64,000 nucleotides of DNA from the NCBI GenBank assembly GCA_963971405.1, contig OZ020491.1, positions 8,922,855-8,986,854 on the forward strand, given 5' to 3'. A program made the position numbers and the translations under genes. The DNA is from Psococerastis gibbosa (taxonomy: Eukaryota; Arthropoda; Insecta; Psocodea; Psocidae). This document shows, one piece after another, positions 1 through 64,000 of this stretch. Every line of letters begins with the position of its first letter. Position 1 is the stretch's first letter. The notes under the pieces are model-generated. The model was not told where the DNA came from and made no database searches. It saw nothing but the letters and a program-made list of their open reading frames with translations.

Positions 1-688
1 AATATTTAGAGTCCAATGTAAGAGGGTAACAAGAAGTCTCGGCATATGATACTTAAACCCTTATTTTACGAAGTGACTGCCTGTTTACGAAGTGCAAAAC
101 AACTTCGGAGGTCCACGGCGGCACCCACATGGCCACATGCCTTTTCTGATATTTAACTTGTACCCATTGCAAAATGATGGTACAGAGCAGACCTTTCGCA
201 TTTGCAGTCAGCCCAGTGGCGGAGACGGGAATACAGCATTTAGAACGCTAAGCAGTTTTAAATTGCGAATCCCATTCTCGATCGTAAAATATAACAAGGG
301 AAAATTATATAGCAAGGCACCCGGATTCGAGGGTTCTCTACAAAATCCATCGTTAACGTTGAGAAATCGTAAATTTTTGTTAACACCCTAGCGGCCATTT
401 TCATTTTATTATATTTTTTTAATTTGTTTACCAGCGGATATTTAGAGTGTGAGCGGTTAATTTTTAATTATTATTATTTTATTTATACTTATTATGTATT
501 GACATTTTATGATAAATAATTTGTCGATTTTTAATTTTAGCAGGATCTTTACGTTTTCACTTTCCGAATCTAACGGCTAATCCTTTCACCATCGAGAAAA
601 GACCTACGACTTCCACGACCTTAGGGTGTGCACCGACTGTGGCGCCAGGTTGGCAGAATGGTGGACCCAGAAACAAGGAATCTCTACC
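1..688. other. Unassigned AT-rich sequence
   Basis: I see no recognisable gene or repeat here. A 99-codon frame at 92-391 (+) has no domain, signal peptide or resemblance I know and lacks gene context, so I treat it as chance. The segment from about 400 to 540 is very AT-rich. Confidence 0.5.
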
Positions 689-691
689 TTA

Positions 692-1077
692 GGCGGGGTT
701 TCCACCGACCTCTCATTGCAGAATGCACATACGATGTGTGGTAGCAGATATCATTAATAAAGGCGGGGTTTCCAACGACCTCTCATTGCAGAATGCAAAT
801 GACATTGACGGAAATTTTTGTTTTACTCTATGCCATAGTTAAAATTGATCAATGATCATATAGTAAAATCACAAACTAAAATTTAAAAATGGCGTAATGG
901 GATATGTTAAGTACAAACATTTTAATAGATTTCTATAAAAAGAAAAATGCAAATTTCCGTCAATGTCATTTGTATTTTGCAATGAGAGGTCGGTGGAAAC
1001 CCCGCCTAAGTCTTGAATGTCTGCTACCACGCCAACGTATGTGCATTCTGCAATGAGAGGTCGGTGGAAACCCCGCC
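692..1077. mobile_element. Palindromic MITE, Harbinger-like, interrupted by a second MITE
   Basis: Terminal inverted repeats begin GGCGGGGTTTCCACCGACC and both ends are flanked by TTA (689-691 and 1078-1080), a target-site duplication typical of PIF/Harbinger elements. The arms extend inward through TCTCATTGCAGAATGCACAT to a GTAGCAGAYAT motif. The middle is occupied by a second related element (762-1006). There is no coding capacity, so it must have depended on transposase supplied elsewhere. The superfamily is inferred only from the repeat ends and the duplication. Confidence 0.8.
762..1006. mobile_element. Inner MITE nested in 692-1077
   Basis: This 245-bp element has inverted ends GGCGGGGTTTCCAACGACC and GGTCGGTGGAAACCCCGCC and lies in the central loop of the 692-1077 element. 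Its core (CCATAGTTAAAATTGATCAA, then an ATGGCGT segment) is nearly identical to the cores at 7098, 9698 and 58476. It follows AAA and is followed by TAAG. The expected empty loop resembles the intact loop of the 33582-33721 element. Confidence 0.75.
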
Positions 1078-1080
1078 TTA

Positions 1081-1544
1081 GACACGAAAAGGAAGAAGTT
1101 TCCGAATTTTAAATTTTAAAAATGTAGCATGCTGTTTCACGTAGAGAATACCCCTAATGTAGAAGTACGAATCGGCTGCAAAAAAATTACTTAAATTTTA
1201 GCAATATTAGCCAAGACAAATGTCTCACGAAATAGAGCGATAAATAAGGTGTCATAAACTGTGTGTCATAAACGGCACATATAAACTATAAAAAAAATAT
1301 ATTCCTCTGCGCTTTGATGTACATTTTATTGCAGTCACTAACACCGATCGACCACAGTTATGGAACTTGATAAGTTAAAAATAACAGTCACTGCGGATGC
1401 CAGGTTTAAGTAGTTCCAAAACTACCTAATTTCAGTTAGTCACGGCCACATAATATGTATCATCATAATGAAGGGGAACATTTCTTCTACTTTATAATAT
1501 TTATGACTATGCTATTTAAATGCTATGAGAAATATGGCTTTGTG
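1081..1544. other. Unassigned AT-rich sequence
   Basis: I see no gene, tandem repeat or recognisable element in this stretch. Confidence 0.4.
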
Positions 1545-1665
1545 AAAGAACCGGTCCGAGTTTACTCGAACATGCTTTCCAATTTATCAATTAGTAGATA
1601 ATACTGAGTTATTTCATAGTAAATAATTTAATAATAATGGCACGGCACGCAATGTATTGGAAAGC
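1545..1665 (+). mobile_element. Family M element, internally deleted copy
   Basis: It starts with the AAAGAACCGGTCCGAGTTTA end of family M, followed by the TGCTTTCCAATTTAT repeat. It ends with GGCACGGCACGCAATGTATT and TGGAAAGC. Full copies at 50207 and 62153 are about 840 bp, so this 121-bp copy has lost almost the whole interior. Confidence 0.75.
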
Positions 1666-2048
1666 AAAAAATAGGGGTTAGAACGTTATTTGAGGGTGCT
1701 ATTCAATTAATGTACAAATTGTATATAGGAAAATGCTTTCACCAATCACAACATTGGATTCTGATGTCCCTTTCCTATGGATTTCTGTAAAAATTAGGCA
1801 AGTCCATTTTGAGAAAACGAACTAACAACTAATTAAATGTTGTAACCTCTGATAGTGACAGCCTATACTGAGCTTATTCCATTATATACGCGAGTTAGTG
1901 TTATCAGTTGAATTAACTGCCTAATCAAACTTGTCTGATAATGTTTCAAGTATGGAACACTCAAGGTACCGTGCAATGGCCTAATTTATTACTAAGCCAA
2001 TTATTTTCCCAATGTTTGTGCACTAGTTGATGGAGACATCTCATTTTG

Positions 2049-2550
2049 TGTAGTGGCGTAACCAGGGGGGGGGGGTCAGCTGGGTCCGGACCCCCCCCCC
2101 AAAAAAAAATTATAGCAAAACAGCAAATTTTCAGATATTTATTTTAAAAAATTCCCCGGGGAGACCCCGGTCCCCCAGTTTTGTTAAAAGTTATCGTCTA
2201 CAAAATAAAAATGGTTTTGCCGACAAACTATTTCAAACCTATCTTTAAAAAACATTCCCCGGGGAACCCCCGGGCCCCCCTTGTTAGCTGTAATATTCTT
2301 CACATGTAAAATATGAACATAACTGCTTTCAAAGTGCGTAAATTCCACTATTTTGGACCTATTATTTTCTTGCAGTAGGTCTACTATTCTTAAACCTAAC
2401 CATTGTTGGAATACGTTACAAGACGCATATACATGAAATTGTGTAAAACTCCACAATTTCAGGCCAATTTTTGTCAAGGAGACCCCCGGGCCCTCCAACC
2501 CCTTGGGTGGGGAAATCATGGCCCTAATTAGAAGATGCGTACTATACACA
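2049..2550. mobile_element. Poly-G element, hAT-like end, probably truncated
   Basis: The left end reads TAGTGGCGTAACCAG followed by 11 G, then GGTCCGGAC and 10 C, a typical terminus of non-autonomous hAT elements. The interior has three CCCCGGGG/CCCGGG-rich blocks about 100-200 bp apart (near 2155, 2255 and 2485). I found no matching right terminus, so the boundary at about 2550 is approximate. A 121-codon minus frame inside (2184-2549) has no recognisable domain. Confidence 0.5.
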
Positions 2551-2566
2551 TGGCCCGGGGGTAGTG

Positions 2567-2586
2567 GGTTAGGTTAGGTTAGGTTA
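2567..2586. repeat. Interstitial TTAGG run
   Basis: About four units of the arthropod telomere repeat TTAGG lie just beyond the poly-G element. The run is too short to be a telomere. AGGTT/AACCT runs of this kind are common inside insect chromosomes. Confidence 0.7.
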
Positions 2587-2589
2587 AAC

Positions 2590-3404
2590 AAATGGCTGCC
2601 TTCAACTGGATCGGTGACACTGTAGGAAAATTTACTTGTTTGACATGCACAGGGACAAGACATGTTTATAACATGACAGCCGTATTGCCTCACATTTGAA
2701 GCCATGTCGGTTGAATGGTACTAAATTTGACAATTTTTCGGGGACATAAACTAATGTAACTTATGGCTTGTTGAGTTGGCCCGTTGGCGTGAATCAACTC
2801 ACGTTTACCTTGGCTCCCTTTCAACAATTTGGCAAAATCAAATGCTCTATAAATTGCTTCCACGAGGTTTCGTTCAATTTCCTCATAATATTCATCAAGG
2901 CAAAAAATCATTTCCAATGCTATTTAGTTTTTACTATTTCCTGGATCTAGTCTCATCGGAGCAATGTGCGTATAATAAAAATAAAATGCTTGCGAAAATT
3001 TGTTATGTTGCACTTACGCATACTGGGTCCAGTAATAACCATATCATAGCTTGTCTATTATAGCGTCAAGGCGGATTGGGACAACTTATACAGAGGCGTT
3101 TTTTAACGGGAAAAATTCAAGCGAAAAAAAACACCAAAAATCGCTGAAAAAATCTATGCGGTCGCTGGCAGTTCAACGGGCCACTAAAATTAGACCTACG
3201 TCTATAAAACACAACCAAAATAATAATAATTTCCTGGATTTCGTTTTGGAAAAGTGGATTTAATTCATTAACGTGCGGCTTTGCGTCTGGAGACCAAACA
3301 AAAAGATGTGCACCTTCTTGATATTACTAGTGGTGTCAATAACAATGCACAGCTGGGATGTATTCTACAGTATATAATACTGACATTAAATTAACTTAGG
3401 TTGT
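2590..3404. other. Unassigned sequence
   Basis: Overlapping short frames at 2690-3263 on both strands show no domain or codon pattern that I recognise. No repeat was identified. Confidence 0.4.
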
Positions 3405-3605
3405 AGAGGCAACATCCTCTAATTTCAGTTACTTCAGGAGAGGCAAGAGCTCGTAAGAACGCTCAAACGTCAAACCGGTGACGGAAGCTCGGGGTGAAGT
3501 CGCATTTAAACACTGAAATTATCCGACTGGGACACGAACTCAGGTCATCCGGGTAGTAGACGATCATGCCAACATGCTACCACTGGACTGTTAGGGTCAA
3601 GCGAG
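3405..3605 (-). repeat. tRNA-like (SINE head) sequence
   Basis: Read on the minus strand, 3530-3600 contains an A-box-like TAGCATGTTGG and, about 40 bases later, a B-box-like GAGTTCGTGTCCC. This is the arrangement of an internal RNA polymerase III promoter. No cloverleaf closes, so it is a decayed tRNA-derived SINE rather than a tRNA gene. Its CCTCTAATTTCAG stretch resembles the arms of the 8876-9362 element. Confidence 0.4.
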
Positions 3606-5998
3606 CCCACGATTGTTAATTCCAATGCGTTGCTACGGAAACTGACGCAGGGAACTGCTTTACTCTTAGATGACTATAACGACTTGTGTGTATAAGGATA
3701 GCCAGGCTTATTATTGGACAGACGGACTTCGGGAATTAATTTATTATAGGTAGATGATCACTCTGCGATAGAATGAACAAAAGAGGGAGCCAATATACAG
3801 GGAATGCTGTATACAGTATAACGATAGCCAGGGGTATACTTGTTAGGACGGACAATCGTAGTATATTATTAAAAAATTAAAATGCATCAGATTTTGGAGT
3901 GACCTGGCTGACCTTGACAGTTCCTCTTAAGTAAATACCTTACGATAAAATAATGACAAGTAGCGGGCAGAGCAGGTACGCGTTCCTTGGGCGTCAAATC
4001 TACATATCACAATCTACGCATGATTTCTGTGTGGAATCACCGATAAAAATGAGCTATTGTTCCCAACCCGGCCGTAAAATTAGGCAACTATCAACTGCAA
4101 TCTAAATTCCACATGTGACACTCCATTAATTTTGTTCATGAACAAAGATATCAATCTACAGCAGGCCGTGGTCCGACGAGATACCATATAGAAATCATTA
4201 AATGAATCCCAATGGCCAGTCATTTCCCGCCAAAAAAAAAAAAAAAATCCTTCGACGTGACAACCCATCCATTTTTATTTTTTCAAAATAATAACTAGAG
4301 ATTTTATGTCCGTCTGATTTGGCGCAGGTTGCCACTCCGGCAAAGTGGAGACTCGATATTTCGAATCCAGTTTCCGTCAATTTTATCTCATTCTTCCTCA
4401 AATTCTCCTGCCTGTAGAAGTTTTCTAGAATGTTAAATAAGCACTCTGTACCTGTAATTGATATTATATGATAACATACAATATTAAAATTCAGTAGCCT
4501 ACTGTATACGACTCGACCTTGAGAACTTCAAATTTCCCAACTGAGACATTTGGCCTCCTTAAAATATGGCGTCTCAGATCGATAACAAGCTGTGGCCATG
4601 AAGTAGTTAACGATCGTTAAAAATATACCAGTACCACACTAAATTATTTAATAAGTCAATATTAATGTGTACAACACTATACTTGAGGGGAATCTATCAG
4701 CTACAGCTAAAAACAAGAGCAAACAAGAGAATCGCTGTCACTAACAGTCTTCAGAATTCGACTCATCGACTCAAGGAGCATCTAATTTCAAATATAAAAT
4801 ATATATTATTAATATTATTAAATATATATATTATTCAGTTTTAACGTAATAGTAATTCGATAAAAAAAAGTCCTGTAAATTGTAATTATCAGTCCAGATT
4901 TATACTGCCTCATCGCTCCAGTAAGACGTTCTTAACTTCATCGTTGGTATGTGGTTTCCAGAGACCACACTGGAAGTGGAATGCCAGTTTAAAAAAGTTT
5001 CAGGGTGTTTGTCACGACTCGAACTATTTTATCGGTATGTATGGTGTGTAAATGGTCTGTTAGTTATATATTTTAATATTTTCCTTTTTTTTCAGTTAAT
5101 AATTGAAATAATATTTTATGAAATTGAATTATTTATTAATTATTTATTAATTGTAGGAGTGGGCCGAAAGGCCCAAAAATAAACTTATTTTCATTGGGTC
5201 TTCTATACGTAGAAGATTCATTTTTAGTGCCATTTTGAATTCTCTTATTTGCAACCGTTACTTCAGTCTAAGAAACAAAAATATTAATCACTCTGAACAG
5301 ACTGCACCGAAAATTTTCTACTGTGAATTTAATTAATTTGAAGAAAAAAACAAGATTGGGTTATTTGCCAATGAGAAAATCCTTAATGGAAACTCAGGCA
5401 AGAGATTTATTGCATAATCGCTGCCAAGAAAAATGCAATGCATTAAAATAAATTAACACTACGCTCTAGCAAGCTAACTAAATTTACACCCTTTTTACGC
5501 CCGTTCGCCAGTTGTCAAACACAAACAACAGTCGTAGTAGAAATAGAAAAATGTTAATTATCCCAGGGTTAACCTCCGGGGTGATGCAGTAGTAACATTT
5601 ATAATTTATAATGTAGGCTATTTTTTGACGTGAAAACGTCTAATAAAACGATGAGAGCAGGCTGGAACACTGGGTGCATGCACGAAAAAGGGTGACGCCG
5701 ATGCGTCGTGACACTCATCCATTACCCCGCAGTTAATGCGGCTTTCATTTGCTTTTTTTTTTTTTTTAGACGTCTCGTTAAACTATCATCCGCAAACCGG
5801 CTTTACAGACAACCAATTTTGAAAGTATACTTTTTTAGGCGCGTTATGAAAAAATGATGAGAGTGAATTTTGGAGATGCGCGCGCATCTGTAACACAAAA
5901 ATTCACAGAATGAAGCTGCCAACAAAATAGAAATAGAACCTCGATATTAGTCGCGCATGTTGGTACACTCGTCACCGCTGATCACGGTTTTCTAGACA
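3606..5998. other. Unassigned AT-rich sequence with simple repeats
   Basis: I see no gene or identifiable element. An AT-rich simple repeat of TAT/TTA units lies at 4795-4845, and poly-A or poly-T runs lie at 4231-4247 and 5753-5768. The short frames at 4080-4401 and 4949-5182 are low complexity. Confidence 0.4.
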
Positions 5999-6251
5999 GG
6001 TATTGTCATCCGCCATTTTGTATCCATTTTAAGTCTGGTCTATAAGCAAAGCATTGGGTGTTTACCGATTTACTTTTAGAAATTCATCGTTACTTATTTA
6101 TTTATTATTATTTTTAAAAAAACGTTCTACCAATTAGGGAAGTGTTTATTAAAAAAATACTAAACGTGTTTAAGTTCTTTTCAATCTTTTACTTTCTTAC
6201 AATTCTTACCATATAGGAATTATAGGATACAAAATGGCGGATGACAATACC
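5999..6251. mobile_element. MITE with perfect 27-bp inverted ends
   Basis: Positions 5999-6025 and 6225-6251 are perfect reverse complements over 27 bp (GGTATTGTCATCCGCCATTT onward). The ~200-bp interior is AT-rich and non-coding. A clear target-site duplication is not visible, so the superfamily is unknown. Confidence 0.7.
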
Positions 6252-7097
6252 CGGGTATATTTCATATTTATAATATTTATCAACATGTCTCTAGTTTCTA
6301 CATTCACAACACGTGTTTTCCTTTCATACAAGTGCGAATTATATATATATATGCTAATAAATTATATTCAGTAGTGATATAAATTGAATATTATGATTGA
6401 TATTATTTACTATTCGTAAATATTAGTGAAAAAAATTGTGCTTATATACTTTTTCAAGTGCTCCCATATAATTGAGGTTAACTATCCATACGTATTATTT
6501 CTTGATATGAATTAAAATATTTTTATTTAATATAATTAACACTAAATATTATTAAATTATTAATGTTAAATATTTATCATTGGTTATTTAATATTTACAA
6601 AAATTTATTATTTTATTGTAATTAATTATTTGCATGCAATTAAAAACTATTTTTTTAATGATGCCAAAGAAGTATTTAAATTCTCACGCGCGTACGTAAG
6701 TACACGCACCCACTATTTTTAAATTAATTTCGTTTTAGAAGAGATTTAAAATCGCAGCCCCCCCCCCCCCACGCGTTTTTGTACAAGGTCAATATTCAAA
6801 GGAAATATCGAGCGTAGAGCCGTCAATAAAAAATATACCTTTAAAGATTTTGGGGGGATCCGGGGGTGACTAATATGAAAAACGAGATTCTTCTTAAAGG
6901 CCAAGGGTTGAACAAAATTTTGGACGGCTATATATAGTATAAAAAAAAATCCTTCCTTAAACCTTAAGGGATGAGATACAGTAACGTCCAACAAAACCTT
7001 CTTAGACTACATCTGGTCTGGTGCTACAATACGTTGCATCAGTGGTAAGCATGCCCCTGCTTACTCATTGTGTCTTGTAACCGCTGAAGATTGCAAA
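6252..7097. other. Unassigned, very AT-rich, with a C13 tract
   Basis: The segment 6300-6660 is strongly AT-rich and has TA-rich simple sequence near 6340. A 13-base C tract lies at 6758-6770. No gene or element ends were recognised. Confidence 0.4.
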
Positions 7098-7403
7098 GGA
7101 GCCGTTTCCACCGACCTCGCATTGCAGAATGCAAATGACATTGACGGAAATGTTTGTTTTCCTCTATTCCATAGTTAAAATTGATCAATGATCATACAGT
7201 AAAATCACAAACAAACTAAAATTAAAAAATGGCGTCATGGGATATGTTAAGTACGATCATTTTAATCGATTTCTATAAAAAGAAAAATTCTAATTTTCGT
7301 CAATGTCATTTGCATTCTGCAATGCGAGGTCGGTGGAAACTTCGCCTAATCTTGAATTTTGTATTTAGCCCTAGCCGGTCGGTGGAAACGCAGTTTGCTA
7401 ACG
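7098..7403. mobile_element. Composite Harbinger-like MITE, left outer arm missing
   Basis: The inner 249-bp element (7098-7346) has ends GGAGCCGTTTCCACCGACC and GGTCGGTGGAAACTTCGCC, with the same core as the copies at 762, 9698 and 58476. It is followed by an outer-arm remnant (7347-7403) with the AGCCCTAGCCGGTCGGTGGA motif seen at the right of the 9627 and 58405 elements. The left outer arm is absent, so this copy is rearranged. Confidence 0.7.
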
Positions 7404-7977
7404 GTCTAATTTAACGCGGATTTGCGGAAACAATACCAATACATGTTAGAAAAAAAACAATGGTGTGGTTGGCGTACGACAAGATTCATCAAACTAACCT
7501 TACGGCACGCACATAAAAAGGTCTTACATTATTAAACATACCAAAACACAACACCAAGACGCTCCTCTGTACACAAATCAAAATAGCTCAAAAATAAGCA
7601 CTAAAAACAACGCATTTAAATTTAAAAAAAAAAAAAAAAAACTATGCAAAACAAAGTGTCAACAGTGGGAAAGCCGGGACATAACTGGTTAGGCCTTTCA
7701 GCGACCAGTTTTATCTCTAAGTGGCAGCAGATAAAAACAGTGGCACTACAGTCGTCATTGCAGATTATTCTAAAGTAAATAAGGAAATCTTATTAACCGC
7801 TTTTTTCGCTACTGATAGTGCAGAGTGGGATGTGAAGCAGTAAGTTTGTCTAGATTAAAGCCCAAACCCTCAATTTCCATTTTTCCAAAGTCAATTTTTT
7901 TCTCCCCAATTATTATTGTAGTTTTCTTGGGATGCTGTATTGTATAATATAGATATTTACCATGACAAGGAAAGAAG
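7404..7977. other. Unassigned sequence
   Basis: It contains a poly-A tract around 7622-7641. No gene or element ends were recognised. Confidence 0.4.
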
Positions 7978-8382
7978 CTGGGACGGATCCAGCCCATTTG
8001 CCCCCCCCCCCCCCATGAGCAGGATCAAGATGTGGTTCAAAATCGAAGAAACATATGAGTAGGCTGTTTACAAACATGGCCAACTCCAAGTTTTAGAATT
8101 TTTCAGGAGAGCGGATTTTCTGTTGAAAATTGCATTAAGTTTATAGCTAACCCCAAACTTATCACCGCTTCTGGCTGCTTTTGTCACTTTATTTTACAAC
8201 GTGCAGGTGGGCATTAAAATGTTCTGCAAGGTCGGATCAAAACCCAATTTTGTGAAAAAATGGAGTTGGCCACGTTTGTAACCAAGCTCCTCATATGTAG
8301 TATCGATTTAATTGGAGCGTAATAAGCCACAGATTTACTAAATTTAAGGGGGCAGCAGTTACCCCCTCTGTATCCGTCCATG
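7978..8382. mobile_element. hAT-type non-autonomous element (405 bp)
   Basis: The ends are CTGGGACGGATCCAG and CTGTATCCGTCCATG, which are imperfect inverted repeats sharing GGACGGAT. They are flanked by GAAAGAAG and AAAAGTAG, which agree at 6 of 8 positions. An 8-bp duplication is the hAT signature. A 14-base C tract lies at 8001-8014 just inside the left end, as in the related elements at 19386 and 46460. No transposase remnant was seen. Confidence 0.6.
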
Positions 8383-8875
8383 AAAAGTAGTAAGGGGTAT
8401 AGTCTGACACGGGGTCCGAACCATTCACTCCCCCGAACAATAGCAGTAAGTAAGCACTGCGCCAGTAGAGTGGGCATTATAAAGCAACAAATTACTCAAT
8501 TATAGCCAACCACAAGACTGTCAGTTAAAAATGCACTCAACAGAACAAACCGGGTCTCTATCGGCTAATTCTTAATACCGGATCCAAAAGTTTCTGAGAA
8601 CTCGCAGGGCTAATGACCCGCCTGAGCCAATTTCGCAGGACGGGTGGACCAAGATAAGAGGGCAAGTGGCCTGTACACTGCCGAATCTTTAATAACTTAT
8701 CGACCATGATAGCTTGTCAAAATTCGCTCCACTTCATGACTTGCAAGAATGCCGTACGGCCCGGGTGCGGTGGTGGGGATTCAAATGCTACCGATTAATC
8801 GCTATATATTATTCTATCAGGTGTATGTTATTGGCTAGTACAGTAGTAACGTCTAAAGGCTCAACCATAACGTAG
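8383..8875. other. Unassigned sequence
   Basis: No gene, tandem repeat or element boundary was recognised. Confidence 0.35.
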
Positions 8876-9362
8876 CTGAAATTAGAGGATATAGAAAAAC
8901 TGGGCTTGGCGGGATTCGAACCCACTATTTACACTTTTGTTGTTGTTTCCAACGCCTGCTTTCAGCATTTCTGCTTTACGCTACCCTGTCAGCCTGGCGG
9001 GGGGAGTGAGTCTGTTTGTTAACCTGAGGCAACCTAAGGGCAGACTCTTTCACCTCGGGGGAAAGAGGAGTTGACTGACAGGGTGGACCTCTCCTGATTA
9101 TAGTGCAATCCGAACCACTTGGGCAACATGATAAAGTCACACGATTAAATCGGAGGTGACCAGGACTACACACGTACTTATACTTAAACAAGCGCGTTAT
9201 CATGTCCCACCATGTTCCCCTGCCAACGCTGTGCACACTACCAAGTTTGCCGCAGTTTGAACCATGCTCTGTTCTAATGGAATCAACATGGTAAGGCTGT
9301 TGGCCTTTACACTTAACAGGGTCGCCCAGCCCAGTTTTTCTATACCCTCTAATTTCGATTAT
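8876..9362. mobile_element. Inverted-repeat element with a tRNA-like B box
   Basis: Positions 8880-8913 and about 9330-9362 are imperfect inverted repeats of about 33 bp around AGAAAAACTGGGCT. Just inside the left arm, on the minus strand, GTGGGTTCGAATCCC matches a polymerase III B box, so one part may derive from a tRNA or SINE. An 86-codon minus frame between the arms has no recognised domain. Confidence 0.5.
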
Positions 9363-9626
9363 AACGAGGAGGTAATCTCTTCAACCAAAGCTAATTTAAT
9401 GCCAGTGTTATATACATAATTATAATATATAATACTGCAATATAATGGGGCAACTAGAAGGTGCCAAGTTAAAAAACAGCGGTTGCGCAAAATTTTCTGG
9501 TAGTATTCTGAGCAATTTATTGCTAGAAATAAATCGAATGAAATATGAATTGAAATATAACTTTAAAAGGCATCCGCACCGTTTCGCGAGGACTCGTCTT
9601 GCCCTGCAGTTCGCGGCTCTTCGTAC
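9363..9626. other. Unassigned sequence left of the composite MITE
   Basis: Short frames occur on both strands, but there is no recognisable product or repeat. Confidence 0.3.
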
Positions 9627-10010
9627 GGTGCCCATTCCATTGACCGGCTAGGGCTATTTCCAACAACGGTGACGTGGTAGCAGACATTCGAGACTTAGGT
9701 GGCGTTTCCACTGACCTCGCATTGCAGAATTGACGGAAATGTTTATTTTCCTCTATGCCATAGTTAAAATTGATCAATGATCATACAGTAAAATCACAAA
9801 CAAAAAAACTAAAATTAAAAAATGGCGTCATGGGATGTGTTAAGTACAAACATTTTAATAGATTTCTATAAAAAGAAAAATTCTAATTTCCGTCAATGTC
9901 ATTTGCATTCTGCAATGCGAGATCGGTGGAAACGCCACCTAAGTCTTGAATGTCTGCTACCACGTCACCGTTGTTGGAAATAGCCCTAGCCGGTCAATGG
10001 AATGGGCGCC
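9627..10010. mobile_element. Outer palindromic MITE carrying a nested MITE
   Basis: The outer inverted ends are GGTGCCCATTCCATTGACC (left) and the matching right end finishing TTCC...GGGCGCC at 10010. They continue inward through CCGGCTAGGGC and GACGTGGTAGCAGACATTC. The flanks are TAC and TAA, an eroded 3-bp duplication. The inner element occupies 9698-9939, at the same loop position as in the 58405-58790 copy. Confidence 0.8.
9698..9939. mobile_element. Inner MITE nested in 9627-10010
   Basis: This is a 242-bp element with ends GGTGGCGTTTCCACTGACC and the inverse ending AACGCCACC, flanked by TTA and TAA. If the element and one TA are removed, the loop becomes GACTTAAGTC, as expected for an insertion that duplicated TA. 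The core matches the copies at 762, 7098 and 58476. Confidence 0.8.
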
Positions 10011-10353
10011 TAATGGCCAGAAAAAATCCCCTGTCAACTATCAACCTTCTCACACTACCACTGGAAGAAAATGATTGTTTATTCAATAGCTTTCCTATGG
10101 ACATTGATGTCTTGACTGGAGACAGACGGACAGGATTGTGCGATTTAATGATTGGTTGTTGAAAATAGACAATTCATCCAATGGACTGTTTTCTAAATGT
10201 ATTTCCTTAGGGCGGTGCCCAGCTTCACTTGAAAGTCACGGTAAAGAATATTGCACGGCGCATTGGTAGATGACGGTCCGGTCCAACTTCCTTACTACTG
10301 ATACTTTTCAATCGATGGCGGATCTGGGTCTTAAAGGTAAAGCTACTTCAAGT

Positions 10354-10599
10354 ATTGAGTTAGCCAAAAATAAAATGGTCCCGTGGTATGATTTTTCTGA
10401 ACCTGCATGCCAAATTTCATTCAAATCTACCGAGTAGTTTACCCACAAATCAACGAACAGACAGACAGATCTACAGACCGACATTTCGGAAAAACGTTTT
10501 TGGTTCCTGGTACCTCAAAACGTGAATTCACTGAAATCCCGAAATCGAAACTTTCGACCATCACAAAGATCTCTTTGTACTACGTATAAATAGGAAAGC
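10354..10599 (+). mobile_element. Family M element, 3' fragment
   Basis: It carries the characteristic M right half: TGAGTTAGCC, TGCCAAATTTCAT, a GACAGACAGA run, GGTTCCTGG, the ATTTCGACCATCACAAAG-like segment, and the end TACTACGTATAAAT followed by AGGAAAGC. The left ~590 bp are missing. Confidence 0.85.
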
Positions 10600-10994
10600 A
10601 ATACTATGTACTATCCTACAACTACAACAACAACACAACAACTACAACTAGCCTAGAACAACACTTAATAATCGCGAGATAAGATCGTGTTCGGAAACCT
10701 CATTTAAAAGGGAGTGACTATGACAAAAACCGTTGAAGTAGCTCCTTAAAGACCTGCAATAAATTATAAAACTTGACAGTTCCCCGTAAATTACAACCAA
10801 ATTACAAGAAGCCAATTTCAATAGACAAGTACACAAATCAGAATTGTACACACCCGCCTTGTAATACCCTACCCAGTTAATTTGTATTGGTTGTATTGTA
10901 CGGGAAAGCGTACAGAGGTGAAGTATGCAACAAATAACGAGTGACTTTGTTCTCAATATTCTTAAGGGGCAACCGGGGGGGGGGGGGGGGGGGG
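10600..10994. repeat. ACA-rich simple repeat and G20 tract
   Basis: Positions 10616-10650 are an imperfect ACAACT/ACA repeat. Positions 10975-10994 are an uninterrupted run of 20 G. A 102-codon minus frame at 10648-10956 has no recognised domain. Confidence 0.6.
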
Positions 10995-11018
10995 CTGGGC
11001 TTATAGGAGTACTAAATC

Positions 11019-11735
11019 AAAGAACCGGTCCTAATTTACCCGAACATGCTTTCCTATCTATCAGCAGATAATATGATTAATTCCTATCGGTTGCCTCGAC
11101 ATTCCCTATCCCAAAGCACTGAATTGATTGATGAGACGATTGCATTGTCTAGAACGTGCAGACCAATACATTACAACACAGTAATAATCAGTAATGATTG
11201 CTGGGTATAATAAATCTATATATATAGATGAATGTTCATTCCCTTTGTGTACGCTTCAAAAACTCAAAAAGTTCTGCACCGATCGAACTGAAATTTTAGC
11301 AGAATATATAATCCGCATCAAGGATTGTTTTTATCTCATTTTTGCATCAGTCACATATCCGCGACCGCGGGGGAAAAAAGCGAGGAAAACACTTGCTTGA
11401 CAACCGCAATAGTAATGGTGCAGTCACATGTGAGCCCCGAAGGGGCGAGTTACGTAGTGCTCAGCTGGAGGGCCCTGAAGGGGCGAGCTGCCACCCGGGA
11501 ACCGCTTGTTGTACATAATTTCTTCAAAAAATAATTTTTTGTACAAAACCAAACCTTTGCTTGGGAAAGCAACCTGTTCGGTTCTCTTTGGTTATGTTAC
11601 TCTATTTAACACCTAAGATATGCCTAAGTTAGAAGGTAACGACAGAATGGCTTCACAGAAAAATCATTTTTTTGTTATTTTTCGAGTTATTATTATTATT
11701 TTTTTAACCCCAGAACCAAACTCATTCGGTGGAAG
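11019..11735 (+). mobile_element. Family M element, rearranged copy
   Basis: The left end (AAAGAACCGGTCC at 11019 and the TGCTTTCC segment) and an interior block at about 11509-11735 (TTCTTCAAAAAATAATTTTT, then AACACCTAAGAT and CAGAACCAAACT) match family M. Between them, 11110-11500 is unrelated and includes a GCCCCGAAGGGGCGAG motif repeated near 11430 and 11475. The characteristic right end is absent. Confidence 0.55.
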
Positions 11736-11820
11736 TTGGGTGGTAGTGACGGCCACATACTATATATAAAACTGTAGCTCGACATCAATATTTCCCTTAA
11801 AATTTGATTTTGTAAAAAAA

Positions 11821-12430
11821 AATATAAAAAATCCCTTTCGGCTCTGGCCGATCAGGAGTAGGGAGATTCCGCAGACCCTGCTTTTCCTCTACGCTACCTA
11901 CTATACGCTATGTATGTAATAAAATACTTCATTATTTTCCCGACCACAACATTAACACACAAAACACTCTTGTGTTCCAAACAATGACGACCACGAACTT
12001 TTACTTATTAAATTATATTTTGTATGACTGGACGCCATCTTGAAATCGTTGATTTGTCGTAAAAAGTGTTGATAACCATTATCGTAGATAATAATACGGG
12101 CATTCAGTCAGATTTTAATTCATTCCTCTGCGACAAATATTAACTGAGATATGAATTACATGAGGTTTCAATCGGCCACCATCTTGGAACTTAATAGTGG
12201 ATCTAGCTGGTTAACGAACTCGATCAAGACATATGTATGATCAATTTTTGTGCCAAATTTCATCAAAGTCAGATTATATTTTCGGAAGTTAGAGTGTTTC
12301 CTAAAATCGATATACATACAACATTTTGAACGGAGGGTGGTTTTAGGCTCACATGAAATGAAAAGTTGTGAAGAAATTTTCCGAAAGTCGAACATTGGTC
12401 GCCATCTCAATAGGTAGATGAATCTCCCTA
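11821..12430 (-). repeat. Dispersed repeat N, copy 1 (inverted relative to copy 2)
   Basis: The whole segment is the reverse complement of 23933-24575, with many small differences. TAGGGAGATTC occurs near both ends as an inverted pair, but homology continues past one of them into TTTCGGCTCTGGCCGATCAG. No transposase or reverse transcriptase is visible. It is probably a non-autonomous DNA element. Confidence 0.7.
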
Positions 12431-13238
12431 AAAATAAAAATATAGTGGGCCCTTGTTAAATAAATAAATAAATAAATAAGCGTTTATATATACAGTAGAT
12501 ACAAACGCGCGAAGGAACGGGCATATCAAACAAAAAGACTATTTCACACAATACCAAAAACTAAAAACCAAAAACGGCAAAACACAGACGTAGAGATCCA
12601 AAGAGGTTATAACATGGCATTGGTCGCAGGTACAGTAGCCCGCCGTATTTAATCGGCACACTACGATTTAATGCTCTCAATTCAAGGCTTACACGTAAGA
12701 TTTACTTAGAAGTTAGTGATAAATTCCATGAAGCAGCTGCAAACGTAGTATAAAGAAGACAAATACGCTGCAGGGCTCCCGAAATTACTGCCAAAACGAA
12801 TAAGGCAATCAGATTTATAGTCAATGCGTCGGAGGCACAATAAAAATTGGCCCGGAGCCGAACGCACAATTGCTGCAGTTCAAATTATACAACATTGAAA
12901 AAAGAACTGCGACAACATTATTTTACGAGCTTACGAGAATATAATACGGAAAACTTGGTAGTTGCCAGAAGTTTTTCTAGTAGTACAGAAATTAATGACG
13001 CGATCAAATCCAAATTTCAATTTACTGTTAATATTCATTTCGCAGTCCAAGAACCTGAACCCCTCAGTTCAGACTGCTTTAGTAGTGTGCCCCCCCCCCC
13101 CCCCCACCCCGCGCAAACTTATGCCTAATGTGAATATGAACTATTTAATCAATTTTTTTCTGCCACTTTTATTGCACTGAAGGATTCATTCATTCATCCA
13201 TTCACCATGCCTGATATGCCCGATGTTTTGTTACCATA
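12431..13238. other. Unassigned, with AAAT repeat and C16 tract
   Basis: A short (AAAT)n run lies at about 12457-12480. A 16-base C tract at 13090-13105 follows AGTAGTGTG. No gene was recognised. Confidence 0.4.
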
Positions 13239-13379
13239 GGCGGGGTTTCCACATACGTCAATGGTCAATGAGAAATATGAAATTGACGTTTTAGCAGACA
13301 TTAAAGACATACTAAAATGTCTGCTACCACGTCTATTTCATATTTCTCATTGGCCATTGACGTATGTGAAAACCCCGCC
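13239..13379. mobile_element. Palindromic MITE (141 bp)
   Basis: The ends are GGCGGGGTTTCCACATACGT and the inverse ending ACCCCGCC, and both flanks are ATA. The arms are long (AATGGTCAATGAGAAATATG in the left arm) and nearly meet, so the element would fold as one hairpin. The inner part GTCTGCTACCACGTC is shared with the 33582 element, but the outer arms differ. Confidence 0.85.
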
Positions 13380-14150
13380 ATAGGTTATCAGACAGAACCA
13401 GATGATTTAAAATAATTACAAATTTGAACCAGCAGCAGGACATACAACCAATCTAAATGCACTCTCCAAAAAAATTGTGAAACTCTTCGTCGCCTTGCCT
13501 ATCAGGGAATAAAACCATGTGAGAGAACCCAGTCACTCCAGAAAGACGCTACTGCACCTTTATTTATTATATGCATGCAAATAAAGGTTCATAGCCTGGG
13601 AGACCGGTGGGCAATACACCTGAGAGTTGAAGGCCAGTCAGTTCTCAGCCAAATTCAAAACCAGATTCCTCTACTGTCCCGCATTGGACCGCAGCCAGCG
13701 AGTATCACAGTTTGTTGAGCTAACTAAACCTTTTAATGACTACAACGAAACCTGTCTGTTTCTTTGTAGCAGCACTAGCGTAACATTCCTGGAGGGTAGG
13801 TGAAATTTGTGGTCTTTTGTGGTTTAGACCAATCTGCACTCCAGGTAATACCGCATTTCTGTTGCGATCTATAGTAAAACACATCATGGAATAGAACAGT
13901 ACGTCCAAGAAATAACTCTGTGATGCCCTCGAGTAACTTTTTAAATTACGGGGTTTAGCTCACTCCTGGTGAACCAGAAGATTGGAGTGACCGATGGATC
14001 AAAGTCACCCATCAGTTCTCTGAGTGAATAAAATCCAAAGGGGTCTGAAGATATATATTTTATTCTTCTTCTGTATATGCCTCTTCTAGTAAAGATTGGG
14101 AATCATCACGATTATTAATTAGCCTACTCATGGTGAAAAACAAATCTCAG
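13380..14150. other. Unassigned sequence leading into the tandem array
   Basis: No gene was recognised. The segment 13945-14060 has divergent fragments of the array unit (TTTAGCTCACTCC, GGTCTGAAGATA), so decayed units probably extend leftward. Confidence 0.4.
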
Positions 14151-15395
14151 CTCACTCATGAGATCCGGGCCCCTGACTGAACAGTAGTGTTTTAAGATAA
14201 ATTTCTCATAGCGAATCCCAAACTTTAGCTCATTCTCAGGAAATTGGAGCGGAACGGAACGTCTCTCTCCGCTCACTCATCAGATCCGGGACCCCTGACT
14301 GAATAGTAGTGTCTGAAGATAAATTTCTCATAGCGAATCCCAAATTTTAGCTCATTCCCAGGAAATTGGAGCGGAACGGAACGTCTCTCCCCGCTCACTC
14401 ATCAGATCCGGGACCCCTGACTGAATAGTAGTGTCTGAAGATAAATTTCTCATAGCGAATCCCAAAGTTTAGCTCATTCCCAGGAAATTGGAGCGGAACG
14501 GAACGTCTCTCTCCGCTCACTCATCATATCCGGGACCCCTGACTGACTAGTAGTGTTTTAAGATAAATTTCTCATAGCGAATCCCAAATTTTAGCTCATT
14601 CCCAGGAAATTGGAGCGGAACGGAACGGCTGACTCATCAGATCCGCGACCCCCTGATTAAATAGAGCACTGTGCACAAGAACTACCCTGGGTGGTCTGAA
14701 GATACAATTACTTATGTGCATTCCAAATTTTAGCTCATTTCCGGGGAAAATGGAGCAGAGCGGAACGGCTGACTCATCAGATCCGCGACCCCTGATTGAA
14801 TAGAGCACTGCGCACAAGAACTACCCTGGGCGGTCTGAAGATACAATTACTTATGTGCGTTCCAAATTTTAGCTCATTTCCGGGGGAAATGGAGCAGAGC
14901 GGAACGGCTGACTCATCAGATCCGCGACCCCTCATTGAATAGAGCACTGCGCACAAGAACTACCCTGGGCGGTCTGAAGATACAATTACTTATGTGCATT
15001 CCAAATTTTAGCTCATTCCAGGAAATTGGAACAGAGCGGAACGGCGGACTCATCAGGTCCGCGACCCCTGATTGAATAGAGCACTGTGCACAAGAACTAC
15101 TCTGGGTGGTCTGAAGATACAATTACTTATGTGCATTCCAAATTTTAGCTCATTCCAGGAAATTGGAACAGAGCGGAACGGCGGACTCATCAGATCCGCG
15201 ACCCCTGATTGAATAGAGCACTGTGCACGAGAACTACCCTGGGCTGTCGGAGGATATAATTACTTATGTACATTCCGAATTTTAGCTCATTTCCGGGGAA
15301 AATGGAGCAAAGCCGAAGTAAGGAACGGCTCACTCAGAGAACTCATAAGTTCCTCGACCCCTGAATGCATAGACCAGCAGTGCGCATAAGAAACT
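14151..15395. repeat. Satellite-like tandem array with two unit types
   Basis: Roughly nine units share CTCATCAGATCC, CCCCTGACTGAATAG, GGTCTGAAGATA-like and TTTTAGCTCATT motifs. Unit starts are at about 14152, 14272, 14394, 14516, 14631, 14771, 14910, 15047, 15184 and 15331. The first four intervals are about 114-122 bp (type A, AGTAGTGTCTGAAG). The later ones are about 137-147 bp (type B, with GAGCACTGCGCACAAGAACT inserted). Adjacent units are most alike, as expected from local unequal exchange. Short minus frames here are repeats of themselves, not genes. Confidence 0.9.
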
Positions 15396-15939
15396 AACTA
15401 TGTCCGAGGTCACTTTTACGCATCCCATTAACTCTTGTATATAGCCTGCAGCTAGACGCACTACTTGAGACATCAACCATGGGCGATTCAATGCAAATTC
15501 TGCGTCCGAGCTGACCCGCCTTACGTCTGACAGGCCTGTGTGTGGGCCGCTAAGTGCTCGTCTTCCTCCCACTCCATGTCGGACGGACACGCAGGTGACA
15601 AATAGCTGCATTAGCCGAGTAGATTTAGTGGTAGGCAGGTACCAAAGTCATAGAATACCTAGATCTTCCAACCTAGTCTAGACCAGAACATTCTCAACAC
15701 TGTCCATCCTGCTACTCCTCTTGGACACTGCTGAAAAAGCTGCCAGAATGTGCTGACACGCCCTGATCTGATAGAGCGGTGGTCCAGTGCCTGGATAAGA
15801 TCGGTCAAAGTCGTGGATAAGCAACTGTTGTAGACGCCCCCTGGCAACCTCGTCGTCCATAGAGCTCCTAATAGCGGTTTTCCTACCAAAACAGGGAGCA
15901 AGTACGAAAGACCATTTAATTTCCATTGTCTTTTCAATT
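15396..15939. other. Unassigned sequence
   Basis: Short frames on the minus strand extend into the next feature but show no domain. No repeat was recognised. Confidence 0.3.
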
Positions 15940-16038
15940 TCCAAGGCATTAACGTCCAACCGGGGCGAGTTCAGGACATGAGTTCGGGGCGACCCCCCAC
16001 GCTGCGCACGCGGCACTAAGAGGGAAGAAGAAGAAGAC
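15940..16038 (+). pseudogene. Decayed non-LTR retrotransposon 3' tail
   Basis: A frame with SNRGEFR, then RGDPPRCA, and a GAAGAAGAAG end resembles the last residues of many arthropod ORF2 proteins. The same motif (GCGTCCAACCGGGTCGAGTA) recurs at 63806-63825. Stops interrupt it. The 158-codon minus frame that overlaps here (15678-16154) is judged a shadow. Confidence 0.45.
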
Positions 16039-16566
16039 TTTTCAATTTCGACCATAAATTTCTTCCATAATTGCCTTCTACACCCTACTGCATTTGAACA
16101 TGTGACCCATCGGCCAATCCTGCCCCCGCCTAAGCATTCAATCCAATTTTTCATGTCTAGATTACGCGTACCAAAAATATTTTAGCATTCTAGCAATTGC
16201 ATTTCTATGGCACTAGCCGCGTAGTCTCAGGAGGTAGCACCTGCAGGCGGTACATAAACAAGAGTGGCTAAACTGCAACAACACGAGTCCAATGAAGAAG
16301 AAGCCATTCAACATGATGGTTCTTCTAATCGCCAGCAATTATTTTCTCCCATCGGTATGGCCGTTTGATTGCATTGCAGGTGCTTTCAACTGCCATGTAC
16401 AGTATTATACCGCATTGTAATGTGTAGCTTCAACTCTGGTACAGGTTTTACTCTTTATTTTAATTGTTTATCATTACTATTAGCCTATTAGAATGGCGAG
16501 GATAGCTGCAGATCGAGATAGACAGCGTTTATATCTCCGAGGTAACATTACAGAAAACTAGCCATT
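16039..16566. other. Unassigned sequence
   Basis: I recognise no gene or element between the two retrotransposon tails. Confidence 0.3.
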
Positions 16567-16880
16567 ATAAAGCCGTAAACAGAATCAGTGCATTTGAAAT
16601 GTAGACGACATACAGACCCATTGCTGCGCATATCTTCTAGAGATCGTGTCCCTAATGTACATGTCCTGAGGCGCATGGACACAGAAGCCGAGTTACTGCT
16701 AACGGTTAAGAAATGGAAACTACCATACTTCGGCCATGTGATGAGGAACGAAATATATTGCCTTCTGCATGCTATAGTCCAAGGTAAGATAAAAGGACTG
16801 AGGGCTCCCGGCAGAAGATAATACTGGTTGAAAACCCTAGGCAAGAGCACGACTCCCTTTTTCAGAGCCCGCTAGATGAG
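16567..16880 (+). pseudogene. Non-LTR retrotransposon ORF2 C-terminus (relic)
   Basis: The frame from 16588 carries RDRVPNVHVLRRMDTE, KKWKLPYFGHVMRN and GLRAPGRR, then a stop and YWLKTL. This is the typical order at the C-terminal end of arthropod non-LTR (Jockey/RTE-type) reverse transcriptases. It would have copied element RNA at the genomic target, but only the extreme C-terminus remains and it has stop codons. Pieces of the same family lie at 48549, 52705 and 53425. Placement in a named clade is uncertain. Confidence 0.8.
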
Positions 16881-17351
16881 GTATACAAAGAAGAATATTT
16901 GAGAACTTTATAGGATTTGAATACGGTATCTTCAAAATATAAGTACAGAACAAATACTCGATAGTAGCCGGTAGGAAAGCGTGGATATAAAAATGAATCC
17001 ATAGAGGAATGACGTCAAACCCAAGATATTGAGAGGTCTGATTTTTCATTTCCCTGCCGAAAATTGGCCATTTTCCATTGTTCTGGCTGATTTTCAACAA
17101 AGTTCCAATATAACTCAATAGCTAGTGTTCCATACAGGAGAAATGGGCCACTTGCTTCCCACCAAAAAAATATTTGTTTTTAAATTTGTTACGTCTTATC
17201 AATGACTTGTTATAGAAAAAAAAAATTGGTAGGCTCTAATATATTGGATACAGTATAGGCTAAATTAAGTTAATGTTTTGGGCTATATGGGCATACGCTC
17301 ATCGCCGTCAATGATGTACTCATTGTACTGTCGGAAAATTATTTATTTTAT
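16881..17351. other. Unassigned AT-rich sequence
   Basis: No recognised gene. A 93-codon minus frame at 16837-17118 has no known domain. Confidence 0.35.
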
Positions 17352-17449
17352 CTTCCTAGTTGAGTGTAAAAGAGGGCTTTATAGCCCTAGCTCCGCTAGG
17401 TTGGCTTTAGTAATAGAAACAATAAAAAGTCCTTATTTATTTATTTAAT
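17352..17449 (+). repeat. SINE 3' tail
   Basis: CTTCCTAGTTGAGTGTAA, GGGCTTTATAGCCCTA, TCCGCTAGGTTGGCTTTAGT and an ATTT-rich tail match the 3' half of the complete SINEs at 27776 and 44949. The tRNA-like head is missing (5' truncated). Confidence 0.8.
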
Positions 17450-18239
17450 TGTATTGATACCCTTCTTCAGCAGTGCCTAATTAATACTTTATAGGCCAAT
17501 GAAATGCATAAAATAACCCTTGCGAAATACCTAATTAATTTACCAAACTAAACAGCTAAATATTAATGATTCTTGTCACACCAAAGGGCTTCGCGAAGTT
17601 ACTCTCAAAAGCTGTGTACTTGACGACCAATAATTAAAAATGACTTTCGACCCATGTTGATCTCGTTAACATTTGAATATATCCTGGCCCACAAGTGTAA
17701 GCACTCGTCATGATGCAACTAATCGAAATGTACCGGCTATAAATATACGCAACAACACAGGAGGACTTCTAATTTTGTAACCCTGCTTACATCCAATCCA
17801 CTAACGTGTCGCTGACAGTCTTTGACGGCTAATTCAGACAGTTTAAAGTTCGCCCCGGTTTACATTATTCATTTATTTATATTATACTAACAAAAGATAA
17901 AAGAAGGCAGTTTATGAGTTAACATGTCTAACAACGCAAATTTCCACAATTTCTTAAGAAGAACGCAACCAGCAGTGCTCAAAGCACTCACAGACATCCA
18001 AGGACACAGAAAGAAAGAAAATTGTCTTTACCTCCCGGCTCCCACATAGGTGAATTTTGGGCCTTTAAGCCCACTCGTATTATATATCACCCATAATATA
18101 AGATAATTAAGATATTTCAAAATATGTTGAATACAAAATAAACGGTTGTTTAAACCCTAAAGAAACCATAAAAAAAAATTTCGAAGGGCGATCCAGACTC
18201 AGAAAAAGAGGAGAAACATGCTGACAAAAGTAGTCTGCC
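17450..18239. other. Unassigned sequence
   Basis: No recognised gene or element before the mariner relic. Confidence 0.35.
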
Positions 18240-18560
18240 CGCTGTACAACCACTTACCACACACACATGGTCAACACCACGATTCACGAAGGAACTATTC
18301 GCCTCGTTTAAATAGAATGTCCTGAACCATCCCGCGAATTCCCCAGTTCTAGCACCCTCAGATTACTATCTATTTACCTCCCTGAAGGTGCACATGGGTG
18401 TCAATAGACCTCCCTGAAGGTGCACATGGGTGGAAAAAGGTTTTCAACCGACGAGGAGACAAAGGAGGACGTGGACGTGCAAAAACGAAAACCCCACAAA
18501 AATTCAGCGCACTTACATTCTGGAAATGCCTCGTATAATTATAGTCCAGGAACGTTAGAT
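18240..18560 (+). pseudogene. Mariner transposase C-terminal relic
   Basis: The frame through 18319 reads VLNHPANSPVLAPSDYYLF, the mariner C-terminal block around the last catalytic aspartate, then SLKVHMG. A second frame from 18432 reads GKRFSTDEETKEDV, which follows that block directly in intact mariner proteins. The break is a 32-bp direct duplication (18376-18400 copied at 18408-18432), which shifts the frame. An in-frame TAG at 18313 sits where mariners usually have tryptophan. Mariner transposase cuts and pastes at TA sites. This copy is dead and lacks its N-terminal half and terminal repeats. Confidence 0.85.
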
Positions 18561-19377
18561 CAATTTTAAGCAAAACCTCGGAATGAGAGATAACAAGCTA
18601 TAAACTTGCATAAACCTTTATTTGGGTGCTTCTCTCAAACCCTACCAATTGTAGGGTGTCCGCGTCTACATATTTTCCGAGGTCAAAGGTCAAAAATAGT
18701 TTTTGTGCATTTATTGCAAATATCTCGTTTCCTATGGGTTTTATGTTATTTATAGTTATTATAAAAATTGTAGACTATTAAATTTGCTACACTTTTTCTG
18801 TCTACAATTTTTTTATATCTTGAACCATTTTCGAGAAAGAGGACAGAGCGCGCGCAATCTTTAACTATTTGGAATATCATTCGAGGTCGAATCATAAGCT
18901 AAGTGCAGGTGCAATACATTCTACGAATTTGACTTTGGCATTTCACTCACTCAATCAGTCAGTCAGTCTTCGCCTTGTTATTGTTGGGGCTGGTAACAGC
19001 CTCTAGCCCGGTCAGTTAGCTTACCTGCCTACCATGTCCTTTATATAAGCAGTCACCGACAATTGGTATATATCATATACTACCATCTTCACGAGAAGAA
19101 TTAATATTGACATTGAGAAAACTTGCGGCAGAATTCAGCTAAACCTTTTCTGATCGCATTTCCTGCGATTTCATGTTTATGCAACCGTGCACACATTCTT
19201 TTACGTCAATTTTTTTTTAAATAAATAAATACAGTATTGAGTTCTACTTTAACTAAAAATTATTAGCAAGAGTAAAAATATTTATCAGACACGTCTAACA
19301 AATTACTCATATAATATAACCTAAATTACAGCCTTAATAATGGTATAATTCATAATTTGGGAGTATTTTTTAACATA
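18561..19377. other. Unassigned AT-rich sequence
   Basis: It includes an AT-rich stretch at 18670-18850 with AAATATCTCGTTTCCTATGG and two related TGTAGAC/GTCTACA segments. These look like dispersed repeat sequence, but the boundaries are unclear. No gene. Confidence 0.35.
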
Positions 19378-19385
19378 TTACAGCA

Positions 19386-19783
19386 CCATAGCGGATCCAG
19401 CAATGGGCTCATGGGGTTATACCCCCCTCCCCCCCTCTTCTGTAACCTAACTCACACTAGATAAAAAAACACTTTCAAATTTTTTCAACAGCATTTTCAC
19501 GCATCCTACGGCAGCCACCATAGGCGAAGAGCGTTTGAACGGAGATTTCGAAGTGACGGCGGAGGAAATATTAAATGAATATGCGGTGAAGCATCCGCGC
19601 AGAATGCAACTGGCCTTTGAATAGCTTAATAGGTTTGTATTGTAATCCATACATTACAATACAAGTAATTAAAGTGAGTTTACAATGCTTAAGTCTTCAC
19701 TTTATCATAGAACCTCCTGACTACATACTTTCTATCCATTAGTTCAGCCCCCCCCCCTCCAAAAATTTCTAAATCCGCTAGTG
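19386..19783 (+). mobile_element. hAT deletion derivative (398 bp)
   Basis: The ends are CCATAGCGGATCCAG and CTAAATCCGCTAGTG (shared TAGCGGAT core), flanked by TTACAGCA (19378-19385) and TTACCGCA (19784-19791), a 7-of-8 match and the 8-bp duplication expected of hAT. C-rich tracts lie inside both ends. Unlike the other small elements it retains transposase coding sequence (19508-19624). Confidence 0.85.
19508..19624 (+). pseudogene. hAT transposase extreme C-terminus
   Basis: Thirty-eight in-frame codons followed by TAG encode a segment with IGEERLNG, then TAEEILNEYAVKHPRR. In hAT transposases a (M/I)xEERLNGLA motif ends the dimerisation domain and is followed by a helix ending in RR. Here the region just after the first motif is shortened, consistent with an internal deletion. 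It lies wholly inside the 19386-19783 element and is in the direction of its probable transposase. It is not functional alone. Confidence 0.7.
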
Positions 19784-19791
19784 TTACCGCA

Positions 19792-20164
19792 TGCTATATT
19801 AATCTACCGAATTTGATCTCGAGACGGCCTTGGACAAGACCCAGAACCCCAAGGGCATTGCACTGTACCCAGCAAGTTGATTAGTATTCAATAAACACAA
19901 AAAAATCGTTTTAAGCAAGGTCTCAAAGGTATTGACAGGTGAACTGAACTAACCGATTGCCAGCCAAACACGCCTACACACACTTGTACCTGATTCCCCC
20001 TTCTTAAATTCCAGGATAAAGACGTAGATATTTGAGAGGGGGTCTATGCCTGAAGCTCACTGGTCACTGACCGACACCTCAGTACCTACTCTAATATTTG
20101 TATTGGAAAACGAGGCTTCGGAATGATTTATTTGTATAAAACATAACATAACCTTCTCTGTAGT
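19792..20164. other. Unassigned sequence
   Basis: No gene or repeat was recognised. Confidence 0.35.
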
Positions 20165-20200
<36 letters not shown>

Positions 20201-20201
20201 G
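20165..20201. repeat. (ATA)n microsatellite
   Basis: About twelve ATA/AAT units directly abut the 3' end of a minus-strand SINE tail, so the microsatellite probably grew from that SINE's 3' tail. Confidence 0.9.
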
Positions 20202-20275
20202 TTTCTTTATTGTACTAGGCTCCCCTAGCGGAGTTAGGGCCTTCGGGCCCTTTCTTACACTCAACTAGAGGAAAC
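20202..20275 (-). repeat. SINE 3' tail
   Basis: On the minus strand it reads CTCTAGTTGAGTGTAAGAAA, GGGCCCGAAGGCCCTAACTC, CGCTAGGGGAGCCTAGTACA, matching the SINE tails at 17352 and 27776. The head is missing. Confidence 0.8.
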
Positions 20276-20289
20276 TATTATGTAATAGT

Positions 20290-20390
20290 AAATGGAGCGA
20301 CGTACAAATCCGAGACGACTGGAGGAATGTTGTCGAGCAGGCCAAAGCTCATCAAGGGCTGTAGAGCCAGAAGAAGAAGATGATGATGAT
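20290..20390 (+). pseudogene. Non-LTR retrotransposon ORF2 extreme 3' end
   Basis: The translation contains RDDWRNVVEQAKAHQGL then a stop (TGTAGAGCCAGAAGAAGAAG). It is nearly the same as 51160-51240, so two copies of one family end identically. Severe 5' truncation is typical of target-primed insertion. Confidence 0.8.
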
Positions 20391-20451
20391 AACATAAGCT
20401 TAGCAGTATATAAGGATGTAACTGCAAAGGCTTTCACGGCCGGAGTCAAAT

Positions 20452-20535
20452 GAAGAACCAGTAGAATCCGGGGTGAATTGGAAGTTCACTTTCAATTCGA
20501 CCACGGCCCATCAGCCCGGATTCTACTGGTTCTTC
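20452..20535. mobile_element. Small hairpin element with perfect 21-bp arms
   Basis: Positions 20452-20472 and 20515-20535 are perfect inverted repeats (arm begins GAAGAACCAGTAGAATCC). A second, shorter palindrome GAATTG...CAATTC lies in the loop. The inner part is related to 59472-59515, where CAGTAGAATCCGGG is followed by GATGGGCCGTGGTCG. Confidence 0.8.
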
Positions 20536-20556
20536 AGTATATAAGGATCTTCATAA

Positions 20557-20936
20557 GGGGTCTTCACAGTAGGGATCTGTTGGTGTTAACGAGTTATACC
20601 TAGTTAAGTGTGTTATATCAAGCTAAGTTAACACACGTGAAACCCGATAACCAAGCTAACCAGCGTGCTATCCTAAACGCACTTCCAAGTTGGTTAACTG
20701 TGTTACTTAGCTATCGATAGCCCAGGTTTGCCCACCGCCATCTATGTTTTTGCCGATTGATTTTGAATTTGAATTGAATTTTGTAGTATTTAAATTTATT
20801 TGTATTATCAATTATGTCACAAGCAATTACCGTAAATACATAAAATTATAATAAAAATGAACAAAAATATAAACAAATGTGGCACTAGAATAGAGTTCTG
20901 TCACTTTCTTTAAACCCGTACCACGAACGTCTGACT
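20557..20936 (-). mobile_element. MITE P, partial copy
   Basis: It starts with the GGGGTCTTCACAGT terminus and follows, in reverse orientation, the right part of the complete 48831-49355 element (GTTATACCTAGTTAAGTGTG, ACGCACTTCCAAGTTGGTTA, GCAATTACCGTAAATAC, ATAGAGTTCTGTCACTTTCT). It stops near GAACGTCTGAC, so the other end is missing. Confidence 0.8.
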
Positions 20937-21024
20937 TGGGATTACGAGAATATACTGTATATCTGCTAGATTGCCTATCAAAATGTGGCCGGTAGCATTT
21001 TTAATTAAATTATTGTTTAAGTTA

Positions 21025-21048
21025 TTTTTTTTTTTTTGGGGGGGGGGG
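21025..21048. repeat. T13/G11 tract
   Basis: Thirteen T are followed at once by eleven G. It lies outside any element with recognised ends. Confidence 0.8.
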
Positions 21049-21303
21049 AATTGCACCTAGCCTACTTGTTTTTTTTTAAATAAAATATCATCCACTTCAA
21101 GGCAATATACATATATAAAGGCTCTGAAAAATCACGGTTGCCCTTGCGCAGTTCGCAGCCAGGTGTCAACAGGTATGATTTTGATGCATTTATTTGTATA
21201 ACAGCGTACATTCATTACTTATATATCACATGGAAGGTAATTGTTTTCTGTTTATTGTGGTATAGGGTTGCCTAATTAATTTTTATTTATTTAAATAAAA
21301 GGC

Positions 21304-21475
21304 TAAATCGCAGACAAACAATTTATTGAACGTATCCGAATAACCTCTTCAATCGCCTCACTAAGTCACCTAATAGGTACTTGTGTCGAGTTGCGACACG
21401 TCTCCGACCGCAAGGTGTGTAGAGACTCGCACATGTACAAGCACGCTACCACCTTGCCACCGAAGTCGCTAAAGA
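21304..21475. repeat. Dispersed repeat Q, copy 1
   Basis: It shares ACAAACAATTTATTGAA, CCTCTTCAATCGCCTC, GACACGTCTCCGA and AAGCACG-TACCACCT blocks with 23180-23350. A short fragment also occurs near 52255. On the minus strand TGGTAGCGTGCTTG resembles a polymerase III A box, so it may be a SINE. Confidence 0.65.
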
Positions 21476-21522
21476 CTAAATAAAAGCTAAGTCTGGCCGC
21501 AAGTGAGGGTTACCAAGTATGT

Positions 21523-21530
<8 letters not shown>

Positions 21531-21556
<26 letters not shown>
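21531..21556. repeat. (GA)n microsatellite
   Basis: About thirteen GA dinucleotides, uninterrupted. Confidence 0.95.
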
Positions 21557-21560
<4 letters not shown>

Positions 21561-22658
21561 GCGTAACATCACTAGTCAGATGATATATAGATGGAATTCA
21601 ACCTTAAATCATTTAATGACCCCATCCTCTTCGGCCCAGACACCAGAAACACGCGAAGAACATATGCAGTCACACAAACCATACCTAGAATGCACCTTCA
21701 AATAGCACCATCACGAATTTGAGAAAGCCGACGTCATGCACAAATTGCAGAGGTCATCCACTCTGCAACAATGCTGCCAACCTAGCCCACAGGTTCACAA
21801 CCACAAACAGAAACCTTAACTACCTCGGTTCCCCAATTTTCCACGACTACCACAAAAATGAACCCGAATGCAGTCACATATTCAATTTCTGTAAATTTTA
21901 TATCTTCAAAGTCTTTCTCTATAGCGAGTCGGTACTGTTACACGAAGCTCAGGTTTAAATCATTGCAGATTATAATATCGTTATAGACTGATGGGCAGGT
22001 CCAACTGTGTGGTATCTCAGGTACTTGAAGCAGCGCACGATCTGGAGCCTAGGCTAATGCTCTACTCCGTGCCTCATCTTAGGTACCGAAGGAATTTTCA
22101 CGTGAGACCTACTCAAATATTAGGCTAGGCTCTTAATCAATCCCAGATTGAGGCCCTTTTATAGATTGAGCCAAGTGCAAAGAAGAAGGCAAATGACATA
22201 TGCTCAGGCTGTCTATCGTCGGTAAAAGGGTAGCTCTGTAGTGGGAACCGTTATGACCTAATTCCATGGACCGAGCGGCAGGTCCACACATGACATTGTA
22301 AGCACATATAAAGTAGTTTTGGATTTATTTTCAGCGTGTAGTCGCGAGCTACCTGGTTTGATCTGCAGTTTTTAAACATCCAGTCTCTTCGGATATGAAG
22401 GGTTTAAGTCGTCTTATATGCATGCTTCTATGAACCTTTTTACATTAGATCCTCAAAATGTTTCAAATTGGTTTTGCCCATCATGCAGCCATGGCTAGTC
22501 TCGTAACTGTACCCCTGTCACTTGTCAGTGACAATAATAGACGATTTATAAAGGGATACACTCTACCGATTCACAACGGACCTCAATGCTGTCATTACAA
22601 ATTCGGAGGAAAATTGGCAACTCGAGTTGCCGCTGCTTGCATTTAACACCAGCAGCCT
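21557..22658. other. Unassigned sequence
   Basis: It contains a 79-codon frame at 21719-21958 and short frames near 22458-22743, none with a domain I recognise. No tandem repeat or element was identified. Confidence 0.35.
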
Positions 22659-23116
22659 GCAGCCTGATCGAGGCGATTATAATACCGGGGTTAAACAAAT
22701 ACCCTAGGATTATAACAGTAAACAAACAAATTTTGAATAGCACTTTCCATTATAAAATTATCTTGTTTATATTTTTAATACCAGCAGCCTGATCGAGGCG
22801 ATTATAATACCGGTATTTATTTTATCCCCTGGTATTAAAATTGAAAACAAGATAATTTTATAATGGAAAGTGCTATTCAACATTTTTTGTTTACAGTTAT
22901 AATTCTAGGGTATTTATTTAACCCCGGTATTATAATCGCCTCGATCAGGCTACAGGGGATTAAATAAATACCTGTATTTATTTAATCCCCTGGTATTAAA
23001 AATGTAAACAAGATAATTTAATAATGGAAAGTGCTATTCAAAATTTGTTTGTTTCCAGTTTTAATCCTAGGGTATTTATTTAACCCCGGTATTATTATCG
23101 CCTCGATCAGGCTGCA
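22659..23116. mobile_element. Cluster of three MITE copies, head-to-head and tandem
   Basis: Unit A (22659-22785) is in reverse orientation, unit B (22787-22952) is forward and complete, and unit C (about 22955-23116) is forward and lacks its left end. All carry AGCCTGATCGAGGCGATTAT ends and a TATAATGGAAAGTGCTATTC core. A and B form a palindrome of nearly 300 bp that could extrude or be transcribed as a hairpin. The single copy at 44238-44404 shows the intact element is about 167 bp. Confidence 0.85.
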
Positions 23117-23179
23117 GGCATAGTTAGGTAACTCGTTGCTTACGCACTTGAACTAATTTTTGCAAAATTTTGTTGTTTA

Positions 23180-23350
23180 AAGATTAATCGCATACAAACA
23201 ATTTAATGAATGTATCCGATTGACCTCTTCAGTCGCCTCTGTAGGTTAGTACCCGTGTTGAGTTACGACACGTCTCCGAACGCATGGCGTGTAATAGACT
23301 CACACAGGTGCAAGCACGTTACCACCTGGCCTCGAAGTCGATTTACGATT
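23180..23350. repeat. Dispersed repeat Q, copy 2
   Basis: It is a direct-orientation homologue of 21304-21475, about 1.9 kb away, diverged by many substitutions and small indels. Confidence 0.65.
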
Positions 23351-23932
23351 AACGCGGACCCTATTTTGAGCAAGAAGTAATTGACGTAAAATTGTGTATC
23401 ATAGTCATAAACTCATAGTTTTTAATAAATCTGTTAAAAATCTATCACAATATATTACTATTTTGGCAGTCCCTAGTTCGCATTTGTACGCGGCACTCTC
23501 TGGACATGACCGTCCGCCCATGACCCTGCGCATGCGTCATAGCAGCTTCAGACACAGCGGTACCGGCACAGTAATGGAAAGAACAAAAACTGCAAGCTTA
23601 ATGAGTTAATCCCGTAACTACTCAGAAGCAAAATTCTACTGCAGGACCGACAAGAAATGTTTTAATTCATCACTTCGGAATGGTAATCCAGATTGTACCA
23701 TCTGGTTCGGTATGCTTTTTTTTTCTTCAACTGGTATGGTAATACCAAGGTAATCAAATGATGAACATACATCGGATGTAATAAAGTTATGTACATACTG
23801 AATACATTTTAGTACAGCGACAATTTAATTAAAAGTGAAAGTACTTAAACCCGGTAATACCCAAAGTACACCCCTATTTAAAAAAGAGGTAATACCGGGT
23901 GCTCGACAAGACATTAAAGTTATCCGTCTTTT
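23351..23932. other. Unassigned sequence
   Basis: Short frames occur at 23394-23609 and 23835-24059. The latter runs into repeat N and is a chance frame. No gene was recognised. Confidence 0.35.
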
Positions 23933-24575
23933 AGGGAGATTCATCTACCTATTGAGATCTTACCAATGTTCGACTTTCCGAAAATTTCTTCACAACTTTT
24001 CATTTCATGACCCCCTGAGTCTAAAACCACCCTCCGTTCAAAATGTTATATATATATAATGTGTGTATATCGATTTTAGGAAACGCTCGAACTTCCGAAA
24101 ATATTATCTGACTGATGCAACTTGGCACAAAAATTGATCATATTGATCATACAATTGTCTTGATCGAGTTCGTTAACCAGCTAGATCCACTAATTTGTTA
24201 CAAGATGGCGGATTGAAACCTTATATAATTTATATCTCAGTTATTGGTCGCAGAGGAATGAATTAAAATCTGACTGTTGTAAGTCCGTATTATTTACTAC
24301 GATAATGGTGATCAATACTTTTTACGATCAACCATTTTAAGATGGCATCCAGTCAAAGTGAAAATAATTTGATAAGTAAAAGTTTATAGTCGACATTGTG
24401 GTTCGAAATTTGGAACACAAGAGTGCATTGTGTCTTGATGTTGTGGTGGGGAAAAGAATGAATTATTATTTTTATTTTTATCTACATACATAGCACAGAG
24501 GAAAAGCAGAGTGTGCGCTTGCATGGAATCTCCCTACACCTGAGCGGACAGAGCCGAAAGAATTTTTTTATATTG
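23933..24575 (+). repeat. Dispersed repeat N, copy 2
   Basis: It is the reverse complement of 11821-12430 over its whole length, including TAGGGAGATTCATCTACC at one end and CGGACAGAGCCGAAAG at the other. The copies have different local indels (for example a TA run at 24045-24060). Confidence 0.7.
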
Positions 24576-24775
24576 CAGATCGAAACCGGTTTGGTATGGT
24601 AGGTCTTACTATCTTTAGCTTGTAGTTTCCCCTACTTTTTTAACCTGCGGTTTCAAATTGCGTCCCTCTTGTTACACCTTCCTCTTCCTGCACCCCTAGA
24701 ACTGCCTTCTACTGCGCACAAAAAGCTTACGATTTTACATGGTCGTAGCCTTGATTCTCGAGAACAGGAACGAAA

Positions 24776-24784
24776 ACTTACCTG
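24776..24784 (-). promoter_or_regulatory. Recursive splice site (ratchet point) 1
   Basis: Read on the minus strand, TTATTTCTTTTTTCAG is followed directly by GTAAGT. An acceptor fused to a consensus donor is the hallmark of recursive splicing in long insect introns: the spliceosome joins here, regenerates a donor, and repeats downstream. A branch-point-like ACTTAAT lies about 20 bases upstream. The flanks show no known repeat. Confidence 0.6.
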
Positions 24785-24799
24785 AAAAAAGAAATAACA

Positions 24800-26747
24800 T
24801 ATTAAGTCATTATGACAATGCCAAGCAAAATGTAATTAACATAGGAAATTTCCTTTTGTAAAGTAGTCGCAGGTTACATTAAAACTGTCAAGTAACATCC
24901 ATATCTGAAAAAGCTACGAATAAAGGGTAGCCTTTCACCATAACAGGTGAAGAAAACTATAATACTAAAAAAAGACAATGGGACATAGCGTAGCTTAATC
25001 GGATTCGATTAAATACCGCACGTAAGATCAGGTTACTAGATTGCAAGACGTACAATCCTCGAATGTTACCCTTAAGCTGTAAAGGAAATCGGGACAAATG
25101 ATACTCAAAAGTTCGGTATCTTATATGTTAAATCGTCTCCAATTCCACCATTTCAATACCGTCTCTAACAATTGTATCGAGTGACTAAGAATGTAACCAT
25201 TAATCTCTTTTCTACACAAAGACTAGAGTATGAGAGCGGATTTAGAGGGTGGGGGTTCGGTATTAATGTATAATTTATTATCATTATAATTTATTAATGT
25301 ATAATAGTTACAATAATTACAATATTAGCATATATATACGCAGTATTACCGTTTTAAATGTGGCTCACACTCTGTACCTTGTAGGACTTGTATCGTAAAA
25401 CCCCACGTGAGCCTCATATGAGAGAACTGGCAAACACTCTCCCCCATTAGTGTTGGCATTCTTTACGTACTATTTATTCCAACAGATGATTAATGGACTA
25501 AAAAATTAAATAGCCATAATACATAATCTCAATTCGCGTAGCCGTAGGGCTGGCAAAGGCGGATGTGAAGAACAATATCAGAGCAAATTACGTTACACAT
25601 TAATTTGCAACGGGCGTCAACCAGAAGAGAGAATTGCATTTGAACCTGTCCGCCACCGAGGTGAGGGAGGAGAAAGTCTCGGCAAATTTATATTTGTCTG
25701 ATATTGACGGGCATACAGTCAAATGCCGCTCACAGATCGAAATACATACTGTATTGCAATTTTATATTACGTTATAGCCAAGTAGGTTATGACCAGGCCT
25801 TACCACTCCTACGGGGGACAACTGTAAAACGTGAAGCCAATGCTCAGTTATACCAATGGGAACACCACACGGGAAGGAACCTGAGAGTGCGGCCGAAGAA
25901 GGAATTCGGAAAACTTGGCCACATTTCCCCCTTAGTTTAACCTTTTCACCCATACTTAGCTTATGGTTAGGCGCAATCTATTAGATTTTATTATCGTTGG
26001 TTGTGCCGGATAAGTTACCATTCGATTAGCCCTAAAAGGCATGTCTAACTGTACATCTTAGCTAAGCGATATTTCTATAATAAAAAGGTATGTATGTCGG
26101 CCAGTACTTTGCACTTCAATTTTTGTAGTATTTTCGCATAATCCTGAATCACATGCAGACCACCTCGGAATTTGGTAATATTGCTAGAAATTAGGATATG
26201 AATGTAGGATCAAGGAACAGCATCGACTTTGAAACAGTACTTAAAAAATTACTAGAATTTCAAAAAAAAATGTTGTTAGGGAAAACACTGAAGTTAACGT
26301 GCTGGGACAGCTTTTTACTCGTCCGTTCCGAAGAATTATATTTACACTCACCCAGCCCGATGCCCCGTACAGAAAAATGGAGCGGGGCGTACATTCACAC
26401 AACACAGACCACAAAACTCGGTAATGCTCATTATTGTCATTAATAGTCCGTGCCGATATATTTTTATTTGCCTTTAGCTCATCGAGATTTGCTCAAGTTA
26501 TTAAGCCTCACACTTGCCGGAACAGTCCACACATGCGGATTAACAACGCAGTATGCTCCAATTACTAAATAAACAAAGCGACAATGACGTTCATGATTCC
26601 AATGAAATAGATGGCACAGGTCACGGAGTAGCATACTGCTGCAAATTCATCAGAACGACGGAACAAAACAAAATTATGATAAAGCACATGCTATTAGTCT
26701 CACATGATTTGCCTTGGCGACTTTGGGAGACAGAGGAAAGTCGTCGT
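24800..26747. other. Unassigned sequence
   Basis: Several short frames (25704-25953 on both strands, 26198-26443) have no recognisable domain. A TA-rich stretch lies at 25255-25330. No element was identified. Confidence 0.35.
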
Positions 26748-26763
26748 CGTTGTAGTAGTAGTA

Positions 26764-26795
<32 letters not shown>

Positions 26796-26846
26796 GATAG
26801 TAGTAGTTGTGGTAGTAGTACAAGTAGTTGTGGTAGCAGTAGTCTT
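26748..26846. repeat. (TAG)n-type trinucleotide repeat
   Basis: About 33 imperfect AGT/TAG units. It yields poly-Ser, poly-Val and poly-Thr frames on both strands, which are artefacts. Confidence 0.95.
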
Positions 26847-26879
26847 CTTCGTTAGTTGCTTCCTTTCACTATTCTCAAA

Positions 26880-27140
26880 AGCCATCCCGCATGGACTGCC
26901 AAGGGGCGTCAAGGTAGATACCTTCAGGATGGCAACCGGTCACGATTACCTACCGAGCTACCTGAGTGGACTTAGCAGGATCCCCCATCTGGCCCCTTCT
27001 GTACATAGGCTGAGGCACATCCCACCACCTGTCCGACAGGAGGGATCTGGACGACGATGAGAACTCCTTCCAGCAACGGTCGAGACTCCTCCGGGCAACG
27101 CGACGTTTGATTTTAGAAATATTACGTTGGATTAGCAGCC
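26880..27140 (+). pseudogene. Non-LTR retrotransposon C-terminal zinc-knuckle region (relic)
   Basis: One frame reads VDTFRMATGHDYLPSYL and another, after a frameshift, reads LSDRRDLDDDENSFQQRS and RLLRATRRLI. In many non-LTR elements an FRLxTGHxxL motif precedes a cysteine-rich knuckle and then a HLLxCP segment. Here the cysteines are lost and at least one frameshift is present. A better-kept relative of this region lies at 54795-55045. Confidence 0.5.
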
Positions 27141-27775
27141 TCAAGTATTATTCTCAACTGAAACCCATTAGGTATTAGCGCGGCCTGCTGAGGAACTTAG
27201 CCCTCTTCGGCTCTTCCATGTCAATGGTGCTGGCCCAGTCGGTTTCTGCAGAGCGTTATTATGGCAGATTGGGAACATGACTCGCATTGGGGCTGCCACT
27301 TCGCCGTCACAGACTTCCAAGAGTCCCCACTGTGATTTCTTCTTCAAACAATCTGCAGTAGAAATCAGCTCCTGCTGCCCCTGTTTGTCAGCCAGGAAAA
27401 TAAACTTGCTTCTTAGTTTCGTTCAATTACAAATCAAGAAGAGAACATACAAGTAGTTGCGTAAGACGTAAACTGTGCGAAATTATCAATCATTCAGTTC
27501 ACAAGTGCAAGCAGCATCAGCAAACATTTGTCTGATGGTCAAAGTAGCAAAGTGTCTTTTTATCGTTCAAGGAAAGCAAGCTTAACGGGAGAGCTAAAGG
27601 TTAAGAAGTGAGAGGTTATTACTTATTCGTTCATATTATCACAGGTCGCAATGGAATTAAAAACGGCTTATCTTTACTTTACACACTCGTATGTCTCAGA
27701 CATTTTCGCCTGCATGCAACTTAATAGCCTTGAATGGTACTGGTACTTATAGACTCAAGACTGTCATTTTTCAGC
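27141..27775. other. Unassigned sequence
   Basis: No gene or element was recognised. Confidence 0.35.
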
Positions 27776-27967
27776 CATGTAGAGTAGTTGAACGAACTCT
27801 GACTTTCACCCGAAAGGTGGTTGGTTCGAGTCCTACACTATAGTTACATTTACTGGCCACGCTTTGGAGGGCATGTGGTGGTCCCGGGTTTTCCTAGTTG
27901 AGTGTAAGAGAGGGCTTTATAGCCCTAAATAGAAAAAAAACGCCATTATTTATTTATTTTATTTATT
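27776..27967 (+). repeat. tRNA-derived SINE, near complete
   Basis: The head has CATGTAGAGTAGTTGAACGA and a B box GGTTGGTTCGAGTCC. The body has GGCCACGCTTTGGAGGGCAT, and the tail has TTCCTAGTTGAGTGTAAGAG, GGGCTTTATAGCCCTA and ATTTATTT. Elements of this type are transcribed by polymerase III and mobilised by a non-LTR retrotransposon. It is the same family as 44949-45146. Confidence 0.85.
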
Positions 27968-28719
27968 GGACAGTCTAAAAAAGTCTGTCCTCCAATTTTA
28001 GATGTTATAGATGTATTGATGAGAGTCCGTGGACGTCTAGGTCGATTGATGTGACAAAGGCTCAAATTATACGCGATGAAATCCATTTTGTTATTAGCGC
28101 AAACATACTTTGCCATGAAATCAATTAAATGTGAAACCCGAAATTTAATGAAACACAAGATCGAGGCCGTGAACTTATGCTGATATTTTTTCATGCTTTT
28201 AATTTGAACCAGTCTAGAGGCTAAGGCCTGATGGCTACCATTGAGAGTCATTCAAAGCCATACAGACTATGTGGTTGTAAGAGTAGTAGTAGTTTGGGAA
28301 AATAGAACTCAGGCGGCAAATTGGTCCCTTAAGTCCTTCCCTTAGTCACCATTCCATGCCAATGGCTTGCCTGAACCCGGCCACATCATGAGGTCCATGA
28401 TTTAACCCGCAGTCATACAGACAATAATAATGATAATGCAAGTAAATATTTCTACCAGGGGCGTCATTTAGGGTCCTCAGTTGTCCACAGCTTTCAGAAA
28501 AAATGTTAATATATTCTGAGGGTATTAGGGCATGCTAAAAGTTCTAACTAAGTAACCAAGTTAAGTCTGTCCTATGGGCCCACACCGTGGCCTGGGACTG
28601 TGTCCAACCATACTACTACTAAGTAACCAAGTGATGACAGCTTAACAAGGAAAGTACTATTAACTGCTCCCGCTCCCTCTCCCTTCAGAGAACAAAATTG
28701 AAAAGAGACTCCAATTACA
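27968..28719. other. Unassigned sequence
   Basis: A 101-codon minus frame at 27946-28251 has no recognised domain. No repeat was identified. Confidence 0.35.
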
Positions 28720-28830
28720 TGGATTTTGACTCTTGAGCAGAAACTGAGTGACAAAAAGCTTTCTATTATTGGGTATCGAACCACACGACTTCTAGAGCAG
28801 CTCAATTGCTCTACTCTAGGTACCCCGCAC
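28720..28830 (-). repeat. tRNA-like SINE head (decayed)
   Basis: On the minus strand TAGAGTAGAGCAATTGAGCT resembles an A box and anticodon arm, and GTGGTTCGATACCC resembles a B box. The T and acceptor stems do not pair, so this is not an active tRNA gene. Confidence 0.5.
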
Positions 28831-28839
28831 AACAATGAT

Positions 28840-31245
28840 AAAGGGGACCTACATTATGAAAACAAAATATCAAAATTTATTAAAAATACACGAATTCAAT
28901 ATTAATGTTACTCACAGAGCAAATTCGTCATCACAGTAGCAGTATCTCTTGAATTGAAGAAAGCATTGCGAGTTGTGCAAAAGGTCTCGAGGTGAAAGGT
29001 CACTCGTCCACATTATTGGAGCCATTTCCTAATACAGCAATAACTTAACGTGGCATACACAGTAGAAGCGCCGTGGAAAAACTCAATGCCAATGGGGTTA
29101 TCACTCAAGGTCATCCTAAGTGCACCAAATATGCCAGGAAACACTATAGTTCATACAAATTACAAACCGAGGAATAATACGCAGTTCTCCGAATAGAAGG
29201 CACGTTTCGGCAGCATTTCGAACACTGCGTAGGCCAAAATTGCGAACGAAGTTAGCCCAGAGTGGACCTTCGACCGCTCTGACAAAGCCTCGCCATCAAG
29301 CTCAATTTTCAGTCCCAGCATGCCAAGCTTCACAGAAAAGCAAACTTGGTGCAGATATTCCTTGAGCTGGGCCACCTTATCCTACACTCGCTGCTTCCGA
29401 GTCGTCATCAGCTTTCGTTCCCCCTATCTTGGGGTGCATGCCCGCCAGCGCTTGGCTCTCAGTCTCAGTTTTATATTATATCTCAGATTGCTACTGCTTA
29501 ACACTAAAATTTAAACGGCCTTAAATTACAGGATTAGAATATGTCGCCGTTCTCTTGAGGTGTGTTCAATACCTGTCGGCGTGTTTTAAAGACCCCCCCC
29601 CCCTCGGAATATCCTACGCCTTTTCGCTTAGCCACTATCGACTGTTCAGAAACTATGATCTCACTTGTTTATCAAAAATCGTTATTGAAAGCTACCTTAA
29701 ATGTTACCCATTATAGAGGCTTCCACGAAAAATTCGTCACTGCAGCAGAGAGTAATCTCGCCGCAATCATCGGGCAACCATTGCGGACGTCCAGATCGTG
29801 CGAGCCATCTCATTTTGCCCACAATATTGGTTTATCGTGACCTCAACAGTGGGGAAGAGCATGACTGAAGCTGTTTACCTGACCCAGACAAATGCATCCG
29901 ACTCCGACTTCTTCATTAACCCGTCATCGTTCTCAAAGAAACAACAATGAACCCGGACCCGCGAATTTTCTCACATATCTACCCACCGACAAAACTAATA
30001 GTTGTAACACATTCAAGACTGTCCACAACGACTTCCAGATCTAATTCCGTTTGGGCTTTTCACACGACGTTGCACCATATATTTGACCTGCAAAGTACAT
30101 GTCAACTGTTCAGCTAATTTCTTCTTCTAATGAGACTGAGCTTGAAGGTACTCAAGTTACCATAAAAACCAGCACTAAACTGTTAGACCTCGGGTGAAGG
30201 TGTGGGTGCAATAATTAGTCCATAAAGGACTCCGCTTACCCACTGTAATCGCACTGCATAACCTCACACATAAAAGCAGCAAAAATGCAATATTGCACAG
30301 CATAAATAATACAAACTTAAAGCGTTACAATGGCGTTGCACCGCGAAAATCCCCACTTGACTCCACTGATGCGGGAAAACCTTCCAAATCTAACAGAAAC
30401 TCCAATAAAGCCACCAGCTCTAAAACTAACAATTCAACATAAGAATGCAATCCTGACGATTACACCTACTTAATTGCATTCAGTGAAGCGGAGCAAGAAT
30501 AAGAAAGGTCTTTTCGCCATTCGCCGACTATGGTCCTATCGATTGTATCCGTACAGCCAGGACTATTTATCACCGCTATTCAGAACTACCACTCTACCCA
30601 AAAATAGTATAAAAGGGACTTTGTGGAGAGATTTGCACGGAAAGTCTTCTGTGCTAGACAATTTTGACAAAACACGGCCACCGTTCCACTGTCTATATGA
30701 GAAGTTCATCTATTTGAATTACGCATTGCCTCAAAAGTAATGTCAATATTTTATTTTACCATATTTAACCATACGTCTCATCTCGATCTGCTTGCGAGGG
30801 AATAGAAGAGAGGGTGAGGAAACAAATCTGCCTTCACTCTTCACGCCAAATGCCTCCGAGGAGCCGGAGGATTAGGACATGCTTGTAAGTGTTTTCCTTG
30901 GCTTGAGTTCGAAAAACAATCCGCACTGCTACCGAGACTGTTATAAAGCTTAAGGGGTCGGCGGCTGGAGAACACGCCAATGAAGAAGGCCGCTCTATGT
31001 GTCTAGGGGAGGGGATGAGATATCTTTGTAAAAACTGTCTTCTTCATGAGTCAGAGTGCTACAGTTCGGGGTGAGCTTCGGCAACTCGCGCCGCCTCTCT
31101 CCAAGCATCCCTTTGTAAAAACTGGAAATAAAAATCTTCAGCTAAACCTGTGTCAATAATATTTTTCGCCAACTTTATGGACAATTCGACCAAAACGCTG
31201 AAGGACCAAAAAGCCCCCTCCTACACCCAACAAGAAAGGCTCTTA
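28840..31245. other. Unassigned sequence with C11 tract
   Basis: An 11-base C tract lies at 29593-29603. Frames at 29160-29375 (-), 29562-29840 (+) and 30474-30740 (+) lack recognised domains or splice context. Nothing identified. Confidence 0.35.
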
Positions 31246-31335
31246 TTTACATGTCCTCCGAAGCATGGCCAGAAAATGTAGGAAGTAGAGAACTCGAACC
31301 AACAACCTTTCGAGTGAAAATCAGAGATAGATGTA
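31246..31335 (-). repeat. SINE head fragment
   Basis: On the minus strand it carries TTTCACTCGAAAGGTTGTTG, GTTCGAGTTC (B box) and CATTTTCTGGCCATGCTTCG, matching the heads at 44949 and 35258. The tail is missing. Confidence 0.8.
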
Positions 31336-31542
31336 ATGGGTAAGCCGACTCGACGTGAGCTGAAATAGGGCAGGGAATATTATGCAAGGATTAAGGAACC
31401 CGCCTTAAAAAGTTGTCAAGTCACTAATCTCATGTGTCCAGCACCTATAAGGTGTGGTCCTAGCCAGGCTGTTGCATGGCACAACAATTGTCCCGAACAG
31501 GTTAGTGAACCTTTTAAAGAGCCCAATTCACTACAGATCCGG

Positions 31543-31865
31543 TCCAGCGAGACAAGCCAAATTGTAATGGGGACCATTGAACACCCGTCAGATGGTGGAT
31601 TAAAGAAGAAGACGAAAATCCATTTATTTGGGTATCTCGCTGTTTTGGACAGTTAATGGACAGGGGACCCTAGGTATCACTGACTGGCCAATCCAGTGAG
31701 ATAAGCCAAATTGTAATGTCAAGGGGATCATTGAAAATCCCTTAGAGGGAAAATGATGGATTGAGGTTATGAAAGGCGAAAATCCATTCTTTGGGGCATG
31801 GAATTGGATTGGAAAGTCCATGAAAAGGGGACCCAGGGCGTTACTGCCTGGCCAATCTAGCAATA
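31543..31865 (+). repeat. Imperfect tandem duplication, unit about 150-165 bp
   Basis: Two adjacent copies start at 31543 and 31692 with TCCAGYGAGAYAAGCCAAAT. Each contains GAAAATCCATT-TTTGGG, a GGACAGGGGACCC-like block and CTGGCCAATC. The copies are diverged, so the duplication is old. Confidence 0.75.
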
Positions 31866-32440
31866 TAAATTAATTAGCAATTAAAAGCCTTGAAGTACGT
31901 ATATTATCTGCAACAACAGCCACGTATACGCTACTAAAATCGAAGAAACACAACGTTTCATGTCTGTTTATTGCTTGTCACACTGTAACCTCGTAAATAT
32001 TGGAGAAAAATATTAATTTAGTATTATTAAACGCATTAAACTTGTTAATTGTAAATTAATATGCAAAATGCAATTATAAATATACACATAATTATAAGGA
32101 ACCCATTAAAAAGAGCATTAAAAAAGCCGTTAACAGGTCATAAATTATAAGCTGATTTTTAAACCCGTAATATTGAACGATTTGTTTCATATTACAACAT
32201 AACTATAATAAATAAAACATGATTTTCACTAGTATATGAGTGCGTGTCATACTGTATATAGCCATGAGGCAGTAAAAATTTGCCTACCTGATAATTTAAA
32301 TATTTTAGTATAGTATGGTTGTGTATTTCCATATTAAATATCACAAAGCCCGGTTTCACCCTAATCCAAAGCATTGTCAATACATGGGTCATGATTGTCA
32401 GAAACTCCATTATCCCTGTTCTGGCATGATTTTGGGCGTA
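31866..32440. other. Unassigned AT-rich sequence
   Basis: No element or gene was recognised apart from the extension of the minus frame discussed at 32500. Confidence 0.35.
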
Positions 32441-32760
32441 ATATAGCAGTGGTGTACCCCGGGTCCCCGGGAGTGTGATAATCGTCCTCCCAACTTCACC
32501 TGCAGCTCGCTTCCGCATTCTAACAGCACACGACTAACTCCAAGTGCACCTACACAGAATCGGCCCGGCGGCAGACAATGTCATCTTTCCACTCTGTCAG
32601 ACAGTGAGGATGGAGGGAGGGAGCCCACTCGTCTAATAACTGTCCCCAGCTGCAAATCAACAGCATTACCGGCAGACACAAGGAGGCTCGGCGCCGGACT
32701 GAACAGCCTTGGACGGGCGCTGGATTCAGTAAACAATAGTGATGTTTATCCAAACATATA
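32441..32760 (-). other. GC-rich block, candidate alternative first exon
   Basis: This block is clearly richer in G+C than its surroundings. On the minus strand there is an initiator-like TTCAGTCC near 32697-32704, an upstream in-frame stop, an ATG at 32518, and after six codons a donor-like CAG/GTGAAGT (exon edge 32500). Without splicing, the ATG opens a 108-codon frame (to 32192) with RGTPLLYYAQNH, which faintly recalls an ankyrin repeat but lacks the rest. The block lies on the same strand as the three ratchet points. No gene can be named. Confidence 0.3.
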
Positions 32761-32766
32761 TTTTTG

Positions 32767-32957
32767 GCTTTCCAATTTATACGTAGTATAAGGAAATTTT
32801 CGATTCCGAGATTTCAACGAATTTAAACGTTTTACGAGGCCCCAGGAACCCAAAAAAGTGGTTTTGTGTCTGTCTGTAGTTCTGTCTGTTCATCGATTTT
32901 GATGAAATTTGGCATGTAGGTACACAAAACTCATACCTCGAGACAATTTTTTTTATT
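32767..32957 (-). mobile_element. Family M element, 3' fragment
   Basis: On the minus strand it ends TACGTATAAATTGGAAAGC and contains CATCGATTTCC-like, TGTCTGTC and GGTTCCTGGGGCCTCG-type blocks of family M. The left two-thirds are missing. Confidence 0.85.
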
Positions 32958-33029
32958 TACCGTTGTGGCTTTAGCTTGCTGCGGATCAACAAGTCCGTGA
33001 ATAAGAACCTTATCCCGTTCGGACCTCCC

Positions 33030-33310
33030 ATGAAACCCAATAGTTAACAGAAACTAAAAATTCCAAACATGTCAACACTGTCCGTATCCCTCTGGGTGTT
33101 CCACAGACCACAACTAAATCCACCAACAGGCCATTAATCCTAGGCCGAATCCGGCTCAAAATGGCCATTCGACTTATGGCCGGCTGTCCACTCGGCTGCG
33201 GGGTGTCTTTGGCGGCGCGCGGTCGAGCCAAGTGCCAATTAATTGGCTCGGAGCTCCCGTTGGACGCGGCACGCAGTGTCTTGTGTGTAGCCAGGCTCCC
33301 GGCTATATGA
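33030..33310. other. GC- and CpG-rich segment
   Basis: The core GGCGGCGCGCGGTCGAGCC (about 33210-33228) stands out in an AT-rich window. A 73-codon minus frame covers part of it but has no recognised domain. It may be promoter-like, but no TATA box or initiator is convincing. Confidence 0.3.
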
Positions 33311-33581
33311 AGCCTTCATTGTTTTATAACAGTCCATTTAATACGCCATTGTTGTTATCCGCCTTCTAAGGTAACTATCTGTAGTTAATAACAGTACTAT
33401 TATTCATTCGATGATGTGTAGAGCGAAGAGTTAACATTTTTTAATGAGTTCACAAGTATACTGTTTATGGGCCGCAAACTATTCACACAATTGACGGTGG
33501 TAGCGACTAACGAAGGTGTTCAAATAGAACCATGGGTTTGTAAATCACAGCTAGTCTTCGACTTAAGATTATTGCTAGTAA

Positions 33582-33721
33582 GGCGGCGTTTCCATTGACC
33601 TCGTATTGCAGAATGCACATGACGTTGACGAGGTAGCAGACATCATTAATAAGTCTTTAATGTCTGCTACCACGTCAACGTCGTGTGCATTCTGCAATAC
33701 GAGGTCAATGGAAACGCCGCC
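33582..33721. mobile_element. Near-perfect palindromic MITE (140 bp)
   Basis: The inverted arms are about 62 bp with only about two differences. They start GGCGGCGTTTCCATTGACC and run through GAGGTAGCAGACAT. TAA flanks both sides (33579-33581, 33722-33724). The few differences between the arms suggest a young insertion. It is the uninterrupted form of the outer element at 692-1077. Confidence 0.9.
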
Positions 33722-33783
33722 TAAAGTCAGAACAAGTAGAGTATTGTGGATCAGTTGCGTCTTATTCTTCCAACAATTTTAAA

Positions 33784-33850
33784 CATGTCGAGTAGTAGTG
33801 ATACGGACTCCCTACAGTTGTTGGTTCGAGTCCCACAATTCCTATAGTAT
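33784..33850 (+). repeat. SINE head fragment
   Basis: CATGTCGAGTAGTAGTGATA, GGACTCC and the B box TTGTTGGTTCGAGTCC match the heads at 35258 and 44949. The rest is missing. Confidence 0.7.
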
Positions 33851-35257
33851 CTTTAGAGCATCTTTTCCATTGTAGGGATAGGGCTTGGTGATTAGTTGGT
33901 GCAAAACCACAGAGTCTGCTTCAGAAGATTTCTATCATCTAACGTGTTGATGACACAAGTGTGCACATAAGTGCGTTCGACTTCAAAGAATCTTCTGCTA
34001 GCACTATGGCTCCAATGGAAAAGACGTCGGCAAGTCGCGGATGGGAGAATCACCCCTGTGTACCGGGCCTTTTACAGAAAACTTTAGTACAATTTAAATT
34101 CCTTCGAATGTACTCAGGTTAGGACTCTAAATCGAGATTGGATGAAGCTTCGGGTCCCGATTTTGGTCAAGTCACGACACTCGAGTCCAAGATCCAACAT
34201 TTTGAGTGTCACCTACAGCGCGATATAGGCTCCTTTAGAGTAAAGGCTCCCTTTAACGTGTTTTTAAGTTCCCTTCTGATGGAAAAGTGTGCACGTGAAC
34301 AAGCTCAAACTAGTCCTTAAGGTATCGGGGAACAACCACCCAAGTTTATGGGGGGGGGGGGGGGGGGCAATGACAGTTATTCAAAATTATCTGGATAATG
34401 TTACAAATCAATGGAAAGCTCTTTTAAAGCTACTAAACAATGCGTTACGCCTGGTTAAGTTAGATCGTCGTCCACTTCGCCATATACTTTATGTACAGCG
34501 GGGTAGATAATGTGAACCTTTACCAAACTTTAGCAATCTTACCAGCTCAACCGCATCGGGCAGCGGCTACATTATGTGCGGGAGCAATTCTTTCAAACTG
34601 ACAGCCACGTATACGCGAAACTAATATACTAGTTGCACGGGCGCGGAATGCAATTGAAAAGGCTTCTGCCAACTCATTGGAGCGTATAGAAATCCCGGGT
34701 GAACAATACGAGAAAGTGCCCTGGTAGGTACGGACCTGCCAGCGGGGGGCCGTGCCTATAGTCCAGCCAGTTGAGCGCATTTTGACCAGCCGGATCCGCC
34801 TTGCCCCCGGGGCCCCCAACTCGGGCCAAATACCTTACACTGCTCTGATCTTCTCCTACAACGCTTGGTCTCTCAGTCTGTTCCACCTTTTCACACACGT
34901 CTACCTGTGCGTGGTTTTGATTTGCCGTCCATAAAATCAGGATTTTGGTCTAGGATATGCCATCTAAGCGCTTGGCTGGCTCAATTATATATAGGGGAGC
35001 TGTCTGAATTGGGTACACAATGAAACACGAAAGTTAACTACTGTTAAGATCAATGTTAGAGAAAAAAAAGGTCAAAAGGTCAAATTTCATTTACGGGGAA
35101 GAAAAGAGCTACCAAAAAAAAACAGGATCTTTGTTGCCAACCCATCGTAAAGGTGTTTTTGGTCCTGTCACTTCAAAATCAAGTGCTCCTAAACACGCGT
35201 GAACTTTCCGTCTGTTCTCTCCCTTCCTATAACCTGTGCCGGGACTCATCGTCAGGA
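33851..35257. other. Unassigned sequence with G18 tract
   Basis: Eighteen consecutive G lie at 34350-34367. Frames at 34138-34934 on both strands have no recognised domain. The segment 34740-34820 is GC-rich. Confidence 0.35.
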
Positions 35258-35412
35258 CCTGTAGAGTAGTGGTACAGACTCCGACTTTCACCCGAAAGGT
35301 TGTTAGTTCGAGTCCCTCACTGGCTACATTTTCTGGCCTTGCTTCGGAGGGCATGTAATGTAATTGTAATAGAACAACAAAAAGTCAAGATTTTTTTTTT
35401 TATATATATATA
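35258..35412 (+). repeat. tRNA-derived SINE with shortened body
   Basis: The head is complete (GTAGAGTAGTGGTACAGACT, CACCCGAAAGGTTGTTAG, TTCGAGTCC), followed by TTTTCTGGCCTTGCTTCGGA. The TAGTTGAGTG tail segment is deleted. It ends in AACAAAAAGTCAAGA, a T run and a TA repeat (35401-35412). Confidence 0.8.
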
Positions 35413-36319
35413 ACCCCATCACCCAAAATATCGTCATCCTAAACTCACAAAGGCGTAACCAACATTTTTTAATTGAGTTATGATCAGATTTAGTGCCCTT
35501 TTCATGAGGTCTACCTTTGCATATACAGAAAACAAATCAATCTAAAAATATAAGACTGAAATTTTCGATTTGGAGAGCTGACTGAATGTAAGAGCAAAAG
35601 CATATTTAAACGCTATTATTTCGAAACATGTTTTTTATGGTACGCCCTTCTGACTTTAGGGTGACGATATGCCTGCCAGTTGACAGTCGCTAGTATGTAG
35701 TAAGTACCTACTTCCATTTTTATTTGCTCTGCGTTATTACGTCGAAATCGACAATTTTTGAGTTTTTGAGTTGTGTCTTTTTTCTTCCATTCTTGTGTGT
35801 GCAAAGCTACTGTCTTCATTTAATGAAACTTATTTCCTTTCCCAATATATGTAAGGAGTTAAATTTAAGTAAGGGTTATATGTTGCACCTAATAGACTCA
35901 CCCTGACATCAGATTCTGGGGGAGCATACGACAAACTCAGCGTAGTCTTACTTAACTTCTGACCGACTGATCGCTGTAACATGTCATGGGAACATCCCGT
36001 ATGCACAGTCAGTACAAAGGTTACAGTATTGGACTATCGGTATGTACAGATTCGAATGGCCTGAGGGATGAGGAAAATACACTGAGAAATGTTATCTGAC
36101 AACGGAAGCCTTACGTCGTGGTCAGTTAGTCCTTCAGTGGGACCACGTGAATGAATATCTCATGTTCAAAAGTTCAAGGAAGAGCTAACCTAAGCTTTAG
36201 TATAGAAAATCCAACAGGGAGGGCTTCCGCCTTGCCGTGATTGCACCACCGTACTTAACTTATGGAGAGAGGTGCAGTTAAATTTTTGGTTTCAGCAAGT
36301 GACAGCCCTGTTGTAGTAG
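35413..36319. other. Unassigned sequence
   Basis: No gene or element was recognised. Confidence 0.35.
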
Positions 36320-37028
36320 ACCTGACGTAACTGGAAGTGAGATAAATTCTAGATAGGTCAGACCAACACATTAATTACCACACAGCAATATGGCAGGACA
36401 CGCAATGCATTTGAGCGCGAATTTTCTATAATTTTTTGAAAAAATAATTTTTTGTGCAAAACCAAATAGTTTTTTGGGAAAGCAACCTGTCCGGTTTCGT
36501 TACTCAATTGAACACCTAAAACATGCCTGAAGGTGGAAACCATCGATAGAAAGGTTTCGTAGAAAAATTATTTTTTAGTCATTTTTCATTAAAATTTAGT
36601 TATTTTTATTTTTTTACCCCTAGAAGCAAACTATCAAGGGGCAAGCGACCCCCCGCATTTTGTCAACATTAATAACGACTACAATATATGTGAATTTATA
36701 AGAAATCGTTGGAGCCGTTTGTGAAAAATAATTTTTTTAGGGTTTTTTTTTTTAGTTTTTTGAGAATAAACCCCCCAATTGAATTGGCCCAAAATAAAAA
36801 AAAATGTCCCGAGGCATGATTTTTGTAAACCTACATGCCAAATTTTATCAAAATCGACGGAGTAGTTTGCCCGGAAATCGATGAACAGACAGAACTACAG
36901 ACAGACATTTCCTAAAAACTACTTTTTTGGGTTCCTGGGTCCTCGAAACGTGTAAATCCGTTGAAATCTCGGAATCATAAATTTCGACCATCACAAAGCT
37001 TTCCTTATACTACGTATAAATTGGAAAG
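36320..37028 (+). mobile_element. Family M element, 5' truncated
   Basis: It begins at the CCTGACGTAACTGGA segment that lies just right of the poly-G tract in the 50207 copy, and runs to the complete right end TATAAATTGGAAAGC. The left end and G tract are missing. A 61-codon minus frame inside is a chance frame. Confidence 0.85.
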
Positions 37029-37309
37029 CAAAAATTTCAGTAAGCAGAACAAATAATAAAATAGATGCAATGGAAAAAACCGGAAGTTCCAGTTCCTACC
37101 TGAGCGGGAGTCTAAACAAAACTGTCAACAAGGTGCAATAGCTAAAAGGAAAAAAGTATTGCACCAAAATATGAAATTGCATTAGATGGTGAAAACACAT
37201 CCAAGTGAATTAGCTTTAGCTATAGTACATTAGCAGGAAGCCTACGTAAATGTCAAGTCGACCATTACCGACAAATGAATACAGACTACTATCATAAAAA
37301 GAGATCAGT
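37029..37309. other. Unassigned sequence
   Basis: No gene or element was recognised between the M copy and the poly-G element. Confidence 0.3.
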
Positions 37310-37660
37310 AGCGGAAGGGGGGGGGGGGGTGTGTGTGCCCCTAGGGTCACATCCCTCATGGGGACCGAATATGAAAAAAATATTCATATTATATAACAAA
37401 AAACGAAACAGTTAAATATAAAAATATATAAAATACTTCATCTATTTGGATTTAATTTTTAATGTTTTGAGGTTTATAAACTTTTGGCAATTCCTTTAAC
37501 GTTGATACTTGTCGGGGGGTCTTTCTTTCTTTCTTCAAATGAAAATGAGCATAAAAAAGATTGCGTAATCCACTAAAATAAAAATACTAAATAGTTCAAG
37601 GCCATACTCACAGGGAGGGGTTAGGGGAGTTCAACTCCCCCCCCCCCCTATTTCATTCAA
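37310..37660. mobile_element. Poly-G/poly-C bounded element, possibly hAT-type
   Basis: The left side reads AGTAGCGGAA then 13 G (37317-37329). The right side has GGGGAGTTCAACT then 12 C (37637-37648). The arrangement resembles the C/G-tract-bounded hAT derivatives at 7978 and 19386, but neat inverted ends and an 8-bp duplication were not found. Confidence 0.4.
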
Positions 37661-38240
37661 ACACGCACATGAGCTTTATCTGACAATAATTCGCCAAACA
37701 AAACTGTAATTAATATACTATAGGTCTACACTTACGGGTTGACTAGATCATTGTCAGAGAAAAGCCTTGAGCACCTATGTTGTAATTCCGGTTTGATATT
37801 CAACAATTCTTGTGTAGTTTTGGCGCCATAACAACTGCCGCCAAAAAGCACTACCAGTTTCCATAATGGCAACCACATAATAACGTGCTAGCCTGCAACA
37901 CGTGGTCTGAAAGCCCCTCCTGGCCTACTTTCGCATGGGAACAACCGAGCAGGTGCAAAAACAACTGGAAATTACTACGCTTCCGCTTAAAAACAATGGC
38001 ACCGCGCGGAGGGGTCGCGACAATACGCAGAATTATTACTACTACTGAAGGACTCTTTATGGATGTAGCCCTACTTGCAGGCTGGCCCATTAAACCTAGC
38101 CCTGCCAACGACCCCATCGGTTTTCGGACATTATCGGCATTGCTTCCAAATGAATAACTAGCCATCGTTGTCAACCTACACAGACTACAAATCTCAATGG
38201 TCAAGCTCAGATATGCTTAACATTGACAATTGACATTGAG
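37661..38240. other. Unassigned, overlapping frames on both strands
   Basis: A 90-codon plus frame (37885-38157) and a 117-codon minus frame (37851-38204) overlap. Neither has a domain I recognise. The segment 38165-38232 (GTCAACCTACAC, CAATGGTCAAGCTCAGATAT) recurs, diverged, at 60305-60375, so at least part is repetitive. Confidence 0.4.
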
Positions 38241-38677
38241 TATAGTCCACGCAAAATGAGAAAAGTATGGACATGGAATGTTTTGATCCTGTGCGACACT
38301 ATAAAAATATTCCTTGCACCATTTTGTGTTACCTTGTTGCATTCATCCCGTGGTTGGAGACCGTTATCAATATGGCTGCTAGTGTAGCCTGCACAAGAGA
38401 AGTACAGAGTTTTTGACCGGGTCCAGGTATCCGTTCTGCTATGCTGGAATGTGTAAGACTTCGATATTTTTTGCGTTGGCTCTTATCTCTGATAGTTGGC
38501 TTATGGTTAACGGGTGCCTCGTAAGGCATATTATGGCTCCCGCCGCTCCAGTTAATGTATATTTATGGTTGCATTGGATGCAAGCCATAACAAAAATTGT
38601 GCAAAGAATATTTTTACAGTGTTGCACAGGATCAAAACATTCCATGTCCATACATCTCTCATTTTGCGTGGACTATA
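38241..38677. mobile_element. Palindromic element with ~100-bp arms
   Basis: The arms 38241-38346 and about 38570-38677 are inverted repeats starting TATAGTCCACGCAAAATGAG and continuing through GGACATGGAATGTTTTGATC. The centre of about 220 bp is unique. The reading frames on both strands inside the arms are mirror shadows. No clear target-site duplication beyond TA. Confidence 0.85.
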
Positions 38678-38728
38678 ATAATATGTCAGGTGAGAAATGC
38701 AAATTTACCGGAAAACGCAGACATCGAA

Positions 38729-38942
38729 CCTAATTGTTCTTTTTCTTCTTCTTCTTTCTCCTTATCGTCGATGTTATGGCGCCTGGTGGACTTATGACCA
38801 ACCATTAAACTACATTAATAGTGGTGTATGTCTAAACGCTCCTAATTGTTCATTTCCGTCTTCTTTCCTCTTCTTCTTCATTCACCTTGTCACCGAAGTT
38901 ATGGCGCCTGGTGGACTTATGACCAATTACGTTAATAGTGTC
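38729..38942 (+). repeat. Tandem duplication, period 112 bp
   Basis: CCTAATTGTTC, a TTCTTCTTC-rich stretch and TATGGCGCCTGGTGGACTTA occur twice, starting at 38729 and 38841. Confidence 0.85.
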
Positions 38943-39316
38943 ATAAAAACCGCGGTACTTCCATAAAAAACATTGTTTACAGCCTGCTTGCGATAAGAGA
39001 CTTGACATTCTCGAATAAACAGTTTAATCGCAAAAAAATTAGTGCATTGCATAGGGCTCGTAACTTTAATAAGAATAGAAATGAACGGTAAACCTAATTG
39101 GTTTTATCACGTCACAACGATAAGTTAGTTACCTCAGCCGGTTTTTCCGTTCCCGCTGCAGTATTTATATTGTACTTTTCAGTGGATCCAGACTCTCATA
39201 AGACTGGTTGCAACATACGGCTCAGAAACCTGGAAGCTTACCGCCAACAACGCTAACTGTGTGACCTGTACGAAAACGCGGGAGGGGCTTAAACGAAACA
39301 ACGCCGAAATAGACGC
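38943..39316. other. Unassigned sequence
   Basis: No gene was recognised. AATAAACAGTTTAATCGC (39013-39030) faintly resembles repeat Q. Confidence 0.3.
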
Positions 39317-39363
39317 AATAAATAAATAAATAAGGACTTTTTTTGTTCTATTACTAAGCCTAA
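39317..39363 (-). repeat. SINE 3' terminus
   Basis: On the minus strand TTAGGCTTAGTAATAGAACA and AAAAAGTCC are followed by a TTATTTATTTATT tail, the 3' end of the SINE family. Confidence 0.7.
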
Positions 39364-41000
39364 AGTCGTACACTTATAGGGGTGTCTCCTGAATTTTGAT
39401 GACGTCATCAAAACAGACCAGGCGTATCTTCAGCTTTTTGATGAGGTCAAGGTCAAACGTCAAGGAGATACACCTATAAGTATACTACTGCAAAAAAAGT
39501 GAATCCAGTTGATAATACAGATACAAATTAAAGTAAAATATGAGGAAGTGGTACGCCCCCTCTATTTCCAAGGGGAGGGGAATGCCGATCACCTATTCAG
39601 CTGCACTGCCATTGAGGTAGAAAACCAAAATACGACACAGGAGGGATTGGTCCAGCTCTACTATGCGAAGAAGAATACGATCGCATGTATCCAATGCATA
39701 GGGGTACAGTGCAGTATTCATCACCCTAACTTTTCAATCGGTCGTGGATAATGAGTATAACGCTGTTATATGATCAGGGAAGACTTGCACGACTCGTTAT
39801 CGGACCGTGAGTAGGTTGCTCTACATTTAAAGTAAAACCCCGAGAAAAAAAGAAAACAGGAAACGTTGGAACCCATCATCGCGCCTATTCGTAAGGGTTT
39901 AACACATTGTCTCAGATAGGCGAAGACAATCGTCTAATTTTACCTGTGGTCTCGAATAAAACATCCCCTGCAGGCCGTTTAGTATGAACTTATTTTTGAG
40001 GTTACAAATGTATACAAAACAAATTTGAATCGCACTTTCCATTCTGAAATCATATCTTTTACATTTTTTTATCTCAAAGATTAAAAATAGGCCCGCTAAA
40101 GTAACTTCTTTCTTCCCATCGTTCACATAATAACCTCAGAATAAAAGTAAAAAATATTTTTTTTTTTTCAAGTTTGACCCTTTACTGTACTGCCGAACAA
40201 TTGCATTTTGGGCAGTGTCTCAATCTTACATTCTATAGGCTTATAGAACTAGGGATGAAACCCACTAATATCGTCCTAAGTAAGCCACATCTACAGTATG
40301 TAGACGTCATACCGGTCTCAAACTTATTAGGATTTACAAACATGCCGTATTTGACGTCATCAACACTCGTGGTGAGCATACATACACAAGCATATGGAAA
40401 GCAATATATATACTATTTACAGCTAAATAAATCAGATTGAGTGTCGACATTTTAACAATTTTTCTCTAACAACTACCAAACATTTATTCTGCCGCAGTTT
40501 GAAAATAGTAATAAGGAGAAAGTAACCTAAGTTGACGATAAGATTGGGGTGTCGAACAAGGAATTTCTAGTTTTAAGCGAATAGTTACCTCTACTATGAC
40601 CTATTCTTCCTCAAAATGACAACCATAACGAGTTCCAAATTTAATATATAGGAACTAGGTGGGGAGGGGTGAAAAAAATTAATGAAAAAAAGACTTACAT
40701 GTTCCGAAGGTATGAGGAGGATCCCCGTAGGAGTCTGGGACCAGACTGGAACTACCCCACCCGTTACCGATCAATGCTGGGGGGCTGCTGGAAGGGGGGG
40801 GGGCGCACGCGCAAAATAACCCATTGAGGGGGAGAAACTACCCCAATCTTTACGGTATATGCAGACTCTAGACCACGTGGCATGGGGATGGCTCATGAAT
40901 GACAGCCGGTAACTATTCGCAACATATGGAAACATTACAATTTGTAATTGTAAATCAGTTTTTAAAAAATCAGTCATCTAGTGTGACACGGAACTGTGTT
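39364..41000. other. Unassigned sequence
   Basis: Frames at 39509-39751 (+), 39899-40126 (-) and 40174-40440 (+) have no recognised domain. A poly-T run lies at 40157-40168 and a G10 tract at 40794-40803. The segment 40020-40045 resembles the core of the 44238 MITE (CGCACTTTCCATTCTG). Confidence 0.35.
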
Positions 41001-41026
41001 TTACATGCCCTCCAAAACATAGCCAG
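41001..41026 (-). repeat. SINE fragment
   Basis: A short match to the CTGG-CATG-TT-GGAGGGCATGTAAA body of the SINE family. It is too short for certainty. Confidence 0.4.
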
Positions 41027-41559
41027 GGGCACCGGGTTTTAAAAATCCGGGTGGGGCAAGACTAGTAAAATTATTAAGTTAAGTAAGTATGTATACATTT
41101 TTGGTCCAAACAAACTTACCTATAGGGCCATACGTTATAAACAGAGATAATTGGTGCTAAAATCGAAAGTTTAGCTCAATACATATTTTTCTTTATTTTA
41201 TGTAATATTCAAAGCAATTAAAACTGCTCATTTACAAAATATGACAAATACTCGTATTGGTAAGAAAGGGGCACAGAATTCAACAGACGCCCCTCAACTA
41301 TGTCAGAAAATCTACCAGGGGAAATAGAATGAAATTACATGCATAAATCATTAAAACGTCCTGTTTGACATTAGGAATCTACAGTAGGTTCTACAATAAA
41401 ATAGCCCTTTCTGCATTGAAGCCTATGCACTATTACCCTTTTGTCCACAGCATAACTACAATTTCCATCACTACATTAACATAACTACTATTTACAGGAC
41501 CTGCTGATAATAGCGATGTCACATTTCTTCAGTCTCCCTCGACAGGATTTAAAGAAGAA
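41027..41559. other. Unassigned sequence
   Basis: A donor-like TAG/GTAAGT is present on the minus strand at 41114-41122, but there is no exon evidence. Confidence 0.3.
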
Positions 41560-41568
41560 ACTTACCTG
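41560..41568 (-). promoter_or_regulatory. Recursive splice site (ratchet point) 2
   Basis: On the minus strand TTGAATTTTCCTTTTTTCAG is followed directly by GTAAGT. A consensus branch point TACTAAT lies about 22 bases upstream of the AG, which is the ideal spacing. It is the strongest of the three sites. The flanks show no known repeat, unlike most of the window. Confidence 0.65.
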
Positions 41569-41707
41569 AAAAAAGGAAAATTCAATTAGTATGAATATTT
41601 AGTTAAAAGTCCAATAATTGGTCAATTAATGACCTCATATTACAGTATTTAAAATAGTAAGACAGGGAATAAAAGCTAACACAAATTAAAGAAAGATTGT
41701 AGTGAAA
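41569..41707. other. Spacer between ratchet point 2 and tRNA-Arg
   Basis: AT-rich, with no recognised element. Its right end is the tRNA terminator. Confidence 0.4.
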
Positions 41708-41715
41708 AAAAATTT
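41708..41715 (-). terminator. RNA polymerase III terminator of tRNA-Arg
   Basis: Two or three bases after the mature 3' end, the minus strand has a run of about eight T, the standard polymerase III stop signal. Confidence 0.85.
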
Positions 41716-41788
41716 CGACCGTGACAGGACTCGAACCTGCAATCTTCGGATCCGAAGTCCGACGCCTTATCCATTAGGCCACACGGTC
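41716..41788 (-). tRNA. tRNA-Arg (anticodon TCG)
   Basis: It is a complete 73-nt cloverleaf with no intron, lacking an encoded CCA as is usual in eukaryotes. The 7-bp acceptor stem is GACCGTG with CACGGTC and a G discriminator. The A box is GTGGCCTAATGGATAAGG. The anticodon stem TCGGA/TCCGA encloses the CTTCGGA loop, giving TCG (reads CGA/CGN arginine codons). The T arm is CAGG-TTCGAGT-CCTG with the canonical B box. A T-run terminator follows. The two internal boxes make it self-promoting. No mismatch marks it as a pseudogene. It may lie inside an intron of a minus-strand host gene, about 150 bp from a ratchet point. Confidence 0.97.
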
Positions 41789-42059
41789 TGGTTGAGCAAC
41801 CCAGTGCTTCACGGCCTTATCAACCCAGCCACTCCAACTTCCCGTACTGCTCATTACCCAACTCACCGCGCGCACTCTGTTGCAAAGCGTATTTATTTCG
41901 CTGTCACCTGGCACTTCCATAACTTTTCCTGCTGTTTATATTAGCGTAACCTGGGGGTAAAAAATGTAAGAAAAATCATTTTTAATATCACTTTCCATTC
42001 TAACATTTTCAATCCCAAGTTAAGAAGCGGCAAAGCAGCCTGCTTTAAGCAGGTCCATT
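41789..42059. other. Unassigned sequence upstream of the tRNA
   Basis: No recognised element. A CACTTTCCATTCTAAC fragment near 41990 resembles the core of the 44238-type MITE. Confidence 0.3.
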
Positions 42060-42600
42060 TTTTTTTTTTTTTTTTTTTTTTCTAATACTCAAAAAATTGA
42101 AATATCTCGTGACTTTGTGGTATTTCATTTCAAAAAACCGACAAAAACAACTTTTTGAGTGTTTAGAAAAACTTGTTATAACTTTGTATAACTAGAATAA
42201 TTAGTAAAACCCAAATAATCGTTTAAAAAAATAACTTCGCCTAAGAAACCCACTGGTATTAGTATAAAACCATTTTAGGGTTTGACGTAAGATTTTTCGA
42301 TCGAAAATCAGGGTGTTTTCTCGTTATTTAGTCAAAATTAGGTGAAAAAATTAATATTTTAAATCAAAAAATTACAATGTATCTTAGAACATAAAAAGGT
42401 AAGTTTTCACTAAATTTCGTGGATTTTTTTTTAAATCTTGGTTTTCTCATTTTTCACATAAATTTTGAGGTTATGTGAAAAAAGTGTGAATACCAAAGTT
42501 GTAGATTTTATTACCTACATGTTTGCTGTTTAACGTTTTTTCATAGGACTTGTAGTTTTGCCGGAAATCAAGATATGCCGTAGTTCCCCTTTAAAACTCA
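42060..42600. repeat. AT-rich dispersed repeat (boundaries unclear)
   Basis: It starts with a run of about 22 T (42059-42080), followed by AAATATCTCGTGACTTTGTG, ACCAAAGTTGTAGATTTTAT and TTGCCGGAAATCAAGATATG. Such phrases are typical of old arthropod DNA-element or UTR-derived repeats, but no ends were found. Confidence 0.4.
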
Positions 42601-43331
42601 CCCGCACTACCTACTTCCCGAACTCAGATTGCCCGTAATTTATTTTTCCTTTAATCTTTATCTTACATTTCCAATGGGTTTCATCTTACTATAATTTGAT
42701 GTCGTTTCAATAATTATCTACCCTGGATTATTCAGCATGTCTGTGTACACCAACTCCAATGTATAATGTACTGCTGCCGTAGAATCATCTGTCTTTGTGC
42801 AAGGGGTCATAATATTGGCATAAGCGAAAGGCCCTCCCAAATCCAACCAAAACAAGGCTCCAAGCCCAGTTATTGCATAGTATTATTGTCTGTGGCCTTC
42901 GCCTAAGTCATCGCATCAGTGACACAATCCTATATGCAACGTAATACCGATTTTCCCTGGCTCCCCGCCCAGCGAAAACCTAGTGCTAATAGATGAGTCC
43001 TTAGCCTTGGCAATGCTAGCGCGTTGACCCACAAGTTGAGTAGGTACCTACTATAAATTACTCCGTGCAAAAACGGACTAAGAAAAAGAAATTGCAACAA
43101 AAGCAACTAAATAATTCATTAACCTGCATGGTTTTGGCATTTTTAAACCCCACAGAAACTAAGAATTTACCGAGGAAAATTCTATCTAAAGGAAATGGAG
43201 GGAACCGCAATTAGAGAATCGAAAAACATTTGACTTGGCATGTAGTGGGAACACAATGTCCCGAGAAGACATAGGCCATAGATTAGGTTAGCTGGTAGAA
43301 TAGCCCTTCGGGGCTAAAGCTCGCCTAATAA
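42601..43331. other. Unassigned sequence
   Basis: No gene or element was recognised. Confidence 0.35.
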
Positions 43332-43444
43332 GGGTCTTCACAGTGTTGGTGTTATCGAGTTAGATGTGCTATCCAAGTTAACACACAATCGTGAGTGTAC
43401 CTCGAGTGAGTTATCATGCTATATTTAACAGGGTAAACAACGTG
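43332..43444 (+). mobile_element. MITE P, left-end fragment
   Basis: GGGTCTTCACAGTGTTGGTG, GAGTTAGATGTGCTATCCAA and CACAATCGTGAGTG match the left 145 bp of the complete element at 48831-49355. The rest is missing. Confidence 0.85.
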
Positions 43445-44033
43445 AAAAGAGAAAAGAGTTTCTGTGTATCATACCAATAAGGGTCTCATCAAGGCATACA
43501 ATACTTCAGACCTGGCGTTTCGGCATTTGGCAACGATCAGCAAGCTCTAATATTTCTTGCCGTATGGTGTCCAAGCTTAAGAGTCAGCAGCAATCATTCT
43601 AGGATGAGTATACATAATTATGTGGTTCCTTATCATACTTTCATCACATTCGTCGAGATCGCGTAGTATTATTGACGTCTTTTTACCTTTATATTTTTGT
43701 TGATTTTATACCTCGACAGACTCCTTGACTCTGTTTTATCAGAATTGAAGCATAGATGACAATGTGGCAACAAATCAATGATATAAGTTTCAACTTCACC
43801 CCTCTTCCTTGAATATTTCGCAAAGGTTTAATTAAGATCATTATTCGGGCCTGCTAGTGAATTTGCTTGCCTTACCAAACGGTTTATACGGAAATGTTGC
43901 TTCAGTTTCACTGCTTTGGCCTTCCATCTTCCTCTTACTAGGCCAGCTTCCTTTGGTAAGACTTATCACTCTTTTCTGTCGTCTGAATGCTCTTAGTTAA
44001 CTTTCTACTTTCAAGTTGATCAATTTTATATAC
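43445..44033. other. Unassigned sequence
   Basis: No gene or element was recognised. Confidence 0.35.
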
Positions 44034-44590
44034 AGTATAGGCTAAGAAGAAAATTTTATAAATTTCTCAAATTCAAGAAACGCACTAATAATATTTATAA
44101 CAATAAATATTGCTTTGTTCTATGATGCTCTAAAACCGTTCCGCTAACGGTGCTACAGTAGTTGAAGACGATTAACTAGCATTCAGAAAAGTTTAATTTT
44201 GACATTGGAGCAGTAAATTCGTAAAATGTGCAACAGGAGCCTGATCGATGCGATTATAATACCGGTATTTATTTAATCCCCTGGTATTAAAAATGTTAAC
44301 AAGATAATTTTATAATGGAAAGTGCCATTCAAAATGTGTTTGTTTACAGTTATAATCCTAGGGTATTTATTTAACCCCGGCATTGTAATCGCCTCGATCA
44401 GGCTGCAGATCGACAATTTTAGCGAAATAAATAAGAAATGTCCACTTGTGACCTTAATGCATTAAATTTGGAATGGAACCCCCGTAAGTTTTGTGTATAC
44501 AAACACATGCAAAGTAGTTCTATCTGATTTGAAAATGCAGCATAGGAAATTTGCATGGAGAGGCGGGACTTGGGAAGGCATTATGGGAAT
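44034..44590 (+). repeat. Segment repeated in inverted orientation at 47868-48116, interrupted
   Basis: 44034-44110 (AGAAAATTTTATAAATTTC, AAGAAACGCACTAATAAT) and 44412-44590 (GTCCACTTGTGACCTTAATG, AAACACATGCAAAGTAGTTC, GGCGGGACTTGGGAAGGC) together match the reverse complement of 47868-48116. About 300 bp lies between them in this copy only, including the MITE at 44238-44404. Confidence 0.8.
44238..44404. mobile_element. Single complete MITE (167 bp)
   Basis: The ends AGCCTGATCGATGCGATTAT and the inverse ATCGCCTCGATCAGGCT enclose a TATAATGGAAAGTGCCATTC core. It is the same family as the 22659-23116 cluster. Confidence 0.85.
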
Positions 44591-44948
44591 ATCTATTGCG
44601 CATTTGCAAACTTTTCTGGGCAAACAGTATGTGTCTTGCCACACCCACAGAAATACACTATATTCTACTCTATTCTATGAATGGACGCAGATAGTTTGCT
44701 AAAACTAATTAGGATAGGCCATGAATGCACTTTTCCCCTAAATTTGCAGCTTAGCCCCTTCTCCCATGAAAGCAGATGGGGTCATCATCGTTTCTTTCCT
44801 CATAGCGTTATTAGCATATAGTTGTTACTCTAATTGTAGCAACTGGCGTGGTGACTCAAATTAAACGCTTCACACGGTGATTACGTCATAGTAGATTAAC
44901 CTTCCCTCGATTTCAAAGGACTAATAAAAATGCAATAATTGTATCAGG
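44591..44948. other. Unassigned sequence
   Basis: No gene or element was recognised. Confidence 0.3.
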
Positions 44949-45146
44949 ACATGTAGAGTAGTGGTACAGACTCCAACATTCACCCGAAAGGTTGTTGGTT
45001 CGAGTCCTACACTTCCTACATTTTCTGGCCATGCTTCGGAAGGCATGTAAAGCAGGCGGACCCGGGCCTTCCTAGTTGAGTGTTAGAGAGCCCTACCTCC
45101 ACTAGGTTGGCTTAGTAATAGAACAAAAAGTCTTTATTTTTTATTA
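44949..45146 (+). repeat. tRNA-derived SINE, complete
   Basis: Head: GACATGTAGAGTAGTGGTAC, CACCCGAAAGGTTGTTGG and the TTCGAGTCC B box. Body: TTTTCTGGCCATGCTTCGGA. Tail: CTTCCTAGTTGAGTGTTAGA, CCACTAGGTTGGCTTAGTAA, AACAAAAAGTC and an A/T-rich end. It is the best reference copy in the window (about 198 bp). Confidence 0.9.
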
Positions 45147-45156
45147 TTAATAAACA

Positions 45157-45290
45157 AATATGGAGAAAGATTAAACAAAGTACTCATACCAAAGATATTA
45201 AATGAACTTCCTCCAGAAATGAAAACATTTAAACAGATGGGTGAGTTAAAAGCGGGGATAAAAAAATGGTTGGTAAATGGGAGGGAATAA
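45157..45290 (+). pseudogene. Possible non-LTR retrotransposon ORF2 end
   Basis: The plus frame contains PKILNELPPEMKTFKQMGEL, then AGIKKWLVNGRE and stops. It resembles the YNxLPxxIK...FKxxLKxWL motif near the end of CR1/Jockey-type ORF2. The 136-codon frame on the opposite strand (45134-45544) is low-complexity Phe/Leu/Ile and is judged an artefact. Confidence 0.4.
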
Positions 45291-46239
45291 TAATAAAAAC
45301 AGACTACTAACATTAAAAATAAAATTAAAAATAAAAATAAAATAAATAAGTAAATAAAACTAACAGTATAAATAAATAACAAAAATAATATGAGGAAGCC
45401 TTGTCTAGCAGCACTGTATGAGCCTTTTGTCCCAAATAAGCGCTTGCTTGGGGATGCGGGATGTTTATGTAAGTTATTGAATTTTGTAAATATATGCTCC
45501 TTGTCCAGGGGATACTGGACATGGAGAAGGAAAAAAAAGGGCATTTAGACCACATAACCGCTACATATTATTCTATTTACAAATAAAAATATGCACGATT
45601 TCTTTCGATTAATTAATTTAGTTATTTTTATTTTGAAGTTTGTTTGTTCTTGGTACAATGGATGCTCGTAAGAATGCTAATACCAGCAATGAAACGGCCA
45701 AAAATTATGATCCTCCAATGTCAACGTAAACGGTTATAGTTGCCCTGCTTAAAGCTCCCACTGACCTGGTCATCTAACACGCAATCTCTACTACAATCCA
45801 CGATCCAAACGCGCCATACCTGCCACTACTGCTTGATACAGTAAACAATGTTTGTAACTGTATGTATTCTTTCAAATCTTTCATAGAATACGCAACAGTG
45901 TAATACGGACTGATACCAAACGAGCATTATAGTACAATGTGCTGTATACCTGATAACATGAGCTTTACACCCATCGTTCCATGACCAAACCTGAAACCAG
46001 CACGCAGGAAGGACAGTGTCCTTAACTAGAAGAATAATATCACTCCAACAATAATTAACAGTAATTAATAAATTTATCACAGCGTTACATGTTAAATAGT
46101 ACGTTAGAAAAACTATTGAGGCCCGTGGGGTTTTGAAGGTGTGTAACGTTACATACCTGTTGGAAATAAAGAAACTAGACGCGTTGGAAATGTGGTGTTC
46201 GTTGCTTCAGAGATCAGACGGAAAGACTAGGTGAAGAAT
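45291..46239. other. Unassigned sequence, AAATA-rich at left
   Basis: Positions 45318-45375 are an imperfect AAATA repeat. The remainder shows no recognised gene or element. Confidence 0.35.
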
Positions 46240-46459
46240 GAAAGAGTGCTAGAGGCCATTGAAGATAGGAGAGTTGCTACCTTATATAAAAAGTAGAAGA
46301 GTGAAATGGGTAGGACATTCTTTAGTGGTGTACACACCATCATTGGATGGTTCAGTGGGAGCAACCAATAGAAGAGGGCGCTCGAACAAGGGATTCACAG
46401 ATCAACTGAAGGAGGACGCAGGAGCTCGAAAACAACAAGAACTGGGGAGGGAAGCGCAT
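46240..46459 (+). pseudogene. Non-LTR retrotransposon ORF2 C-terminus, left of a hAT insertion
   Basis: The frame has YIKSRRVKWVGHSLVVY, RRGRSNKGFTDQLKEDAGAR and then EAH, where a hAT element interrupts it. The RRVKWVGH...RRGRP pattern is the usual C-terminal signature of arthropod non-LTR ORF2. The frame resumes at 46771 (DLENCRIIRREL). Confidence 0.75.
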
Positions 46460-46655
46460 CAGGCGCGGATCTACGGGGGGGGGGGGGGGCATTAGATTCA
46501 TCAAAATGCGTAAAACCCCACTATTTCAGTCCTATTTTTCACAAATTTTCTTCCGGGGGAGACCCGAGCCTCCCTTGTGCTCGGTTGTATTAATTACCTA
46601 TTATATAGAACCCTTATTGCTCTGAAAATGCGTAAAATCCCAATATTTCAGCCCT

Positions 46656-46718
<63 letters not shown>

Positions 46719-46762
46719 TTTGATCTTAGCCCCTCTTTGGTCTCATTCTAGATCCGCGCCTG
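46460..46762. mobile_element. hAT-type non-autonomous element (303 bp)
   Basis: The inverted ends are CAGGCGCGGATCTA and TAGATCCGCGCCTG, 14 bp and perfect. The flanks AAGCGCAT (46452-46459) and ACGCGCAT (46763-46770) agree at 7 of 8. A G15 tract (46475-46489) lies inside the left end and a 56-base A run (46660-46715) in the interior. There is no transposase remnant. Confidence 0.9.
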
Positions 46763-46770
46763 ACGCGCAT

Positions 46771-47092
46771 GACCTAGAGAACTGTAGGATAATACGAAGG
46801 GAGTTGCTACCAACCAAATTGTTGCGATTGCGACCTCAGAAGAAGAGAAGTATTGTCATCGATAAACAAGTTAAGAAAAAAAAGCATCAATGCAGCTCTC
46901 AATTCCCGAAACGAAGCCTTGCTTACATCGTTCGAGAACATGATGCCTGGGGCATGAGATCAAATGAAGAAATCCCCAGCCTTTACGCTTCCACAGGCGT
47001 AATCAAAAAGCTGCAAGCAAGACGTCTCACTCGTTTGCAATGGTTCGGTCGCGCAATGCCCCCTACCCTGGAGCCGTTGTCAGTGGGCATCT
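46771..47092 (+). pseudogene. Non-LTR retrotransposon ORF2 relics, right of the hAT insertion
   Basis: The first codons (DLENCRIIRREL) continue the interrupted tail at 46240-46459. Further right, WGMRSNEEIPSLYAS then ARRLTRLQWFGRAM matches the RTNEEIxxLY...RRLRWLGHV signature of a second ORF2 copy. Two tails of the same type therefore lie head to tail. Both lack the catalytic core. Confidence 0.7.
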
Positions 47093-47320
47093 AATTAGGG
47101 ATCGAAGCTAGCGGGAACGCCGTTTTGGAAACCCCTCCACCGCATTGTTGGTTTGTGGAAATCGGTAGAACGACCCGGCACTGAGGATGTGTGGCACAGC
47201 AGGCCGTGGTGCTGATAGAAGTCTCTCTGGCAATGTGTGCTGCGGGAGGCCAGAAGTCCTGCTGGGCGACGGAGCCCAACATGCGTTCGTAAATGTCGGT
47301 GCCATTCAGCATTCCAAGCC
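47093..47320 (-). pseudogene. Unidentified relic, possible MULE-like transposase
   Basis: A minus frame contains FYRFPQTNNAVEGF. A TNNAxEGxH motif is typical of the end of MULE-type transposases, but the histidine is missing and the frame shifts immediately afterward. Overlapping frames of 65, 75 and 124 codons occupy the segment. The assignment is weak. Confidence 0.25.
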
Positions 47321-47867
47321 AATACTTTTCAAACCAAGAACAAGAACTAGAGTTATATGTAGGAGAAATGAAACATTCAATTTCTGGTGCCAGAAAAATG
47401 AACCAGGTGGACCCAGGATTGAAAAAAAAAAAATGGCGCGCTCCAATGTCCCATTCTCTATTCACACTCTAATGAGAACCGCTTCAGACCACACGTAGGC
47501 TACCAATTGATACCGACACAATAATTTCCGAATAAAATAAACAAATCATCATAAATAAATGGTATCGGAGACATTTATAACAAAAAGCAGGACAGCAGTC
47601 ATGAACAAAATGACGGCGCAATAAAAATAACAACAAACTACTGAAAAGGACACGGCATTACGAATATAATCATAATAATCAACACATCACATCAAATATG
47701 AATGGGCCAACGCGTGACAGGATGTGCCCAAGACAATACAATGGTGATAGACCTGGTAATGGAAACAGCGTCATAAATAAGTTACAGTGTCCACCTTCAC
47801 TGAATTGTCCATAAAATTAATTTAATTACCGTTATAACATAACATACTGTATAGATTTTCCCGTAAC
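47321..47867. other. Unassigned sequence
   Basis: No gene or element was recognised. Confidence 0.3.
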
Positions 47868-48116
47868 GCCTTCCCAAGTCCCACCTCTCCATACCAATTT
47901 CCTGTGCTACATTTTCAAATCAGATAGAACTACTTTGCATGTGTTTGTATACACAAAACTTATGGGGGTTCCATTCCAAATTTAATGTATTAAGGTCACA
48001 AGTGGACATTGCTTATTTATTTAGCTAAAAATTGTCGAATTGTTATAATTATTAGTGCGTTCCTTGAATTTGAGAAATTTATAAAATTTTCTTCTTACCT
48101 ACTATACTGTATTATA
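47868..48116 (-). repeat. Inverted copy of the 44034-44590 segment
   Basis: It is the reverse complement of 44412-44590 joined to 44034-44110, uninterrupted. It therefore shows the pre-insertion structure of the 44-kb copy. Confidence 0.8.
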
Positions 48117-48548
48117 AAATACACAACTATACTACATAACTATAAAAAATATAAATAGAACTGAGTTGTAAAGGTTGTTATACGTTTTGGACCATATTCG
48201 TTAAAACGCAATCGGAGTCGAATTTCACAGTAAATACTTATTGTAGAGTTAAAAAACAAATTAGGCTAAGAAGAAATATTTCTCGACATTTTGATATATG
48301 ACAGCGTGGGTGTCTGCCGTCCCTTCAAGCTCTTCACAGTAGCTGAGCTTTAGAATAATGCTTTATGGGTAACAGAAATCAAGATCGGTACCTCCAGTAA
48401 TGCCGACTGAACAGATACTGGACCTAGTTTGAGCCGGAATACGAGAAACCTTCTTTTGTCCTGGGGCTGGGAAACTGGCCCCGAAGGCGGAGGAACTCAA
48501 TGAAGGGTCAACGGCATAGGGATGCAGAAAACCACTGAATTACAATTC
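48117..48548. other. Unassigned sequence
   Basis: No gene or element was recognised. Confidence 0.3.
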
Positions 48549-48625
48549 CCTAGTACAATCATCATGACTAAAATTGCCATCATGGTCGCCAATCTTCGAT
48601 AAAAGAGGCAGATCAGGAAGAAGAA
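48549..48625 (+). pseudogene. Non-LTR retrotransposon ORF2 extreme 3' end
   Basis: MTKIAIMVANLR followed by a GAAGAAGAAGAG stretch matches the VNKVxIAMMIANIR ending of the family seen at 16567. Confidence 0.6.
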
Positions 48626-48830
48626 GAGGAACCTTCATTTCATCAGTAGCTACATACCAGAAAATCGGAAGGAAGAGAATCCTAAACCTTCACTGAGGTT
48701 TCATGCCCCAGCGTTTATTTACGATCAACATCAACAGACCAAGTGTCATGACTGTTATTTTTAAATCCTGTCCACGAGTAAATTACAAGTCCGCCTCTCT
48801 TCCAGAAACCACATTTGCGAAGAAACTATA

Positions 48831-49355
48831 GGGGTCTTCACACTTTACAGTGTTGGGGTTTTCGAGTTATCGAGTTAGATGTGCTATCCAAGTTAACACA
48901 CAATCGTGAGTGAACCTCGGGAGTAAGTTATCATGCAATATCGAAAACATTTTAACAGGGTAAACAACGTGGTAGTAGTCAGACGTTCGTGGCACGGTTT
49001 TAAAGAAAGTGGCTGAACTCTATTCTAGTGCCACATTTGTTTATATTTTTTGTTCATTTTGGTTATTATAATTTTAAGTATTTACGGTAATTGCTTGTGA
49101 CATAATAGATAATACAAATAAATTTAAATACTACAAAATTATAAACGCGTGTTTCAAATTAATGAACAAAAACAAAGATGGGGGCGGTCATACCTCAACT
49201 ATCGATCGCAGCACAAGCTAAATAGCACACTTAACTAACTTGGAAGTGCGTTTAAGATAGCACGCTGGTTAGCTTGGTTATCGGTGTGTTAACTTAACTT
49301 GATATAACACACTTAACTAGGTATAACTCGATAACACGAACACTGTGAAGACCCC
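48831..49355 (+). mobile_element. MITE P, complete copy (525 bp)
   Basis: The ends are GGGGTCTTCACACTTTACAG and the inverse CACTGTGAAGACCCC, flanked by TA-rich sequence (CTATA left, TTATA right). The inverted similarity extends inward through GAGTTATCGAGTT and ATAACTCGATAAC. The interior is AT-rich and non-coding. Partial copies lie at 20557 and 43332. Confidence 0.85.
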
Positions 49356-50206
49356 TTATATACTGCGACTGGAAAAAAACTAGTGCCGACCTTACAATAA
49401 GAAAGACACAATCCTTTATCGAAATCAATGCTGTCAACCACCCAGTATAATGGAGCATTCCTCGCCAGTCAAGTAATGCAACTTAGTATTCTCTATGAGT
49501 ACGGACCGTGGTAGTTATAATAGTGGTCCTGCACAGGTATGGTCGACCGGTACTGTTTTCTTCAATTAATTGTAACCGGTGTCTGCAATAGGCTTCTAAG
49601 GGGCCAGGTAACAAAACCTTGTCTCATTAGCTACATGGCCGTTGAGAGAATCCCCCCCCCCCCTCTAGCACACACATCAATATGATTTCGGGGAGGCCAA
49701 AAATGCTCACACCTGGCCGTATTCAGGGCAAGTGGACAGAATAGAAAGTGCTATTCAAAATTGTTTGCATTTTCAACCCCATAAAATAAGTCAATACTAA
49801 ACGGCATAGTAGGCCCGCATGTATCCTTTATATCTCTATTAAGCAAAAATTAAAATAACCTTGATTATAGCAACATGAAAATTAGGAATATAAATCAATA
49901 TAAAAATAAATGAGTGGGCAGCAAAGCGAAATCCACACATCTGGCAGGTATACCAGGTGCTACTTAAAAATGTGAACATACCCGTTAGCTAATCCACCAT
50001 ATTCAAATCAGATCATGGTCCATCAATCAAAGGCTCAAATCTAACAACCAATAGAAAAATATATTCATTTGTTTATGATTTTGGGCTTCAATAAAATTTG
50101 TGGCGTACAAGACACAGTTAACAGTTAAACGCAATACTCAACGGAGAAGACATAGTCCGGTTTATAAAAGCGCAACGCGTAAGATGGCTGGAACGACCGC
50201 ATGCCG
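49356..50206. other. Unassigned sequence with C12 tract
   Basis: Twelve C at 49652-49663. GAAAGTGCTATTCAAAATTG (49745-49764) is a fragment of the 44238-type MITE. No gene. Confidence 0.4.
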
Positions 50207-51042
50207 AAAGAACCGGTCCGAGTTTAATCGAACATGCTTTCCACTTTATATATTAGTAGATAGAGAAAATGAGTAATTTCATGGTAAATAATCTTCCTAT
50301 GGTTAAATTTCTGATATCTGGGGGGGGGGGGGTAGTCCGTCCACCTGACGTCACTGGAGGTGCTGGTAAATTCTAGATAGGTCAGACCAACACATTACCA
50401 CACAGCAATAATGGCAGGGCACGGGTGTATTTTCTATCATTTTCTAAAAAAAAAAATTTTTTGCACAAAACCAAATAGTTTTTTGGGTAAGCAACCTGTC
50501 AGGTTTCGTTACTCAATTTAACACCTAAAACATACCCGAAGGTAGAAATCATCGACAGAAAGGTTTCGCAGAAAAATGATTTTTTAGTCATTTTTTATTA
50601 AATTTTAGTTATTTTTATTTTTTTACCCCAGAAGCAAACTATCAAGGGGCAAGCGACCCCCCGCAATTTGTCAACATTAATAACAACTACAATATATGAG
50701 AATTTAAAAGAAATCGTTGGAGCCGTTTTTGAGAAATAATTTTTTTTAGGTGTGTTTTTTGAGAATAAACCCCCCTAAGTTGAGTTAGCCCAAAATAAAA
50801 ATAAAATGGTCTCGAGGTATGATTTTTGTAAACCTACATGCCAAATTTCATGAAAATCGACCGAGTAGTTTGCCCGGAAATCGATGAACAGACACAGACA
50901 GAGCGACAGACTGAGAGACATTTCGTAAAAACCACTTTTTTGGGTTCCTGGTATCTCAAAACGTGTAAATCCGTTGAAATCTCGGAATCGAAAATTTGGA
51001 CCATCACAAAGCTTTCCTTACACTACGTATAAATTGGAAAAC
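50207..51042 (+). mobile_element. Family M element, near complete (836 bp)
   Basis: It starts AAAGAACCGGTCCGAGTTTA with TGCTTTCCACTTTATA, has a G13 tract (50320-50332) about 110 bp in, and ends with TACGTATAAATTGGAAAAC. TGCTTTCCAATTTATA near the left and TATAAATTGGAAAGCA at the right form an inverted repeat. A GACAGACAGA-type run and GGTTCCTGG lie near the right. No coding capacity. The superfamily is unknown. Confidence 0.9.
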
Positions 51043-51063
51043 AAAAATTTAAAAGCAAGCAAG

Positions 51064-51240
51064 ACAGGAAGACGACTGGCGAGACATCCTCGAACACGCA
51101 GGAAGGATGAGCTGGAAACTGACCTTCGCAAGTTGGGAGTCCGTGTATGGTGGAGCGTTGTACAAAACCGAGATGATTGGAGGAGTGTTCTCGAGCAGAC
51201 CAAAGCTCATCAAGGGCTGTAGAGCCAGAAGAAGAAGAAA
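51064..51240 (+). pseudogene. Non-LTR retrotransposon ORF2 C-terminus
   Basis: The frame reads RRLARHPRTRRKDELETDLR, RDDWRSVLEQTKAHQGL and stop, then AGAAGAAGAAG. In full ORF2 proteins this is RRGRPxxxWxDxLxxDLxxLG...DRxxWR. The same end occurs at 20290-20390. It directly abuts the right end of a family M copy. Confidence 0.85.
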
Positions 51241-51282
51241 TTAAAATATTAGATGTAGCAAGGCCTGCCTCTTTTTATTCAG

Positions 51283-51350
51283 TCTGGTGGTAATATAATC
51301 GCCCGAAGACCCGGTTGAACCAGGTTTGAGTCCTGGTCTGGCAAAAATTT
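51283..51350 (+). repeat. tRNA-like SINE head
   Basis: CCAGG-TTTGAGT-CCTGG forms a perfect 5-bp T arm with a near-B-box loop. TGGTGGTAATATAATCG upstream is A-box-like. No acceptor stem closes, so it is not a tRNA gene. Head type differs from the main SINE family. Confidence 0.5.
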
Positions 51351-51584
51351 ATCCAAAATAGAGACCCGCAAATGATAGGCGCGAAGCGAAGAGCTCCCAC
51401 TCCAGGGAGAGGCATGGCGCGGCCCAGCAAAAGGGGCTTCTGATTTTAAATATAATATAGGCTAGGATTCATTCGAACCGTCCCATGCTTGTGTGTGTGA
51501 GTGAGTGAGTGGTTATTTAGTTAAGGAAATAGCAATTCGATTTTAAATGGTACTGTAAATTTTACTACCGTGTTTGTTGCTGAC

Positions 51585-51640
51585 CCCTAGTTGAGTGTAT
51601 TATGCCTTATGGCCCTAACTCCGCTAAGGTGGTCTCAAGT
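51585..51640 (+). repeat. SINE 3' tail fragment
   Basis: CCTAGTTGAGTGTATTATGC, TGGCCCTAACTCCGCTAAGG match the SINE tail. The end is lost to the adjoining tandem repeat. Confidence 0.7.
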
Positions 51641-51641
51641 G

Positions 51642-51881
51642 AATTTCTTCCTGGTTTTAGGCAGTATATAAAAACTCGAACTAATCACATAGCAAAGGGG
51701 GTGGATGCTTTGATGAATTTAAGCCCACGTATAAATTTCTTCCTGGTTTTAGACAGTATATAAAAACTCCAACTAATCATATTGCAACGGGGGTGGATGC
51801 TTTGTAGAATTTAAGCCCGCGTATAAATTTCTTCCTGGTTTTAGGCAGTATATAAAAACTCCAACTAATCATATCGCAACG
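51642..51881 (+). repeat. Tandem repeat, period 92 bp, 2.6 copies
   Basis: Units start at 51642, 51734 and 51826 with AATTTCTTCCTGGTTTTAG. Each contains GCAGTATATAAAAACTC and GGGGGTGGATGCTTTG. Differences between units are few. Confidence 0.9.
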
Positions 51882-52704
51882 ATTTTTTATCAAGTTGACA
51901 GATTATGACACCCAAAGATACAATCTTGATAGGAAGTAAACAGAGCTCTTGATTGGCTGAAAAAATCGGTAGGACAACACTTGAAAACTTTCCAATTCAA
52001 CAATAAACCCATACAACTGATATCACACAATATTTCATAAAAAATAACCTTCGAATAGTAATCAATCCCATATCGTACTGAGCTTCAAACATGTACTTCA
52101 GGCATGCATTAAGATATGCATACGTACTGTACATACTGTAAATACATTCACGCAACAGTTTATCACTTAATTATACATATGTGTTTTCCATGTCAGTGGG
52201 TAGATTTTTCTCATTTAATGCTAAAGGTCGACAACCATTTATTTTCTTAAGATTACCCGCATACAAACAGTTTATTGAATGCTTACGAATAACCTAAGAT
52301 TGGTAAGCAATAACTGACCTTAATCGATGCCTTATTATTCAGCAATTGTTTCATGTTAACACCTTGAAACACATGCACTGCCTGATTTACAAAACAACAA
52401 ACAATTAGCCTACAAATGTAAACTAATCTAGAAATGTAAGGATGTCTGGCATGGATTGCTAATAATTAAAATACTTCCCTGGCTGTAATATAAATTGTAT
52501 CATTACTTACGCTTAAATTATTTTGCGAAGTAGCACAAAAAAACAAATGCTCAGTCATTGTGCCCAAACTTATTGAAATAATCACTAATAATTAGTGATT
52601 ATAATTAATAATTATTATTCCTCATTGTTCTAATCCAAGATGATGCAGCTTGAGCTATTGTAGTTTAAAAGATAAACTAATTCAACAGTTTAAAGCAGAA
52701 ACCA
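51882..52704. other. Unassigned AT-rich sequence
   Basis: A fragment of repeat Q (CATACAAACAGTTTATTGAA) lies at 52261-52280. Otherwise nothing was recognised. Confidence 0.4.
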
Positions 52705-52775
52705 GGAAGCAGGAACTTCGGCCATGTAATGAGGAACAGAAAGTATCGCCTTCTGCATGTAATAGAATAGAATAG
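52705..52775 (+). pseudogene. Non-LTR retrotransposon ORF2 fragment
   Basis: A short frame reads NFGHVMRNRKYRLLHV, the GHVMRN block of the 16567 family. It ends in a (GAATA)n run at 52762-52780. Confidence 0.65.
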
Positions 52776-52939
52776 AATAATTATTAAATGCCAATAACAG
52801 AAATAAATCGAACCAATACCGAAGGCATTTACAATAAAAACATAGCAAATAACAATTTACAACACAGAAATATTCAAAATTAAAAGTAATTACGTAAGCA
52901 TTAATAGGCAATCGTCAATTTAAAAAACCCCGTAAACAA

Positions 52940-53395
52940 ATTTTAAACAGAGGTAGGCTGCAAAACGTGTTCGTTGATTGTTTTTAAAATTCTAGACAGT
53001 GGGGCCTTGGATAGTGAATCAGCCACAGAGTTCTTTATCTTGTGTTCCTCGCATTGACTCTGAGCTGAACCCTTTCAAGTATAGTGGGGGCATTTAGCAT
53101 ACTGTTTATTAACTTGTGGAAGAATATATACAGTCCGCAGACACCCTCCTATTCCTGAGCGAGCTCATCTCAAACTCAGCAAGAAGTTGGGAGGTTCTGA
53201 TCGGATGATTGGCGTAGTGGGGATAGATCCCGTGCCGCCTGAAATGGAGATAGCGCAGAAAGCGTTTTTGAACCTTCTCAATCGAAATTGACAGGGATTC
53301 AGCCTCCGGTCGCCACACAACGGATGCATACTCAAGTCTAGATCTAACAAGTGCGTTATAAAGGAGCTTGTGCGTTGATGAATTTGAGAAATGGT
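52940..53395 (-). pseudogene. Non-LTR reverse transcriptase C-terminal domain (minus strand)
   Basis: On the minus strand a 157-codon frame (53582-53109) contains HKLLYNALVRSRLEYASVVW, EKVQKRFLRYLHFRRHGIYP and SSLRNRRVSADC, then stop. Sequence beyond the stop still resembles ORF2 (INSMLNAPTILERVQLRVNA). The KxLYxALVRSxLEYAxxxW block follows the thumb of Jockey-type reverse transcriptases. The first ~60 codons of the frame belong to another element on the other strand. The catalytic YxDD core is missing. Confidence 0.85.
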
Positions 53396-53399
53396 AAGA

Positions 53400-53600
53400 C
53401 ATCCGAATGACAAAACTAAGAATCCAAGGGATGATGGAAAGACTGAGGGCACCCGGCAGAAGAACATCCTTTTTGAAAAACCGGTGGCAGTGGTTTGCAG
53501 GAGCACGACTTCCTTTTTCCGAACAGAAGTCTCCATGGTCCAAATTGTCATGATGACCGCCAATATACAAAAGAAGAGACATTAAAATAAGAAGAAGCTG
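53400..53600 (+). pseudogene. Non-LTR retrotransposon ORF2 end, 16567 family
   Basis: A plus frame reads GMMERLRAPGRRTSFLKNRW and KSPWSKL, with stops, then an AAGAAGAAG end. RAPGRRxxxWLKNL is the family motif. It lies head-to-head against the minus-strand relic ending at about 53395. Confidence 0.7.
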
Positions 53601-53878
53601 TCAAAAATTCAAAAGTTCGAAAGGATTACAAGCAGTCATTCCATGCAAATGATGTTGATCGAAATACCTGGGCTCATTAGATAACATTCAAATGGGTTAT
53701 GAAAACACCTCCAATGAAAACAAAAACTTGATCTATAAATTTCATGTCACCAAAATGTCGGTCGCGAAGACTTGACTAATTTAGCGACATTTATATTGCC
53801 ATCGTCCTTGCCAAAAGTTGGAGATCGGAAACAAGCAGTCTCGAGGCAAGGTCAACCCACTCATAAAAAGACAAAACG
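53601..53878. other. Unassigned sequence
   Basis: No gene or repeat was recognised. Confidence 0.3.
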
Positions 53879-53930
53879 AAAATGTAGGAAGTGTGTGATT
53901 CGAACCAACAACCTTTCCAGTGAAACCCTA
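53879..53930 (-). repeat. SINE head fragment
   Basis: On the minus strand GGAAAGGTTGTTGGTTCGAA and CACACTTCCTACATTTTC match the SINE head and B box. Confidence 0.75.
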
Positions 53931-54794
53931 CATATCGTGACGTATCTTCTTCTTGAGTTACAATCTATGGAATGGTTTACAGCGAATGTTATAGTCTTCT
54001 TCTCCACTCTTGTCAGTTTTGTGCGGTCGTGACGTATAATGCAGATTAGTGTAAGAAAATGGCCCAACTACGCTGCTAATAAAGACGATATTCATTGTTA
54101 TTATCAAGTCCATAAAAAATTAAAAAATATATTCTCCATATTCTCACCTTACAGTGAAATCGGAAGCAAGAATACAAAAGATATAATGGTCATGCATCGT
54201 ATCCCTTCCCTTGAATGACAAAAAAATCTGCATAATTGTGAGGGCACACATGGAGATAATAAAAATAGCAATGGCTGCTAAGTCATTAAAATCAGCCAGA
54301 AGCAGCAATTAGTTTTGAATCATTTAGTTCGAAAAGTAGATTAATATGGGAGTTAATGCTCACCATTATCCATTACGACAGACCGTGTCCAAGTAGCGGT
54401 TTAAGTAGAAACCTCACGTTTACACAGCAATCTCATGGTGAATTACGAGACAAGCAAAACACCATCGTACGGCATTATTACTTTTATACCACTGCCAGTG
54501 AGAAGACCTCACGCTGGAAAATCCGCAAACTACTTCGTAATACCGGCGATTCACATAAAAGGCGTACGTCCATTAAGACCCCACAGGACACCCCCTCTAT
54601 CAATTTTCTGAGCAAAATCCAATTTCATCGGGAATATTGATAGTTGAGCAATAAATTACGTCACATCCCTCAGAACAGCCTGACAAACCCTTGACTCTAA
54701 GTGACTGTAAGAGGCATACCAAAGAATTCTTTCAGGGTAAGTGCGGGACAGCTCACAGGACCGACGTGGGAAACACTAGTGCAGAAGTAAGACA
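53931..54794. other. Unassigned sequence
   Basis: A 94-codon plus frame at 54356-54640 has no recognised domain. Confidence 0.35.
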
Positions 54795-55066
54795 GGCCGC
54801 CAAATAACCTACCCAGATACAAGTCAGTGGCGGAATTTAGGTTAACTACGGGTCAAGGCTACCTTCAAAAACATCTTCACCGTACAGGTGTAGCAGCGGA
54901 GCCTTTCTGCCCTTTATGCGACACCCGGGAAGAGATGGACGGAAAACACCTTAAGACGTGCCCGGCTCTCGTCAATAACAGAGGTTCACCTGATTATGTG
55001 TTGTATTGGGCTGCAAGAAAGCTGATGCCTAATGCTATGGTGTAATTAAAAAAAAAAAAAAAAACT
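54795..55066 (+). pseudogene. Non-LTR retrotransposon C-terminal zinc knuckle and poly-A tail
   Basis: The frame reads AEFRLTTGQGYLQKHLHRTG, then EPFCPLCDTREEMDGKHLKT and CPALVN, ending with a stop at 55045 and a ~17-base A run. The CPLC...HLxxCPAL arrangement is the CCHC knuckle after the reverse transcriptase and RNase H parts of ORF2. All four ligands are visible. The intact 3' end with poly-A suggests a target-primed insertion truncated at its 5' end. Confidence 0.9.
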
Positions 55067-55224
55067 CTCTCAGAAGAAAATATCCCTCCACATATTTATA
55101 TAGATTATAGAGCATACGATTCCGTCGGTAACTGAGCAACACTGACTCACCCGTCATTAGCATAGCTTGTGGAAGGGCAGAATTTCCTGTCGGAAATATT
55201 AACAAACCGCAACTGGCCCCTGGC
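55067..55224. other. Unassigned sequence
   Basis: Nothing recognised. Confidence 0.3.
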
Positions 55225-55489
55225 AGATTAGCGAAGGAACGACCAGATCCGAGATGAGTTGGAAACTGCTGAAATCACCCTCCAGCACAGGAAAAAACGC
55301 CTGTTATGGCATGGGCATGTCCAAAGGCAAGGGGAGGCCCAACTACTGAAAAGAGTTTCGGAGATTGTAGTCCTAGGGAACAGGAGAAGAGGAAAACCAA
55401 AGATGACGCTGCCAAGAACGATCCACGCAAATTTGGACAAACTCACACTACCACCGACCCATTGTAGGGGCCAAATCGCGGAACAAGTG
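55225..55489 (+). pseudogene. Non-LTR retrotransposon ORF2 C-terminus
   Basis: The frame contains RKKRLLWHGHVQRQGEAQLL and NRRRGKPKMTLPRTIHANLD. This is the RxxRLxWxGHVxRM...RRGRPKxxW ORF2 end. Upstream codons RRNDQIRDEL fit the RRNEIIRxxL that precedes it. It stops where a family M copy begins. Confidence 0.85.
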
Positions 55490-56280
55490 AAAGAACCGGT
55501 CCGAGTTCCAAATTATTAGATAGAGAAAATTAGTAATTTTATGGCAAATATTTTTCCTATGGTTAAATTTCCGATATCTCGGGGGGGGGGGGGGGTAAAT
55601 TCTAGATAGGTCAGACCAACACATTACCACACACCAATACTGGCAGGGCAAGCAATGCATTTGAGCGCGAATTTTCTATCATTTTTTTTTCAAAAAATAA
55701 TTTTTTGGGCAAAACCAAATATTTTTTTGGGAAAGCAACCTATCCGGTTTCGTTACTCAATTTAACACCTAAAACATGCTTGAAGGTAGAAATCATCGAT
55801 AGAAAGGTTTCGCATTTTTTAGTCATTTTTTCATTAAAATTTAGTTATTTTTATTTTTTTACCCCCAGAAGCAAACTATCAAGGGGCAAGCGACCCCCCG
55901 CATTTTGTCAACATTAATAACGACTACAATCTACGAGAATTTAAAAGAAATCGTTGGAGCCGTTTTTGAGAAATAATTGTTTTAGACGTTTTTTTGGAGT
56001 TTTTTGAAAATAAAACCCCCCCAAATTGAGTTAGCCCAAAAAAAAAAAAATGGTCCCGAGGTATGATTTTTGTGAACCTACATGCCAAATTTCACTCAAA
56101 TCCACTGAGTAGTTTGCCCGGAAATCGACGAACAGACAGACCGACCGACAGACAGACATTTTGTAAAAACCACTTTTTTGGGTTCCTGGGACCTCAAAAC
56201 GTGTAAATCCGTTGAAATCTCGGAATCGAAAATTTCGACCATCACAAAGCTTTCCTTATACTACGTATAAATTGGAAAGC
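55490..56280 (+). mobile_element. Family M element, near complete (791 bp)
   Basis: It has the AAAGAACCGGTCCGAGTTCC left end (with part of the TGCTTTCC repeat deleted), a G15 tract at 55581-55595 and the complete right end TACTACGTATAAATTGGAAAGC. Confidence 0.9.
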
Positions 56281-56395
56281 AATTAACTAGACCACCAAAC
56301 CATTTGAACGTTCTGCATTCTACTAGTCTGATGGCCGTAGACAATTTAGAGTATGACAAGGTTGTTGATGAGTGAGTGAGTGAATAAGTGAGTGT

Positions 56396-56725
56396 GTGTG
56401 TATGAGAGAGAAAGAGAGACGTGCCCATAGAAATGACGAGCTCAACGCGACATACCGAGAACCTACGATAGTAGCCGAAATCAAGAGAGCCCCCATCAGG
56501 TGGCTAGGGCACGTGGAACGAATGCCAGACAGTAGGGCTACAAGAGCAGCCTTATACAAGGTGCGCCAAGGGAGAAGACGAGTGGGACGACCACGGAGGC
56601 GATGGCTGGACGACGTCGAGGTGGATCTGGCGACCCTTGGCGTCGATGACTGGCGAAGGAGAGCGCAGACCGCGATGAGGCAGAGCAGGCCAAGGCCCTT
56701 CACGGGCCGTAGCGCCAAGGAGTAA
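56396..56725 (+). pseudogene. Non-LTR retrotransposon ORF2 C-terminus, long open relic
   Basis: A 109-codon frame reads NDELNATYREPTIVAEIKRA, IRWLGHVERMPDSRATRAAL and VGRPRRRWLDDVEVDLATLG, then WRRRAQ and stop. It is the cleanest copy of the C-terminal signature in the window and has no internal stop over the matching part. The catalytic domain is absent. It is not expected to be functional. Confidence 0.9.
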
Positions 56726-57237
56726 CTAAGTTGTTGATGTACGGCCTCACTACGTTATCAACCAGACGAGAACTGAAGATGACAGTTCTTGCCAAAAGCG
56801 CATTAGTGGGTTTCTTGTTTGTTAATTAATTAATTAATATGATTACACATAATATATTAATATATATATATATGTAATAATATATAATATAAATAATAAC
56901 ATTATTAGTTACTTTATTAACGTTTATTTGGGTTTTACTAACTCAAGGTATTATAACAAGTTTTAATAAAACACTATAATATTTCGTTTGTTTGCTCATG
57001 ATCATTAATTACTTAATGTCAAGTTATCCTGTCGTACCGCTACTAACTATTATTCTTAAATTGTGATTTCAAATGTTAACCTACCTGGCCAATATCAAAT
57101 AGATGGGTGGTGTGGACTTTTTTTTAATCAAAATGTAGAGGAACACATTTTCTAATGAATGCGACTAATCGCTCTCCTATATGTCCTGCGTAATTTGACT
57201 TTGTAAACGTTCTTCCCCACCGGCTTCCTTTTAAACA
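56726..57237. other. Unassigned AT-rich sequence
   Basis: TA-rich simple repeats lie at 56853-56900. No gene. Confidence 0.4.
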
Positions 57238-57255
57238 CCCCCCCCCCCCCCCCCC
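57238..57255. repeat. C18 tract
   Basis: Eighteen uninterrupted C, not in an element with recognisable ends. Confidence 0.95.
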
Positions 57256-58404
57256 GAAGGAAGAACTAACCTTACTGGGGGTCTCAAGGTGAACCAAAAC
57301 TGCCATCAAATGACGTGCACAGATGCAGACTTGGCACACGACAGCGGGCCACACAAATTAGCAAAAGTTAATGTCATAGGAAGGACAGGAGCAGCAGCAA
57401 TACACACAACTGGCAAAAACACAACAGAAAACAATGGCAGAGGCACTGACCAACCACCAGTCAATCGGCACCCGGCACTGAGCCGACAAAAAATAACGCA
57501 ACACTTGCGAAATGCTCGTGACGTCTCGCCGACTGCTGACAAATGCCACAATGCCAAATTGCTACACCTTCACCGAAGAATAAAAAAAGAAATGGCATAT
57601 GCTTTTTGTGTCTCCACTCACACTTTTCCCGGAGGTAACCACCAAAACTTCTCAAATTGCCCTCGCTATTTCATTTAACCAATTTTCCTTACCCCCCAGC
57701 TGCTACAAATATCCAGTAAAAAATTAAAAGAGCCAAATATTTACCATTATCAGTTCTGCTGACGGAAGACCATCCAAATCTATGCCGCGCAATATAACGA
57801 GGATTTCTAATAGCCTACTAAAATGGCAAAACTGGCCTAGTATCGTTATTTCCTAATTGAATTAGCGTTCCATTAACATAGGCTAAATTAATAAACAATT
57901 CGGTTTTATTGGCTGAAATTGCATTTTTATACCAAAAACATTGTAACAGCTAGAAGGTATCGGGTATTGCACAACAGGACAATATACTGTATTTCAATGC
58001 TATCCGGAAACGTGACCAAAATTCCTATTCAAAATCCACTAATTCTATTAATACCATGGAGCCATTGGAAGAAGAACACAGTACTTGAAGCACTTCTCCC
58101 TCGCATTAAAGTGAAGTTAATTTATTTTTTTATTAATTAATGACAAAATCGTTTTCTTTGTCTTTTTTATAGCTCATTCGGAAGGTTCATGATTCTAGGG
58201 AAATCCTAGCTCAATCAATTCCTCAGAATTGCAGAATAAACAAGTTCGCGATTGGAATTATTGCAATCACGACGCAAATTTCGTTCTTTAACCCCATATG
58301 AAATGCGTACGCATTCAATAAACATTGAAATTTTGTTTCATTGGGTAGGTGAATACCATTCAATAATTCAAAATTGAGAAACATTCATTATTTCAACGAG
58401 CTTA
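57256..58404. other. Unassigned sequence with a 129-codon frame
   Basis: A plus frame at 57289-57678 (129 codons) overlaps minus frames of 83, 64 and 63 codons. None has a recognised domain, signal peptide or repeat, and the amino-acid usage (many His, Thr, Asn) looks non-genic. Confidence 0.4.
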
Positions 58405-58790
58405 GGCGCACATTCCTCCGACCGGCTAGGGCTATTTACAAAAACAGTGACGTGGTAGCAGACATTCAAGACTTAGGCGGGGTTTCCACCGACCTCGCAT
58501 TGCAATGCATTGCATTGAAATGTTTATTTCCTCTATCCCATAGTTAAAATTTATCAATGATCATACAGTAAAATCACAAACAAACAAACTGAAATTAAAA
58601 AATGGCGTCATGGGATATGTTAAGTACAAACATTTTAATAAATTTCTATAAAAAGAAAAATTCTAATTTCCGTCAATGTCATTTGCATTTTGGAATGCGA
58701 GGTCGGTGGAAACGCCACCTAATTCTTGAATGTCTGCTACCACGTCACTGTTTTTGTAATTAGCCCTAGCCGGTCGGTGGAATCGGCGCC
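58405..58790. mobile_element. Outer palindromic MITE carrying a nested MITE
   Basis: The outer ends GGCGCACATTCCTCCGACC and the inverse ending AATCGGCGCC are flanked by TTA on both sides (58402-58404, 58791-58793). The arms continue through CCGGCTAGGGCT and GTGACGTGGTAGCAGACATT. The inner element occupies 58476-58719. Confidence 0.85.
58476..58719. mobile_element. Inner MITE nested in 58405-58790
   Basis: This 244-bp element has ends GGCGGGGTTTCCACCGACC and the inverse ending AACGCCACC, with the same core as 762, 7098 and 9698. It sits at the same loop position as in the 9627 copy. Confidence 0.85.
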
Positions 58791-58973
58791 TTAGCCAAAC
58801 GATAATAAAATAGAACAGATAGCGCGGCAAACCATAATTACCATATTACCAATGGCAGTGAAACGCAGGGGGAATGAGAAAGGAAGTGTTTCCATATTGC
58901 AGGGTTCCAACATAAAAAAGAAAATTGTGGCAAATGAAAAACAAATGAACAATTCAACAGCAATCCTGGTGCT

Positions 58974-59446
58974 TTGGGATTAGGCGCTTATTCCACCGTG
59001 AACTATTGACGTCGGTGGAATAAGCGCCTTAACGTAACACCAGGGTTTATTTTTTAATGCCGCATTAGCTCAAACACTGGGAATAGGATTAAATTAATTC
59101 AATTGTTTAAACAAATGAGTGCAAAATGCGGGGGAAATTTAAATTGATCCTAGGCTATATTTTTGGTAGGTTTTCAATTTTTTTCTCCCTTAGACACATT
59201 AATTACTATTCTTAATACATTCCAAAATTCTACCAGTACATTTTAATGTTTATAAGTATTTCCTTCAATTATAAAACAATGCAACCATTCTCTTGTATTC
59301 CAATAATTTATTAATTTGAATTTCCCACGTATTTTTCACTCTTTCATTTAAAACAATTGAATCAAGAGCTAAGACTTAGGGGTTTATTTTAACACTAATG
59401 CTAATCTGGTATTAAAAAATAAACCCCGGTGTTATGTTAATCCCAA
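58974..59446. mobile_element. Inverted-repeat element whose left arm holds a 46-bp micro-MITE
   Basis: The right arm 59397-59446 (ATTAAAAAATAAACCCCGGT, TATGTTAATCCCAAA) is the inverse of the left arm 58974-59066 once the 46-bp insertion is ignored. The centre is unique and AT-rich. Confidence 0.75.
58983..59028. mobile_element. 46-bp micro-MITE
   Basis: Perfect 16-bp inverted ends (GGCGCTTATTCCACCG) enclose only 14 bases. TTA flanks both sides (58980-58982, 59029-59031). The opposite arm of the host element at about 59433-59442 shows the uninserted sequence. The ends match the outer ends of the 58405 element. Confidence 0.9.
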
Positions 59447-59471
59447 ATCGTCATGAACACAATATGTGACG

Positions 59472-59570
59472 AAGCAGTAGAATCCGGGATGATGGGCCGT
59501 GGTCGGTCTGAAAGCGTACTAACAAACGTTTCGTCAACATCTGCGTTCGACATCATCAGTGGAACTGGGT
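59472..59570. repeat. Repeat related to the 20452 hairpin element
   Basis: CAGTAGAATCCGGGATGATG and GGCCGTGGTCGGTCTGAAAG match the inner part of 20452-20535 in reverse orientation. The following GTTTCGTCAACATCTGCGTT is a phrase common in insect repeats. Confidence 0.65.
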
Positions 59571-60014
59571 AGACTGTATCTCGGAATCTTCGTAATTATG
59601 TTGAACACAATAAATTCAAACGCATGGCGCGAGACTTGAGATGGAGAAAAACGTTTTACGCATGTTTTAGCATTATCTATAAACGGAGGCCATGTCAACC
59701 AAACCAACTGCACGCCAGATAAGCTGGCCCTCAAACCAAATCCCGAGATAAGGAGTTTTTGCGACTTACGTAACAAAGGACCCCATTAAGTATCACTGAA
59801 ATCAACACAGTGTTGCAGTCCATTCAAGTGTCACCCAAATCGCAAGTACCCATCACATGCAGTTCATTAAAAGAGGCCACTTATCTGCCAGACACAATCG
59901 AAAAGGCATGCTTGATGACAATCAGCGGAATTCATGAAAATAAGCATTTGCTTCAACAAGAAAAGGTAGAAAATAGATAAAAGGATAACCTATGTTCTTC
60001 TTGCCTCCATTTCG
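59571..60014. other. Unassigned sequence
   Basis: No gene or element was recognised. Confidence 0.3.
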
Positions 60015-60148
60015 GTGAGAAGAGCAAAATGGATGGGTCACCTTATCAGACAGGAAGGACTCTTAAGCACCATAATAGAAGGCACAATTGAAGGCACCAA
60101 TGCAAGAGGGCGACCAAGGAAGGCGTACGCAGAAGACCTCAAGAAAGT
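60015..60148 (+). pseudogene. Non-LTR retrotransposon ORF2 C-terminus, cut by a family M fragment
   Basis: The frame reads RRAKWMGHLIRQEGLLSTII, EGTNARGRPRKAYAEDLKK and then stops matching exactly where the family M fragment begins. Confidence 0.85.
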
Positions 60149-60276
60149 CCCCCCCCCCCGTCGTGATATCCGAAATGCAACCATAGGAAAATTATTTACC
60201 ATGAAATTAATCATTTTCTCTCGCTACCAATTGATAAATTGGAAAGCATGTCCGAGTAAACTCGGACCGGTTCTTT
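60149..60276 (-). mobile_element. Family M element, 5' fragment
   Basis: On the minus strand it begins AAAGAACCGGTCCGAGTTTA and TGCTTTCCAATTTATC and ends in its G11 tract. The remainder is missing, so the break is at the homopolymer. Confidence 0.85.
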
Positions 60277-60281
60277 GTAAT

Positions 60282-60375
60282 GTTTCCGTATGCATTTTTG
60301 GCCACTGGCTCGATGTCAACCTACACCGGCTGCAAGTGGTAATGGTCAAGCTGAGACAAGCTTACCATTGACGCA
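60282..60375. repeat. Fragment shared with 38165-38232
   Basis: GTCAACCTACACCGGCTGCA and AATGGTCAAGCTGAGACAAG, followed by CTTACCATTGACGCAATGAA, match the other copy with scattered differences. The parent element is unknown. Confidence 0.5.
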
Positions 60376-61225
60376 ATGAAACAGGCGAATGCATGACTTA
60401 ATCAAGTACAGATACGAGTCACCCACCGAAGTATGTTAGTTTCTGTTTAAGACAAGTCCCTTTCCTAAAATACAGAACCACTTTTTACTCATCCGCCATG
60501 CGTTGTAATACGATGAAACTTCAGTCCTTTTGTTATTAATTGAGAGACGGGATATTTGAGCGCGCCAAAAACATTTATTAAATCCTTGGGCCACCTGCTT
60601 AGTTTTTTAATTCAAATTTGTGGTCATGGGATGCGTGGCGAGTAGCCCCAGAAATAAAAAAAAATATATTTTTTTGGCGTATCTGAATGTCTCATCTCTC
60701 CCATATAGAACTCTCGATGAAACAATGAGACGATGCGCAGTGATACTAACCAAGACTTAACAAACTGTGGTGGGTGCAGTCGTAAGTAGCATACCACAAC
60801 ACATGTTCTATAACTATCTACAGTTCTATATAGGAGAAATGGGACATTCGAGCACGGCAAAAATATATTTTGAACCCTCCGGTCCCCTGGTACGTTATTT
60901 CAATGGCTGACCACACAAAACGTGGCATAAAAAAAGCCCGGCATCTCTCTTCCAACTTATATTTTATCGACGAAATATTTAATTATGCAGACACGATAAT
61001 GCCCTTCCTATGGCCGGCGACCTTGGTAACTCACGCGTGTGTACAATATTATTTGCGCAAGACGTTACTTTTAGGGGAGATAAGCCAAAAAAACTAGTAA
61101 GAATGCGTAGGGGAACACAGGTAAAATTGAGATAAGTACCCGCATTATAACGCAAAGTACAACCTTGTGATTATTATCGTATTTTGTTTATAAATACCTC
61201 TACCACCCCACCCCATGATGTTGTG
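60376..61225. other. Unassigned sequence
   Basis: Short frames occur at 60624-60860 (-) and 60870-61097 (+). No domain was recognised. Confidence 0.35.
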
Positions 61226-61233
61226 TTGGTTCC

Positions 61234-61856
61234 TAGAGGTGGGGCGTTACTTCTGTCACTGATTTATCACCGTGACTACGATGGTCACTACAACCACCCG
61301 CTCCTACCCAAAAATAATACAGGTGATTTGAGTCACTGTCACCGATTTAGGCTATATTTTAAATAGCTTTGTTTCTAATACTCTGATAGTCGCATGCAAG
61401 AGCAAGTAACTCGCTCAGGTTTAGCCTATGCACTCGGCAGTCTTAAGCGAAATTCCCCCAAATTCTTTCCGATCGTCTCACGTAACCTAAACATAAGGTA
61501 TGCCCGAGGCTGTCACCGCGACTGCTCCATAACTGCCTAGCTTTTAGTTTATATATATATATAATATCTTTATTACTACTTCTTACATTTCTTAGCATAA
61601 CTAAACAAAAGAATAACCGACTTTAATTGTTAAGCGAAACGAATAAGTCTATGTAACTTGTATAAATCACTGTCAAGTAAGAGAAGTGACAGTGACTTTT
61701 GATTACTCATACCAAGATGTACCAAGATTACTTAGATAGCAGGATCAAAAGCAGTCACTCCAGTGACAGAAATCACCAGTATTTGTATCAGTGACTGTCG
61801 AGTCACTGTCACCGGTCACTGTTGCACCTGGAAATATCTGTCACGCCCCACCTCTA
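61234..61856. mobile_element. hAT-type non-autonomous element (623 bp)
   Basis: The ends TAGAGGTGGGGCGTTAC and GTCACGCCCCACCTCTA are inverted repeats, flanked by TTGGTTCC (61226-61233) and GTGGTTCC (61857-61864), a 7-of-8 match. The subterminal regions are full of GTCACTG/CAGTGAC motifs in both orientations, as in hAT transposase-binding regions. No transposase coding remains. Confidence 0.9.
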
Positions 61857-61904
61857 GTGGTTCCGGGTCTTCTTGAACATTAAGAAGGCTACTAGGATGT
61901 AAGA

Positions 61905-61913
61905 ACTTACCTG
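61905..61913 (-). promoter_or_regulatory. Recursive splice site (ratchet point) 3
   Basis: On the minus strand TTTTCTTTCTTTACAG is followed directly by GTAAGT. A branch-point-like CTTTAAT lies about 30 bases upstream. It lies 41 bp outside the hAT duplication at 61857-61864, in sequence not matching any repeat in the window. Confidence 0.6.
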
Positions 61914-62152
61914 TAAAGAAAGAAAACACAAAATTATTAAAGCCAAAATGTGCAGAGAGAAAATATGAAAATTAAATTTAAACATAGAGTATGCATTGAA
62001 TTCCCACGCTTATCACCTTTTTAGGCCTAGCGGGAACAAAAGGTGAAGCTTAAAGGGAGATATAAAGTAATAAGTACATAAATACATAATGTTTTAACAT
62101 CTAGCGATTTAGCTGAGGTCACAGTGACTAGTGTCCCAATTAATCAATATTT
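61914..62152. other. Unassigned sequence
   Basis: Unique sequence, nothing recognised. Confidence 0.3.
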
Positions 62153-63005
62153 AAAGAACCTGTCCGAGTTTACTCGAACATGCTTTCCAATTTATAAATT
62201 AGTATAGACGTAATGTGTAATTTCATAGTAAATAATTTCCCTATGGTTAAATTTCGGATCCCTCCGAGGGGGGGGGGGGGGGGTGTCCACCTTTATAAAT
62301 TAAAAACCCCTTTAAACACAATTGCATATTCTGGAACGAACAGACTAAAGTCTAATACATTGTAACAGTAGTAACAATGATAGGACACGCAATGTATTGA
62401 AGCGTGAATTTTCCATAATTTCTTCAAAAAATAATTGTTTGCACAGAACCAAATATTTTTTTGGGAAAGCAAGCTCTTTGTTTTTGTTACTCTATTGAAC
62501 ACCTAAAACATACCTGAAGGTAGAAATCATCGATAGAAAGGTTCCACAGAAAAATTATTTTTTAGTAATTTTTCATGAAAATTTAGTTATTTTTATTTTT
62601 TACCCCCAGAAGCAAACTATCAAGGGGCAAGCGACCCAATGCATTTTGTTAACATTAATAACGACTACAATATATGTGAATTTAAAAGAAATCGTTGCAG
62701 CGGTTTTTGAGAAATAATTTTTTTAGACCTTTTTTGAGTTTTATGAGAATAAAACCCCCTAAAATTGAGTTACCCAAAAATAAAAAAAATTATTTCGAGG
62801 CATGATTTTTGTAAACCTCCATGCCAAATTTCATCAAAATCGGCCGAGTAGTTTGCCCGGAAATCGATGAACAGACAGACAGAGCGACAGACATTTCGTA
62901 AAAAACCCTTTTTTTGGTTCCTGGGACTTCAAAACGTTGAAATCTCGGAATCGAAAATTTCGACCATCACGAAGCTTTCCTTAGACTACGTATAAATTGG
63001 AAAGC
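62153..63005 (+). mobile_element. Family M element, complete (853 bp)
   Basis: It starts AAAGAACCTGTCCGAGTTTA with TGCTTTCCAATTTATA, has a G16 tract (62268-62283), and ends TACGTATAAATTGGAAAGC at 63005. Best reference copy of the family. Confidence 0.92.
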
Positions 63006-63049
63006 AAAAAGAATCACTGAGTATGAGTAAGAATTGAAACTAAGTCAGA

Positions 63050-63185
63050 GCATCTACCCGAGACCCCTGGTAGACGACGGGGAATACCAAACGGACGACA
63101 TCTTCCGGGAGACAGCAAGGAGATACTGGTCAGCGCGTCACAATATGGCTAATCTGCCAAGGGCTGGCTAGTAGTAAGTAAGTAA
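63050..63185 (+). pseudogene. Possible non-LTR retrotransposon 3' tail
   Basis: A frame reading RPLVDDGEYQTDDIFRETAR and YWSARHNMANLP, with stop codons after it, resembles a decayed ORF2 ending. A GTAAGTAAGTAAG repeat follows. Weak. Confidence 0.35.
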
Positions 63186-63775
63186 GAATTGAAACTTGTG
63201 ATTTTGGGCATTAGCATAATGTTTTAGCTTATTTCATATTGTCATGTAACAGAGTGCATTTACAATAATTGCAACACGGAAACTTCACCCATAAATAAAT
63301 AAATAAAAAATAAATGATAATTTATTTGCAAACAGACCTAAAAGCCCAATATAATGCAAATTGTAACGTATTCCAATAATAACGTTTGACAGCGGATTAT
63401 TCATTGTCAGGAAGTGCTCAGAAAATTCTCAATGTTTCCTAAAATCCATCCAGAATACCGCACAGGAACGAAACAAGTGTAATGGTGCGGAACAGCGCGT
63501 CAATACCTATTCTTTACGTCAGTACTTTCATTTCAGGTAAAAGCTGGTGAACGTCATGGTTAAACCGACAGAAATTAACCAACCGTACTGCGGGCTCTGC
63601 TATTATTCCTGACACGGTTAGATGATACGGAACTCCGATTGAAACAGAACCAAACATTGATCAGCATCATCGGTTTCACGAGGAGACGTGTGGTAATAGG
63701 CAAGGCCACGAGGTATAAGACCCATCGGCAGACATGACAACCCTCCAGGAAAGAGCCGAACAACTCCCCGGAGCA
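63186..63775. other. Unassigned sequence with (AAAT)n
   Basis: A short AAAT/AAATA repeat lies at 63290-63316. No gene was recognised. Confidence 0.35.
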
Positions 63776-63875
63776 AGAAAAACAATGGCCGAACTCAAGA
63801 CGTTAGCGTCCAACCGGGTCGAGTACAAGAAATGGACTACCCCCTCATGCTGCGCGTGAAGAAGAGCCCACAATG
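63776..63875 (+). pseudogene. Decayed non-LTR retrotransposon ORF2 end
   Basis: A frame reads ARKTMAELKTLASNRVEYKK then WTTPSCCA and a stop, followed by AAGAAGAG. This is like the LAxDRxxWRxxVxxLCA ending of other ORF2 proteins. The same sequence motif occurs at 15940-16038. Confidence 0.5.
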
Positions 63876-64000
63876 AAAATCAATATGGCCCCGAAATACG
63901 TCTAATGGTTTTGAGGAACAGGTGGTCTCAAAGGAAGCCCTCAAACGAATTTCATAAACGTACTATCTCTTATGCCTTCCTCTAGCTACAAATAGTACAA

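What the first reader, a model, noticed from the sequence alone, without database searches (positions are those of the whole stretch)
24776..61913. Three recursive-splice (ratchet-point) motifs on the minus strand imply a giant host intron
At 61905-61913, 41560-41568 and 24776-24784 the minus strand has a polypyrimidine tract, CAG and GTAAGT with no base between. Each has a branch-point-like sequence upstream; the one at 41.56 kb is the consensus TACTAAT at ideal spacing. CAGGTAAGT is expected about 0.25 times per strand in 64 kb of random sequence. Three on one strand, all with pyrimidine tracts, and none of equal quality on the other is hard to get by chance. Their flanks do not match the repeats that fill the rest of the window. 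Stepwise removal of long introns at such zero-length exons is established in Drosophila (for example Ubx). The inference here is a minus-strand gene with an intron exceeding about 37 kb. The gene is unknown.
Basis: partly seen in the sequence, partly recalled or inferred. Interest (0 to 1): 0.88.

Follow-up and report, generated by a model that had tools for sequence, protein, structure and literature searches.

The report
Stepwise-splicing sites in giant AKAP1 intron
In an unnamed animal, probably an arthropod, what looks like the gene for the mitochondrial anchor protein AKAP1 seems to carry an intron of more than 100,000 bases that is cut out in stages at built-in relay points, as is known for fruit flies, so this is a well-supported new example of a known process.

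Summary
CAGGTAAGT occurs at 61905, 41560 and 24776 on the minus strand, each behind a pyrimidine tract, and not on the window's plus strand. A fourth such site lies outside the window (window 107135). By a combined acceptor+donor score these four are the best of both strands of a 171-kb interval.

Its first coding exon starts about 320 bases left of the window, same strand, with a strong acceptor and an in-frame stop before the ATG; the intron is therefore in the 5'UTR. I found no other clear host gene between it and a Fer2-like bHLH gene 171 kb upstream. Strand-composition skew marks one minus-strand unit, C19:8901655-9065055 (0 of 2000 permutations).

Genome-wide, 91 relaxed sites give 7 same-strand and 0 opposite pairs within 100 kb (null mean 1.01); 3 of the 7 are this locus.

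Recursive splicing is the best explanation; no RNA or cross-species test was possible. RP-site enrichment in mosquito, bee and beetle large introns is already published (PMC2773006). Verdict: confirmed; new member of a known kind.

The parts
1..64000 (-). Interior of the 5'UTR intron of an AKAP1-like gene; the whole window lies inside it. The downstream acceptor ends at C19:8922536 (window -318) and the first coding exon starts at C19:8922535 (window -319). The upstream end is beyond window 107140, probably near 142200.
   Evidence: and (acceptor, UTR stop, ATG; coding exons; no other clear host exon; strand-skew segment)
61905..61913 (-). Ratchet point 2 in transcription order: CAG (61913-61911) directly followed by GTAAGT (61910-61905)
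   Evidence: 21.5 bits, the highest of the 171-kb interval
61914..61933 (-). Pyrimidine tract of ratchet point 2 (17 of 20 pyrimidines)
41560..41568 (-). Ratchet point 3: CAG (41568-41566) directly followed by GTAAGT (41565-41560)
   Evidence: 20.4 bits
41569..41588 (-). Pyrimidine tract of ratchet point 3 (15 of 20); branch-point-like TACTAAT begins just upstream, last A of TACTAA 20 bases before the end of CAG
24776..24784 (-). Ratchet point 4: CAG (24784-24782) directly followed by GTAAGT (24781-24776)
   Evidence: 20.8 bits
24785..24804 (-). Pyrimidine tract of ratchet point 4 (15 of 20), with a TTAAT branch-point-like sequence 20 bases before the end of CAG
41716..41788 (-). tRNA-Arg (anticodon TCG) gene nested in the intron, same strand, 147 bases upstream of ratchet point 3; not part of the splicing signal
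   Evidence: Rfam tRNA 71.6 bits; only one copy in the 324 kb and eight loci searched

Best explanation
The three motifs, with a fourth at C19:9029989 (window 107135), are ratchet points of a recursively spliced 5'UTR intron of an AKAP1-like gene on the minus strand. Transcription starts upstream, probably near C19:9.065 Mb. The 5'UTR exon is first spliced to ratchet point 1: the acceptor CAG is used, and the GTAAGT directly behind it rebuilds a donor at the exon end, so no exon sequence is added. The step repeats at window 61905, 41560 and 24776. The last rebuilt donor is spliced to the acceptor at C19:8922536, 44 bases before the AKAP1 start codon. The intron is thus removed in pieces of about 35 (inferred start), 45.2, 20.3, 16.8 and 25.1 kb. 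Shown: the motifs, their strand bias, the host exon with its acceptor, no other clear host gene found in between, and the skew. Inferred: the stepwise splicing, the order of steps and the position of exon 1.
For: Motifs as stated; fourth site. Top four of both strands of the 171-kb interval, 20.4-21.5 bits against 16.1 for the next minus site and 15.7 for the best plus site. With pyrimidine tract: 4 on the minus strand of the interval against a mean of 0.056 and a maximum of 2 for 89 anagrams, and 0 on the plus strand.
Host gene: acceptor TTTTCTCTTTGTTGCAG, 44-base UTR with in-frame TAA, ATG; KH_1 1e-9 and TUDOR 3.5e-15 in downstream same-strand exons; AG/GT at each of the 10 exon edges printed.
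Minus-strand T>A and G>C skew over C19:8901655-9065055, 0 of 2000 block permutations as strong, with the Polinton-like element removed or kept.
Genome-wide: 39 strict sites against 2 for the reversed pattern; 91 relaxed against 13 reversed and 34 for one anagram pattern; 7 same-strand and 0 opposite-strand pairs within 100 kb, null mean 1.01, 1 of 20000 simulations as many; three same-strand sites within 37.1 kb anywhere in 12 of 20000 simulations. Without this locus, 4 same-strand pairs remain, reached in 310 of 20000 simulations.
Literature: recursive sites favour long introns and first introns in flies (PMC6110457).
Against: There is no RNA evidence and no relative for a conservation test. 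Exon 1 was not located. Donors for the cryptic exons expected behind ratchet points (PMC8605326) are not clearly present: the best donors 20-150 bases downstream are matched by 20%, 6%, 52% and 37% of random minus-strand positions. What I take for the Hox cluster (C2:32.41-34.15 Mb, minus) holds none of the 91 relaxed sites, so the textbook Ubx case gave no positive control. Segments of 17-45 kb exceed the typical 9-15 kb of flies. At 300 kb the genome-wide pairs are 12 same and 7 opposite, so many relaxed sites are isolated or chance. The solved-structure search put the Tudor part nearest to TDRKH, and no AKAP1 chain was among its 11 hits, so the gene name rests on architecture. One frame at C19:8993356-8993700 scores like a weak coding exon and is unresolved.
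Confidence: 0.84

Rival explanations
1. The sites are ratchet points, but of a different minus-strand transcript (for example a long non-coding RNA or an unrecognised gene), and the AKAP1-like gene uses its own nearby promoter.
For: Exon 1 was not found. One unresolved weak coding frame lies at C19:8993356-8993700. Several reasonable minus-strand donors lie between 9030 and 9094 kb.
Against: The AKAP1-like first coding exon carries a strong acceptor 44 bases before its ATG, so it needs an upstream exon on the same strand. The skew segment is continuous from about 9.065 Mb through the AKAP1 exons to 8.902 Mb. The Fer2-like gene upstream ends with its own stop codon at about C19:9093.8 kb.
Confidence: 0.1
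2. Chance: strong composite splice motifs that are not used.
For: The bare 9-mer is only moderately unlikely in one window (Poisson P about 1e-3), and the motif was picked after reading. In 264 kb scanned for it, other CAGGTRAGT or TAGGTRAGT matches occur without pyrimidine tracts.
Against: All four have pyrimidine tracts; 89 anagram controls average 0.056 in the interval. Order-3 Markov sequence gives 0.1 sites of 18 bits or more against 4 seen. Three same-strand sites in 37.1 kb anywhere in the genome occur in 12 of 20000 simulations.
Confidence: 0.04
3. The motifs are starts of ordinary short 5'UTR exons (or exons with an alternative donor): the acceptor halves are used, but a donor downstream is used instead of GTAAGT, giving included UTR exons.
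For: Ratchet points in flies come with cryptic exons that can be included (PMC8605326), and within a 5'UTR inclusion breaks no reading frame. The 61905 site has a fair donor (GAGGTGGGG) 56 bases behind the junction.
Against: GTAAGT directly at the junction is the consensus donor at all four sites, stronger than any donor within 250 bases downstream by the same matrix; three of the four have no notable downstream donor.
Confidence: 0.08

Closest known systems
Recursive splicing at ratchet points (RP-sites, zero-nucleotide exons) of Drosophila long introns (Ubx, kuz, Bx, Ten-m)
   Same: Y-tract, CAG, GTAAGT with no base between; several per long intron; sense strand only; first intron; fairly even spacing (minimum segment larger than in 97% of random placements when the inferred start is used, 95% without it). 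Consensus (y)n-n-cag|gtaagt as given in PMC2773006.
   Different: Another organism and another gene; segments of 17-45 kb against typically 9-15 kb; use not shown by RNA; cryptic-exon donors not evident.
Computed RP-site enrichment in large introns of mosquito, honey bee, beetle and sea urchin (PMC2773006)
   Same: Same kind of signal by the same kind of scan. Published densities per 100 kb of large intron: fly 2.196, mosquito 1.029, beetle 0.807, bee 0.484, against 0-0.122 on the complementary strands. Here 4 sites in about 142 kb, 0 of equal score on the other strand.
   Different: There a genome-wide average without naming single genes (in the sections seen); here one gene anatomy is worked out, with host exon, gene neighbours and skew.
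AKAP1 (D-AKAP1; MDI in Drosophila)
   Same: Mitochondrial-anchor-like N-terminus, then a KH and a Tudor domain at the C-terminus, as described for AKAP1 in passages of PMC7072574.
   Different: I found no record of recursive splicing for it: the search for 'recursive splicing' with 'Akap1' gave 3 papers, seen as a listing only and on other subjects by title and abstract start; 'Akap' and 'spoon' do not occur in the main text of PMC6110457.

Membership tests
Recursive-splicing ratchet point | Acceptor (pyrimidine tract + YAG) directly abutting a donor (GTRAGT), no base between | tested here: met
   three sites in the window and a fourth outside it
Recursive-splicing ratchet point | Lies inside a long intron, on the sense strand | tested here: met
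   downstream acceptor and coding exons on the same strand; at least 107 kb; skew. The upstream exon was not found, so the intron is bounded on one side only.
Recursive-splicing ratchet point | Excess on the sense strand over the complementary strand | tested here: met
   4 against 0 with pyrimidine tract in the 171-kb interval
Recursive-splicing ratchet point | Branch-point sequence at a normal distance upstream | tested here: met
   TACTAAT at 20 bases for 41560; TAAT-type sequences at 20-26 bases for the other two window sites and at 22 for the fourth. TAAT-type matches are common in A+T-rich DNA, so only TACTAAT is telling.
Recursive-splicing ratchet point | Cryptic exon with its own donor behind the site | tested here: inconclusive
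   best donors 20-150 bases downstream are matched by 20%, 6%, 52% and 37% of random positions
Recursive-splicing ratchet point | Splice intermediates: exon-to-site junction reads, lariats, saw-tooth read density | not testable with these tools
   no RNA data on hand
Recursive-splicing ratchet point | Conservation of the site in relatives | not testable with these tools
   the genome has no relatives in the search
AKAP1 | N-terminal mitochondrial outer-membrane anchor | tested here: inconclusive
   hydrophobic stretch followed by RKKR at residues 1-32 after the ATG, read by eye; no targeting predictor was run
AKAP1 | One KH domain followed by a Tudor domain, after a long region without KH | tested here: met
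   KH_1 1e-9 and TUDOR 3.5e-15; no domain above cut-off in the 395-residue first coding frame
AKAP1 | Closer to AKAP1 than to TDRKH | tested here: inconclusive
The two KH domains that I recall for TDRKH were not found.
AKAP1 | Binding helix for the regulatory subunit of protein kinase A | not tested
   no motif model was run

The most novel reading that the evidence does not exclude
The zero-length exons sit in a 5'UTR intron, where using the downstream cryptic donor instead would break no reading frame but would add leader sequence and upstream start codons. They could work as a regulated switch on the translation of AKAP1, itself an organiser of translation at mitochondria, and not only as stepping stones for a long intron.
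Probability: 0.07. Interest if true: 0.65.

Novelty: new member of a known kind. Interest (0 to 1): 0.42.

Why it matters
Recursive splicing has been shown by RNA chiefly in Drosophila and in a few vertebrate genes; for other insects the evidence that I saw is computed motif enrichment (PMC2773006). This locus gives a named, testable case in another animal: four sites, a known host acceptor, predicted segment ends to the base, and a predicted start region. One nascent or total RNA data set would settle it. It also shows that strand skew and ratchet points together can outline a giant 5'UTR intron that gene annotation based on coding sequence would miss.

Tried and rejected
Fer2-like gene as host: the bHLH exons at C19:9096.1 and 9094.6 kb end in a donor, so the ratchet points could have been in its last intron. 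Its last exon was found only about 0.4 kb further (C19:9093.9 kb), followed by a stop codon, so the gene ends 64 kb before ratchet point 1.

Repeat-borne motifs: rejected for the four sites. By contrast, the best plus-strand site of the interval (C19:9005480, 15.7 bits) and its minus twin (9019582) fall in the long inverted repeats of a Polinton-like element.

Cryptic-exon donors behind the sites: looked for, not significant. Hox cluster as positive control: no relaxed site there. Exon 1: several minus-strand donors, no way to choose; no 1-kb stretch passed the GC/CpG filter that I set for 9030-9094 kb.

Not completed: a purine-tract control (RRRRRRRNCAGGTAAGT) and a TAG variant (did not complete), the repeat check of the frame at C19:8993356, species identification, and the homologous-protein search.
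Full report
What was checked. The window is C19:8922855-8986854 of an unnamed 409-Mb genome in 68 contigs. CAGGTAAGT lies on the minus strand at 61905-61913, 41560-41568 and 24776-24784, and nowhere on the plus strand of the window. Pyrimidines make up 17, 15 and 15 of the 20 bases before each. Expected counts per strand are 0.16-0.27. Given the tract, 3 were seen against a mean of 0.034 for 89 anagrams.

A wider look. I read 324 kb of contig C19 around and including the window. In the 171 kb between the AKAP1-like first coding exon (C19:8922560) and the end of a Fer2-like gene (C19:9093800) there are four minus-strand CAGGTAAGT, all with pyrimidine tracts. The fourth is at C19:9029989 (window 107135). 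The plus strand has one CAGGTAAGT there (C19:9092195), without a tract. One more minus-strand copy without a tract lies beyond, at C19:9106091. A weight-matrix scan with recalled frequencies ranks the four first (20.4-21.5 bits); the next are 16.1 (minus) and 15.7 (plus). Order-3 Markov sequence of the same length gives on average 0.1 sites of 18 bits or more (20 simulations), against 4.

The host gene. On the minus strand just left of the window lies TTTTCTCTTTGTTGCAG, then a 44-base leader with an in-frame TAA, then an ATG opening a long frame (MSPSATVSRPVWALSLPVAAILLSFLWFRKKR...). In the same orientation and order follow exons with KH_1 (1e-9) and TUDOR (3.5e-15). Each of the 10 exon edges that I printed has AG or GT at a fitting place, and the last frame ends in TGA; edges were chosen by eye and frames across junctions were not tested. 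This is the AKAP1 layout as described in passages of PMC7072574. Against the name: in solved structures the Tudor part is nearest to TDRKH and no AKAP1 chain appears among 11 hits. TDRKH as I recall it has two KH domains; only one was found here, and the first coding frame has none. So the intron above this exon is a 5'UTR intron.

Neighbours. Upstream on the minus strand a bHLH gene (HLH 9.1e-20) with the ending LTARLSWINWENLGV..., which I recall as typical of Fer2, has its stop codon at about C19:9093.8 kb. Beyond it are RpL32 (plus), HSP10 (minus; Cpn10 1.4e-16) and HSP60 (plus). A codon score trained on 1534 codons of these genes and of AKAP1 itself (so partly circular) found no other strong minus-strand host exon in the interval. 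The best was 14.5 at C19:8993356-8993700, with an opposite frame scoring 13.7; Pfam gave only a sub-threshold DoxX_2 match (E 0.006, cut-off not reached) for it. It remains unresolved. Most other high scorers looked to me like transposable-element remnants.

Strand skew. With self-repeats masked (31% of bases), the minus strand has T>A and G>C through the interval, and the sign changes at about C19:9.065 Mb and 8.902 Mb. The best segment is C19:8901655-9065055; 0 of 2000 permutations of 2-kb blocks reach it, whether the Polinton-like element is dropped or kept. The plus-strand HSP60 bin has the opposite sign. That transcribed strands carry such skews is recalled knowledge. I read this as the outline of one transcription unit of about 163 kb, with exon 1 near 9.065 Mb. 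Exon 1 itself was not found.

Genome-wide. Y10NCAGGTAAGT: 39 sites against 2 for the reversed pattern. It includes two of the three window sites; the third has an A at the tenth pyrimidine. Y7NCAGGTAAGT: 91 against 13, including all three window sites; the fourth site has an A in the tract and is not in this list. The anagram Y7NCAGTGAAGT: 34. Within 100 kb the 91 sites form 7 same-strand and 0 opposite pairs; uniform placement gives a mean of 1.01 same-strand pairs and 7 or more in 1 of 20000 runs. Three of the seven are this locus, three a plus-strand cluster at C20:2.33-2.41 Mb and one is on C1. Without this locus the 4 left are reached in 310 of 20000 runs. At 300 kb the pairs are 12 same and 7 opposite. 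The 34 control sites form no pair within 100 kb. For the strict set the pairs within 100 kb are 5 same and 0 opposite, mean 0.18. The null ignores gene density. What I take for the Hox cluster (C2:32.41-34.15 Mb; up to 98% identity to the homeodomain query) contains none of the 91 sites.

Anatomy. Segments between junctions are 45,230, 20,345, 16,784 and 25,100 bases, plus about 35,060 if the skew boundary is the start. The smallest segment is larger than in 97% of random placements with the inferred start and 95% without it. Branch-point-like sequences lie 20-26 bases before the end of CAG; TACTAAT at 41560 is the clear one. Downstream cryptic donors are not significant.

Mechanism. The best reading is recursive splicing as in flies. 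PMC6110457 (passages, and two of three parts of the results section) reports that 63% of fly introns over 40 kb have a high-confidence recursive site, that sites favour first introns and are spaced into chunks, and that segments are mostly removed in 5' to 3' order. PMC8605326 (passages) describes the cryptic exon behind ratchet points and the competition between its donor and the rebuilt donor. PMC2773006 (passages and section 6) reports RP-site enrichment in large introns of fly, mosquito, bee, beetle and sea urchin. The paper that reported zero-nucleotide splicing genome-wide in Drosophila (Nature 2015, recalled) is not held.

Standing. The kind is known; the gene, the size and the four-site layout are new to me. 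The search for 'recursive splicing' with 'Akap1' returned 3 papers, seen as a listing only and on other subjects. That it is an arthropod is my impression from the protein sequences and transposable elements, not a test.

Noticed in passing
window 41716-41788 (-): A well-scoring tRNA-Arg(TCG) gene inside the intron, on the sense strand, 147 bases upstream of a ratchet point.
   Followed up: partly
C19:9004889-9020169 (window about 82035-97315), loci L020-L022: Polinton-like (Maverick) element inside the same intron, with inverted ends of about 1.6 kb that are 98.6% identical and several long open frames, so probably a recent insertion. Observed only.
   Followed up: partly
window 33578-33725 and 13259-13359: Near-perfect palindromes that match Rfam microRNA models on both strands below the gathering score; probably palindromic transposable-element copies, not microRNAs.
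   Followed up: no
window 14145-15317: Tandem array with units of 122 and 139 bases, 92-95% matches.
   Followed up: no
window 53112-53600 (-): Fragment that looks like the end of a non-LTR retroelement reverse transcriptase; a similar, longer open copy is at C19:9104998-9106941 (+).
   Followed up: no
window 46660-46715: Run of 56 A on the plus strand, perhaps the tail of a retroposed copy.
   Followed up: no
G000:C20:2334666, 2360456, 2408142 (+): A second same-strand cluster of three ratchet-point motifs within 74 kb; the host gene was not identified. A homeobox match lies at C20:2552984 (+).
   Followed up: partly
C19:9119.3-9128.6 kb (loci L032, L033): HSP10 (minus) and HSP60 (plus) lie head to head, about 1.5 kb apart between the frames found, as in many animals (recalled).
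   Followed up: no
C19:8993356-8993700 (window 70502-70846, -): Weak coding-like frame inside the intron with an equally long open frame on the other strand; sub-threshold DoxX_2 match.
   Followed up: partly
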